Part shown: in pieces, positions 1 through 64,000 of the stretch | Layout: every line of letters begins with the position of its first letter | Numbering within the stretch: the first letter of the stretch is position 1 | DNA from: Polytrichum commune | Lineage: Eukaryota > Streptophyta > Polytrichopsida > Polytrichales > Polytrichaceae | Assembly (NCBI GenBank): GCA_950295325.1 | Contig: OX485806.1 | Span: 4,526,001 to 4,590,000 of the forward strand | Direction: 5' to 3' | Length of the DNA stretch: 64,000 nucleotides | Translations under genes and position numbers: made by a program | The notes under the pieces: model-generated | Database searches by the model: none | What the model was told of the DNA's origin: nothing | What the model saw: only the letters and a program-made list of their open reading frames with translations

Positions 1-61
1 AAGAAAAAGAGGCAAAAGAAAAAAAAGCAAAAGAAAAAGAGGCAATCTCCGAGGCTAGATA
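1..61 (+). pseudogene. 3' end of a Lys/Glu-rich tail exon (second element copy)
   Basis: The first 61 bases encode a Lys/Gln/Glu-rich tail ending EAISEAR and a TAG stop. The same tail, in inverted orientation, closes the downstream exon pair at 25.9-26.3 kb, and the match continues without a break through about 550 bp of 3' flank. The window therefore opens on the last codons of a second copy of that gene, with the rest lying to the left of the window. Whether that copy is intact cannot be seen. Confidence 0.6.
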
Positions 62-582
62 GGCCATAGTAGGCGTAGGGTTTTGGGCCATAGGCAACAT
101 CATTTTGGGTCGCACTATCCAATGTATGTGTGGTGTTAGCATGCTATGCATTTTACATGCCATACTTTGTATGTTTTTTTTGCAATAATATAAGTGTCAC
201 ATGATTTCCCCTTCAATATGGTCCAAGGTTTGGATTGCCCTAACTAAACCATCACAAATATGAGTTTGGAATATTTTGTATGTTATATTATATTGGTTCA
301 CATAGTTCCCCTTCAATATGGTCTAAGGGTTTGGAGTGCCCTACCTAAAACATATTCATACAAGATCTCATATTTTGTGTGCGATAATATGAATGTTTTA
401 AGATTTCCCCTTCAATTTGGCCTAAGGTTTGGATTGCTCATCCTAAACAATCCCAAATATGAGTTATTAATGGGGTTCTTGTTCTAAATACCCGACACAA
501 AGTATTCGCATCTTACAACTTTCTCCAATATGTGTTCCATTTATCCTTGTTTTTATTTATGTGAATGTCTCAAAATGCCCAA
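62..582 (+). repeat. Subterminal region with three ~100-bp repeats
   Basis: Three imperfect repeats start near 205, 306 and 405. Each contains CCCCTTCAATATGG followed by a 22-bp near-palindrome of the type GTTTGGATTG...CTAAAC. The block is inverted and repeated at about 25.42-25.90 kb. It sits between the gene end and the 28-bp terminal repeat, the usual place for subterminal transposase-binding repeats of DNA transposons; that role is inferred. Confidence 0.6.
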
Positions 583-610
583 AAAGTCTCAATTTAACGA
601 ATATAGTGTT
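583..610 (-). repeat. 28-bp terminal inverted repeat (outer end of second element copy)
   Basis: Read on the - strand it begins AACACTATATTCGTTAAATT. It is identical over 28 bases to the repeats at 25394-25421 and 58178-58205. Here it marks the end of an element whose body lies to the left. Confidence 0.7.
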
Positions 611-1707
611 TAGTTTTCTTACAGTGAACTGGTCCGTAAGCTGAGTCCACTGTCCACTTGAAATTCTTTCTGGTGTCCCAACCTAAATAGATGCGAAGCA
701 CGTTCAGGTCTTTGGTGCTTGGACGGCAATATTTCACCTCAATTTGACGAAAGTTGGGGCTAGTTCGAACAAAATTGGATGAAGACAATGCTTTCACCAA
801 CCAAATTGGCTTGGGGTGCTCTTCATCTCTTGTTTGTACGAGGACCATATAACCTTCATGACAATCAACACCTACACGAAACAACGGTGCCGGCCGATTG
901 CGCGCAGGGCCAACGTAATACTCGTCTATTGCGAACTCTTCATTGATGTCTTCATTGCTGAAAACATGGTGTCGGACTCGACAACCGTCAACGACTTTGT
1001 GGCCAAAATCCTTGTGTCATTAGGGCCGAGCAAATGCAATCCCAATACGCGATCAATGGTTCATGAGTATCTCTAATACGTCTGGTGATGTCTTCCTCAC
1101 ACAACTCTTTCCAATACTCAATGAATCCGGATATGCCTTTCATGATTTCCGGCCCATTTTTCATGGGGTCGGGTTTGCAAGGCTTTAAATTCCCATCCGG
1201 GAGCAAACATTTATCATCCCTGTCTTAACGCCATACGAGTATACCATCATTTGGGCCCCAATTAGGAGGTGTGCACAAAAGCTTGAACTGCATGGCCGGG
1301 ACACCATCATCCCTCATATAGAATCGGAATTGTTGTACTTTGGTATGTCCCACCAAACAGTCCACTCCCTTCAACATGTATGGCTTGATGAAGGCCTTGA
1401 AATTTAGTATTTCCTCAATCATGTGCGGAATCACCGGCACATTGTCCAAATCCATGTACGATTTCATAAGAAGTGGTATCGTTGGAAAATCCTCTTCATG
1501 CAACTCCATGCTCCAACGGCCAAATGAAGCATCAATGTCGTCGTGTGTGTGCCCCACCATCAAGAAAGACACAAACATCTCTTTGAAAATTCCTTTCGCC
1601 ACGAGCAATGACCGAAAACAAAATACGTATTGACATTTGTTGTCCTTGGCACAATTATCAAGTTGGACGTGAAAAGTTGGAGGCAATGATTTTCCGAAAA
1701 TGGCCAT
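611..1707 (-). pseudogene. Decayed DUF7869 transposase-like gene, C-terminal half
   Basis: On the - strand two blocks (1707-1225 and about 1000-620) translate to the C-terminal half of the same protein that is intact at 54.6-57.7 kb. The first contains VQLDNCAKDNK and GHTHDDIDASFGRW, the RNase H-like signature of the DUF7869 family. The second contains DCHEGYM and FRQIEVKYCRP from the C-terminal module. The reading frame breaks between them, and the homology stops abruptly next to the 28-bp terminal repeat, as if another element inserted into this gene. It is a relic with no start and no 5' exon. Confidence 0.8.
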
Positions 1708-1710
1708 GAT

Positions 1711-2069
1711 TGAAGACGGGGTTTGCTACAGATAATGGGCCAGCCTGAAGGCTTGTACTGGCCAACTGTTGGGGTATCACCCCTTTACCCAAGGCCGGCA
1801 CCATCACCGGCCTCGCTTTCGGACATTAAACACAATTTTTTTTTTGCCTAGTATGTTGGGGTGTCCAGTGGGGACACTCTAAGTAGATCATGATACCCAT
1901 ACAATTTTATGTGGTAACTCCTATCATTTTTACCATAGGTATCTGCAAGACTAAATTAACACTGCCCGTTTAATGCAGGTGTTACCCATTCTTAAAACAC
2001 CTTGAAGGTGGACGCTCAAGGTGTTACGCTCTAGTTTGTGCAGTGCCGATGCAAAATCATGTCAGAGTG
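1711..2069. other. No gene seen
   Basis: Short unremarkable sequence between the DUF7869 relic and the first MITE. No open frame with coding character and no RNA gene recognised. Confidence 0.5.
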
Positions 2070-2447
2070 CTACACTAAATATGATATTTGGTGTCACCAG
2101 TTCTAATTGTCTTGCTCAATACTAAATGTAAACCACTGAGTAGTGTCACCAACACTAAATGTTAACCTAACATTAACTGTCATTCCTTGTATTGTTTTTT
2201 TTGGGGGGATTAAAGATGTACAGTGTTGCAATTGCTATCACTTACCAAGTGACTTTTCATCTAAATTTGAATCATCCATAACAATATTTCATCACAAGTT
2301 GCTGACAAGGGAAGGTAGGGTTTTGGCCAATGAATGAACTCATCCATCATACATGACAACATTCGTTCACTTATTCATAAAAAGTGTCATCCAAAAGTTT
2401 ACCGTAGTGACATAGAATACCATACGACACCAAATATCATAGTGTAG
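2070..2447. mobile_element. ~378-bp TIR MITE, copy 1
   Basis: Starts CTACACTAAATATGATATTT and ends with the inverted equivalent (ATATCATAGTGTAG). A second copy at 7372-7749 aligns along its whole length at roughly 85% identity. No coding capacity. I could not settle a target-site duplication. Confidence 0.75.
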
Positions 2448-2450
2448 TAA

Positions 2451-3190
2451 ACCCAATGAGCCACAAGAGGTAAGAAGATTTTGTTGTAGCTCAACTTGTC
2501 TACATTCAAGTTGCAGTGGCTGACCAACAATTGCAATATTTGAAGCAGCTTCCTGCTGCGGGATTGTGCATACTGGACACAATTGTGCAGTATTCTGTTG
2601 TAACTTTACATCTAACACCTATGCCTCCTCCCCACTTGACATTAGCAAATAACCAAAGACTTCCTTAAAACCTGGGTAAAGTTCCCTCGGTTATAGCGGA
2701 CATGTCCGGCTATCCCAATGCACCTACAAGAACTTGCTCCGGAGATTTCCAAGTAGGTTATGTTAAGTAGCTTTCCCACATGTTCATTGTTTTATCTACC
2801 AACCAATGAATGTTGGATAGTTTTTATCCCATCCCCAACTGCCTTAATACTTATCATCGGTTTTTGTTAATGGAGCTCCTCGTGCCCTCATAGCTAAGAC
2901 TAAAAGCAACCAATTACAAGAGCGGGATGCAACACTTTTATAGGTCCTACATTCTTGCCTCATGTCTAGGTACCGATGGGAGGGTCGGTAGTTTTAGCTT
3001 AAAACCTCCACTTTTAAGCCATGCCACATCATTTGCCAACTAGGCTCAGCACTAGAAAATGTCGATGGTGTGAACGCTCATTTTTAAGAACCCACTTTTA
3101 GGCTTAGCTAATGTCAAGTGGGGAGGGGGCCTTAAACTATCTAAGATCACTGACATTCATTTGTTTCTCTTTTAATCTTCTTCAAGCATA
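2451..3190. repeat. Dispersed repeat interrupted by a TIR element
   Basis: The sequence 2451-2620 plus 3131-3190 is repeated as one uninterrupted block at 6412-6620. The extra bases in this copy are the TIR element annotated at 2623-3130, so this copy shows the filled site and the other the empty site. No coding role is apparent. Confidence 0.7.
2623..3130. mobile_element. ~508-bp non-autonomous TIR element
   Basis: The left end reads GCCTCCTCCCCACTTGACAT and the right end is its imperfect inverse (CTAATGTCAAGTGGGGAGGG). The related locus at 6.4-6.6 kb lacks it. Interior is non-coding. Confidence 0.7.
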
Positions 3191-3304
3191 GTTCCCTGGG
3201 CTAGATCACATTTGCCTAAGGTTGAGTCCCGCCCTAGGCATGCCTCCTTCACTGCTTGGATGAAGCCCATCCTCCCTACCCGCTCGTCCGACTTCGAAAA
3301 ATTA

Positions 3305-3570
3305 AGTTGCCCTTGCATTCTTGAAGGTCGCTTGTCCATATAACTCATATTGAGTGCACCTCATCATCAAGGTCCAAAATCCAATATATATTTTCACTTC
3401 CATTGAGTAAATAAGCAATTGATTGAGATTTCATTTTCAAAGTGAAATGGTCAATAAAACATGCAGTTCACTTGGAAGTCAAAAATATTACGAAAACCTC
3501 ATTAGCACTAAGGTTATAAATTTTGTGACTTTCCGTTGGAAGGGTCTTTCTCATTCTAAACACGTGTGCC
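3305..3570. mobile_element. Decayed arm of the foldback element family found at 5008-6287
   Basis: The sequence from CTTGAAGGTCGCTTGTCC to the ATTCTAAACACG region aligns at about 75-80% with the left arm of the 5008-6287 foldback element (5160-5420). Only one arm is present. Confidence 0.55.
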
Positions 3571-4099
3571 ACATCACACTTGTTATCAATTATGTACTTA
3601 TACATGTGTAAGACCCAACATACGTGCATTTATTACTTCAACAATATGACATTTTGGAGGTCCAGGAGTGTCATATTAACAATGTCATAGTTGCATTATA
3701 GAGGTAGATTTCAACTAGAAAATTTTAAGTTGGTTTACAAAGTTTGTGTCATTATTTCGAGGTTGTTGTATTATCTAGTGTTGTATTAAAGAGGTAGGAC
3801 TGTATCCGAATGACAAAGAGGCTCATGCAACTGAAGTCTGGATCATGTCTGCCCCAGTTGTTCACCTTACAGTCCCAAATTCCATCCATTAATGATGGAC
3901 ACGACCCAGCAGTTACAGTGAATTGCTAACAACATGTATTAAATAGTTTCTTATTTACATTATAAGATATCTGCTCAGCGCTCAGTGAAGCGGCAGTTTT
4001 AGAACCATCTACCTTGCTGTCATTATCTGACTGGTAACTGGATCGTGGTACCATATGATTTATATGGTAAACCACACCATTTTCACCATGGGCACATCT
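3571..4099. other. No gene seen
   Basis: AT-rich sequence between two transposon relics. No supported gene or RNA. Confidence 0.5.
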
Positions 4100-4988
4100 A
4101 TGGAATTCCAAAAGGGCCATACTTTGTAAAACAAGGTACCCCGGGGAAGATGCCTGGTGCCCCGGGAAAGATTCCCTGTATCCGGGGGAAGTGTCCAGTG
4201 CCCAAGGAAAGATTCCCTGTACCCGGGGGAAGATGCCCAGTGCCCAAGGAAAGATTCCCTATACCCCGAGGTATAATAAGAAAAAATATTAGTAATTAAT
4301 TTTTTTTGAAATTACATTATTCAATTTTTAAAAAATGCTTTAATTTTAAATTAATTTTACATTTTAGTTAGATATCTTTTATATTAAATAAAAAATGCTT
4401 TTTCTTTTTCTTTTTAAGTGATACTATCACTTTTAAAAGAGACATTTGAGTTATCAACTGCTTTAATTTAATTTCTTTTACATTAAGAATAAATAAGAAA
4501 TGGAGAATAAGTTTTATTAACTTTTCTCAATTTTGGTTAGAGGATATTATAATGAACCCCTTAATTTATGTAATTTATATCTTAATTTATGGTTTAAGTT
4601 CAGGGGTTCATTATAATATCCTCTAACCAAAATTGAGAAAAGTTAACAAAACTTATTCTCCATTGCTTATTTATTCTTAATATAAAAGAAATTAAATTAA
4701 AGAAATTAATAACTCAAAATGTCTCTTTAAAAGTGATAGTATCACTTAAAAAGAAATTTTAAATTTTTTTATTTAAAATAAAATATATCTAACTAAATTG
4801 TAAATTTATTTAAAAATTTAAGCCTTTTTTAAATTGAATAATGTAATTTCAATTTTTTTGTTAATTACTAACATTTTTTCTTATTATACCTCGGGTACAT
4901 AGAATCTTCCCCCGGGTACATGGAATCTTTCCTAGGGCACCGGGCATCTTCCCCGGGGTACAAAGTATGGCCCTTTTGGCATTCCATA
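4100..4988. mobile_element. ~0.89-kb foldback (long-hairpin) element with subterminal tandem repeats
   Basis: Arms of about 450 bp are inverted copies meeting near 4580, where TTCATTATAATATCC and its inverse face each other. The outer ends ATGGAATTCCAAAAGGGCC and GGCCCTTTTGGCATTCCAT are flanked by CACATCT at 4093-4099 and 4989-4995, a likely target-site duplication. Just inside each end are GC-rich ~46-bp tandem repeats (CCCGGGGAAGATGCC type) that contrast with the AT-rich core. No protein is encoded. Confidence 0.8.
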
Positions 4989-5007
4989 CACATCTCCATG
5001 ACTAAAT

Positions 5008-6287
5008 GGAGGACGCTAAACACCCCCCCACGAACTTCTAGGGATTCCATATTCGGGCGGGGGCAGCCCTCCCACGAAATTTCTGGCCCCGCCCGGATTT
5101 TTTCCAAACCCGCCCGAAAATAGCTGCCCGCCCCGCCCGAAAACGAAAAAAACATTGCTCTTCCATTCTTGAAGGCCGCTTGACTACAAATCCCATATTG
5201 AGTGCACTTCACCTTCAAGGTCTCAAATCCAATATATATGTGCACTTCCACCTAGTAAATAAGGCATTAAATGGGATTTCATTCCGGAAGTGAAACCATC
5301 AACCAAGAATGTAATTAACTTGGAAGTCAAAAAATTAGAAAATCCTCATCAACATTGAGGTTATAATTTTTATGACTTACCATTTGAAATTGTCTTCGTC
5401 ATTCTTAAATGACACTTAAATTTAGTGTGCTGATGTGGTATGTATATTTTATAATATTTTAGATAATTCTGTCTACTTTCAAGAATATTCATACGCACTT
5501 ATTCTAATTAAGTGTGATTTAATGTAATTATGGCTAATTAATTCTGATTAATCCTAATTAATCCAAATAAATCAGAAAGTATTCTTTCCAAATTAAGTAA
5601 GACTAATTAATCCTAAAATTTAATTACTGGAATTAACTCCAATTAAGTCCAATCAATTTCAGTAATTACAATACTCAATTTTTATATCCAGTAATCCTAA
5701 TTAACCCTAAAATTTAATTAATGGAATTAACTCCAATTAAATCCGGTAATTAAAATAATTTATTAATTAGTTCCATTAAGTATATTTTATAAATAAGTGC
5801 GTATGAATATTCTTGAAAGTAGACAGAATTATCTAAAATATTATAAAATATACATACCACATCAGCACACTAAATTTAAGTGTCATTTAAGAATGACGAA
5901 GACAATTTCAAATGGTAAGTCATAGACATTATAACCTCAATGTTGATGAGGATTTTCTAATTTTTTGACTTCCAAGTTAATTACATTCTTGGTTGATGGT
6001 TACACTACCGGAATGAAATCCCATTTAATGCCTTATTTACTAGGTGGAAGTGCACATATATATTGGATTTGAGACCTTGAAGGTGAAGTGCACTCAATAT
6101 GGGATTTGTAGTCAAGCGGCCTTCAAGAATGGAAGAGCAATGTTTTTTTCGTTTTCGGGCGGGGCGGGCAGCTATTTTCGGGCGGGTTTGGAAAAAATCC
6201 GGGCGGGGCCAGAAATTTCGTGGGAGGGCTGCCCCCGCCCGAATATGGAATCCCTAGAAGTTCGTGGGGGGGTGTTTAGCGTCCTCC
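5008..6287. mobile_element. 1,280-bp MULE-like foldback element
   Basis: Inverted arms of about 498 bp (5008-5505 and 5790-6287) begin GGAGGACGCTAAACACC. They flank a ~285-bp spacer of AATTAATCC-type repeats. The 9-bp direct duplication TGACTAAAT at 4999-5007 and 6288-6296 exactly borders the element. Long arms with a 9-bp duplication are typical of Mutator-like elements. Open frames in the arms are mirror images of each other and I do not regard them as genes. Confidence 0.85.
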
Positions 6288-7371
6288 TGACTAAATACCG
6301 CTGCCCATTTTCTGCAAGTGTTCTCCATTCTTAGAAATGGCCACGAAAGTCAATGCTCAAAGTTTTACACAGTAGTTTGTGGAGTGCACATGCACAAGCC
6401 TATTAGTAAGACCCAATGAGCCACAAGACTCAAGGAGTGAGAAGATTTTGTTGTAGCTCAACTTATGTACATTCAAGTTGCAGTGGCTGACCCGCAATTG
6501 CCATATTCAAAGCAGCTTGTGGCATTGTGCAGACTCAGTTTTTTGTTGTAAGTTTATGTCTAGCACTTAAACTAACTAAGAGTGCTGACATCCATTTGTT
6601 TCTCCTTTAATCTGCTTCAAGAAGAGCCTGGTGGTCTGCACAAGGCATTATCTACTATGTTATGCGTCCCAGGCAAGTGATCTATTTCAGAATCAAGGTG
6701 TGTGGCACCCAGAATCAAGCACGTAAGTTAGAGGTGAGTGAAGATCTTGTTCCTTTCATTGATGTCCCAAAGGGAGAGAATTGCTATCATTTCTGCGAGC
6801 CTGTGGCGGTGCTGGGTTCTGTGTTAAACATGTGAGACTGGTGAAGTCATTAAATGCTGGGTTTGGTTTTTGTAGTAGGCATCTCTTTGCAGGAACTGAG
6901 ACTGGTCTGCAATAAGTTGGTTTCAGAGATAGAGTTTTACTAAGTAGTGGATTTGTAGATTGTGCTGCAGCCAGATTTTGTAGGTATAATTAGTAAGGAA
7001 CGAGTCCAACACCTCGAAGTTTTAAACATTCTGATGTCCACTGCCAGTTGATATTTTCAGGAGCTCAGATTGCCCTGCACTTGGGTTGTGCTGGCCAGAG
7101 TAACAGCTGACAGAGTCTGTAAGGTACGTGGGTGTTATTCGGTAACTTTTCTTGATTGGACACCTATATTTGTTTGGCATGTCTTATGTAAATCTAATTG
7201 GTACAAATTGGTGAACATGAAAAATAACCGAATAACACCCACATATTTTCCTTAGTTAATCATTTATGTTGCCGTTACAAGTGCGTCAGACCAACATTGC
7301 AAAACAAGCACCTCCAGACACTTTTCATTATAATTATTTAGAAACAATTATTATAACTCCCTGCACTACAA
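6288..7371. other. Intergenic, repeat-derived; small hairpin at 7118-7256
   Basis: 6412-6620 is the uninterrupted copy of the repeat at 2451-3190. 7118-7256 is a small foldback: GTGGGTGTTATTCGGTAA on the left is matched inversely by TTACCGAATAACACCCAC-like sequence on the right. No gene supported. Confidence 0.5.
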
Positions 7372-7749
7372 CTACACTAAATGATATTTAGTATCACCAG
7401 TTGTAATTGCCTTGCTCAATACTAATTGTAAATCTCGGTTTAGAATTACCAACACTAAATGTTAACCCAACATTAATTGTCATTCCTTGTAATTTTTTTG
7501 GAGGATTATAGATTTACAGTGTTGCAATTAGTGTCACTTTGCAAGTGATTTTTCATTCAAATTTGAATCATCCATAACAATATTTCATCACAAGTTGCTG
7601 ACAAGAGAATGTAGGATTTTGGCCAAAGGATGAACTCATCCATCATCCATGACAATATTTTGTTCACTTATTCATAAGAAGTGTCATCCGAAAAGTTTTT
7701 CATAGTGACATTACATATCATGTGACACTAAATATCATATTTAGTGTAG
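7372..7749. mobile_element. ~378-bp TIR MITE, copy 2
   Basis: Same family as 2070-2447 and in the same orientation. The ends read CTACACTAAATGATATTTAG and CTAAATATCATATTTAGTGTAG-like. Confidence 0.75.
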
Positions 7750-9474
7750 TATACAGGTCCTAAAGCACCATGTCATATGTGACTTGGAGTTTGTCATGCC
7801 TTTGTAAATTTTACTTGTTTTCTATTGTACTCTAGATTCTATAAGTTGATTTGACTTTTAAATGATATCAAAGATATTTGAAATCACCAAGTGTTAATTT
7901 GACAGGATCTTTTGATTAAACATCTTACCCATAACTAGAAGTGAAAACAAGAAACACAATTGGTTGAAGATTCAAGTGTGTTTTGTTGGTACATGTTGTG
8001 GAGAGATCTTGAAGGTCACAAATATCAACCTCAAGTTGCCACCTAGGCCTCTCATCCTTAGATACCCAGCAAAACCTCTTTGTTTGCCATATATAAAGTA
8101 TCATAAGTACATTCTTAACATCACCACTAAATTTTGCAATTGCCTCTTTAACTATCACTTGATGATATGAATGGAAACTCCAACTTGGGTATGACGTAAA
8201 TGAAAACAACCTCTCATAATTGACAGTTGCCTCCTTTTTGGAGCGAGTTTGGAGGTGGACCCTACATTTAGAGATATACGAATTGAGAAGATGCACATAA
8301 CATTATTCATATTCATAATAGTGTTCTACGGGACTAACAACATTCTAGGGAATATTCCTTGTATTTTTTCACATTCAGTTTGAATGTGGTACATATTTCT
8401 TGGAAAAATGTCAGCCCCGCAGAATAGTGTTATGGATCTGAATAATGTTATGCACTTACAATCAATATGGATTAGTGTATTGGAATGATGTCTTGTGGAC
8501 TTGATTCGGTTTGGTGGCTTTCAATTCACTTGGCCACAAAGAGGGAGTTATCGCATACAAGTGAAACTCTCATTCATCTAACATAAAACTTGATCCTCAT
8601 ACGTTTTTGACCAATTCATCTTGAAATTTTGGGTCTTTAAAACTAATTATGATGTCAAGTCAACAAAACCAAAAACCCTTGAAGGGATTGCATGTTATTT
8701 CAGGGCTTTTATGTTGGATGAATGAGAGATATGCTCGTATGTAATAACTCCCTCTCTCCAACTTGGCTCAAGTTTGTTTACAAGGCCTCTATATTTTATT
8801 TTGATTGAGAAATTCAATGTGACTCACATGGTAAGTTTGATGAGGAAAATCACCTACTGTAAATAGGATCCCTGTGTGGGTGGAAATGCTTTGACAAGAT
8901 CATGCTAGTAAGCCAAAAAATTTATAATGGCAATGTAGTGTCTGTATTTCAATGTCATTTTGTCAATGACATTTTGGGGTTTTTCTTGAAAATGTTATAA
9001 ATCATTGTAAATAAGTAATATTGTCTGCAATTGATCTTATGAGGTTTTGTGATGTAGATCTCTCATTACGACGCTTCCATGATGATGGAGAGAAGTCCTT
9101 AAGCTAAATTGGGGTCTAAAGATCATAATTGATGATAATCCACCTTGTAAGAAGGACATATGGACAAGTCTAGAACCTAGGTTAGGCAATTGTTACATAC
9201 ATAAATACAAAAAACCGTGTTTATATATAACATGAGATGTGGTCCACATCTAGAGCTATTTTTTGCATCTTCTATTAGAGAATCTGCTAACATACCCATT
9301 TTTGTATAATCTCAATTTGTCCAAAATATACTTGATACTCAATTAGATTTGAGAGATAAATTTTCATCAACTCTTTCAATATTATGGATGAGGTAGATTT
9401 TCAAAGACATTCATTTTTGCGTCATTTTTGTGTGCATTTTGTTGAGTTCTTGTGTAGGTTTTGAGTCAGATGTG
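7750..9474. other. Upstream region of the NLR gene, with a small MITE at 8293-8455
   Basis: 8293-8455 has ~45-bp imperfect terminal inverted repeats beginning GCACATAACATTATTCA. The rest is AT-rich. A splice-acceptor-like TTCTTGTGTAG ends at 9457, so a 5' leader exon of the NLR gene may lie in this region, but I cannot place it. A 123-codon frame on the - strand (7925-8296) has no recognisable domain. Confidence 0.4.
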
Positions 9475-12400
9475 ATGTCTTCATCAATGGGGGAAGTGGA
9501 ATATTTTCCCTGTAAACACCAATTCAAAGAAGGCAAAGGAGATGGGTGCCATGATTTTGACCCTTCGGATGGGGATCCATTGATATGTGAGTGTTGCACA
9601 TGCCACCGCAACTTCCACGTGGTGTTGTTTAATGAAGAGTCAAGATACGGGGTGTGTCAGAAACACATTGCAGAGCAAGATGGAAATGATGGGTGTCAAG
9701 CTTTCATCCCATCAACAACGCCAAGGGAGAAATATTGTGCATGTTGTTTGCATCATCGAAACTTTCACAAACCTTTGATGTTACAGAATAATATGCCTTC
9801 AACAAACTGTCCATCTGGAAATAATATGACGCCTGATTCATCCTCAAAACCATCAGGTGGTTAAGTTCATCTTCTCAACTTTCAAGTTTGGATGCTCAAG
9901 CTCCTCTAGCAACGCTATGCTTGAACCCTTAGATCTATATGTAGTGTGGTCTAAAAGCAATGTCTGTTTTAGTTGAAGCTCCGGGGAGGCCACTCTTTGG
10001 AAGATATATGATAGTCACGTGCAAAAAACATATAGGGTGGAATAAAATCCATAGGAGAAAAAATTATGAAATAATTAACAATCAATATAGGGTTTTGGAA
10101 ATTTATACAAAGAACATGTTAGGGACATTCCAAGAATATTCTTTAAATATATGGAATGTCCCATAAATATGTTCAATACTACATAGCCCCCTAAAAATAT
10201 CCCTTTACCGCACATGGTTCATATCCATACAAGGAAGTTATCACTTGTAGTTGAATCTTGGCACAGTTTAATCAAGTCACAATATGTATCTAGCTAAATT
10301 CAACTTATTTCATGGTGTCAATCTTGGCTATGAAATGTAGGGTATGGGATGTACATATATAATGTAAAAAGTCCTTATTGTCTATTTTCTTAGCAATTTA
10401 AAGATAATCTTCACTTTAAACTCCCAAAGCTATTGCATCTCAATTGTAATTTTGGATTTGGATGGTAGAAGCCATGGGTTGGAGTGGGCGCCCAACCTAC
10501 GGAACTGTGACAATGGTGGGATAGATATTGGGTGCCTATTACAATTGATGACAAGGCTCTACACGTACATCATCAACTAGTTTGGAATGGATAATGCGTC
10601 TCTATATACCCAATCATGACACTACAAGCACATGAATTCCAGACAATTGACTTGTGTCATTGAAAACTTGCCCTCTATCACTGGAAAATTTGCAAATCTA
10701 CCATAACCGTAGATTTGCATTGACCTTTCACCGACATAGGTAGATTGCCTAGGACTCATATGCTTGTAGTGGGAATCGACATGTCAGCAAAGTCACTCAA
10801 CCTTATGACTAAGTTAGTGTGCAAAATTGATCATACTAACCACATCTTTGCACACTACAAGTACAAGAGTTCCGATCAATTGACTTGTTTCATTGAAAAC
10901 TTGTCCTACGTCACTAAACTTTTTACAAATCTACCATAATGGCAGATTTGCATTGATCTTTCATTGACGTATGACTCATATGTTGGTACTAGGATTAGAC
11001 ATGTTAGCAAAATCACTTGGCCATACCACTAAGTTAGTGTGCACAATTCATGATCCTGACCACATCTATGTAAGCTATCTTTCTAGACTTGTTTGGTTGA
11101 CTTTTCTGTTTATGAAATTTGGCATAGGGAGTGGTTCCTCAACTCCAAGTTTGAGTGGCCATCACCCACCTATGCATGAAATCTCAAAGGACCTACTAGA
11201 GGAAGTCAAGCATGGTAATGTCGACGATGACATGGCTCACAGTTCTAATGGCATACATGACCTTGATATGACCAAGTACGACGTCTTTGTAAACCATCGA
11301 GGGCCCGATACGAAGTTAAGCTTTGTTGCCCATCTTGAGGAAGAATTCAAGAGGCACGGGCTCACTGCTTGGGTGGATAGAAATTCATTGGTGAAAGGGG
11401 AGCAAAACTGGAATTCCATCAAAACAGCCATTGAAAAAATCCAAGTTCATGTGGCAATCTTCAGTCCTGGATACACAGAGTCTGAATGGTGTCTCAACGA
11501 GCTCCTCCATATGATAGAATGCCAACACAAGCCCAGATCTCCTGTCCTCCTACCTATCTTTTATAACGTGGAGCATGAACACCTTCGGCGGCCAGAACTG
11601 TTCGAGCCATTCAAAATAGGTTTGCAAAAACACAAAGTCGGAGAGCATTGTGTTGAAAATTGGGTAGCAGCTCTTCGAGAGGCTGCAGACCTATCTGGGA
11701 TTTCACTCCAAACCATGGCCGGGTAAGTAATGTTGAGTAAAAGGATCATCATTTGACATATTGTAAATACTCTTTAAATTAGTACATGTTAACTGAAAAC
11801 TGCCCATTGTCCCTTGTTGCAAAACTGGTTCACATGTTCAAAGGTACAATACAGTCATCCTTTAATTCAACTATTAATCTAGTTTTGGTCAAGAGTTTAT
11901 TATTTTGCATTCAAATCTTTCCATGTTTAGTGAGAGTTTGGTGCATGCTTGGAGTTCGTGTGGAGGTTTGAGTCAAAAACATTTGATAATTGGTTCATTG
12001 AAGGGCCAAATTCATATAGTGAGCACCTCTTGATGTGCTTACTATATATTTTCAAACTTTGAAACGGCAAAGGCGCATGGGCATTGTTCCAAAATGGACA
12101 CTTGTATGTGGATTATGGCATGTGGAACAGACGTTGTGAGGATGGTTTGGGACATTAATTCATATGCATAGGTGCATTGAAATGCCAAGATGACATGGAC
12201 CCACACTAGAATAGTTAATCTCTCTATTCATCAACCTATATATGATTGTACTTTCAAATATTCTATGCTAACAATATTCATAATTGTGTGTGCCACATTG
12301 GTATGCGCAGGGATGAAAGCAAGCTGAAAAAAACAATCATTGAGGAAGTTGAACGAATATTGGGACGTCATTTCTTTAGAATGCAAGCAGGGACTCCAAA

Positions 12401-15400
12401 ACATAAAGTTGGTCTTCAAACCATGCTCAATACGGAACTTGAAGAGTTGGCAAAAATGGGAGATGGCTTAGGCGTACGAGGGATTTCTGGCATGGGGGGA
12501 ATTGGCAAAACCACTTTGGCCAAGGAAGTTTACAATCACTACTCTCAAAAAAATGCTTTTGAGTGCCAAACATTTCTGGAACCGGGAAAAGGGGCAGATC
12601 CGGTGACCTTGCAAAGGCAAGCATTGAATGACCTCCTGCAGAAGAAAGGTGTAGAGAATGTGGGTGAGAATTACAATTATTGGTTTTCGAGGCTCATTGG
12701 GCGGTCGGTTCTAATTGTCATTGATGACATCCTAAATGACGATCAATTCATGCAACTTGTACCAGACATAACAAGGTTGGGACCAAAGAGCCGTATCATT
12801 TTAACCTCACGCGAGCAAAATGTTTTGAGGAGGATTATGATTGACATGCCTATGAATTCTTTGTACATAATGAGGGAACTTAACCATGTGGACTCTTTTG
12901 AGCTCTTCACCTTTCACGCTTTCAAAGGAACAAAACCACCTTCAAAGGCCTCCAACTTGAAGTTGTATGATTTGGCAACTCGAATCACATCTTCTTGTGA
13001 TGGTCTACCATTGGCCTTGGAAATTCTTGGGAAACATATGTTTGGGAAAGAAGAAGATGTTTGGAGCAAGACAGCCCAAACCTTGCAGAGCAGACCAGAG
13101 GTCTTGAGTAAATTGTGGATTAGTTTTGAAGGCCTACCATCTGAGGCTGAAAAAATGATGTTCTTAGATATTGCATGCCAAATGGTAGGTTTACATGTGG
13201 CGGATGCAATTGACATTTGGGAGTCATGTGCGCTATCATGCACAGACCTTTGTTTGACGTCTAAAAATGTGCCAGGTTCATTGGCCATTTTGAAAGACAA
13301 ATCATTAATAGATGTGGACACAAACGATCTACTCACCATGCATGACCTCCTTCGGGAGATGGGCAAAGAGTTGGTTTGCAAAGAGGAGATAGGTGGTAAA
13401 GCCCTTCCGATTGGAGCTCGAAGTCACTTATTGGATTTGCATGTAGAATCTCTCAAGAAAGGGAAGGTATGTACCTTATCTAACTTCCTTCATACTACAC
13501 AAAATATGATATTTAGTGTTTGATTAGATTTAGTGTTTTACCACCCTACTTTGCTCAACACTAATTTTCAATTCTTTGATAATTAGTGCTAGACATAAAT
13601 GCGCCGCCGCGCCTTCCTTGTTGCCACCTCTTTCCTACTAAACACTAAATTCGTGCATGTAACTTTCACATATTACCATAGATGATATTTAGTGTTTGAG
13701 TTTACATGTAATGTTACTTACTTTCATAGGGTTAGTGATATTTAGTGTAGTGTTCGTATTTAGTGTATCTAACACTAAATATCATATTTTGTGTAGCTTA
13801 GGTCAATAATACAAGAAAGTTTGGACACTTCACCCCTTGAGAAACACGTTGTAATGTGGACATAACTTGGGAAATGGATCTTTGGTTGGTGTACATGTTC
13901 ACAACATCTACAAACATGGAGAATGAAATGTTGAGTTGAGATCCTAAATTAGTCTAGCAAGGTGATTTGAGAGTAAATCATGGGTGATCTTACAAGGGGC
14001 AAGTTCTTTCCACAACCTATAGGTGTTGGGAAATGACATCCCTTAGATATTGTTTCTATACTTTGTCCACTTTGCGCTAGGTGGACATGGAAGAACCATG
14101 TTGATTGTGGTCATGTGTTATATATATGCACAAACATGTATGGTAGAAATGGAGTAGGTCTACAAGGTACCTAGCAAACATCATGTGGTAAAGTGGGCAA
14201 AACATGGTGAACATCGTAAAGGCCCATTCATCACATGTTTCCTTAGGTATGTACCACAACTTTCGTGCACATTGGCTTTGGCAAATGGCACAAGAAATTT
14301 TGGACAATTACCACCAAGGGAAACCATGTGGTTATGTGGACAAACCTAGGGAATGGATATCACTCATTTTCTTCTTCTTAGGTTTTGTCCACTTTAACCT
14401 AGGTACTAATAAATTGCTCAAAATTTCTTGTGTGCATTGAATTAGAGTCATGTTGGTTGCAATCATTTGTTGAATATATGTCCAAAATTCCAAACATGTA
14501 TGTTGGAAATGAAGTAGAGACCAAGAAACTTGACATTTCATTGTTATGAAAGTTATGAGTGTTACTTGATCCTCCACAAATTTTATTTCTAGAAGATATA
14601 AGTTGTGTAAGTTATCCCTTGGTACTTCACTATCTCATAGTTTATATATATACAAGCATAGAATTTTTTCTTTTTCTTTTTCGTGTGTGGGGGGGGGGGG
14701 CTATTTATCTTCTTTTTTTCATAATACATTTCCCCCCTACTACTTTGGTCATTATCTAGCATCCCTTGTTGGTGTGAACTTAAAGTTTTTATGTTTAAAC
14801 TTAATCCTATGATAATTTCAAAATTAAATGTATCTTCTATGTTGTGTCAAATCAATGTATATGTGGTACTTTAAGGCACCCTTCATCAACATGCTTAGTA
14901 ACATAATGTAGCCTATTAACACAAGACTTGGGCTGCCTTATGTTATTACGTTCTTCAATAAAGGGTGGAATGCATTAATGACAAGGGATTGAGATACCAA
15001 AGATTGACATGAATACAACATGATGAACAAGAACACAACTATAGTATTTAAAATGCAGTATGTGAATAGAATTAATGCTATAGTACATTGAATGTTTTTC
15101 AAAATTCTGCTTACACAAATAATGAATACCTTGTATTAATTCTCACCATATTTCTAATATTTTTCTAGTTAAGTACTTTGGAAGCTATGTCCTTTAATCT
15201 TTTGATTGTCGTTTTCTAATTGGCAGGATGTAGAGGAAAACATTCGAGGCATATCGTTGGTTGGGCACATGGCTACCATTGATGCTTCAATGTTCAAGAA
15301 GTTTGTGGAATTGCACTTACTCCAACTAGATGGGACTCGTATAGAGGGTGATTTCTCGGGGACATCTGACAAGCTTCGGTGGCTACAGTGGAGGTCCTCA

Positions 15401-18400
15401 TTTCTTGAATACGTGCCTACCAAGATGTGCTTCTCATGTTTGACCATGTTGGATCTTTCCAAGAGCAATACCCTAACACGACTTTGGTCAGAGAATCAGG
15501 TGAGGTTATTCTCAACTAGGCATTTCAATATAATTTGGAAGATGTTACAAGGGTGACTTAAACTCAATGCCTTAACCCATATCCCATGGGAACTCAAAGG
15601 TTATATCTGTATAAAGCCGAAATAGTGCTAAGATGGGGGTGACCTTCCTAGCACTTGGTTCCTGTGCACCTTATCATCTATGGTCCACCTATTAAATGTA
15701 GTGGAAGTATTTGGGTGGATTAGCTTTTTCTAATTAATCATATGAAAACCTAGGGGCTTGCCCAAGGTTGGAAGAGATAGGTACAAGTTGGCTTGTTAGT
15801 GCCCGTTCAAGGATTTACATTACTCGGTGTGTCAACTCCAAATTGACATCAAACCATTTCTAATTAATATATGCACGTTACAAAGTGCTACACTATTTTA
15901 TATAATCAGTGTGGGGTACCATTTGGAGTTATAACATTGTACTGAGAGCACCATTTTTTTACCTAAATAACATAGGTAGTTAGTATGCACACTGAAGAAT
16001 ATGATATAAGTTAGTTGGTGGAAAGTTACAGAAACATATAACTTCGAATGGTTACCCACACTGATTAGACAAAACAATGTAGTCTCCGGAATTCTATTGC
16101 ATGACAACTTTTGACCTTGATTCTTGAAGCTGAATTTATAACTTACTCTCTTATCCATTAGATGTCATTAGTTTCACCCTGCATAATCCATTCCATCCAC
16201 ACTTACAACGACGTCCATAACCTTGATAAATTCAACCTAATTTTTAGAGACACGATTCAATGCAGGCTCCCAGGCTATTGCGAGTTCTACTCCTTCGAGA
16301 CTGTGTGCTGTTGGAGAAGATCCCACGTGACATCATGCTCCTGGAATACTTGAGGAAATTGGATCTCCAGGGGTGCAAAAACTTGAATGAACTTCCAGAA
16401 TCTCTTGGACAGGTGACGCAACTGGAGTATTTGAACTTGAATGAATGTGGGAACCTGAACAACCTGCCTGACGAAATGGTCAATTTGTCAAGCCTGAAGA
16501 TCTTCTCAATGAACAGGTGTAGCAAGATCACAAAACTTCCAGAAAATTTTGGAAACCTCAAGGCACTGCTGGAATTCTCCGCTGAGGGAGCGACTGGTCT
16601 CTCTGCCTTACCAGACTCATTCTCCGGACTCCACAATTTGGAGAAAATTGTGCTGAATGACTGCCATACATTGACCAAGCTGCCTAAGTCTATCAAGGGC
16701 CTTGTGAAGCTCAAGGAGTTTCGTATGCAATCCACGGCAATTTCATCATTGCCTGACGACTTTGGAGATCTTGAAAACCTTCTGGATCTCTTCCTCCAAC
16801 ATTGCGACTGCTTACAAAGTCTTCCTGAGAGTTTCGGAAAGCTCAAGAGTCTCCATAAGCTCAGCTTGCACAAGTGTCATAGGTTTCGGACGCTACCGCA
16901 GAACTTTCAAGAGTTGTTCAACCTTGTGGACCTCGACCTTGAAGAATGTCCTATTGAAGATGATGGTTTCCCTCAATACCTTGGAAAGGTTGGAGAAAGT
17001 CCAATCTTGAAGAGGTTGGAGTTTCTTCGTATGCGGAAGACCAATGTGACCACCCTGCCAGAGTGTTTTAGGGATCTCATAGCCCTGGTGCATCTCGACA
17101 TGCAAGAAAGCCCTAATCTGGTGGACGTTCGAGAGTTACCTGCATCCCTTAAGGAGCTTCTGCTTAGTCATTGCCCCAAGCTAATGGAGACACTTAACAT
17201 GGAGAAATACAAATTGTTGATCAAATTGGACCTACACAATTGCACAAGTTTGACTGCTGTTCAGGGACTGGAACATCTGGATTCACTTCAGGAGATCAAT
17301 GTGAGTGGGTGCCGGAAGTTGGTGGATATGCATGACAAACTTCTCCACAAGACAAAAATGATGAGATGTTTCTTGGCTGGAAGTGGAGCTTGCCAAGAGT
17401 ACAACAACAACTTTTTAGAGGTATCACAATCTAGGCCAATCAATTTTCTGGCATGCTCCTTTTGCAGAATATGAAATCGTGCAAACAAGTAGATCAAAGT
17501 TACAATAACGGCATATCGTGATGCGGATTTCCTCAAAGCATCAAACACATGGTTCCAACCTTTGGTTTGATTTAATGACAATTGAATATGTAATCATAAG
17601 TACTGTGGAAAAAATCCATCGTGCTTTCGAAAGCATGATTTGAATTTAGTAGTTTGATTTAGTGAGTTGGAGTCTGTGTCGATGACCAGTGTGACACCAT
17701 ATGCAGGATTTATAGCTACAAACCTCTGAATAAACGTTGGTGCTCTTAACCATTTTGTTTAATTTCAGGGAAAGCAAATTTCATCACAACTGGTCAGCTA
17801 CTATGACCATGCTCTCAGATTTGCTCAAAATATTATGCCAAGAAAGATTAGTTCAAAGGAAGACGCCAATGAGCTCAGCATGGAGAAAACCGTGTCAAGC
17901 AGGAAGGTCAAAGCTGTCGTTATTGCTCTTGTGGCGCACGATCAAGGTTGGTCTGATTATCCCCATCTTCACGGGATGTACAATGGAGAGTGCGAGATCG
18001 AAGCACGAATTATACGAGGCGATGAGGAAGTGTATTCAAGTCGGGTAATCAGATTGCGACACGCGGACCATCGCGATCAGGTCTATCTCCTCACATTATA
18101 TGAATCCCACCCTGTCACTCGAAGGTTGCAACTCGACGACAAAGTTTGCGTTTTCGCACTATCCAGATATCAGCGTTGGGAAATCACAGTGATGCAAGGG
18201 AACATAAGCTTTGTGCATGATGAGCAAGATCAGCCAGGTTTGGCGATCAGGAATTTGCGGCTGAAGGACTACCAACCTGGAACTCATGAATATCCAAAAG
18301 TCATACAAGGTTACAGTGAACAAATTCTGCTTGACCTTTCTGCAAATGGGGTTGGTGATGGCTCTTCTTCATTACATCGCACTCCTGTTCGACTCGTTTA

Positions 18401-19149
18401 TAAACCAGATCCTGATCCTAATGGTGATGGTAAATCGCTTCTCTTCAAATTGGTAAGTGCAATGACTATTCTTATTCACCATTCAGATATATCTAGTATA
18501 ATTGTCGGTTGGTTGATCCTGCTCAACAATGCAATTAGTACACAGCGCAGGGTGTAATCACGCTTGTTGAGGGGCTTAAGAGAAAAATAAACAACCTAAA
18601 TCCTTGGACTTGGCGTCTTACATTCTTCTGGGCAAAATTATAATGAAATACACCTGGTGACATCAAATTCAAGAGATATGTACCTAAAGTCCACTCTAAA
18701 CATGGGGTGCTTGGAGCTGCACACATCTGCCTTCATGCACATACCTAAATTATCTATATACAAAACAAAGAGGGTCATGCTTACTTATGTATAGGGAGAA
18801 ATCTAGGACGTTCTGAGCAAATAAATCTAACTTGATTATGTGGTTGTAGGTCATGATGCACGCGTTGGAAAGACCCGTTTGTAGAATTTGTGATGGTTGC
18901 AACACAAGCATATGGGACCATGGCTGGCATTGCAACATATGTGATGATTTTGACTTCTGTGAGAATTGCTACAACGGGTCAAAGGACACAGGAGAGCTAA
19001 ATTCACCTCACACTTCAGAACATCCTATGTCTGCATTTGTACGAAAAGAAGAGCCACTCGTCGATTCACGTCAAAACTGGGGATATCTGATGCAACATGA
19101 TGAATCAGCATCCAAGTTTACTTGGAGCGAAACCTTCAATTTCCCATAG
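9475..19149 (+). CDS. TIR-NBS-LRR immune receptor with N-terminal ZF-HD-like pair and C-terminal ZZ finger
   Basis: Seven exons join in frame: 9475-9856, 11128-11722, 12311-13466, 15227-15499, 16266-17420, 17769-18452, 18850-19149 (4,545 nt, 1,514 residues). All introns are GT-AG. Exon 1 has two Cys/His modules (DGC...CxCCxCHRNFH and CQKH...DGC...CACCxHHRNFH), matching the ZF-HD dimerisation module. Exon 2 is a TIR domain (YDVFVNHRGPDTK). Exon 3 is an NB-ARC with P-loop GMGGIGKTT, kinase-2 LIVIDD, RNBS-B GPKSRIILTSRE, GLPLALE and MHDLLREMG. Exons 4-5 give about 12 leucine-rich repeats. Exon 6 is an unrecognised beta-rich domain (DQGWSDYP). Exon 7 is a ZZ zinc finger (CRICDGCNT...WHCNICDDFDFCENCY). 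The family acts as intracellular pathogen sensors; TIR domains are NADases. Joining exon 1 is inferred from matching phase 1; it could be a separate mini zinc-finger gene. No frame break is seen. Confidence 0.82.
10620..11075 (+). repeat. Two-copy tandem repeat (~233 bp) in NLR intron 1
   Basis: 10620-10851 and 10852-11075 align over their full length (for example CATGAATTCCAGACAATTGACTTG versus AAGAGTTCCGATCAATTGACTTG in short pieces). Short open frames in each copy are by-products of the repeat and not separate genes. Confidence 0.75.
13495..13796. mobile_element. ~302-bp MITE in NLR intron 3
   Basis: Ends CTACACAAAATATGATATTT and the exact inverse. The termini resemble those of the 378-bp MITEs at 2.1 and 7.4 kb, but the interior is different and has several ATTTAGTGT repeats. 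It lies within the intron that follows the NB-ARC exon. Confidence 0.65.
14996..15130 (+). repeat. 135-bp sequence shared with 21592-21727
   Basis: ACCAAAGATTGACATGAATA... in the NLR intron before exon 4 recurs in the same orientation at 21.6 kb with only a few differences. The second copy abuts a DUF7869 relic. It is either part of a mobile element or a local duplication. Confidence 0.7.
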
Positions 19150-20990
19150 TAAATGACATAACATTCTGCTGTTATGACATTTTGGCTGTGCTTGAGCTAT
19201 AGTTAATATAGAATTAGGATTGGATGATATTCTGTGGTCAGTAATATCAATTAGGTTTCTCAGTGGTTTGTAGATTGTTTATACAGTACTACGTAATCTT
19301 GTAATCTGTGATTAAGTGGTAACGTTTCTAGTAAAGTATCTCGGAGATAGTTGATGTGATGGAATACTGAAGTTGTAAATGCAAGATCAGTTGCAAGAAA
19401 CATGTGTATGTGAGCAGATTGCTTGTCTGTGTTGAAACGCATTGCTGGGTGAACCTGAGAATGTTGTGTGTCATCAAATGTTTACAATCAAGAAGTAGTG
19501 CATTGTGTTGTATAATATGTATAGAAGATGTTTAGACTGTATTTCCTATACGTTGCAGTGTAGATGGTTTTTGTCTAAACTTGAAAATTAAAAGTTTTGA
19601 TTTCTTTGTGTTACTGATCTTGGGTTACACGTACCTTTCAAAGAATAGGAACATAGAATTACCATACATGGACATCAAGAGATTAGGTACTTCTGTTCCT
19701 TGTTGACGAGGTCATCTCATATATAAGTTGTTTGAGTCTTGAAGTCACTAACAAGGCCAGCAGAGAGCTTCGCTACCTTCAAGAACCACTCTGATTTGAT
19801 GTCCAGGTATGTCACCTTCTGGCCATGTCGATGAATACATAGCTTTCACCAAGTCTTTGTAAGCAGACACATCCATGCCCAAAGTTCTCATCATCTTCCA
19901 GAGGTTTCTTTTAGGGTACATGCCTATGAATGATTCAGACGCAAAAATCCCTATAACCTTGTTAGACATTCGTTCATGACTGTATGTACTGTACATTGTA
20001 TAATAAAGTGTATAATACCCTAGTTTGTAATCCAAGTTGAAGAGTTGTCACATAAGAGATGTGACTCTTACATACAGTTGTGACTCTTGAAGAGGGTTTT
20101 TCTTGAGTACAAGCATAGTACATTGAAAATTTGTAACATTATTTTTTTAACATGACTAATTTGCTCATGTGTTTGTATCTTCTTTTCTCATAAAAAAGCA
20201 CATGGTATCAGAGCAATCTTGATGTTTAGAATGTTTGATCCTTGAGTTCAATGAATAAAGTGTTGGACAAGAAAATAATTGTATTGATTACAAAATAGCT
20301 TGTAATGGCCATGGAAGAACAACCTGTAACATTATATTTGTTAATTTGAGACTTTCTCTTGTCATAAATTAATATATGAACCACAACAACATGAAGTCGC
20401 CCAAAACTAGATTGTCAACAATCTCAAATATAGTATCAATCCTAGTATCCCAAATTCAATGATTGGCTGACATAAGCACATAGAGCACTTGAAACCAACT
20501 TCACCAACAAAAATATATGGAACACTATATTCATTAATCGGAGACTTTGGAAAGTCTCAAGATAAAATACGCTCATAGTTTGGGATGCCAATATTGTGAG
20601 CAAACGGAACATTGAGAACATGAGGAACATGATGGTTTACAAATTTGCACATGAAAAATATTCATATTACTAAAAATAATAAATCTTTAAATCATAATCA
20701 AAACATGAACTACATGTGAAAAATAACAACCGAATCCCAAAACAAATGGTTTTATGTCATTATAAAATTTAGGGTGCACATTCCATATATAAGGGTCTTA
20801 TGGAATTGGATGGCACATCTCAAACGTATGTATAAATTTGAATGTAGCTGCAATAAAACCAAGTTTATGAAGTACCCTTATTTTTCACCATTAATTCCAA
20901 CCGATATTATGTTTCTCCTTCTCCATCTTCCGCTTCATATCCATTCTCGGTGTCATTTTTTGCACTTGCAATACGTGCCAAGTTGTCTTT
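19150..20990. other. Intergenic region downstream of the NLR; no confident gene
   Basis: Contains the likely 3' UTR of the NLR. A 95-codon - strand frame (19748-20035) ends GHQIRVVLEGSEALCWPC and might be a gene remnant, but I do not recognise it. A degenerate copy of the 28-bp terminal repeat (AACATTATATTTG...) begins at 20328, and a primer-binding-site relic lies at 20203-20214. Confidence 0.4.
20203..20214 (+). other. Retrotransposon primer-binding-site relic
   Basis: TGGTATCAGAGC is the complement of the 3' end of initiator Met-tRNA, the usual primer site of plant LTR retrotransposons. It follows a TTTCTCATAAAAAAGCACA stretch that could be an LTR end. No downstream coding region was found. 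Confidence 0.45.
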
Positions 20991-20994
20991 GGAA

Positions 20995-21588
20995 AAATCT
21001 ATATGTTTTTAGAGGATGGTCATTGTTTTTCCGATATGGAACCCTTGCGCAGCTTCCAAACACAAAGTATGGTATCCGAGTTTATCCGAACCGGTCCATA
21101 CGTTGAGTTCCCTGTCTACTAGAAACTTTTTGTGGTGTCCCAACCTTAATAAGTGCAGAGCACCTTCTGATCTTTGGTGCTTTGGATGACAATATTCCAC
21201 TTCAATTTGACAAAAATTGAGGCAAGTTCAAACAAAATTGTGTGAAGATAATGCTTTCACCAACCAAATTGGCTTGGGTGCTTCTCATCTCCTGCTCGTG
21301 AAAGGACCATATAACCTCTGTGGCAATCAATACCCACACGAAATAACAGTGTCAACCGATTGCGCGCATGGCCAATGTAATGCTCGTCCATTGCGAACTC
21401 TTCATGGACAACTCCATTGCTGAAGAACATGGTGTCGGACTCCACAACCGTCGAACGACTTTATGGCCAAAATCCTTGGGTTAAAGTTGTATGGGTGTCG
21501 ATACCAAGTGTTATCAAGGCCAAGAGAATGTGATCCCAATATGCGATCAATGGTTCATGAGTATCCTTAACATGTCTAGTGATGTCCT
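20995..21588 (-). pseudogene. Second DUF7869 C-terminal fragment
   Basis: The - strand encodes, with frame breaks, the DCHRGYMV / VHEEFAMDEHYIGHARNRL portion of the DUF7869 protein. It parallels 620-1100, where the corresponding intact text is EEFDVDDHYVGPASSRP. The fragment is truncated at both ends, and the 135-bp repeat at 21592 follows immediately. Confidence 0.7.
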
Positions 21589-21949
21589 AACACCAAAGAT
21601 TGACATGAATACAACATGATGAACAAGAACACAACTATAGTATTTAAAATGCAGTATGTGAATAGAATTAATGCTATAATACTTTGAATGTTTTTCAAAA
21701 TTTTGCTTACACAAATAAAGAATACCTTTATGGCCTTATAAACTAAAATGAGCCAATTGGGCCATTATGAGACAATTCGTACAGATGGGAACGTGCATTG
21801 GGAACGTAGTTCACGAGTAAATCCCCGTGATTGACAAGGATTAGAACAAGAGGAAGGTCATCAAGATAGAATAACACATTATTTCATGCACATTGGGTGA
21901 TACATATAAGCTACAAGAATGCATACTGTTGCCCAAAACAAAACTTAGC

Positions 21950-22860
21950 CTAGCTGTAATAACGGGTGTTCACCAGTGACCAACCAACACCACGCAACAC
22001 ATGAGCCTATATCCATAACACAAATATGGTCGACACCACCAAGGAACAACCATGCGCATGACAACAAATGTATTCAAATATCATGCGTCTAATCATAAAA
22101 GCCATAATGGGCACTTAATACTACTCGGAGTATACGGATACATCTAACTACGAGTGAACGCCCGTGACCAACCAACGCCATGCAACACATGATGCAAGAT
22201 CCATAACACATGCAGGAAGGTCTACAAGTCATACCCGACTACACAAAAGAGGGTCAACGTAACCAGTAGACCACCGTGCGCATGACAACAAGAGTGTCAA
22301 AAAATCATTTGGTTGAATTATACATGCCACAGTGGGCACAAAATATGTCACAAAGTAGATGAATTGTTGTAACCCTCGGGGGGGGGGTAGTCATTGGTTG
22401 GAGTAGCAATATACGTGCGAACAAATGATAGGGTATTTTAAAAACATGGGGGCTAAAAATTATAAATGGACTTAAGAGTAATATAGGGTATCAAAAATGG
22501 CACTGGACATCTTTAAAGTACTATAGGGTATGGAATAATAGGTAATTTGAAATTATAAGTAATGCAAGCCATTTTTCTATTAACCCAAAGTAGAAATTTA
22601 CATAATGATAGCATGTGAAAAGAAGAAGAGAATTGAAAGTAATACCCCCCTACAAAATAGTGGTTGTTCGCACCTATATCCTTAACTTTTTAACACACTG
22701 CCCCCCCCGAGTTGTAACCACGGGTGAACACCCGTAGACAACCAGCACCAAGCCAGTTACACGGGCGGGCCAATCTATAACCATAAAGGTCCGGTCATCT
22801 ACAAGAGGAGTATGAATCATTAATTGTGGAGGGCACCTTCAACCTTCCAGCCTCAGACGG
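21950..22860. repeat. Diverged ~190-bp tandem repeats carrying CGGGTG/CACCCG palindromes
   Basis: Units starting near 21958, 22145 and 22718 share GTGACCAACCAACRCCA, CATGCGCATGACAACAA and a palindrome of the type CCACGGGTG AA CACCCG. The same palindrome occurs in introns of the gene at 61-64 kb. No protein coding seen. A 337-bp MITE interrupts the last unit. Confidence 0.6.
22375..22711. mobile_element. 337-bp hAT-type MITE, copy 1
   Basis: Ends CTCGGGGGGGG and CCCCCCCCGAG. The 8-bp direct duplication TTGTAACC borders it at 22367-22374 and 22712-22719. An inverted copy of the same length lies at 61529-61865. An 8-bp duplication fits the hAT superfamily. Non-coding. Confidence 0.85.
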
Positions 22861-25393
22861 TGTAACCCGCTGCTGAACCGGTTTACATGGAAGTTACTCC
22901 CACCAAAATTAGATCTTCTCTCTAAGTCTCGTGAAGGTGTTTGTATTCTTCTGTGTCTCAATCCCGTAACATATAGTTTCAATGTCTTTATAATTTCTCT
23001 AGGAGTAGTTGCCCTAAGATCACAAGTTTATGTTCCCCGAAAGCGTCCTTAACCAGAAACACGTAAATGCATTCTCAATATCTCTTAATAGCTTTCTAAT
23101 GGATTCTTAATGTGTAAGTGCCTTTAGAACTTAGTTAATGTTTCCCAAAAAATGTAATGTCACGGTTAAGTGTTACGAGGGAAATTGCTCTTATACAATA
23201 TCTTTCATGGTTGAAAACATTCACAATCCTATTTATCCATTCAAGTTCTTATAACATATCTCTCGTTCCTTTCAAGTCTTCAAGCATCTTGCCCAACTTC
23301 TCTATAAGGCAAGCATACTCCCTCGCTAAGTCAAAACAACCTAATTCATAGAATGTTCCTCATTTACTCTCTTAGAATATTTTATCATTCCCGTAAGTCT
23401 AATAACTTCTAGGATCACTCCCCATTATTTCATGGTTCGAATGTCCATTCAATTATCTCAAATCCGAGTCACGCTATCCAATTTACGCAAGCATATACCC
23501 TTGCTAAATTAGATCTCTCGGGTGCCTATTTGGTTATGTTTACGGCCTTGAATTAAATCCTTAGTTCATCCACCTCAAATTCCCTTTCTCATGTTCAAAA
23601 TCTAACCTCAAGGAAGAATAATATCTCTCAAATTCCTTAGGGCATCTCACAAAGATATGGCTTAAGTAATCCCTTCATGTATCCCTCAATTCCTTACTCA
23701 TTGCCCCTTAAGTTATTTTTAGATTTGATATGCGGTAAAAGTTTGATATGAGGTCTTGATATAAAGGTATGATGTGGCGGTACATTGATTTGCCTAATTG
23801 ACGAATCCTCTACCGCTTATGATTACGTTTTTACGTCATGCGGTGATATGATTCTAATAACTCAAGTTCAAATGATGGTTAAGTATGTAGACAATGTAAG
23901 ATCCTTTTTTAGCTTAAGTGTAATTACATTCATCAATCAATTCCAATCATGTTACATATAAGTTACTTCTCTTAATCGTTTCCTTCGGTGAATTTGTGTC
24001 CACTTTCCTAAGGTCCTTGAAGTTCCCGCAACTCCAAAATCATGTGGCCTCCTCGGTAATTTTAGTTTATTTTCTAAGTCTTTAATCGTCCCGCGTCGGC
24101 ACGGAAATCCCAACCTCGCCCGCTTGAGTAATAATACTTGGCAAGTTCAATTCGTTGCCGCGGTTGATTGTATTGTTTCCACGAGCGTTCTTAAGTCCGA
24201 ATGCCCTTCGGTGCCTCCCGTCTCGGATTAATTCTCTAATTCCTAAGCTAATTAATCACCATAGGTGCCTCACGTCTCAACAAAGTCCGAGTTCGGACAC
24301 TCATGCCTCACGTCTCAACAATAGTCCGAGTTCGGACGCTCAAGCCTCACGTCTCAACAAAGTCCGAGGTCCGGACACTCATGTATAATATTCGGGATGA
24401 AATGAAGTGTATTAGGGCCCTCTAGTGGCCTCCTTATATAGTCTCACAAATCTACGTTTTCCTAGAATTTTTGTAAATGTTAGCTCGGCTAATTTTAGCA
24501 CTGAATCTAATTATAGCAGAGTTTAAATGTCTTAATTCATAGAGTTTAAATCTAAATAGTCCAACATGTACTATCCATGTACATAACTTTTCCTATCACC
24601 CTAGTTGGAATTTCATTCATCCTAATTCTATTTAACATGTGCTCCTAAACGGAAATAGGACCGCGCCTCTATGCTTCTCAAAATGGTCCTATTTACATTT
24701 ACTGTCCGAGGCTTAAACTAGTTCGTCTCCACTTCCGTTCGGCCGTCCCGAACCGGCTTGCTAACTTCAGAGGCCGATGGCCGTCCTCGTCCTCAAATGG
24801 CCCCGTTTCCACCGTCCATTTAGTTCCCTCTCCTATTGGTCCCTCAGGCTTTCGGCCGCTTGGCTCTCGGGCTGGGTCCTCTCTTTGCTGGTCCCGCAGC
24901 TCCTGCCCTAGTCCCTTACGCTGGTCCCTCAGTCCTGGCGCGTATTTGCTGGTTTCTCCTCAGGCTCCTTGTGGTACCATTTTTTGGTCTGAATGCTTAA
25001 GTTTTAGTTTTGAGATGTAAATGAATGTCAAATTTTACTCAAGACTAGTGAAATAGTGAAGTATTAGACACTTAGTCACTCCGAAATGGAAACAGGCTAG
25101 GGAAGAGGAATTTCCTTTGCTGCCCAGAGTTTAGAAGGATATGAGGGGGCATGGAATTCACATGTGACAATTAGAAGTAGCACTTGGAATCCTAGCTGCA
25201 GACAGTCACCACCTTTTGAGGATAGAAGGATAAGAAGAAGGAAGGAGAAGACAAGAGGGGCATTGTAATTTTGATCTTCCTCTCGTGAAGAGAGTGAATT
25301 CCTCAACTCCCAGGGTGTGAAGCCCTTAATTTTATGTGTACAGTCTCTTTTTATATCAATACAAAGTGCCATTATTAAATCCTTCTTTAAGTT
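22861..25393. other. Gene-poor stretch; no gene supported
   Basis: AT-rich to about 24.0 kb, then more GC-rich. Contains three 43-bp tandem repeats at 24265-24385. 24.96-25.38 kb looks like the tail of an old LTR (TTTTATATCAATACAAAGTGCC) and includes a CTCTCGTGAAGAGAG hairpin. No gene is recognised. Confidence 0.4.
24265..24385. repeat. Three ~43-bp tandem repeats with GTCCGA/TCGGAC palindrome
   Basis: Each unit contains TGCCTCACGTCTCAACAA followed by the 14-bp palindrome GTCCGAGTTCGGAC (third unit slightly changed). The design of short perfect arms with a 2-nt centre resembles the other palindrome families in this window. Confidence 0.7.
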
Positions 25394-25421
25394 AACACTA
25401 TATTCGTTAAATTGAGACTTT
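25394..25421 (+). repeat. Left 28-bp terminal inverted repeat
   Basis: Begins AACACTATATTCGTTAAATT and is identical in inverse to 58178-58205 and 583-610. Confidence 0.75.
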
Positions 25422-25900
25422 TTGGGCATTTTGAGACAATCACAGAAATAAGAACAAGGATAAATGGAACACATATTGGAGAAAGTTGTAAGATGCGAAC
25501 ACTTTGAAGCGGGTGTTTAGAACAAGAACCCCATTAATAACTCATATTTGGGATTGTTTAGGGTGGGCAATCCAAACCTTAGGCCAAGTTGAAGGGGAAA
25601 TCTTAAAACATTTATATTATCGCACAAAAACTTGTATGAATATGGTTTAGGTAGCGCAATCCAAACCATAGATCATATTGAAGGGGAAATATGTGAACCA
25701 ATATAATATAACATACAAAATATTCCAAACTCATATTTGTGATGGTTTAGGTAGGGCAATCCAAACCTTAGACCATATTGAAGGGGAAATCATGTGACAC
25801 TTATATTATTGCAAAAAATACATACAAATTATGGCATGTAAAATGCATAGCATGCTAACACCACACATCCATTGGATAGTGCGACCCAAAATGTTCTTGC
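25422..25900 (-). repeat. Subterminal ~100-bp repeats of the left end
   Basis: Inverted equivalent of 62-582. Three units contain GGGCAATCCAAACCTTA-type near-palindromes and CATATTGAAGGGGAAAT. They lie between the last exons and the terminal repeat. Confidence 0.6.
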
Positions 25901-25968
25901 CTATGGCTCACAACCCTACGCCTACTATGGCCTATCTAGCCTCGGAGACTACCTCTTTTTCTTTTGCT

Positions 25969-26753
25969 TCATTTTCTTTTGCTTTTTTTTTCTTTTGCCT
26001 CTTTTTCTTTTGCCTCTTTTTCTTTTGTTGCGGCTTCTTTTGCTCGCATTGCTTCAACATTCCTGAAAATCTCCGCCCCGCGACTATAGCCATTCTTGGG
26101 GTGAGCGCCAACAATAACACATTTTGGATTCCGTCGGTCGCCCGAATTATACGACGAAGAATTCGAATACGATGAAGTGGACTGTCTTGCATTCCTGGTC
26201 ATGGAGTAGAAACGCTCCAACTCGACGGACGCACTAGACCGCATAGGTTTACGGGTGGGAGCAACCTGCAACGCGTGAATGCAAGACCACATGTGTTAGT
26301 TTAGGGAGGAAGACCCAAACGTGTCACACGTTCATTTTTTAAGTGCGGGATGATTGTAATGCGCGGATAACCATGTTTTTTGGGGGGGGGGGGGTTCACC
26401 TTGTCACCGGGGACGTTCCCGTCGGAGTCGGTGAGGAGGGGCAATGCGTCCCGCAAAGGAATAGGAAGGGTGCCACTCTTCGTTGGCCGAGCGTCCATCC
26501 GCAGCCGCCGTTGAGGTGTACTACTGCCGCCGGGCCGAGAGGGGGACGTCCGGACGCATTTGCGATTTATGCCCTTGAGCGGCGACGGGGACGGAGATGG
26601 CCGGAAGATTTGCTTGGGTGGGGGGCTATCGACGACGCCGGCGTCAATAGGCTCCTTGGAGTAGTCGATGGTGGACGCGGCATCGTAGACGGTCTCGTAG
26701 AAGAAGCTCCCCAAGTTTGATTCGCTGACGATGTCAATTGAGGGCTCCAAACG
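25969..26753 (-). CDS. Two downstream exons: Pro/Arg-rich segment and basic Lys/Glu tail
   Basis: Exon A (26753-26400) opens after TCCCATCAG and ends at a GT donor. It encodes an acidic then Pro/Arg-rich segment with SPSRPGG and TPQRRLRMDA. Exon B (26265-25969), after GCGTTGCAG, begins VAPTRKPMRSS and ends in a long run of Lys/Glu/Gln. Both junctions are phase 0. Two related exons lie at 61214-61131 and 61038-60853 downstream of the FCP1-like paralogue (TPPRRQRAPDA; HARVKRHLSLQ), so the pair belongs to the same gene system. They follow the FCP1 exon stop at 26864, and I see no donor that skips it. They are therefore either a small separate gene or exons of an alternative transcript. A run of nine A's near the 3' end makes the last codons frame-uncertain: the end could be EKEVVSEAR, as in the copy at 1-61. 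Confidence 0.5.
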
Positions 26754-26863
26754 CTGATGGGAAAATTAAAACAAACAAAACCCAAGGGGAGGGGGGAGCA
26801 TGTGAAAATCGATATACAATTGAGGCATAATATATCACACACAATGGCACACCATGTAGTATC

Positions 26864-27676
26864 TCAAATGAGTTTATTATATTTTGCGTGAGAGTACAAC
26901 TCTCTGTACATATAGTCCTTCGGATCCATGTATCTTTCGCCTATCGGATTACAACTAAGGAACCGGGGCACGGGTAGTCCGCTCCCCACGAGCGTTTGAA
27001 GGTACTTAAGTAGGTCTAACAAAAAGCGGTCTCGGACCTTCTCGACCGTCCACGTGGGGCAAACTATGAAGTTCGAGGTCGGGTTCAAAATGTTCTTGGA
27101 AGCGCTGTCGTCCACCATCAACGTGTTGTCACGGGTGGGACGAACGTCGTAGGGACAGCCGACCATGGTCGGACGCTGGTCCCATACGACTGGCTTCAAG
27201 ACCTTAAGAAATTGATTTACGGCGGGGTTGTTGGGCTTCTTCACAACCCTGCCCTCGGGGGTGTATAATGTTTTACAAGAATCTTGTCCTAGGACCAAGC
27301 ACGGGGGTTGGAGTCCCTTGAAGATGAACTCCACGACGGCATGGGTGTTCTCGGACTTCATGGAGCTCCACACGATCACCCACCATTTGGATAGGGCGAC
27401 CTGCAGGAAGCGCCGAAGCCACGGGCGGAGGTACACTAGCTTGCTTTTGATGTACGCGGGGGGACCATCGTAGTTCCCGTCCTCGGGCTTGCAGAAAGGC
27501 ACCGTGGGGACCTTGGGACAGTGCACGCACTGGACGAGGACCCCGTTGAGGTCTAGCACCAGGAACCGTGTCTTGGGCGGCGGAGACGGGGAGGGCAAAA
27601 TCGGGGGGACCACCGTGCTGTCCTCCACGCTCCTCGGGGAGGACCGGTGGGGAGCCACGACGCTATGCTCCGATCC
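26864..27676 (-). CDS. FCP1/NIF-like HAD phosphatase-domain exon (unit 1 gene)
   Basis: A 270-codon exon follows a CGCCGCAG acceptor and ends with a TGA. Motif I is DLNGV, where active FCP1/SCP phosphatases have DxDGT/V, so the general acid Asp is Asn. Then come WVIVWSSMKSEN and MVDDSASKNI...NFIVCPTW, the FCP1 pattern (DD, then hydrophobic, then W), and an RFLLDLLKYLQTL helix. Family members dephosphorylate phospho-Ser/Thr in proteins such as the RNA polymerase II tail. With Asn at this position, activity is doubtful and a binding role is possible. It is fused in phase to the linker exon of the ParB-methyltransferase gene. Confidence 0.75.
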   Translation of the reverse strand, partial: GSEHSVVAPHRSSPRSVEDSTVVPPILPSPSPPPKTRFLVLDLNGVLVQCVHCPKVPTVPFCKPEDGNYDGPPAYIKSKLVYLRPWLRRFLQVALSKWWVIVWSSMKSENTHAVVEFIFKGLQPPCLVLGQDSCKTLYTPEGRVVKKPNNPAVNQFLKVLKPVVWDQRPTMVGCPYDVRPTRDNTLMVDDSASKNILNPTSNFIVCPTWTVEKVRDRFLLDLLKYLQTLVGSGLPVPRFLSCNPIGERYMDPKDYMYRELYSHAKYNKLI

Positions 27677-28094
27677 CTGCGGCGACGAGCGAGAGAAGGC
27701 GGCGAGGACTATGTTATGCTATGTTTAATTCAAGCAGAACGGAAATTTTGTGCAAACACAAGAAGAATTGGACCATTGGTGGCAACAAAAACATACAAGG
27801 GGAACAACATACATTGGGACACGGATGCTAACATATGGGCGCCAAAAATAATAATTTTATTGTTACAAATCTCTATGTACAATTTGAGGGGGGGGGGCGC
27901 GGTGAACGAGGGCATTCACTATATCCTAATTGTACATCTACAAAATTGGTTGCGCGCCGCCAAGGTTGAGCGTAGTCGAGTGAGGTGAGACGAAGGGGAT
28001 CGCGGGGGGAGCACGTTGTTGGGTGCGTCGGGGGGGTGTAGTTCCTCATAGCTAGGGGGGACAAGACCACGCCAACAAGACAATGACCAAGGAG

Positions 28095-28507
28095 GTTTGG
28101 GTCGGTCGACCCAAACTGGGAGGGCTCAGTGTGTTACCTCGCCCTGGTCATGTCTCGACGATGTGGATGCCTCCACCGTCCCCGGTGCCCCACCTCTCTC
28201 GCCACCGCCTTCTCCGCCTACGTCAGGGACCTTGTCATGCAAAGGTTGAGCATCAGGCCCTTGTCCTAAACCAATCTCCGCATATGCATCATGCATGGGT
28301 TCATCGATTTGGTTAGGATTAGAGGTATCACCAGGCCCTTGGAGGCCTTCAACATCTAACATGGTTGTGTCTCTTTGAGACACAAGTTCGTCAAGGGAGG
28401 ACTGAGCTGCTCCGGGGTTTGGGTCGGGCGACCCAAACTGTCCTGCATCGGGGGAGGCGCCTTGGGGCACTACAGTCGAGGGTGGGTTTGGGTCGGTCGA
28501 CCCAAAC
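28095..28507. repeat. Three 22-bp palindromes in and next to the linker exon
   Basis: Palindromes with arms GTTTGGGTCG/CGACCCAAAC lie at 28095-28116 (intron 4), 28427-28448 (centre GG) and 28486-28507 (centre GT). The last two are inside the coding exon, where on the - strand they encode FGSPDPN and FGSTDPN. Confidence 0.85.
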
Positions 28508-31156
28508 ATCCTGGGATCGTCCGGCTGGTGAGGGGGCGCCATCACTATGGGGGGTCGTAGTGGTGGAGGGCCCAACGGGGAGGAGGATCCAGATACGCGC
28601 CAGATGTTGGGATCGTCCACTTGTTGGACCGGCGCGTACGGAACATGGGGCGGCCGCATCATGTGCTGGAAGCTGAATGACCCTTGCGACACTGGGTGCT
28701 GAGGGATGCTCTGCGCTGGGAAACCGGGGGGCAAGTGCGGAAACGAGCTGGATGGAGCCACCACCAATCCTTGCGCCCACATCCCTTGTATGACTTGCGA
28801 TATCAAGTCGGCGCTGGATGGAGGTTGGGCCATCGCCCTTAGTCTTTCTTGTTCCAAGAGGAGAGCCCTCAGCTCTGCGACCTCGTTCCGCACGGAGGGT
28901 TCTTCCGCGGCAGCCCTCTGCAGGCGGACGCGCTGCTCCTCGTCTCTACGCATCTTCTCGTTGGCTTCCTCCACAGTGAGGACTTCGGGTTTCACCCTAA
29001 CCATGCCTGCGAACGCTGTCGGGGAGGGGGGATCCGATCTGAGCCGTTTGGCGAGCTCAATGTCGTCGTCGTCCTCGCTGCTAATGGCAATGGTCTCCTC
29101 CAATGCGTAATCGCGAGCTTCTTTCCCTTTAACTTCCTCCTCTCCCGGAACGTGGCAGTCGCGTCCCTGGAGTACATGTCCCTTGCATCGTCCACCGTAA
29201 GCACGGGCATCATCTTACTCTGCGGGGTTGCGACACGCATAGCCTTCTTCCTCTGAGGGGCTTCAGATTCTTGCGTGAATCCCGTTGCCCCTTCCTCCAC
29301 ATCCCCCTCCTTTTCCTCCTCTCCGTGTTCTTCTTCTTCCTCCTCCTCTTCCACCTCTCCACCTCCTGTACGGGACGGATTGCCCGGATGGAACCCGACT
29401 AGAGGTTCGGGTAATTGGGTTGTTGCCCTCATCGCAATTTCTTCCGGGTTGATCCGCCTCGCCCTATCAAGAGGGTTCTCACCCACCTCAACAACCTCGT
29501 CCACGTAGCTTCCCGGGATCCAATCGAGGATATCCATCTTCTTTGCCAGCGATTTCTGCGTCTTGTAAAATTGCAGATCGCTATCCTCTATGTACGAGTA
29601 GATGTTCAACCCCAACATCTACACAATCCAAGTTATATAGAAATTAGAATTTGCAAGACAAAAAACAAGACCAAAAACAATATCTAGTTTGGGTCGACCG
29701 ACCCAAACTGCGCAAGAGCTAAAGAATGTAACTTACCATGGCAGCATAGAGGGGTTTCGAGCCCCCGAACACGTTGAAGATACAGTCCCCTCTCCTAGTC
29801 AGCGTCCTCAGCATCCGCATGTAGAATTCCATCCGCAGCTCATCTGCAGGATAGTTTACGTATTTGGCCTCGTCGTATAGGCATTTGCTGGAACCTAACC
29901 CATCTGGAACTTGGAAGAGCTTGTCCATCCGGGATATAGGGTGGTTCGGCACCTTCAACAACTCCGCTTTGTACACAAAATACAAACACAGGACGTTGAC
30001 GACCTTGGTCTTCTTGTCCTTCAACGACGTGTAGGCCCCCTCCGCCGGTGCGGCGATGTAGTGAGACTTGGAGACTGCATACTCCGGCTGCAATTTCCGG
30101 ACAAGGTCGTACACCTGCTCCGCCCTCCTATCCTCGACTATCCATAGCCAGACATCAACCTCCCTGAACTTAGGACTCGCATAATCGACGAACTTAGATA
30201 GGAAGGGGTCGTAAAACAGTGTGCTCATCGTACCCTCAAATGAGCTTCCAGGAATGTTCCTGAAATCTATCATTCCGAATGGGAAACGCCCCCCTGCTTT
30301 CGTCCTTATCGCCATTCTGGCGTCTTGACCTGGCCAGCCCTGAATTTTCAAAGGCTCGAAGGTGACAAGGTTGAAGTAAGCGTCCCCTTCAAACTGGACA
30401 ATCTTCTTCTCCTTGATGAAGTTCGAGAACGCACGCGCTGTGTGATCCAGAAGCGCCCGGTTCTTCCCACCCTTCACCATCTTGGCCCGCAAGAAGTCAT
30501 CCCCCGCTTCCCTTATTAGAGCCGCCATGGAGGCACTGGTGAACTTATATTCAGCTTTGAATGCTCTCCAGTTAGCCTCATGAACCTCGCCGTCCACGAC
30601 AATATTCCTCTCCGGCAGCAATTTATGCAGCTCCTGCACTATAGTTGTCTTCTTTTTCCTATTCTCCGTCCATTCCTTCATGGTGTAGCATGAAGGGACG
30701 AAGGATTTGGGCTTTAAGAAGACAATCTTCGGGTGCACCCAGCACCTTTTCGCCGTGGGCGTGAAATGCAGGATGTGCGCCGCCGCCTTCTCCATCTCCG
30801 TCTCGGAAAGGCCTTGAAGAGTTCTAAAGAACTCTCTCACGAGAGGCTTCATTTGTTTGAAGCGCGTGGTTTGGTTGAAGAAAATTCTTGTGTCCGGGTC
30901 GATGAGCTCACCCGTCTCATGCTTCTCAAATACACTCTTCCACTTCATCCAAACGGAGTCGGATGTTGTTATTAAATAAATCTCCCCTCTAAGCTCGTTG
31001 TATTTCTTCTGTTTGTGACTAGCATTATCAATGGAGGAGAATTTATTTATCATTTGGTATTTGAAGTCCTGCATGTGATCAAAACAATCATTTGAATGCA
31101 TGTTAGATATGAACATGTGATTTCCAAAACATATCATGACCAGTGTCTGCACCAAG

Positions 31157-31453
31157 AGTTTGGGTCGATCGACCCAAACTAAAAAAACATGACTGCAACA
31201 AGAGTTTGGGTCGATCGACCCAAACTAAAAAAAACATGACTGCAACAAGACTTTGGGTCGAGCGACCCAAACTAAAAAACATGACTGCAACAAGACTTTG
31301 GGTCGAGCGACCCAAACTAAAAAACATGACTGCAACAAGACTTTGGGTCGAGCGACCCAAACTAAAAAACATGACTGCAACAAGACTTTGGGTCGAGCGA
31401 CCCAAAGTACACAAATAAAGCTGCAAAAGGAGTTTGGGTCGATCGACCCAAAC
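31157..31453. repeat. Palindrome array in intron 1, unit 1 (7 copies)
   Basis: Seven 22-24-bp palindromes are spaced about 45 bp apart. They are separated by AAAAAACATGACTGCAACAAG, or by AAAGCTGCAAAAGG before the last. Centres are AT (first two and last) and AG (four). They lie wholly in the intron between the ParB-like and methyltransferase-like exons. Confidence 0.9.
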
Positions 31454-32585
31454 AATACTCACCTCCCACTTGGGATTCTTGTCCTTTGCATTCTCCCTCT
31501 CCTTGGGAGGCCTACCATAGAACTCCCACACCTCCCGCGAGGCCATGATATTCCTTATCCAGGAAGCTTGGTAGGCCCTTTTCTTATTCCCCATGTTAAA
31601 GTAACGGGAGATGTCGCTCAGTCGGGTCTCATCGTCAGACCACACCACCAGTGCCTTCCACACCTTCAACTTCTCCTTCTGATGGTTGGGATCGTCCCAC
31701 TCAGTCATCAGTTGGATTTTCTTGGAAGCCTCAACGCTGTGTTGGCCGTCTATGAGCCAAAAATCGCCTTTCTGAATTGTCGCCCACATTTCAGGGGTAG
31801 GCATTTTCTTCAGTCCATGGGGCATCACTACAATGGTTTGCCTGTCGTCTTTGAATTGTTCGCTAACGATCTGCGCGATTATCCAATCGACGTAGGCGTC
31901 TTCTTTTGCCCGGACACATTTTTCTGGTGGCGCGAGATGACACTGACTGATGTTCACGTCGAATTTGAAATCCCTGCCCATGAAAAAGCAATGGGAGCAC
32001 TTGGTCGTGAAATTGTTCACGATTTTTTGGATCTCCCCTGCATCCACTTCCTGCCCTGGCTTCGGCATGCGCAATTCTGGAGAGACTGGCTCGTCAGTCA
32101 TCACAGATGACTCTCTCGCCCTCTTGGAGGGAGTTGTTTGGCGGCTGCCATAAGGCGTAGGAGTCTGGCTATCCACCGGTGTCTCCGATGGAGTGGTTCG
32201 TCTTGAGCTAGCCGGGACTGGTTGCGGCATCCTCACCGATTGAGGCCTTGACGACCCTGCACCTTCCTCAGTGGGTACCTTCCGCCTGACGGCTTGCTGA
32301 GACTTCGTTTTGCTCTGCAGGGCTTTGTTGAGCACGCTGATTGCATGCTTTAGTTTCGTAAACCGGCTCGAGACCTTTGTGTTCGATGTACTGGCATCGA
32401 TGAAAATTGTCTCGGGTTTGATTACATCAGGTTCGACACATGACTCCCTTGCATATGTAGCGTCAAAGGGTTCGACGAACTGGTGCAGAAACATATGAGC
32501 ATTCTGCACAGCGCTGTTCTTAAGGATGACGTCTGCGTAGTCTCCAAAAGACTGGACCGACGCCACCTCCCATCCCGTAAAAGAC

Positions 32586-33530
32586 TCAATTTTGACGATG
32601 AAATTGGCTCCAACCCAATCTTCTCGCCAACTGTATTTACATCCAACAATATGTCTTTCCATTTTGTGCGTGTGGGAAGAACTTTCTCCACAACCTTTTC
32701 ACCAGTTGTGAGTGTGTGTGTTTTGTGCGGCATTGCATCGGCAAGTGGGACAATGATGGTTGCTAGAGTGGCCGTTGCTTGCCTTGTTGCTTCCCTAGGT
32801 TTCTTTAAACCCACGTTCCCATGGTGACGGGACCGGCGGCCTTCCTTGGCATAAGCAGCTTGTCTATAAAAGTCCGCTTTCGACACACCATGAATGGTGT
32901 ACCATGCCTTGCAACACACGTCTATGCTCTCAATGGTGATGACCTTGCGACCCGCCCCATTCACATGTATCGCCCTATGCACATCAAGTTTTTTGGTGGA
33001 TCTTAGATGGAAATCACCAAGCCACATTTCTTCGCGGATGGCCAACAATTTATCCCGGGGAAACAATTGGCAACAACGATGCACACAACAATCCTTTGTG
33101 GCAACTTCTCTAATGGACTCCTCCCCGAGCAACCTTTGACGTTTACAATCAGTTGCAGACGGAGCAGGACGTGCCAATGTATCGTACTTTCTTTGACCCT
33201 TGCGTGGCCGCATGTTTGATTGCTGCTCTTTTTGGATTTGCAAGTGTCGTTGCTCATGTTCACACAAACTAACTCCATCAATCGTGACATTCCTCAATGG
33301 CCACCTCCGGAGGGAGAACCTATGAGTGGGATCCACCTCGGAATGAACGAGCGACTCCAATATGACAACCCCAACGTCCTCGGTGCCAAGCGGGTTTTCA
33401 TCAATGCAATCTTGTGGATGGGTGTTGCGACAAATCCCCTCCATCACAACAACTCCACTGTCATTAAGAAGTACCACCTCCAAATTCACCCATGAAGCCC
33501 TGGAGAGTCCCGTACATTCAGCAATGGGAC
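32586..33530 (-). pseudogene. N-terminal fragment of a DUF7869 gene (unit 1)
   Basis: The - strand matches residues ~60-370 of the intact DUF7869 protein at 54.6 kb at about 88% amino-acid identity (CPIAECTGLSRASWVNLEV, CCVHRCCQLFPRD, VCCKAWYTIHGVSK). It lacks the natural start. At 32580/32581 it runs into exon 1 of the ParB gene in another frame. The LTR begins directly on its other side. Confidence 0.85.
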
Positions 33531-33535
33531 ATTGC

Positions 33536-34509
33536 TGTCGCGCACCTCTCCATGAGGAGTGGCCGAAACACCATGGGCACAAGGGGGACCCCGGAGTGAC
33601 ACCCGGGACTTGTGGCGCCGTTGGTGAGAGGGCCCAAGTGATCCTAGTGTGGGTGAGGGCCCCGGGCGTTGGGAACGCCTCCCACCCACAAAGACTAGGA
33701 GGCATGAGGGTGAGGCCATGAGCTTTGCGTAGCTCATGGCGTGGTGATTCTAGAATGCTCAAGATCACCTCAATCGGAGGTGTGAGCTAGGAGTTATGGC
33801 CATTTGAGTGGGGTGCTGTCCCGGGACAGCGCCCTGGTACAGCAGTGCCTGGGAGTGATTCCCGGGACTGCCAAGGTTCAAACAGGCATAACTTCCTCAA
33901 GACTTGCCCGACTGGGGCAAGCGAGGAGTCCATCGGCATCTACGTGAAGCGTAGATGAGGATGGAGTGGTTGGTTGTTATGATCAGACATCATACAAGGA
34001 AGTTATGATGGTCTGAAGCTGCTGGGGGGGTTCTAGGCCCAGCAGCTAAGGCAAAATGTCCACTTGGCCCCAACTCTTGGTAGAGAGACAAGAGGTTGGT
34101 TGGCGGTGGGGTAGGGGCTCCGTGTAGAGTCCTAGAGGCTTATATGGGTGAGGTGGTGTGGCCTCACCCACCCGAGGCCGAACGGCAAGGCCTCCATGGG
34201 CTTTGGCCTATTGTGAGGCCATAGTTGCCTAGTATGCTTTGGGTTGTTGTAGTGTTGCTCCGGCAACGCGATGATCAACATAGGATTGGACTTCCATGGA
34301 TGGAAGTCCACATTGGGGAAATGGGTTACCGATTAAGGGGTGAGTCCCGAAAGTAAAGTAGGAGGGTTGGTTCCCTCCTATGAACTATTGGTCCGGGGTA
34401 AGAGGAGCTATCCATTAGCATGGCGGAATGCGAATGGTTAGCGACTCGTAACCTTTGCTAGAAACGAAAATTGGCAAGATTGTTAAGGGACCTAGCAAGG
34501 GTTGCGACA
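33536..34509 (+). repeat. 5' LTR (974 bp)
   Basis: Bounded by TGTCGC...GCGACA. It differs from the 3' LTR and the solo LTR by T/C in TATGCTT(T/C)GGG, T/C in GAAAG(T/C)AAAG, and one extra A in TAGCGACTCG. Confidence 0.88.
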
Positions 34510-34511
34510 CG

Positions 34512-34523
34512 TGGTATTAGAGC
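34512..34523 (+). other. Primer-binding site
   Basis: TGGTATTAGAGC is one base from the standard initiator Met-tRNA complement and lies two bases after the 5' LTR. Confidence 0.75.
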
Positions 34524-35154
34524 AGGGTTCCAAGTTTTGAGCTCGCACTTTGAGGGAAACATGGCTATCAAAAATGCGGGTTATGATGGTGAGCCCGGGG
34601 TTTCCAAAAGGTTGTGAGGCTCAAATTGGAACAAGGATCATGTGCAAATGGAGTTTGACCATACCATTGGTTCTTATGACAATGGTGGGCATGAGGGTGG
34701 ATTTGGTAAGGAAAATGGAGGAGTGCTTTGAAAAGGGCTCCCGCAAACCTCAAAAAAATATTTGGGGCCCAGAATACCGAATGCACCCAAAACCTTGGAG
34801 GGCATTAATGTTGGATTGAAATTCCAATTCGAAATGCTTGGAAGGTATTGATGTTGGAATGAATTTGGTGCTAATGAGGCACCCGGGGCCTCTTAAGGCC
34901 TATGTGCGCTATTCAAACGCACAAATGAAGGATACACCTAAAACGGAAGAACTTTCTAAGAAATGCATCCTTTTAGGTGGGGTTTTAAAAGCGGGTGGTG
35001 GATGCCTTGTTTAAGTTCCCAAGGCTTCTTGAGGACATGGTGGGGACCATCAAGTTTGCAAGAGCATTGAAGCCGATGGTCCCAAAGAGAAGTTTGGCGG
35101 CGCATCACCACAAGTGGCTTTAGCAAAAGTAGGTCCCAAAGAAATGAGTGCAAA

Positions 35155-35500
35155 TTGTTTGGTCCATTTTACTTAGGCAAAACATGTTGGTGCCGCGGAC
35201 GGAATGTTGAAAGGTGGCTTTATGCTTCCAAAGCAAATCATACTTGTGCCGCGGACGGAATGTTGGGAGGTGGGTTTGTCCTACCAAGGCAATTCATGTT
35301 TGTGCCGCGGACGGAGTGTGGGAAGGTGGCTTTGTGCTACCAAGGCAAAACATGTTTGTTTTGCGGACAAACTATTAGAAATTGGTTTTGTGGCACCAAA
35401 CCAATTTGTCCCTCGCACGAAATGTTTGAAGTTGGCTTTGCGGACCAAGCCAAGCCAAGTTGTGGAGGACCAAATGTAAGACGATGGCATTGTGGCCAAG
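35155..35500 (+). repeat. ~62-bp tandem repeats in the gag/protease region
   Basis: Four to five degraded units contain TGCCGCGGACGGAATGTT and GGTGGCTTT.TGCT.CCAA.GCAA. They interrupt any gag reading frame, which I could not recognise. Confidence 0.7.
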
Positions 35501-35723
35501 GCTAGTAGCCTTAAGCCAAGGCCAAATCTTTTGTACCTGGAGGCTCAATGAATGGGAGAAATGTCTCATGTGTTGACAAAGAGGCTACCACTCCTTCTTG
35601 AGCCCAAAATTCACAAGGGAGTTGGGGCTTGCCGATTGATAGAGAAAACAAGCCCACCAAGGTGCGGTTTGGAAAGGGCGAACCGCATGAGACAAAGGAG
35701 GCCGCGATGCATGTAACCTTTCA

Positions 35724-37010
35724 ATGTGGGACATTGGATTTTGTCAAAATTTCACACCAAGTGAAATAGATGAAATGCATGTCATTCTGAAGGCGGCCTT
35801 CTTTGAAACTCACATGATAGATGTGAGGTGCAAGCCGGTGTGCTTGCCGTGCATTATGATGTGTCATAATGGCAAAGAATTGAAGTTCAAATTAACAATG
35901 ACTCCTATGGTAGGAGGACCTAAGTTGAATTTGGTCTTAATGGACCGAATTAAAAAAAATAAAAAACATAATGGTCGTGGTTCAATTGGAGCAACTCCAA
36001 TGAACGTATGGGGAGGCTAGGAAAGATGGGCCTCCCCCAAACAACATTGGTGCGATGTTGGTGAGATACAAAGATGTATTCACTTATGTGTTGCGCAAAA
36101 AAAAAAAAAAAAAATTACCGCCAAGGAGTGAAAAAGAACTTTGCTCAACGAGAGATCGAGTTCTTGAGGTATGTGGTGACAAAGGAAGTTGGTGGACGAA
36201 CATGAAGAATGTCAAGGCAATCCAAAAGGAGAATTGGCCCTTGATTCAAAAAGGGCTTAGGTCATTTGTTGGCCTAGCCAATTAGTACCACAACTTCATT
36301 CGAGAGTTTTCTAAGGTTGCTAGGACCTTATTCAACTTATTGAGGAAAATGGCTATCCCAAGAGTGGGATGAGCCTTGTCACCAAGCCTTTGGGGGGGGC
36401 TCAAAAAACAAGTTCTCTTCGCCGCCCGTGCTTAAGTTCGCGGACTTTGACAAACCTTTTGAGGTGCATACGGGGGCGAGTGACTTTAGCATTGGCGGAT
36501 GTTGAGGCAAAATGGATGGCCATTGTATATAAGAGCATGAAGCTCGATGGTTGTCCGACCTTGTCCAACTTATGCAAGAAATGGCTATCCCAAAAGTGGG
36601 TTGAGCCTTGCTACCAAGTCTTTAAGGAGCTTAAGACGAAGTTCTCTTCGCCGCCCGTGCTCAAGTTTGCGAAATTTGACAAACCTTTTGAGGTACATAC
36701 GGGGGCGAGTGACTTTGCTATTGGCGGATGGTTAACGTAGGATGGATGGCCATTGCATATGAGAGCGTTAAGCTTGATGGTTATCCGACCTTATCCGACT
36801 TGTGGAAGAAATGACTATCCCAAGAGTGGGATGAGCCTTGCCACCAAGTCTTCGGGGAGCTTGAGAGCAAGTGTTCTTAGACGCCCGTGCTCAAGTTCGC
36901 GGAGCTTGACAAACCTTTTGAGGTGCATACGGGGGTGAATGACTTTGCCAATGGCGGATTGTTGATGTAAGATGGATGGCCATTGCATATGGGAGCATGA
37001 AGCTCGATGG
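35724..37010 (+). pseudogene. Decayed protease, reverse transcriptase and RNase H region
   Basis: Near 35.75 kb, ILKAAFFETHMIDVR resembles the end of a retroviral-type protease. Near 36.13-36.33 kb, FAQREIEFL and LRSFVGLAN-stop-YHNFIREFSKVA match the reverse transcriptase thumb. From 36.35 kb a ~220-bp segment is repeated about three times; each holds KFADFDKPFEVHTGASDF, the start of RNase H, with Gly at the position of the catalytic Asp (TDAS). Multiple stops; non-functional. Confidence 0.7.
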
Positions 37011-37637
37011 TTGTCAAAGAAGACAACCAACTCATGACAAAGAATTTCTTTGCCGTAGTACATTGCTTGAAGATGTGGCAACACTATTTGGGGTTGCACA
37101 AAGCAAAGGTCTACATGGACAATGTGTCCTAAAAGAATTTTGACATTCAAGCGTAAGTGAGTGCCAAGTCATTGCGGTGACATGATAGTTTGGCGCTTAT
37201 GAAGGTGGATTTGATCCACAAACCGGACCGTGGAAATGTGGTGCCGGATGCGCGAAGTAGACCGGAAAAATTCCAAGCAATGAGAACCATCCAAACCTTG
37301 TGGCTAATGTGTGCCGGCGAAGGAAACTTGTGATGCAAGATACGGGAGGGGTAAATTAACTACCCCAAAACACAAAAGCTTTTAGGTGAGCTTCGCAAGA
37401 GCAAGGTGCTCAAAGAGGTTAAGTTGGTGGACGGATTGTTCAAGTGCAAGCAAAGTTGGGTGTATGTGCCACAAGGCAAGTAGAGGCTATCGGTTTTGAA
37501 GGAGGAATTTGATAGTCCTATTGCCGGCCTTAGAGGAGAAAGAAAAAATCGCCATAGAATGGTATCATGGAGGTACCATTGGCGGTGCATAAAGGAAGAT
37601 ATAGCCCACTTTGTGAAGGCTTGAATCAAAGTGCAAA

Positions 37638-38393
37638 GTGAACCGAGCCTCTTACCAAAAGCAAGGCGGTTTCTTGCAACCGTTGCCTATCCCGTTGGCG
37701 CCATGGCATAGTATGTGCATGGACTTGATCACAAGTTTGCCGGAGTCACATGGGTATGATGCCATCTTGTGGATGGTAGAGCGGTTTGCCAAGTTGGCAC
37801 ACATGGTGCCGATTGTGGGAACCGCCACCGCGTTGGAGACCGCATAGCCTTTTCTCAAAGGATGGTTGAAGCACCACGGGTTGCCAAGAGTGATTGTGTG
37901 GGATCAAGATCCAAAGTTCACAAGTGCATTTTCAATGCATTTCTCTAAGGAGGTTGTATTGAAACTAAGGTTTAGCACGGCCGTGTATTCCCAAATGGAT
38001 GGGAAAACAAAGCGTGTGAATGGAGACTTGAAGCAATACTTGAGGAACTTGGTGGGGGCGGACCAAGGAGATTGGGCGGACTATGTGGGTCGAGCGGAGT
38101 GTAATTGCAATGTAGCCACGCACTTGGCTACCAAGGGGTGGTCTTTGGTGGTGGCTTATGGAGTGGATGCGCTCCAACCTATTAACCTAGCTCTCGAGGG
38201 GGCACATTCAACACTAGAGTTTAACCAAGATGGTGAGGACTTGGCCAAGGATGGTAAACAAGTCTTGGAGATGACCAAGTTGTTGGTGGAGAAAGCCCGA
38301 AGGTGCTACGGAGTGCTAGTAAATGCCGGAAGACGCGAAGTGGAGAATGAGGTGGGCCAAAAGGTGTTGTTGAATGTGAACAACTTCACTTAG
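37638..38393 (+). pseudogene. Decayed integrase
   Basis: LPIPLAPWHSMCMDLITSLPESHGYDAI, in two short frames, is the integrase core start. After a stop, WLKHHGLPRVIVWDQDPKFTS with SQMDGKTKRVNGDL continues the core. First Asp and second Asp are visible. Frame breaks remain at 37.85 and 38.39 kb. Confidence 0.75.
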
Positions 38394-38459
38394 CCGGAAG
38401 GCCTCGCTCCAAAAGTTCATGTCCAAAATTGGAGCTTCGTTTTCCATTGTGGAACAAGT

Positions 38460-38823
38460 GTTCAAGGACATATATAAGTTGGAATTACCGCCGGAGATCA
38501 AAGTGCATCCGACATTTCATGTCTCATTACGAAAGTCATTTTAGGACGACACCTTGTGGCCCGATCACAAGCAAGTGATTAGGCCACGTCCCGACCTTGT
38601 GGAGGTCATTTGGAACATGAGGTAAGAGGGCATCCTCAAGTGTAGGAAGCCCAAGTGAAAATGAAAGAAAATGTACAAAGGAGTACTTGGTGAAATGGTG
38701 AGGATACCATGAGAAAGAAGCCGTTTGGGTAGCGGCAAGAGACATGATGAACGCCAAGGAATTGGTAAAGCACTTTGAAGAAACTAAGGCTAGACATTCC
38801 AATAAAATGAAGCGTAGGCATTG
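38460..38823 (+). pseudogene. Integrase C-terminus and chromodomain remnant
   Basis: HPTFHVSLRKSF is the usual sequence before the chromodomain. It is followed by YLVKW-stop-GYHEKEAVWVAARDM, a typical chromovirus chromodomain with an in-frame stop. This places the element among chromoviruses of the Ty3/gypsy group. Confidence 0.75.
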
Positions 38824-39637
38824 ATGAGGACATCAATCTCCTTTAGTGGGGGAGAGACGCTAGTAGCACACTTAGCTTCGAGGCTAATTGCTCCACAACA
38901 TGAACTTGTTCTCTGGCTTGAGGGAATAAAGTCCAAACTTTAGTGGTGCAAAGAGAAAAGTACGAGATGAGGTCCTAGTCTTGTACTTGTGCTTGGTTAA
39001 TGGAAGAGGGGGAATAGATATGCCAAACTAGGTTGGGTAAGCCGAGTAATTGGGGCCATGGCTAGGAGGGGCCTTGGATAAAACCAAAAAACTTCTTAGC
39101 CGTGGGCTTGTCCGGGCGGGGACAAGGTGATGGCGCGTGCTCATAAAAGTGCTACCCGCGAGCTAACGAAAGTTGGCGCATGGGAGTCATGAACCCATGT
39201 CTCGAAAGAGCAAAGTGGGAACCGAGTCGGGCGGGATTTGGCATCACCCCCGTGCGATCGAGGCGTGGCTTAACAATGGAAAGCCATCTCGGAGTTGCAA
39301 CCGAGACAACTTAGTGGAAGCGTTGAGGTCTCGCCTAGATGTGTCACGTTAGGCTAGTGGAGCCTAACGGGGGAGGCCCCAAAGGAGGGGCAACCCAAGT
39401 GAGTCCCAAAGTAGGTGGGTCTAGTATAGGTTAGGTCCTTGGATGAGAGATCCAAGGTCGCTAACGGACCACCTAGGAACGACACCTTTGGGACTATGCC
39501 AAATTTGAAGATGCATTGGGGGGGTCGCGCCCTAAGGTAAACACAATGCCGCACCATAGAGGATGGCAACTTGAGAATTGGTGTGCCGACTACGAGTATA
39601 GTCGATGAGGGCATCGACTCCGTTTGGTGGGGGTGAG

Positions 39638-40610
39638 TGTCGCGCACCTCTCCATGAGGAGTGGCCGAAACACCATGGGCACAAGGGGGACCCCGGAGTG
39701 ACACCCGGGACTTGTGGCGCCGTTGGTGAGAGGGCCCAAGTGATCCTAGTGTGGGTGAGGGCCCCGGGCGTTGGGAACGCCTCCCACCCACAAAGACTAG
39801 GAGGCATGAGGGTGAGGCCATGAGCTTTGCGTAGCTCATGGCGTGGTGATTCTAGAATGCTCAAGATCACCTCAATCGGAGGTGTGAGCTAGGAGTTATG
39901 GCCATTTGAGTGGGGTGCTGTCCCGGGACAGCGCCCTGGTACAGCAGTGCCTGGGAGTGATTCCCGGGACTGCCAAGGTTCAAACAGGCATAACTTCCTC
40001 AAGACTTGCCCGACTGGGGCAAGCGAGGAGTCCATCGGCATCTACGTGAAGCGTAGATGAGGATGGAGTGGTTGGTTGTTATGATCAGACATCATACAAG
40101 GAAGTTATGATGGTCTGAAGCTGCTGGGGGGGTTCTAGGCCCAGCAGCTAAGGCAAAATGTCCACTTGGCCCCAACTCTTGGTAGAGAGACAAGAGGTTG
40201 GTTGGCGGTGGGGTAGGGGCTCCGTGTAGAGTCCTAGAGGCTTATATGGGTGAGGTGGTGTGGCCTCACCCACCCGAGGCCGAACGGCAAGGCCTCCATG
40301 GGCTTTGGCCTATTGTGAGGCCATAGTTGCCTAGTATGCTTCGGGTTGTTGTAGTGTTGCTCCGGCAACGCGATGATCAACATAGGATTGGACTTCCATG
40401 GATGGAAGTCCACATTGGGGAAATGGGTTACCGATTAAGGGGTGAGTCCCGAAAGCAAAGTAGGAGGGTTGGTTCCCTCCTATGAACTATTGGTCCGGGG
40501 TAAGAGGAGCTATCCATTAGCATGGCGGAATGCGAATGGTTAGCGCTCGTAACCTTTGCTAGAAACGAAAATTGGCAAGATTGTTAAGGGACCTAGCAAG
40601 GGTTGCGACA
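39638..40610 (+). repeat. 3' LTR (973 bp)
   Basis: Same as the solo LTR at 44956-45928. Its last 11 bases merge with exon 3 of the next unit. Confidence 0.88.
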
Positions 40611-43600
40611 CGCATAGCCTTCTTCCTCTGAGGGGCTTCAGATTCTTGCGTGAATCCCGTTGCCCTTTCCTCCACATCCCCCTCCTTTTCCTCCTCTCCG
40701 TGTTCTTCTTCTTCCTCCTCCTCTTCCACCTCTCCACCTCCTGTACGGGACGGATTGCCCGGATGGAACCCGACTAGAGGTTCGGGTAATTGGGTTGTTG
40801 CCCTCATCGCAATTTCTTCCGGGTTGATCCGCCTCGCCCTATCAAGAGGGTTCTCACCCACCTCAACAACCTCGTCCACGTAGCTTCCCGGGATCCAATC
40901 GAGGATATCCATCTTCTTTGCCAGCGATTTCTGCGTCTTGTAAAATTGCAGATCGCTATCCTCTATGTACGAGTAGATGTTCAACCCCAACATCTACACA
41001 ATCCAAGTTATATAGAAATTAGAATTTGCAAGACAAAAAACAAGACCAAAAACAATATCTAGTTTGGGTCGACCGACCCAAACTGCGCAAGAGCTAAAGA
41101 ATGTAACTTACCATGGCAGCATAGAGGGGTTTCGAGCCCCCGAACACGTTGAAGATACAGTCCCCTCTCCTAGTCAGCGTCCTCAGCATCCGCATGTAGA
41201 ATTCCATCCGCAGCTCATCTGCAGGATAGTTTACGTATTTGGCCTCGTCGTATAGGCATTTGCTGGAACCTAACCCATCTGGAACTTGGAAGAGCTTGTC
41301 CATCCGGGATATAGGGTGGTTCGGCACCTTCAACAACTCCGCTTTGTACACAAAATACAAACACAGGACGTTGACGACCTTGGTCTTCTTGTCCTTCAAC
41401 GACGTGTAGGCCCCCTCCGCCGGTGCGGCGATGTAGTGAGACTTGGAGACTGCATACTCCGGCTGCAATTTCCGGACAAGGTCGTACACCTGCTCCGCCC
41501 TCCTATCCTCGACTATCCATAGCCAGACATCAACCTCCCTGAACTTAGGACTCGCATAATCGACGAACTTAGATAGGAAGGGGTCGTAAAACAGTGTGCT
41601 CATCGTACCCTCAAATGAGCTTCCAGGAATGTTCCTGAAATCTATCATTCCGAATGGGAAACGCCCCCCTGCTTTCGTCCTTATCGCCATTCTGGCGTCT
41701 TGACCTGGCCAGCCCTGAATTTTCAAAGGCTCGAAGGTGACAAGGTTGAAGTAAGCGTCCCCTTCAAACTGGACAATCTTCTTCTCCTTGATGAAGTTCG
41801 AGAACGCACGCGCTGTGTGATCCAGAAGCGCCCGGTTCTTCCCACCCTTCACCATCTTGGCCCGCAAGAAGTCATCCCCCGCTTCCCTTATTAGAGCCGC
41901 CATGGAGGCACTGGTGAACTTATATTCAGCTTTGAATGCTCTCCAGTTAGCCTCATGAACCTCGCCGTCCACGACAATATTCCTCTCCGGCAGCAATTTA
42001 TGCAGCTCCTGCACTATAGTTGTCTTCTTTTTCCTATTCTCCGTCCATTCCTTCATGGTGTAGCATGAAGGGACGAAGGATTTGGGCTTTAAGAAGACAA
42101 TCTTCGGGTGCACCCAGCACCTTTTCGCCGTGGGCGTGAAATGCAGGATGTGCGCCGCCGCCTTCTCCATCTCCGTCTCGGAAAGGCCTTGAAGAGTTCT
42201 AAAGAACTCTCTCACGAGAGGCTTCATTTGTTTGAAGCGCGTGGTTTGGTTGAAGAAAATTCTTGTGTCCGGGTCGATGAGCTCACCCGTCTCATGCTTC
42301 TCAAATACACTCTTCCACTTCATCCAAACGGAGTCGGATGTTGTTATTAAATAAATCTCCCCTCTAAGCTCGTTGTATTTCTTCTGTTTGTGACTAGCAT
42401 TATCAATGGAGGAGAATTTATTTATCATTTGGTATTTGAAGTCCTGCATGTGATCAAAACAATCATTTGAATGCATGTTAGATATGAACATGTGATTTCC
42501 AAAACATATCATGACCAGTGTCTGCACCAAGAGTTTGGGTCGATCGACCCAAACTAAAAAAACATGACTGCAACAAGAGTTTGGGTCGATCGACCCAAAC
42601 TAAAAAAAACATGACTGCAACAAGACTTTGGGTCGAGCGACCCAAACTAAAAAACATGACTGCAACAAGACTTTGGGTCGAGCGACCCAAACTAAAAAAC
42701 ATGACTGCAACAAGACTTTGGGTCGAGCGACCCAAACTAAAAAACATGACTGCAACAAGACTTTGGGTCGAGCGACCCAAACTAAAAAACATGACTGCAA
42801 CAAGACTTTGGGTCGAGCGACCCAAAGTACACAAATAAAGCTGCAAAAGGAGTTTGGGTCGATCGACCCAAACAATACTCACCTCCCACTTGGGATTCTT
42901 GTCCTTTGCATTCTCCCTCTCCTTGGGAGGCCTACCATAGAACTCCCACACCTCCCGCGAGGCCATGATATTCCTTATCCAGGAAGCTTGGTAGGCCCTT
43001 TTCTTATTCCCCATGTTAAAGTAACGGGAGATGTCGCTCAGTCGGGTCTCATCGTCAGACCACACCACCAGTGCCTTCCACACCTTCAACTTCTCCTTCT
43101 GATGGTTGGGATCGTCCCACTCAGTCATCAGTTGGATTTTCTTGGAAGCCTCAACGCTGTGTTGGCCGTCTATGAGCCAAAAATCGCCTTTCTGAATTGT
43201 CGCCCACATTTCAGGGGTAGGCATTTTCTTCAGTCCATGGGGCATCACTACAATGGTTTGCCTGTCGTCTTTGAATTGTTCGCTAACGATCTGCGCGATT
43301 ATCCAATCGACGTAGGCGTCTTCTTTTGCCCGGACACATTTTTCTGGTGGCGCGAGATGACACTGACTGATGTTCACGTCGAATTTGAAATCCCTGCCCA
43401 TGAAAAAGCAATGGGAGCACTTGGTCGTGAAATTGTTCACGATTTTTTGGATCTCCCCTGCATCCACTTCCTGCCCTGGCTTCGGCATGCGCAATTCTGG
43501 AGAGACTGGCTCGTCAGTCATCACAGATGACTCTCTCGCCCTCTTGGAGGGAGTTGTTTGGCGGCTGCCATAAGGCGTAGGAGTCTGGCTATCCACCGGT

Positions 43601-44000
43601 GTCTCCGATGGAGTGGTTCGTCTTGAGCTAGCCGGGACTGGTTGCGGCATCCTCACCGATTGAGGCCTTGACGACCCTGCACCTTCCTCAGTGGGTACCT
43701 TCCGCCTGACGGCTTGCTGAGACTTCGTTTTGCTCTGCAGGGCTTTGTTGAGCACGCTGATTGCATGCTTTAGTTTCGTAAACCGGCTCGAGACCTTTGT
43801 GTTCGATGTACTGGCATCGATGAAAATTGTCTCGGGTTTGATTACATCAGGTTCGACACATGACTCCCTTGCATATGTAGCGTCAAAGGGTTCGACGAAC
43901 TGGTGCAGAAACATATGAGCATTCTGCACAGCGCTGTTCTTAAGGATGACGTCTGCGTAGTCTCCAAAAGACTGGACCGACGCCACCTCCCATCCCGTAA
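40611..44000 (-). pseudogene. ParB-methyltransferase gene copy, unit 2 (truncated at both ends)
   Basis: Exons at 44000-42883 (5'-truncated), 42521-41112 and 40993-40611. Exon 3 is cut by the LTR junction, so the open frame runs into LTR sequence (ATLARSLNNLANFRF). Exon 1 is fused to the DUF7869 fragment as in unit 1. Domain content is as in unit 3. It has neither native start nor FCP1 half. Confidence 0.75.
42532..42873. repeat. Palindrome array in intron 1, unit 2 (8 copies)
   Basis: As in unit 1, but with five centre-AG units where unit 1 has four. The spacing is about 45 bp. Confidence 0.9.
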
Positions 44001-44005
44001 AAGAC

Positions 44006-44950
44006 TCAATTTTGACGATGAAATTGGCTCCAACCCAATCTTCTCGCCAACTGTATTTACATCCAACAATATGTCTTTCCATTTTGTGCGTGTGGGAAGA
44101 ACTTTCTCCACAACCTTTTCACCAGTTGTGAGTGTGTGTGTTTTGTGCGGCATTGCATCGGCAAGTGGGACAATGATGGTTGCTAGAGTGGCCGTTGCTT
44201 GCCTTGTTGCTTCCCTAGGTTTCTTTAAACCCACGTTCCCATGGTGACGGGACCGGCGGCCTTCCTTGGCATAAGCAGCTTGTCTATAAAAGTCCGCTTT
44301 CGACACACCATGAATGGTGTACCATGCCTTGCAACACACGTCTATGCTCTCAATGGTGATGACCTTGCGACCCGCCCCATTCACATGTATCGCCCTATGC
44401 ACATCAAGTTTTTTGGTGGATCTTAGATGGAAATCACCAAGCCACATTTCTTCGCGGATGGCCAACAATTTATCCCGGGGAAACAATTGGCAACAACGAT
44501 GCACACAACAATCCTTTGTGGCAACTTCTCTAATGGACTCCTCCCCGAGCAACCTTTGACGTTTACAATCAGTTGCAGACGGAGCAGGACGTGCCAATGT
44601 ATCGTACTTTCTTTGACCCTTGCGTGGCCGCATGTTTGATTGCTGCTCTTTTTGGATTTGCAAGTGTCGTTGCTCATGTTCACACAAACTAACTCCATCA
44701 ATCGTGACATTCCTCAATGGCCACCTCCGGAGGGAGAACCTATGAGTGGGATCCACCTCGGAATGAACGAGCGACTCCAATATGACAACCCCAACGTCCT
44801 CGGTGCCAAGCGGGTTTTCATCAATGCAATCTTGTGGATGGGTGTTGCGACAAATCCCCTCCATCACAACAACTCCACTGTCATTAAGAAGTACCACCTC
44901 CAAATTCACCCATGAAGCCCTGGAGAGTCCCGTACATTCAGCAATGGGAC
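44006..44950 (-). pseudogene. N-terminal fragment of a DUF7869 gene (unit 2)
   Basis: Copy of 32586-33530 with no difference that I noticed. Confidence 0.85.
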
Positions 44951-44955
44951 ATTGC

Positions 44956-45928
44956 TGTCGCGCACCTCTCCATGAGGAGTGGCCGAAACACCATGGGCAC
45001 AAGGGGGACCCCGGAGTGACACCCGGGACTTGTGGCGCCGTTGGTGAGAGGGCCCAAGTGATCCTAGTGTGGGTGAGGGCCCCGGGCGTTGGGAACGCCT
45101 CCCACCCACAAAGACTAGGAGGCATGAGGGTGAGGCCATGAGCTTTGCGTAGCTCATGGCGTGGTGATTCTAGAATGCTCAAGATCACCTCAATCGGAGG
45201 TGTGAGCTAGGAGTTATGGCCATTTGAGTGGGGTGCTGTCCCGGGACAGCGCCCTGGTACAGCAGTGCCTGGGAGTGATTCCCGGGACTGCCAAGGTTCA
45301 AACAGGCATAACTTCCTCAAGACTTGCCCGACTGGGGCAAGCGAGGAGTCCATCGGCATCTACGTGAAGCGTAGATGAGGATGGAGTGGTTGGTTGTTAT
45401 GATCAGACATCATACAAGGAAGTTATGATGGTCTGAAGCTGCTGGGGGGGTTCTAGGCCCAGCAGCTAAGGCAAAATGTCCACTTGGCCCCAACTCTTGG
45501 TAGAGAGACAAGAGGTTGGTTGGCGGTGGGGTAGGGGCTCCGTGTAGAGTCCTAGAGGCTTATATGGGTGAGGTGGTGTGGCCTCACCCACCCGAGGCCG
45601 AACGGCAAGGCCTCCATGGGCTTTGGCCTATTGTGAGGCCATAGTTGCCTAGTATGCTTCGGGTTGTTGTAGTGTTGCTCCGGCAACGCGATGATCAACA
45701 TAGGATTGGACTTCCATGGATGGAAGTCCACATTGGGGAAATGGGTTACCGATTAAGGGGTGAGTCCCGAAAGCAAAGTAGGAGGGTTGGTTCCCTCCTA
45801 TGAACTATTGGTCCGGGGTAAGAGGAGCTATCCATTAGCATGGCGGAATGCGAATGGTTAGCGCTCGTAACCTTTGCTAGAAACGAAAATTGGCAAGATT
45901 GTTAAGGGACCTAGCAAGGGTTGCGACA
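44956..45928 (+). mobile_element. Solo LTR of the same retrotransposon
   Basis: TGTCGC...GCGACA, 973 bp, matching the 3' LTR at the three diagnostic positions. Its flanks (ATTGC and CGCAT) are those of unit 1. Confidence 0.9.
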
Positions 45929-48900
45929 CGCATAGCCTTCTTCCTCTGAGGGGCTTCAGATTCTTGCGTGAATCCCGTTGCCCTTTCCTCCACATCCCCC
46001 TCCTTTTCCTCCTCTCCGTGTTCTTCTTCTTCCTCCTCCTCTTCCACCTCTCCACCTCCTGTACGGGACGGATTGCCCGGATGGAACCCGACTAGAGGTT
46101 CGGGTAATTGGGTTGTTGCCCTCATCGCAATTTCTTCCGGGTTGATCCGCCTCGCCCTATCAAGAGGGTTCTCACCCACCTCAACAACCTCGTCCACGTA
46201 GCTTCCCGGGATCCAATCGAGGATATCCATCTTCTTTGCCAGCGATTTCTGCGTCTTGTAAAATTGCAGATCGCTATCCTCTATGTACGAGTAGATGTTC
46301 AACCCCAACATCTACACAATCCAAGTTATATAGAAATTAGAATTTGCAAGACAAAAAACAAGACCAAAAACAATATCTAGTTTGGGTCGACCGACCCAAA
46401 CTGCGCAAGAGCTAAAGAATGTAACTTACCATGGCAGCATAGAGGGGTTTCGAGCCCCCGAACACGTTGAAGATACAGTCCCCTCTCCTAGTCAGCGTCC
46501 TCAGCATCCGCATGTAGAATTCCATCCGCAGCTCATCTGCAGGATAGTTTACGTATTTGGCCTCGTCGTATAGGCATTTGCTGGAACCTAACCCATCTGG
46601 AACTTGGAAGAGCTTGTCCATCCGGGATATAGGGTGGTTCGGCACCTTCAACAACTCCGCTTTGTACACAAAATACAAACACAGGACGTTGACGACCTTG
46701 GTCTTCTTGTCCTTCAACGACGTGTAGGCCCCCTCCGCCGGTGCGGCGATGTAGTGAGACTTGGAGACTGCATACTCCGGCTGCAATTTCCGGACAAGGT
46801 CGTACACCTGCTCCGCCCTCCTATCCTCGACTATCCATAGCCAGACATCAACCTCCCTGAACTTAGGACTCGCATAATCGACGAACTTAGATAGGAAGGG
46901 GTCGTAAAACAGTGTGCTCATCGTACCCTCAAATGAGCTTCCAGGAATGTTCCTGAAATCTATCATTCCGAATGGGAAACGCCCCCCTGCTTTCGTCCTT
47001 ATCGCCATTCTGGCGTCTTGACCTGGCCAGCCCTGAATTTTCAAAGGCTCGAAGGTGACAAGGTTGAAGTAAGCGTCCCCTTCAAACTGGACAATCTTCT
47101 TCTCCTTGATGAAGTTCGAGAACGCACGCGCTGTGTGATCCAGAAGCGCCCGGTTCTTCCCACCCTTCACCATCTTGGCCCGCAAGAAGTCATCCCCCGC
47201 TTCCCTTATTAGAGCCGCCATGGAGGCACTGGTGAACTTATATTCAGCTTTGAATGCTCTCCAGTTAGCCTCATGAACCTCGCCGTCCACGACAATATTC
47301 CTCTCCGGCAGCAATTTATGCAGCTCCTGCACTATAGTTGTCTTCTTTTTCCTATTCTCCGTCCATTCCTTCATGGTGTAGCATGAAGGGACGAAGGATT
47401 TGGGCTTTAAGAAGACAATCTTCGGGTGCACCCAGCACCTTTTCGCCGTGGGCGTGAAATGCAGGATGTGCGCCGCCGCCTTCTCCATCTCCGTCTCGGA
47501 AAGGCCTTGAAGAGTTCTAAAGAACTCTCTCACGAGAGGCTTCATTTGTTTGAAGCGCGTGGTTTGGTTGAAGAAAATTCTTGTGTCCGGGTCGATGAGC
47601 TCACCCGTCTCATGCTTCTCAAATACACTCTTCCACTTCATCCAAACGGAGTCGGATGTTGTTATTAAATAAATCTCCCCTCTAAGCTCGTTGTATTTCT
47701 TCTGTTTGTGACTAGCATTATCAATGGAGGAGAATTTATTTATCATTTGGTATTTGAAGTCCTGCATGTGATCAAAACAATCATTTGAATGCATGTTAGA
47801 TATGAACATGTGATTTCCAAAACATATCATGACCAGTGTCTGCACCAAGAGTTTGGGTCGATCGACCCAAACTAAAAAAACATGACTGCAACAAGAGTTT
47901 GGGTCGATCGACCCAAACTAAAAAAAACATGACTGCAACAAGACTTTGGGTCGAGCGACCCAAACTAAAAAACATGACTGCAACAAGACTTTGGGTCGAG
48001 CGACCCAAACTAAAAAACATGACTGCAACAAGACTTTGGGTCGAGCGACCCAAACTAAAAAACATGACTGCAACAAGACTTTGGGTCGAGCGACCCAAAC
48101 TAAAAAACATGACTGCAACAAGACTTTGGGTCGAGCGACCCAAAGTACACAAATAAAGCTGCAAAAGGAGTTTGGGTCGATCGACCCAAACAATACTCAC
48201 CTCCCACTTGGGATTCTTGTCCTTTGCATTCTCCCTCTCCTTGGGAGGCCTACCATAGAACTCCCACACCTCCCGCGAGGCCATGATATTCCTTATCCAG
48301 GAAGCTTGGTAGGCCCTTTTCTTATTCCCCATGTTAAAGTAACGGGAGATGTCGCTCAGTCGGGTCTCATCGTCAGACCACACCACCAGTGCCTTCCACA
48401 CCTTCAACTTCTCCTTCTGATGGTTGGGATCGTCCCACTCAGTCATCAGTTGGATTTTCTTGGAAGCCTCAACGCTGTGTTGGCCGTCTATGAGCCAAAA
48501 ATCGCCTTTCTGAATTGTCGCCCACATTTCAGGGGTAGGCATTTTCTTCAGTCCATGGGGCATCACTACAATGGTTTGCCTGTCGTCTTTGAATTGTTCG
48601 CTAACGATCTGCGCGATTATCCAATCGACGTAGGCGTCTTCTTTTGCCCGGACACATTTTTCTGGTGGCGCGAGATGACACTGACTGATGTTCACGTCGA
48701 ATTTGAAATCCCTGCCCATGAAAAAGCAATGGGAGCACTTGGTCGTGAAATTGTTCACGATTTTTTGGATCTCCCCTGCATCCACTTCCTGCCCTGGCTT
48801 CGGCATGCGCAATTCTGGAGAGACTGGCTCGTCAGTCATCACAGATGACTCTCTCGCCCTCTTGGAGGGAGTTGTTTGGCGGCTGCCATAAGGCGTAGGA

Positions 48901-49526
48901 GTCTGGCTATCCACCGGTGTCTCCGATGGAGTGGTTCGTCTTGAGCTAGCCGGGACTGGTTGCGGCATCCTCACCGATTGAGGCCTTGACGACCCTGCAC
49001 CTTCCTCAGTGGGTACCTTCCGCCTGACGGCTTGCTGAGACTTCGTTTTGCTCTGCAGGGCTTTGTTGAGCACGCTGATTGCATGCTTTAGTTTCGTAAA
49101 CCGGCTCGAGACCTTTGTGTTCGATGTACTGGCATCGATGAAAATTGTCTCGGGTTTGATTACATCAGGTTCGACACATGACTCCCTTGCATATGTAGCG
49201 TCAAAGGGTTCGACGAACTGGTGCAGAAACATATGAGCATTCTGCACAGCGCTGTTCTTAAGGATGACGTCTGCGTAGTCTCCAAAAGACTGGACTGACG
49301 CCACCTCCCATCCCGTAAGAGTCGCCCAGGTATGTTTTTCCACGGTCCCTACTTTGACAACGAATATCAGTTTGTAAATGGAGGTTTTTACTACTTGAAT
49401 TGACCAGGCGAGGACAAGCCCGTCCTTAGGGACATATGAGTCATCCTGAGGTGTTTCGTGCTCCTGCCATAACACGTCTGGCGCAAGCATGAACCACCTT
49501 TCTCCTGGTCTTTTCTTTGGGGCCAT
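45929..49526 (-). CDS. ParB/DGQHR-like + DNA-methyltransferase-like protein, exons 1-3 with native start (unit 3)
   Basis: Exons 49526-48201 (442 codons), 47839-46430 (470 codons) and 46311-45929; introns GT-AG, phase 0. The ATG at 49526 directly follows an acceptor-like TTTCTTTGCAG, so a 5' leader exon is likely. Residues ~255-420 resemble ParB/DGQHR domains: FWLIDGQHSVEASKK, a strand KVWKALVVW, then LSDISRYFNMGN. Exon 2 resembles beta-class N4/N6 DNA methyltransferases: a motif IV-like segment near residues 735-760 (FGMIDFRNIPG; FYDPF) precedes motif I near 900 (RGDCIFNVFGGSKPLYAA) and an LGLNIYSYIEDSDLQFY segment. ParB plus methyltransferase is a known phage and plasmid architecture. Here DPPY is lost and FxGSG is FGGSK, so catalysis is doubtful. 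Exon 3 is cut by the tandem junction at 45929; its continuation lies at 29.2 kb. Codon use does not look foreign. Confidence 0.7.
46380..46401. repeat. Single 22-bp palindrome in intron 2 (unit 3)
   Basis: Arms GTTTGGGTCG/CGACCCAAAC, centre AC. The same site occurs at 29687-29708 and 41062-41083 in the other units. Confidence 0.9.
47850..48191. repeat. Palindrome array in intron 1, unit 3 (8 copies)
   Basis: Same organisation and count as in unit 2. The array fills nearly the whole 361-bp intron between the ParB-like and methyltransferase-like exons. Confidence 0.9.
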
Positions 49527-49763
49527 CTGCAAAGAAAGAAGCAAGGATGTTAGTTTCGGTCGTTCGACCCAAACTTCTTCACAATAGATTAGATGTCACG
49601 TGATGGAAGGGAAATGTAATGCATCAACGCATTTATTTTTGGATTGTGTCTTGTTATTTTAGAACTTCATTTATATGTTTATATGGTATTTCGTTATCTT
49701 GGATGGATTTGCGTTTTATATTGTCATCAAGGATTTCTTGAAAAGTTTATACTGTAGAAGTTG

Positions 49764-49888
49764 CGTTTGGGTCGACCGACCCAAACAGCAGGATGTGCTT
49801 TGGGTCGATCGACCCAAACTATAGGCTGTGTTTAGGGTTTAGGGACCCAAAGCACATCCTGCTGTTTGGGTCGATCGACCCAAACTAT
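49764..49888. repeat. Three palindromes upstream of the ParB-methyltransferase gene
   Basis: Palindromes begin near 49764 (centre AC), 49799 (centre AT) and 49866 (centre AT). They are separated by CAGGATGTGCT and CTATAGGCTGTG motifs that are themselves inversely repeated, so the block forms a larger imperfect hairpin around the CTGTGTTTAGGGTTTAGGG segment. Confidence 0.8.
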
Positions 49889-50379
49889 AGGCTGTGTTTG
49901 GGTCGTCTCCCCAAACTGTTCTATTTTAATATAGTTTTTTAAACTTGGCATGTAGCATATACAATGCTTATGCATTGTGTATGCTACAACACTGTCAATT
50001 AAGAAACACATATTGGAACCCCTTGAAAAACAATACCTTTGCTGAGGGTTTCTGTTATAGTCGTTGCAGATGGTTGCTTTTGAACAAGTGTTCTTCTTCG
50101 ACTAAGACAGAATCAGTGAATTCCTATTCGCAGACACGCTAAAACTCACAAACAACTACCAAAGATTTCAAACCTTTCTTGAATCTCTCAATAAACCCAC
50201 AATCTCTCACACAACTCCTGAGTCTCTTCAGAATCACTCAAACAACAATTGTAACTCTCAAACAACAACTGAGTCTGTTAAAACAACAACTGAATCTCTC
50301 AAAACAATAACTAAATCTCTGAAAGCACTTTTGTATCACTTTTGTATCTCTTATAGAACTTCCTAATCTGACAACCACT

Positions 50380-50545
50380 CACAAGCACTCACATGCACTC
50401 ATAAGCACTCACATGCACTCACAAACCCTCACATGCACTCACAAGCACTCACATGCACTCACAAGCACTCACATGTACTCACAAGCACTCACATGCACTC
50501 ACAAGCACTCACATGCACTCACAAGCACTCACATGCACTCATCCG
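50380..50545 (+). repeat. 20-bp tandem repeat
   Basis: About eight units of ACTCACAAGCACTCACATGC, with AACCC and TGTAC variants. Open frames through it are repeat artefacts. Confidence 0.9.
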
Positions 50546-51429
50546 CACTTCGAACTCTCGCAAGCACTGCCTAAAGCTCACACAGAATGTTGGAAAACCC
50601 TTCAACAATCTGGAAAACACTTCAACAATGCTATATATTGCAACACTAGTGCAATCTCCTGCTACAGCAAGAGAAGGGAGGGAAGGAGAAGAAAAAAGGG
50701 TGGAGAAGGAATGTAAAGAAAAGTGCCACCCTGAATCGCCACGGCGCTTCAGGAGAGGCGGCGCTTCCACAAGAGGCGCGGAGCGAAAGGTTGGCGGGAG
50801 AGAGAGAGAGAAAGGAGGAGAATGCTTGGCGGCTGGGGTTTTGTTACCCTCGGGAATTGGCCCCCAACCGCGCGAATAGGGTGCCAACGTGATTAGGGCA
50901 GCAACGGGAATAGGGTTACGGGGAACCCTAACTCCCATCCCTCTAAGGAGTAAACCCTTAGCGGGTAGTACAATTTTGAATAGACTTTGGAGTAGCCTAA
51001 GGTATACATCAAATGAGGTATTCTAAAAAACTAAACCATTTATACAACTAATACATCTTTACAATGCAACTTTATGCTAACACTAATACTTAATTCCTAC
51101 TTACATGACACCATTAACTAAATTTTCCAAACAAGTTGAAGTCATTGGTTTCTCGTTTGTTTGAGCACGTTATAAAAAAAATACAATTACGTGCCAAATA
51201 CAATAGACTTTACCATTGATGCCAACAACTCACACAATATGCAATGAATAAAAAAGACAATCCCCAACCCCCAACATGAAATTCGGAAATTGAGGATATT
51301 TGAATGTGGAGCCTAAATGAATACCTTCCCCAAGTGCATATTGTGAGGGTTTGGAATTGCATGATCTTTATTTCAAAATGCTAACATGCTCAAGTTTTAT
51401 AGGGTATCCCCTAGATATTCACTTTGATG

Positions 51430-52260
51430 AATCACATAGTCGCCAATAAACCATGGATCGTGATATATGTACTTGGAATGTGATATAAAAGCAAATCGGA
51501 GAACCACAACATCATATGAAGCCCTTCAAGCAATCATGTTGTTATTGAAGGTTCGCTCCAAGTATATTAGATAATGGCGCAAGACAAACTTGATGTTGTT
51601 TGTATATGGAGGTAGCACTGAACAACTACAAGATTTGGGGTTTAGGGTTTAGGGTTTAGGGTTTAGGGTTTAGGAGTCATGGTTATAACATATTAATCTA
51701 TCCAATATTAACGTACAACATTGACTTACTGGTGAGAAGAGTCTTATAGGAAGGTTATAGTAAAGATGATGTTGAGTATGTTAAGTTGTTATTTGGGACG
51801 TTTAAACGTGATATACTAATTAGTCTTGTGTTTATTCAAATAGCATTTCATGTTGTGGATGTTATTAGGACTTAGGGGTCTAACTTTGGATGTTTTGCTC
51901 CCTTTGATGAATCACATAGTCGCCAATAAACTATGGTTCGTGATGTATTTAATATATGAAATGTGATATAAACGTAAATCGGTTAAGCACAACATCAAAT
52001 GAAGCCATGCAAGCAATCGTGTTGTTGTTCATTGTTCCCTCCACGTATATTAGATAATGGAGAAAGATATAAGAAATGTTGTTTATATATTAAGAAGAGT
52101 CTAATAGGAAGGTTATAGTGACCACAATCTTGATCATGTGAATATGTTATTTGGAACGTCTAAACATGATATACTAATTGGTGTATGGTTTAGTCAATAC
52201 GTATAATTTCATGTTGTGGATGTTATAAGGGTTTAGGGTTCAACTTTGGATGTTTTGTTC
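51430..52260. repeat. Two diverged ~480-bp tandem repeats
   Basis: GATGAATCACATAGTCGCCA and GGTTATAGT...TTATTTGGRACG blocks recur in the same order at 51.43-51.90 kb and 51.90-52.26 kb. (TTTAGGG)n lies in the first copy. Confidence 0.7.
51636..51674 (+). repeat. Interstitial telomere-like (TTTAGGG)n
   Basis: About five consecutive GGGTTTA units, the plant telomere repeat. Two-unit runs occur near 52419 and 52851. Confidence 0.9.
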
Positions 52261-52769
52261 ACACACATTAGTAAGCTTGAAGTGAACTTGAGGATGGATT
52301 CAATTAGCATGGAAATATAGAACTAAAAAGCGACATTGGTAGTTAGTATCCCCTTATCGACGTCCACATACATTCGTCATTGCCACACTTGCATGCGAGA
52401 GAAGAGGACAATATTGTAGGGTTTAGGGTTTAGGGATGACAACATATTATATATAAAAGCTCTTGTCACTTGCATTGTTGCAAATTCAGATTTGGAACAA
52501 TAAATGAACTTTGTCATGACATAATTTGATTTCAAAATTAATAATTCCCCTTGCGAGGATCTTCATAACCACTTTAACTATTGTATTTAGTGACTCTTAC
52601 CATAAGGCGTTACACAATGTTTAGACTTCTTTTGTCTACATATTGGTTAATGCCATACCGTAATGTTTGAATTAAAGTAGATCAATATCATCATTTAATA
52701 TGTATATGATGCATTAGGGTGACATTGTAGAAGTTTTTGTTTGATCCATATATTAATTTGAGACTAGAG

Positions 52770-52797
52770 AAAGTCTGAATTTAACGAATATAGTGTT
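52770..52797 (-). repeat. Variant copy of the 28-bp terminal repeat
   Basis: One mismatch from the terminal repeats at 25394 and 58178. About 30 bp to its left (GATCCATATATTAATTTGAG) also matches the right end at 58150. It may be an end of an older insertion or an alternative right boundary. Confidence 0.65.
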
Positions 52798-53552
52798 ACA
52801 TACGTTTATCATTGCCACACTTCCATGCGAGATAATAGAGCAATGTTCTAGGGTTTAGGGTTTAGGGGAGACAAATAAATAATTTTATTCATCATGACAA
52901 TGGCCTCAAGCCTTGGAAACTCTCTCATAATTGCAGCCTCCAAATGGCCCCAACCCCACCGAAATAGGTTTGCACTTGAAAGCATTGAATGGAGTTGTGG
53001 TTGGGTATACATATTGGTTAAAATATACCGTTGTGACACTTGAAAAAATTAATGTGGCCGCCACCCTTCCTCCCAATGTCGTATGTCATATACACACAAA
53101 ACCAAAAAAAGATTAAATATCATAGACTAAATCATATGACGGCTGGGGTATGAGAGGGGCATTGAAAGATGCACATTTTCTACAATAAACAGAAAACGGG
53201 GAATTCTGTCAGGAGGTTTGAAATAACAAGGCGGGAAAGGCATCCAATGAGGAAGTCGGGCAAGTGGAGGTGGATAGTATAAAGGGGCGCACCCCCCAAA
53301 AGTTGGTTTTTTTTTGCTCTTCTCCCACTCCTGAATTCGTAGAGAGAACTCTTAGTCGGAGCTGTATTTCGAGGTTCGTTCACGCTGCTGTTCATGAGGA
53401 CCTATCCACAGCATGCAAGTCCGCAGTGAACTTTGCAATGAGCTGAAATTCCACACACCTCTCAATATCCGCTGCATTATACGCCACATTATACGCTGTA
53501 TTATACGTCGGTCGACACTAGTGTTGGCGGGTTCCAGTCTGACCCTTGTGAG

Positions 53553-54411
53553 GTTTGGGTCGGTCGACCCAAACCCCTCCAGTAGTGTGGGCGGGTTCTA
53601 GTCTCACCCTTGTGAGGTTTGGGTCGGTCGACCCAAACCCCTTCACTAGTGTTGGGGGGGGGGTCTACTCTGACCCTTGTGAGGTTTGGGTCGGTCGACC
53701 CAAACCCCTTCACTAGTGTTGGGGGGGGGTCTACTCTGACCCTTGTGAGGTTTGGGTCGGTCGACCCAAACCCCTTCACTAGTGTTGGGGGGGGTCTACT
53801 CTGACCCTTGTGAGGTTTGGGTCGGTCGACCCAAACCCCTACCCCACTGTGGGCGTTTATCGTAAAACCTTTTAGAAGGTTTGGATCGGTCGACCCAAAC
53901 TTTTTCGCACATCGTGAACGAATTGTTAATGGCCCTTACCCAAGGTACTCAGAAGGTTTGGACGGACAGAGTAGGAACCTTATCCCATCATATGTAATGT
54001 TTGGGTCGAGCGACCCAAACCTCATCCCAGTGTGGGTGGATTTACACTGTGAAAGTTTGGGTCGACCGACCCAAACCCTTTCCCGGTGTGGGTGGACTTA
54101 CCCTGTGAAAGTTTGGGTCGACCGACCCAAACCCCTTCTGAGTGTGGGTGGGTTTACCCTGTGAAAGTTTGGGTCGGTCGACCCAAACCCCTTCCCCAGT
54201 TTCGGCGGTTGTAGTTGACCATGACAAGGATTGGGTCGGTCGACCCAAAGTTTTCCCCACAGTGTGATGGAATTCTAAATGGCCCTCAACCCATCATTGT
54301 ACAAGGTTTGAGTCAGTCGACCGGAACCCGACCCTATCCCACGGGCAAGGTGTGGATGGCCCTCAATCCCTGGTGCCACAGGGTTTAGGTCGGCCGACCC
54401 AAACTCCCACC
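53553..54411. repeat. Dense palindrome array upstream of the DUF7869 gene
   Basis: About 13 palindromes of the GTTTGGGTCG/CGACCCAAAC family, starting at 53553. Between 53.55 and 53.85 kb they repeat every ~65-70 bp with CCCTTCACTAGTGTTGGGGG and CTGACCCTTGTGAG spacers. From 54.0 to 54.25 kb the spacer changes to CCCTGTGAAA. Toward 54.4 kb they decay. The array ends about 170 bp before the DUF7869 start. Confidence 0.9.
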
Positions 54412-54583
54412 CAAAATATTTTGTGGAACATTTTGTGGACTGGCGCACAGTATTGGGAGCTCACATTGCATTTGTGTTGCAAATGTCTTGATCCTCAGTG
54501 TCCCCATTCATCGTGATGTTTTGTATTTTCCAATATTTGATTCTTTTGGACCCTTACGTTGTGTCCATGTTTGTTGAGGTTTC

Positions 54584-57500
54584 ATGTGCATGTGTGTAGG
54601 CGTAATGGAGGGAGTTGGTGGAAGAGGGGATTCCTTCTCTGAAGACATGGGCAGCACCCAATCTCTGTCTGGGGATGAGCTAGACATTGTCGGGGAGGAT
54701 AGTTTTGATGACAGTGCAGATGAAGGTCATTTGGGGAGTCCTTCGCCATCTGACCCTTTTTGCCCCATTGTGGAATGTGCGGGGCTTTCACGAGCTTCAT
54801 GGGTGAATTTGGATGTGGTACTTGTTAATGACAGTGGAGTTGCTGTGGCGGAGGGTATTTGTCGTAACACACATCCACAAGATTGCATTGATGAACACCC
54901 CCTTGGCACCGAGGACGTTGGAGTTGTTATATTAGAATCACTCGTACATTCGGAAGTCAATCCAACTCATAGGTTCTCGTTGCGAAGGTGGCCGTTGAGG
55001 AATGTGACAATTGAGGGGGTTAGCTTGCGCGACCATGAGCGACGACACGTCCAAATCCAACAGGAGCTCCAAACAAACATTCGGCCACGCAAAGGCCTTC
55101 GGAAGTACGAAACATTGACACGTCCTACTCCGTCTGCAAATAAGTGTAAACGTCAAAGGTTGCTCTGTGAGGAGTCTATTAGAGAAGTTGCTACGAAGGA
55201 TTGTTGTGTACATCGTTGTTGCCAATTGTTCCCAAGAGATAAATTGAAGGCCATCCGTGAAGAAATGTGGCTTGGAGATTTCCGTCTAAGATCCACCAAA
55301 AAACTTGATGTCCATAGGGCGATACATGTGAACGGAGCGGGTCGCAAGGTCATCACCCTTGAGAGCATAGACGTGTGTTGTACGGCATGGTACACCATTC
55401 ATGGTGTGTCGAAAGCGGAATTTTATAGACAAGCCGCGTATGCCAATGAAGGCCGCCGTGCCCGTCACCATGGGAACATGGGCTTAAAGAAACCAAGAGA
55501 AGCAACGAGACAAGCAACAGCCACTTTGGCAACCATCATTGTCCCCCTTGCCGATGCAATGCCGCACAAAACACGCACACTCGCAACCGGTGAAAAGGTT
55601 GTGGAGAAGGTTCTTCCTACAGGCACGAAATGGAAAGACATATTGTTGGACGTAAACGCAGTTGGCGAGAAGGCCGGGTTGGACCCAATTTCGTTGTCGA
55701 AACTGAGTGTTATCAAAAAATCTCACTTTAGCGAATACATCACAAAAAGACGAGGCGACAAATTTGCCTGTTGTTCCAAATGCGAGAAGTTGAAACGCCT
55801 TCGAGATGCACACACGATGGGGACAGAGTCCTATGCCGCACATCAAATGAACTATTTCAAGCATGTGAACATGCAAGAGGCACACCGTAATGATTACTAC
55901 ACAAATAGAGCTTTGTCCATCTCCAGGCCTTTGGAAGTCCTTACAATCATCCATGACAAGATGGACCATGCAAAAACAACCTCACCATGTTTTGCAAATC
56001 GAATCAAAGCCACGGACGGCCTTTTTAAGCTTCCTGTTTTGGTTACAGGTGATTTTGATAACAATTGCATTGCATTACCTAAACACAAATTTGTGCGTTT
56101 AGGTTTGTATTTGGGGCCATACATGTACACCATGTGAATTTTTTGGTGTTATAGTTGAATATTAAACCATTGGGTTGCCTTTGCAGGAATGATTGCACAT
56201 GGGCATGGTGATGTCAAATATGCTCATTATGCTCTTGATTTGTATCCGGCGGATTCAAACCACACGATAGGGTCATTTGCAAAGCTTTTACGTGATTTGG
56301 AGAAACCGCCGTCCTATTCATCAAGATTGTTATTTGAAAACTCGGGATCAACACCTCTATATGAAGCGGTCTTGGATGGAAGAGATGTATGCGTGCACTC
56401 ATTGCCGGAGCCACCAAGTGAAGATGTGATTGCCAAGAATTTGCCCCCAACTCTGCGTGTCCAATTGGACAATTGTGCGAAGGACAATAAAAGTACATAT
56501 GTTTTTGCATATTGGTCGTTGTTGGTTGCGAAAGGCATTTTCAAGGAGGTTTTTGTGTCCTTTCTATTGGTAGGCCACACACACGATGATATTGATGCGT
56601 CCTTTGGGCGGTGGAGCATAAAGTTGCGCGAGGAGGATTTTCCAACAATCCCATTGTTGATGAAGTCGTACATGGATTTGGAGAACATTCCCGTCATCCC
56701 CCATATGATCGAGGAGGTTCCAGACTTCAAGGCATTTATAGAACCGTATATTCGAAGCGGAGCTCACCGATTGATCGGGCATACGAAGGCACAACAATTT
56801 CGGTTCTACGTGCGTGACGATGGTGTCCCCGCCATGCAATACAAGTTGTTGTGCATATCACAAGACTGGAGCCCGCCGGAGGGTCTCCTTGTATGGCGTG
56901 TTGATGGGGAAGGAAGGACGATGTTGCCTGACGGAGAGCCTAAGCCTTGCAAACCAATACCCATGAAGAATTTGGAGGACATTTGTAAAGGCATATCAGG
57001 CTTCATACAATATTGGGAGAGTTTGAGGGTAGCGGATGTTGGCGGATCGTGTTGGCTTCGTTACGAAAGTTGGATACAATATTGGACACGTGTTCGTGGC
57101 GCTTTGGCAAACCTTCATCAAGATACACCCCTTACTTTAAGGCATGGGTTTTGGCCACAAACACGTGTCAATGTACAAGCTTCGGAGGCTAGTCTTTTGG
57201 GAAATGGAGAGGTTCGAGAGGAGTTTGATGTGGACGACCATTACGTGGGGCCTGCTAGTAGTCGTCCGCCACCATCTTTCCGCATTGCAGTGGATTGTCA
57301 TGAAGGTTATATGCTCATTTTGCGTCCTGGAGATGAGACATATGCAAAGCCAGTGTGGGTGGCAAGAGCTTTGTCCAAACCAAATTTTGTAACTTCCAGC
57401 CCTCATTTTCGACAAATACAAGTAGAGTACTACCGACCGACAGCACGGAATGAAGATGTTGTTCGGCATTATACAAGCTGGGATACAAACCCTAACTTTC

Positions 57501-57673
57501 GGTGGAAGGTGGATTCTGAGCATGGTCCATCTTGGGTAGATACAGATTCCATATTCATAGCATGGAAACCACGGAAATATCATAGTGGATCAGTGTCCAT
57601 CCCTCAAAAGTACATAACTTTTGCAAAAGACAACCTTGCTCGGATCGCAGAAGAAGCAACCCACGTTGAATGA
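54584..57673 (+). CDS. DUF7869 transposase-like protein (two exons)
   Basis: Exon 1 (54584-56048) and exon 2 (56187-57673) join across a 138-bp GT-AG intron to 983 residues; the join restores LPVLVTGMIAHGHGD. The ATG at 54605 is an equally plausible start. The N-terminal part has clustered Cys (KDCCVHRCCQLF, VCCTAWYTIHGVSK), and then CSKCEKLK. The DUF7869 RNase H-like core follows: IHDKMDHAKT, VQLDNCAKDNKSTYV and VGHTHDDIDASFGRW. A C-terminal module (DCHEGYM...FRQIQVEYYRP...SWDTNPNF) resembles small chromatin- or nucleic acid-binding barrels. The family is abundant in seedless plants, algae and invertebrates and is thought to be transposon-derived; catalysis has not, to my knowledge, been shown. 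The gene appears intact, 0.5 kb from the right terminal repeat, with relics elsewhere in the window. I infer that it is the mobility gene of the large element. Confidence 0.8.
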
Positions 57674-58177
57674 GAAGTTGGTAGGATTGTGTTAGCATGA
57701 TTATAGTGTAAACTGTAATTCGACGAATATATATTACTCATATGTGTGCTCCTCAAACTTGGGGCAAAGTTTGGGTAGAACTTGCGAATGCTATATTGTT
57801 TGGGGTTGGATGAATATCCATTTACTATATTTCAATACAGTTGTGAAGTTCATTTTTTTTATTAAGTTTGGGACTAAATTTTCCATTGAAGAAAAATGCA
57901 TTTATTGCATGCACTTTGTATGTTGCAATGTCTATATTTTATTGACCATGCTAATAATAGAAATCATTTTATATGTTTCTTGGGTGAAACTAGTTTGGAG
58001 TGCTCTACCCAAAGTGTTTTTGTAGATGAAGTTGGTGTTGAGTGCTCTACCACATGTGCTTATGTCCACACATAATAGATTTGGGATATTAGAACATATA
58101 ATATATTTGAGATCGTTCTCAATATAGTTTCGGAACACGGAATGTTGTTTGATCCATATATTAATTTGAGACTAGAG
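57674..58177 (+). other. 3' flank of the DUF7869 gene with subterminal near-palindromes
   Basis: Contains GTTTGGGTAGAAC, GTTTGGAGTGCTCTACCCAAA and GTTGAGTGCTCTACCACA about 100-200 bp apart, resembling the subterminal repeats at the other end. No other gene. Confidence 0.5.
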
Positions 58178-58205
58178 AAAGTCTCAATTTAACGAATATA
58201 GTGTT
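58178..58205 (-). repeat. Right 28-bp terminal inverted repeat
   Basis: Read on the - strand it begins AACACTATATTCGTTAAATT. It is followed by AGTT. Confidence 0.75.
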
Positions 58206-60852
58206 AGTTGTGAATGTGAAATTGAAAGTCTTGTGATTGGATCGGTGTGTGGATGTCCTAGAGTTGTTACCACTGTGGAAGTGGGAAGTGGGAGTGTTGT
58301 TGTTAATGTGGAGTTGTGATTCAGGAGTGTGAAACTCTTGAATTGAATCGCATGTGTTTTATGCATGGATTGTGAACAGTCTTATATGGAGTTATATGGA
58401 CAGTGTCTTAAGGTTCTAAGAAAAGTTACAGTCAATGTGGAGACAGTGAATGTCCCTAATTCGGAGTAAGTTAAGAGGAAATTCATTTTATCCTACTCTT
58501 GTGAAGGGAGTAAGGATTAGTTGTGTGACTTCAACTTCTTGTGAAGGAGCCAGTGACGAATAGGAGAGTGAGAAACTCTCAGTCACCCTCACAAGTGGAA
58601 TGTGAAGTTCCACTGTGGGTAATTATGTAAGTAATCCTTGAGAATTCCATAAGAGAAATAATAAATGATACTCTCGGGAAGAGAGTGAGAACTTGAAGTG
58701 TAAGAGATTGCATGGATTATGATTGAATTTGTGTCTGAGTGTAGACACCAGGAATTTCCTGTGAAAGGAAATTAGATCTCCAGTCCGGGGTTAACTTATG
58801 AAATCTAATTCCTTGACTGAGTAAAGTTTTCTCAATTAAGTGAGAGGAAGAAATCTTAAAGTTCTCATTGGAGTGTGAATCTCCTGAGAAGGGAGTCACA
58901 TTTATTCAAACCAAGCCTGAGTAGATCGTGCAAGGTAAGAATAAAATATCTATCTCTGTGAAGGAGTATATATCATCATCTTTGTTACACCGAGACTTTC
59001 TCTTGTGTCAAATTAATATATAGACCATAACAACATGGCCTAATGGTGGGAAATTAATTGCTCGTCATGAATTAAGTAAAATAACCAAGATTCCATTTCG
59101 ATCTCGAGCAGTTCACTCATCAGTGAATCCCCCTTAACCCTGTTGGATTTAAGGAGGAGATGTCTACATATATTGGATCTTTCCTGTGAAAGGTCATAAT
59201 GCTTTTATTGTTTAATATGAGAGGCTTGTGACTCTCAGCGTTATTACTACTTGAGACAACATGAGAATATGTTACGTTAATAGTGAACTGAACTTAGGGA
59301 GTGAATTTTGAATCACGAGACAGACAAAGAGATAGATATCTCATTAAGATCATGAGCCATTTAATTAATATGACCCTCAAAGAACTGTTTGAAGAATTAA
59401 TAAGAGATCTATCTGCTGGAGTTTTCCTGGGAAGGGAATAAAACCATTCTTATTAGTGTATAAATGCTGCGAGAAGCAGACGAGAGAATTCTGTAATTTC
59501 ACTGTGAACGGAGATTCGATAACCCACCCGGTAGTTGAGTCTGCCGTCGTCTTTTCTGTTTGATAAAGTTAACTCTAATGAGCAAGAGGGATAATATCGT
59601 GATTTGGTTCGAATTTAAATCTCATGAGAAAGGAGAGATCTTCATCAACTCAGATACCATGTAGTTCAGGCGAGAGCAGGTTCAAGAGTGATGTATTCCT
59701 GTGAAGGGAGTTTAAATACTTGGTGAGTGCCGAGTCACCGAAGCCGAATTTTGCATGAACCCTGGAGAAAGAATCTTCCTGGTGTAAATCATCCCTGCCC
59801 GAGAGAGCGAAGCCCTTTCTCTGCGATGGGAAAGAGATGCTCCAGGCAGCCACTTCTGTGTTGGGAACTTTGCTTGACCTGATTGGAAGGAGAGGATTTT
59901 GAAGCTTCGATTGACCATGAGATCTCATGGAATGTGTAACTTGTGGAGAGAGAGGTTGTGAGATTGTGACACCTTGTGTAGGTGATCGGAGGAATTTGCT
60001 TCGCGGAGAATCGGTGCACAAGAGACGAGCAGAATCGGTGAAAAGAAGGTTGCGCGTGAAAGGAAGGAGCTGGGAAGAAAGAGGGCGCACATATAACCCA
60101 TATCGTTTGCGGGAGTGACCAAGGGCAGGTATAAAGGCTAACCCTTCCCAGTGGCTAATGTGTCTAAACGCTTCTCACGACACAAGACTGTCTACTGGTT
60201 ACTAGACTGTCTATTTGGCTACTCAGACTGTCTACTTGGCATTGGTGACTTGACTGTCTACTTGAGGCTCTGGTTCTAGACTCTAGACTCGTGACACTGA
60301 CTCAGGCCGATTAAGACGCTTAGGACTCGTTCGCTTAGGACTCGGTCCCGGTTACTCGTTACTAGACTTTTGGTGAGTAAAACAAGATGATAATTTATTT
60401 TATGAATACTTAGACTCTTTATAAGTTAAGTAACCCCTACCAGTGGTCACTAAGTATAAATGAGAAAGTGAAACCTAGGTTAATTGACTGTCAAAAGCAT
60501 TTCATAATCATTTCAACCTATCAATTAATCTTATTATGACACACTAAAGTTACACCTGACACTTATTTGGTTTTCCCTGGGGTTTTTTGAGAGTATGAAC
60601 CCAAACCTAAAAACCTAACTACACTCCTTCACCGAGCTCTCACCCCCTTCACTGGTTGCTCAAACTCCTTGTCTTCCTCGCATCGCTTCCTTCTGGTGTG
60701 ATGAGGATGTCTCTACATTAATCCTTTTCAATTTCTTGTCTTTGAGCTGCACTACTTTGCTTGCGCTTCACCTCTTCAAGCCGTAGTTTGTCCGTCATCA
60801 AAACTGTAGCTTCTCGAAGTTGTTTCACCCTTGCAGCCACATAATCAGACAT
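58206..60852. other. Non-coding stretch rich in small hairpins
   Basis: Between about 58.45 and 59.85 kb, a dozen or more short hairpins share a TGTGAAG-like loop with different stems, for example AATTTCCTGTGAAAGGAAATT (in two halves) and GTGGAATGTGAAGTTCCAC. A partial terminal-repeat-like sequence (GAGACTTTCTCTTGTGTCAA) lies near 58990. At 60188-60262 GACTGTCTACTTGG is repeated about four times. A 146-codon - strand frame at 59.65-60.09 kb has no recognisable domain. Confidence 0.5.
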
Positions 60853-61462
60853 TCATGAGGTGGTATTGGGTGAACTACACCTCCAACATCCAGAACTATT
60901 TCCAGAACCCGTGGGCTCACTGGGGTGAGTGGTTTGGAGAGAAAGGTGTCTCTTCACCCGAGCATGTGGAGTAGTGACTGGAGCTGCAACGGCGACCGGA
61001 ACAGCAACCGCAACCGCAACATCGCATGTTTGGAGCATCTGTGTCCAACACAACAAAGGACTATATGATATTAGAAACCCTAGGATGAAACAAAACTACA
61101 AAAATGGGATTCAAGTGGAAAATGAATTACCTTAGGGCATGGAGATGTCACTTCGGCGAAGTCGGAGTTAGCATCCGGAGCACGTTGTCGACGAGGTGGA
61201 GTGGCAATATAGTTCTTAGGTCGCGTATGGAATGGGGAATGTTGTTACGATACAAGAAGATAAGATTGCATGGAAGAAGGACATTATGTGCAAGAGGAGC
61301 CCGTGGGTTGGCCCGTAGTAAAGTTGAACATGTGCAACAAGAATGAATTATAGCCGACTAAGTCCTACATATTAAAATTCGTCATAACAACCATAATGCC
61401 CAAGAACACAACTAACAATATCCAAGAGGTATGATACAATCATTGAATCAACTACAACCTTG

Positions 61463-61482
61463 CCACGGGTGAACACCCGTGG
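61463..61482. repeat. 20-bp palindrome of a second family in a paralogue intron
   Basis: Arms CCACGGGTG and CACCCGTGG, centre AA. It lies in the intron downstream of the FCP1 exon. Confidence 0.85.
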
Positions 61483-61528
61483 GAAACTGCCAGACGTTCA
61501 TTGTGGTTGTAAATAGCCGGGTATTCTC

Positions 61529-61865
61529 CTCGGGGGGGGCAGTGTGTTAAAAAGTTAAGGATATAGGTGCGAACAACCACTATTTTATAGGGGGGTATTA
61601 CTTTCAATTCTCTTCTTTTTTTCACATGCTATCATTATGTAAATTTCTACTTTGGGTTAATAGAAAAATGGCTTGCATTACTTATAATTCCAAATTACCT
61701 ATTATTCCATACCCTATAGTACTTTAAAGATGTCCAGTGCCATTTTTGATACCCTATATTACTCTTAAGCCCAATTATAATTTTTTGCTCCCATGTTTTT
61801 AAAATATCCTATCATTTGTTCGCACGTATATTGCTACTCCAACCAATGACTACCCCCCCCCCGAG
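61529..61865. mobile_element. 337-bp hAT-type MITE, copy 2 (inverted)
   Basis: Same element as 22375-22711 in opposite orientation, bordered by the 8-bp duplication GTATTCTC at 61521-61528 and 61866-61873. It sits in an intron of the FCP1-like paralogue. Confidence 0.88.
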
Positions 61866-62669
61866 GTATTCTCTAACACCGCAATGTTGCAAAATAGTAG
61901 ATTCCCAGTGGGATACATTCATGACCATAACATGTTTGCATGAAGAAATCCACAAAACCAAAACAAGTTTCAAATGAAGGTGAAAGCCAACAAAGTTTCA
62001 GTTCCACTTAAGTCAAATAAAATGTACACTAAGTGCACATGTGCATTATCGGCATCTCCAATAGGGGGTCTACATAGACATCTGCGCCTCTGGAACTATA
62101 CGGGCAGAATTCAGTATTTTATGTCTAGCTAATGCATGCTTATAAATCTGAGAACTTGGTAGCTCTAGATTGAAGGGTCCCTGGCCCGATGGATAAGGGT
62201 TGCTCCCCACAAAATCTGGCACATACTGTTGAAAACTCAAGAGCCTTTGCAGGTAATTATGCAGAGTATCCAAGCCTTGGTTTGACAGAAAAGGGGGAGG
62301 GTTAACGTAGCTGCCGGGAGGATTTGGGATGCATTTGTAAGGGGAGTCATCAACAAGTAATGTAGTTCTAGGAGAGGGTTGCTTCATATGCGGCACTGGA
62401 TGCATCCGGCTCCACTCAAAAAATGCGCACAAGTCCTTCATGAAGAAGCTTGAATCAACATTCATAGGACTAGGAAGATTTTGTCCACTCTCATCTTCCA
62501 GAGTGTGACACATTTCTTGCCCAAACACAAACTCGGGATGTCTACAACCTTTGAAGAAGTGTCGGACAATTGGCTGGAGATTCTTCATAAGCTTCGACGA
62601 CCAGATGACAATATGGAAGTTTGAAAGAATAAAACGCAGAAAGCGTCCCAGTCCTTTCCTAGGTATGAG

Positions 62670-63097
62670 TGTCGCAACCCTTGCTAGCCGTAGATGCCGA
62701 TGGACGCCTCACTTGCCCCATTCAGGCCAGTATTGACAAAGTTATGCCTGTTTGAACCTTGGCAGTCCTGGGAATCACTCCCAGGCACTGCTGCACCAGG
62801 GCGCTGTCCCGGGGCAGCGCCCCATTCAAATTGCCATAACTCCTAGCTCACACCTCCGATTGAGGTGTTCTTGAGCATTCTAGAATTACCACGCCATGAG
62901 CTACGCATAGCTCATGGCCTCACCCTTGTGCCTCCTAGTCTCCGTGGGTGGGAGGCGTTCCCAACGCCCGGGGCCCTCACCCACACTAGGATCACTTGGG
63001 CCCTCTCACCAACGGCGCCACAAGTCCCGGGTGTCACTCCAGGGTCCCCCTTGTGCCCATGGTGTTTCGGGCACTCCTCATGGAGAGGTGCGTGACA
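62670..63097 (-). mobile_element. Internally deleted solo LTR inside the FCP1 exon
   Basis: An inverted LTR of the family at 33.5 kb, 428 bp long because about 540 bp near its 3' end is missing (TTGCTAG joins directly to CCGTAGATGCCGATGG). The 5-bp duplication ATGAG borders it at 62665-62669 and 63098-63102. This confirms a 5-bp duplication for the family and dates the break of the host exon to this insertion. Confidence 0.9.
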
Positions 63098-63519
63098 ATG
63101 AGGGCACTATATGAGAGAAAGAGTGGAGCCAACTCCCCAGTTATGAGGGGGCTATGTTGTGATTCAAGAGTCTTCCTGGTGTAGACATTGTCGCACTTTG
63201 TTGACCTCACAAGGATCCCATTGACATCCAGCACTAACCATATCTTCTCTCTCCGATGGACAACAATGCTTGGAGAGGTGAGGATCTGGCGATGACAAAA
63301 TTGAGTGTCATTCCAGAGGATTTTTATCTAAGGAAACAATAGATTGGGTAGACATGAGTATGCATTTGCAAGATGAAAGAATGCCTACACATTTATTAAT
63401 TAGTTTTGCGACTTAGGGTAGAATATCGTACCAAAGGAGGTATTTCGTCATTGGCTATATGACATGTGACCAAATGCACACACGACATATGAGATCCACA
63501 TGTTCAAACCCATACTCTC

Positions 63520-63643
63520 CCACGGGTGAACGTCCGTGGACACAATATCAAAGAGCCCTGATAGAAGTATTAGTCATGACAATACAATTTGTGTGGAAAT
63601 AAAAAAATATAAACCGGTGGACCCACGGGTGAACACCCGTGGG
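63520..63643. repeat. Two palindromes of the second family in a paralogue intron
   Basis: 63520-63539 (one arm base-changed, CGTCCGTGG) and 63622-63643 (arms extended to CCCACGGGTG). Both have centre AA and lie in the intron before the FCP1 exon. Confidence 0.85.
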
Positions 63644-64000
63644 ACCAAGTTCATTCAAATAACACTACATATGATACCTTGAGCTTGGTTTAGGGGGGGA
63701 TCCACAGCATGTACAGGGTCGTCATGAGAACTTGGTGGAATGACATCCCCTTCTGCCGCAACCAACACCTGTTGCAAAGAGACTTTTAGGAACCATGAGG
63801 ACTTTGCTTCCAAGCTGAACACACAATTGCAATGGGAGAGGGGTATATCTTACCATTTCGGACAATGCCGGATGAGCCCCAGCAAAACGACCGACATGAG
63901 GGCTTGAGGACTCAGCAGCTGCAATATGGACTTCGCTCCTTGGAGACTCTGGCACTCCACTAATGTCAATGATCTCCAAGGTAGAGTCCAAAACACTATC

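Follow-up and report, generated by a model that had tools for sequence, protein, structure and literature searches.

A transposon with two divergent genes

The window, the whole 64,000-nucleotide stretch of Polytrichum commune DNA that was analyzed, contains a high-copy DNA transposon with terminal inverted repeats (TIRs) and a target-site duplication (TSD). Its passenger is a gene with ParB-like, methyltransferase-like and FCP1 parts (Table 1). A sequence-only reading had treated this as a plant gene in its own right, but the gene lies inside the multi-copy element. The element measures 32,812 bp, or about 16 kb after subtraction of inner tandem copies and an LTR retrotransposon. Three sibling elements (S1, S2 and S3) measure 17-19 kb and have the same layout. 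In all 4 elements a DUF7869 gene lies divergent from the passenger gene, on the other strand; gene order and splice sites are conserved. The DUF7869 protein is presumed to be the transposase; Pfam assigns DUF7869 no function.

A 4-bp TSD was present in 4 of the 4 elements examined (AGTT in the window; CCTT, ATAA and AAGT in the siblings). The TIR was perfect over 28 bp in the window element, S2 and S3; in S1 it was perfect over 9 bp, with mismatches beyond. Taken alone, the 4-bp duplication is compatible with the Sola1 superfamily; a 4-bp duplication has been reported for Sola2 (PMC3627910). Exon 2 was found in at least 95 genomic copies on seven contigs, a lower bound set by 95 scored matches out of 1,228 first-look candidates, and 75 of the 95 had no internal stop. 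NB-ARC and ZF-HD genes neighbor the element. A convergent two-gene element, drawn from the repeat 25394-25994/610-1, was rejected because positions 610 and 25394 mark the corresponding end in two separate elements; the genes are divergent. A right element end at 52798 was also rejected; its terminal motif is identical, yet the duplication is no longer than a 2-bp match.

Table 1. Coordinates of features in the window.
Feature	Position	Strand	Remarks
Left TSD	25390..25393	.	AGTT
Whole DNA transposon	25394..58205	.	28-bp perfect TIRs and AGTT duplication; 3 sibling elements alike
Left TIR	25394..25421	+	AACACTATATTCGTTAAATTGAGACTTT
Two further coding-like stretches	25972..26765	-	Downstream of FCP1 stop; conserved in 3 siblings
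FCP1/NIF phosphatase-like exon	26864..27676	-	VLDLNGVLV; stop 26864-26866; PF03031 E 1.1e-13
Three palindromes	28096..28506		28418 and 28487 within coding exon 3; 28096 in next intron
Exon 3	28138..29618	-	Complete in copy 1 only; methyltransferase-like domain end, acidic and coiled-coil-like linker; frameshifted
Exon 2, copy 1	29737..31068	-	100% identical to copy 3
Nested LTR retrotransposon	33536..40612 (about)	.	976-bp LTRs at 33536-34511 and 39638-40612
Exon 2, copy 2	41112..42443	-	100% identical to copy 3
Solo LTR copy	44956-45930
Palindrome, intron 2	46381..46400		Repeats at 41063 and 29688
Exon 2, copy 3	46430..47761	-	Methyltransferase-like, permuted order; motif I-like DCIFNVFGGSKPLYAAM; end ...FGGSKPLYAAM
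Palindrome array, intron 1	47852..48190		8 sites, ~45-bp period; repeats at 42534-42872 (8) and 31159-31452 (7)
Exon 1, copy 3	48201..49526	-	Complete; ATG start; ParB-like stretch with WLIDGQHS
Palindromes upstream of exon 1	49766..49884		Three exact; plus 1-mismatch site at 49554
Palindrome arrays 5' of DUF7869 gene	53554..54403		~65-bp and ~56-bp periods
Presumed transposase gene, first long ORF	54578..56134	+	ATG at 54606; CCxxHRCC and HDKMDHAK text; homologues in 3 siblings
Presumed transposase gene, DUF7869 part	56159..57670	+	QLDNCAKDNK, VGHTHDDID; PF25273 E 8e-41
Right TIR	58178..58205	-
Right TSD	58206..58209	.	AGTT

The element in the window is damaged and carries an internal triplication. 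Exons 1-3 are present three times (c3 49526-45918, c2 44022-40600, c1 32602-29225) at 99-100% DNA identity, and each of these copies has parts missing: the first 54 residues are absent from c1 and c2, and c2 and c3 break off in an LTR within exon 3. The linker is read in one frame over 29618-28992 and in another over 29214-28126. At this switch point three other genomic copies keep one frame, and exon 3 is a single open frame of 498-499 amino acids in S1 and S2. Not one of the 4 elements read (window, S1, S2, S3) was fully open in every exon. The exon structure proposed earlier held in that exons 1 and 2, the linker and the FCP1 exon lie on the minus strand in phase 0 with good splice sites, but it did not hold as a simple gene, given the triplication of exons 1-3, the LTRs inside and the frameshifted linker.

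Domain content of the passenger protein

The FCP1 HAD domain claimed earlier is certain: PF03031 matched at 51.6 bits in the window, against a gathering score of 21.8, and at 56.1 bits in S3. Motif I of FCP1 is usually DxDxT, and the catalytic motif is given as DxDx[TV]; motif I here was DLNGV, off the DxDx[TV] pattern, in the window, S1, S2, S3 and four sampled copies. In each of the four full elements (window, S1, S2 and S3), and in 8 of 10 additional copies that were sampled, exon 2 is followed downstream by the FCP1 exon. Fusion of the ParB-like/methyltransferase-like part with FCP1 is a trait of the whole family. The coding-like stretches beyond the FCP1 stop are either the end of this gene or a third small gene; their dN/dS was mixed (1.04 for window-S1, on 2.5 synonymous changes, and 0.19-0.32 for other pairs) and was not used as evidence.

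Judged from sequence, the domain order of ParB-like, permuted methyltransferase-like and FCP1 is probably right. The motifs on which the earlier ParB and permuted methyltransferase claim was built are there (IDGQHS in exon 1, FGGSK in exon 2), but no ParB or methyltransferase profile matched the exons. The window gene's family (family 1) had no ParB or methyltransferase match in Pfam, NCBIfam, PHROGs or PDB, and PF01555 (N6_N4_Mtase) gave nothing against the window gene at E up to 10. A GHBP match at E 0.001, below the GHBP cut-off, and other sub-threshold library matches were disregarded. Family-1 exons scored below 0 bits in HMMER with a 75-sequence phage profile. HHalign of the family-1 methyltransferase part was weak (E 0.011-0.027) and aligned motif I only; shuffles did as well in 0/40, 1/40, 1/60, 2/40 and 0/40 cases across runs. 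For ParB, HHalign was at chance, with 8/60 shuffles as good for the window copy and 23/40 for family 2; S3 was slightly better (1/40).

The same genome holds further ParB-methyltransferase-type genes, families 2 and 3. Family 2 had no ParB or methyltransferase match in Pfam and PDB. The methyltransferase profile of families 2 and 3 aligned with the phage ParB-methyltransferase profile at E 4.6e-8 over 189 columns, with 0/40 column shuffles as good, and motif I and the overall methyltransferase order were kept in family 2. The methyltransferase regions of families 1 and 2 gave no alignment to each other (E 0.44). We base the family-1 methyltransferase call on the weak HHalign scores together with the match of this second family of the same genome to phage ParB-methyltransferases. 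The [DNS]PP[YFW] motif was absent from the pieces read of families 1, 2 and 3, including exons 2 and 3 of the window and S3; the nearest by eye in family-1 exons was YDPFL. Two single-sequence AlphaFold predictions had pLDDT values of 31 and 35, too low for a fold search. At loci of families 2 and 3, no inverted repeats were accompanied by a duplication of more than 2 bp.

No relative of the plant protein was found in phage records (tblastn) or viral contigs (pattern scan), and no exon-2 relative in GTDB genomes (pattern scan). These searches gave no support to direct descent from a phage or plasmid protein, as suggested earlier. The wider link to mobile elements was correct but understated; the gene is still on a multi-copy eukaryotic DNA transposon.

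Purifying selection marks the passenger protein across copies. Values of dN/dS were 0.07-0.17 for exon 1 (three pairs not saturated) and, for six pairs each, 0.05-0.30 for exon 2, 0.15-0.28 for exon 3 and 0.07-0.20 for the FCP1 exon. The DUF7869 part had values of 0.22-0.41 (six pairs).

Palindrome arrays

A 22-letter palindrome, GTTTGGGTCGNNCGACCCAAAC, adjoins both family 1 and family 2. Its 20-bp core had 9,731 exact copies in the genome, compared to 0 for the reversed control. With at most 1 mismatch, 45 palindromes were found in the window and 0 in 100 shuffles. Arm conservation was judged from mismatch counts; an exact-match set cannot show invariant arms. The palindrome had 0 matches in viral contigs and one stretch in GTDB, taken as chance. 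The sites at 28418 and 28487 encode FGS[TP]DPN.

Nine palindrome clusters were grouped from 100 places listed. Six of the nine had a ParB-methyltransferase-type gene no more than 2 kb away, with three families represented; for the other three, the gene within this distance was SWIM-like. One family-2 array has a distant DUF7869 relative (26%, E 3e-19) at roughly 10 kb, and the transposase therefore stays a possible palindrome reader. In locus B, the other family-2 locus, the 35 kb read contained no DUF7869 match.

Possible role of the protein and known systems

The reading that we favor, with moderate confidence, is that the passenger protein reads the palindromes of its own element and marks DNA, or once did, with FCP1 acting on a host protein. 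The ParB-like domain would bind the palindrome arrays of its own element, and the methyltransferase-like domain would mark, or would once have marked, adenine or cytosine amino groups in the array DNA. With such marks, copies of the element could pass as self, avoid being silenced or control their own promoters. The FCP1-like domain probably came from a host gene and may act on, or anchor the protein to, a host protein, for example the tail of RNA polymerase II. A broader idea, which we offer tentatively as possible, is that self-marking is common to several transposon families in a single land plant: a ParB-like methyltransferase would read the roughly 9,700 identical palindromes as a eukaryotic parS-plus-methylation code, and one family would have gained the FCP1-like domain as a means of acting on host transcription.

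The palindromes could instead be transposase-binding (subterminal) sites, or promoter operators for the DUF7869 protein or a host factor, with the ParB-methyltransferase-like protein doing something else. Arrays do stand at the 5' ends of both genes, and regulatory or transposase sites lie likewise at 5' ends in other plant transposons. The three clusters by a SWIM-like gene and the DUF7869 relative near a family-2 array also fit, but the six clusters near ParB-methyltransferase-type genes and the result at locus B do not, and we consider this explanation rather unlikely. We are similarly doubtful of a methyltransferase-like domain that does not methylate, being a pseudo-enzyme or a module that binds DNA or senses SAM and is retained for recognizing DNA or controlling silencing. 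Exon 2 is under strong purifying selection, and family 2 retains motif I and the overall order, both of which speak against it; the absence of [DNS]PP[YFW] from the pieces read of three families and the alignment of family 1 at motif I only speak in its favor.

It is quite improbable that the transposon has exons 1-3 in one gene and the FCP1 exon in another. Exon 3 is readable to a stop right after the donor (EVTH or EVIH, then stop), as a separate gene might be; however, the FCP1 frame has no Met ahead of DLNG in the window, S1, S2, S3 or four sampled copies, and all four elements share a phase-0 donor after GAG (in S3, from protein text) and the acceptor junction PQ/GSEH. Among ten sampled copies, a strict acceptor pattern matched 4. 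An ordinary single-copy plant gene invaded by repeats might be suspected from the exons, introns, host-type phosphatase domain and NB-ARC and ZF-HD neighbors. The copy number refutes this, as do the four elements, which have TIR and TSD at matching ends.

The passenger gene would extend the ParB-methyltransferase transposon proteins, as predicted here, from algae to a land plant, and the added FCP1-like domain suggests interference with host transcription. Two open questions are touched: the eukaryotic use of 6mA/4mC and the escape of transposons from silencing. Both become testable in a single genome when a predicted DNA-binding methyltransferase comes together with candidate target sites that are identical and number in the thousands; gene and sites are known, and native modification is readable by long-read sequencing.

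In prokaryotic ParB-parS partition, palindromic sites lie in arrays beside a ParB-like gene. The arrays described here also adjoin a ParB-like gene, but the palindrome has a variable center and the setting is a eukaryotic transposon. Phage ParB-methyltransferase fusions (annotated as methyltransferase or ParB-like partition protein) likewise place ParB before a beta-class methyltransferase, and family 2 aligns with them as above; family 1, in contrast, has diverged much further, and it has a long additional stretch separating the two domains and ends in an FCP1 tail. Fungal DNA transposons carrying TET/JBP have a DNA-modifying enzyme aboard as well, although theirs is an oxygenase, not an amino-methyltransferase (PMC12730594). 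N4CMT of bdelloid rotifers is a bacterial-type amino-methyltransferase in a eukaryote and acts at transposons, but it is a host gene fused to a chromodomain, whereas the methyltransferase predicted here is encoded by the transposon (PMC8885841).

The giant DNA transposon Sola1-1_Ec32 of the brown alga Ectocarpus encodes a 1104-amino-acid protein with ParB-like and N6/N4 DNA methyltransferase domains, opposite in strand to the transposase (PMC12477816), a strand arrangement matched here with DUF7869 taken as the transposase. Similar proteins of green and red algal transposons are cited there to Iyer, Abhiman and Aravind 2011 and to Petroll et al. 2025 for Bostrychia (PMC12477816). The earlier statement that no plant gene with this domain set had been described holds only in a narrow sense: ParB-plus-methyltransferase transposon proteins of brown algae were already in print, with green and red algal ones cited in the same paper. 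Going by the published description of Sola1-1_Ec32 (PMC12477816), the present element differs in its land-plant host, DUF7869 gene, FCP1 domain in the same gene and palindrome arrays. Relative to the published algal ParB-methyltransferase transposon genes, three features appear to be new: a land plant as host, the fusion with FCP1 and the arrays of palindromes.

Exons and integrity of the family-1 gene

The family-1 gene carries a ParB-like stretch in exon 1, methyltransferase-like sequence in exons 2 and 3, and an FCP1 exon. The exons proposed by the sequence-only reading were present on the minus strand with splice sites and with phase 0 at the exon 1/2/3/FCP1 junctions, and its FCP1 domain was recovered as NIF/FCP1 in a Pfam search (E 1.1e-13). 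Self-comparison of the window revealed a 5,318-bp repeated unit, 39638-44000 being 99.98% identical to 44956-49318, and the exons recur a third time at 29225-32580. Copies 1 and 2 (copy 3 having the uppermost coordinates) are without the initial 54 residues of exon 1; in their place stands a 948-bp fragment that shares 87% identity with 54764-55711 of the DUF7869 gene. Exon 3 of copies 2 and 3 is interrupted by an LTR, and copies 1 and 2 are separated by a 7-kb LTR retrotransposon with LTRs of 976 bp. In the window the linker is frameshifted (open stretches 29618-28992 and 29214-28126 differ in frame); at this place it is a single continuous frame in three genomic siblings. Because of the exon triplication, LTR interruptions, missing exon-1 start and linker frameshift, the 22.7-kb span, previously read as a single gene, is not an intact gene.

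A further FCP1-like frame, truncated and with 33% identity to that of the gene, was seen at 62073-62708 on the minus strand (PF03031, E 4e-8), outside the element and beside an LTR fragment. It may be a relic of an older relative.

Locations of genes, exons and sibling elements (plain coordinates refer to the window)
Feature	Location	Strand	Details
Exon 1	49526-48201	-	starts after 3' splice site tttctttgcag/ATG, ends at GAG/GTGAGT; sequence reading
Exon 2	47761-46430	-	bounded by CAG/GAC and ATG/GTAAGT; sequence reading
Exon 3	start 46311 (copy 3) or 29618 (copy 1)	-	gtgtag/ATG; sequence reading
FCP1 exon	27676-26867	-	sequence reading and Pfam
DUF7869 gene	54578-57670	+	PF25273, E 8e-41
Sibling S1	C1:1174918-1193533		18,616 bp; flanks CCTT
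Sibling S2	C1:2112817-2129768		16,952 bp; flanks ATAA
Sibling S3	C1:610757-628840		18,084 bp; flanks AAGT
Family 2 gene	C1:2160265-2163731		near another palindrome cluster
Family 2 gene	C1:478306-482718		near another palindrome cluster
Family 3 gene, diverged	C1:472482-473437		near palindrome cluster

The transposon, its copies and selection

The family-1 gene and the DUF7869 gene, presumed to encode the transposase, lie head to head within a DNA transposon. Its terminal motif AACACTATATTCGTTAAATTGAGACTTT begins at 25394, the inverse ends at 58205, and AGTT stands on both flanks. The genome searched was a 407.8-Mb assembly of 64 contigs (window at G000:C4:4526001-4590000), from which siblings S1, S2 and S3 were picked among the first 100 palindrome places listed. 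Gene order was the same in all four elements, the ends of exons 1-3 were kept in the siblings, and the terminal repeat was perfect over 28 bp in three elements, including that of the window, and over 9 bp in S1. At least 95 genomic matches to exon 2 were scored, the best 95 of 1,228 first-look candidates; the window's own three are included and S1-S3 are not. All but one (94/95) span the full 444 residues, identity is 90-100%, and 75 have no internal stop. Of 10 copies sampled from these 95, 8 had the FCP1 exon, two of them only up to the end of the extracted stretch. Within the stretch taken, sampled copy L161 had the exon-3 end and no FCP1, and L157 had neither. Three of the exon-2 copies (C3:10601888, 10685663 and 10769505), each with one stop and all scoring equally, are spaced about 84 kb apart, which suggests that the element was carried along in an 84-kb tandem duplication.

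Nei-Gojobori dN/dS over the six pairs of the four elements was 0.05-0.30 for exon 2, 0.15-0.28 for exon 3, 0.07-0.20 for FCP1 and 0.22-0.41 for the DUF7869 part; for exon 1 it was 0.07-0.17 in three pairs, the three pairs that involve S3 having saturated dS. These low values indicate that selection has maintained the family-1 protein, FCP1 domain included, during the spread of the element. Individual copies carry lesions: exon 1 has a stop and exon 2 a frameshift in both S1 and S2, exon 3 is frameshifted in the window and, further on, in S3, and the FCP1 exon of S1 has a late stop. Exons 1 and 2 of S3 are open. Each of the four elements read therefore has at least one exon that is not open.

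Several further features were seen in the window. Positions 1-610 belong to another element, of which they form the end on the FCP1 side (matching 25394-25994 at 92.8%); this element continues past the window edge and abuts an older DUF7869 gene (594-1737, 62% amino acid identity to the gene at 56-57 kb), as if inserted into it. A further relative has left a relic at 20327-21559, a DUF7869-gene fragment (36% amino acid identity) accompanied at 20327 and 20521 by similar terminal motifs. The 62 bp at 52737-52798 are 98% identical to the right end (58145-58206), lack a matching 4-bp duplication and are an orphan element end. Past the FCP1 stop, coding-like stretches at 25972-26765 (minus strand) keep about 92% identity even in S3, compared to 76% for FCP1; they may be a third small gene or an end region acting in cis. 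A disease-resistance-type gene (NB-ARC/Roq1-type and LRR, with a TIR-like part by eye) lies at 10968-17474 on the plus strand, and an ORF with a ZF-HD dimerisation domain at 9397-9861; the NB-ARC/Roq1-type and ZF-HD domains identify the sequence as that of a land plant.

The palindrome and its candidate readers

In the window, 41 exact matches to the 20-bp core TTTGGGTCGNNCGACCCAAA and 4 with a single mismatch were counted, against none in 100 shuffles. The ParB-like gene carries sites in its introns 1-3 and in its 5' region, and two lie within its coding exon 3; others are found 5' of the DUF7869 gene. Among 20 distinct contexts of exact cores, 17 have an outer G and 19 an outer C; the remaining flanks and the array periods (about 45, 33, 65 and 56 bp) vary, as does the centre (AG 15, AT 11, GT 8, AC 6, GG 1). 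Decayed sites were few: exact, one- and two-mismatch counts were 41/4/0 in the window element, 18/6/2 in S1, 25/9/2 in S2 and 38/2/0 in S3. The coding pair, 69 bp apart, was exactly kept in all four elements, and was intact even though about 25% of exon-3 sites (355/1,434) differ between the window and S3. Genome-wide there were 9,731 exact copies and none of the reversed pattern.

Nine clusters were grouped from 100 places listed of these 9,731. Among them, six lie less than 2 kb from a ParB-methyltransferase-type gene (S1, S2, S3, two of family 2 and one of family 3) and three less than 2 kb from a SWIM-like gene, which has at most a SWIM finger below the Pfam cut-off (E 0.076), adjoins one family-2/3 gene and also occurs at another cluster, where the 20 kb read contained no ParB gene. 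We infer that the ParB-methyltransferase-type protein reads the palindrome. The transposase remains a rival reader: at roughly 10 kb from one family-2 array there is a distant DUF7869 relative (26%, E 3e-19), and none was found in 35 kb around the other. That relative occupies about 5306-9562 of C1:2165001-2175000 (minus strand), with 24-37% identity to the window's gene. A second palindrome, CCCTGTGCGNNNNCGCACAGGG, perhaps the site of another family, has 6 copies in C1:455001-490000 and 5 in C1:2145001-2165000, near family-2/3 genes, and none in the window, S1, S2, S3 or a 430-kb stretch.

Predicted domains and proposed role

The ParB and methyltransferase assignments fared less well in profile searches. 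Pfam returned neither family in family-1 exons 1 and 2, and motif I aligned weakly. Exon 2 and the start of exon 3 carry RRGDCIFNVFGGSKPLYAAMMLGLNIYSYIEDSD, which by eye matches the motif I region of phage enzymes; HHalign gave E 0.011-0.027 over about 27-38 columns, and shuffles equalled the score in 0/40, 1/40, 1/60, 2/40 and 0/40 cases in five control runs. The ParB-like stretch of exon 1, GDFWLIDGQHSVEASKK, was at chance level in the window copy (8/60 shuffles as good) and slightly better in S3 (1/40). A 75-sequence phage profile scored below 0 against the family-1 exons in HMMER. Direct support for both domains in family 1 is thus thin. Better evidence comes from families 2 and 3, whose methyltransferase profile matched phage ParB-methyltransferases with E 4.6e-8 over 189 columns (matched by 0/40 column shuffles); a single row gave E 8e-4 (0/40). 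In family 2 this domain follows a ParB-like WDGNHRF stretch recognized by eye (HHalign at chance, 23/40). The family-1 and family-2 methyltransferase regions could not be aligned to one another (E 0.44). Since the motif [DNS]PP[YFW] is absent from the pieces read of families 1, 2 and 3, catalysis by these predicted domains cannot be assumed.

Most likely, the family-1 protein would coat or scan its own element via the palindromes and modify or mark the element DNA, which would favor the element's expression or help it to evade silencing. Its FCP1-like part may bind a host target rather than dephosphorylate, its DLNGV motif departing from DxDxT.

The sequence-only reading had known of no described plant gene with this set of domains. 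A literature search, with most subscription papers outside its reach, turned up neither a land-plant member nor the FCP1 fusion nor the palindromes; the claim stands in this narrow sense. The kind of protein, however, is already known, because an Ectocarpus paper describes a precedent for it (PMC12477816).
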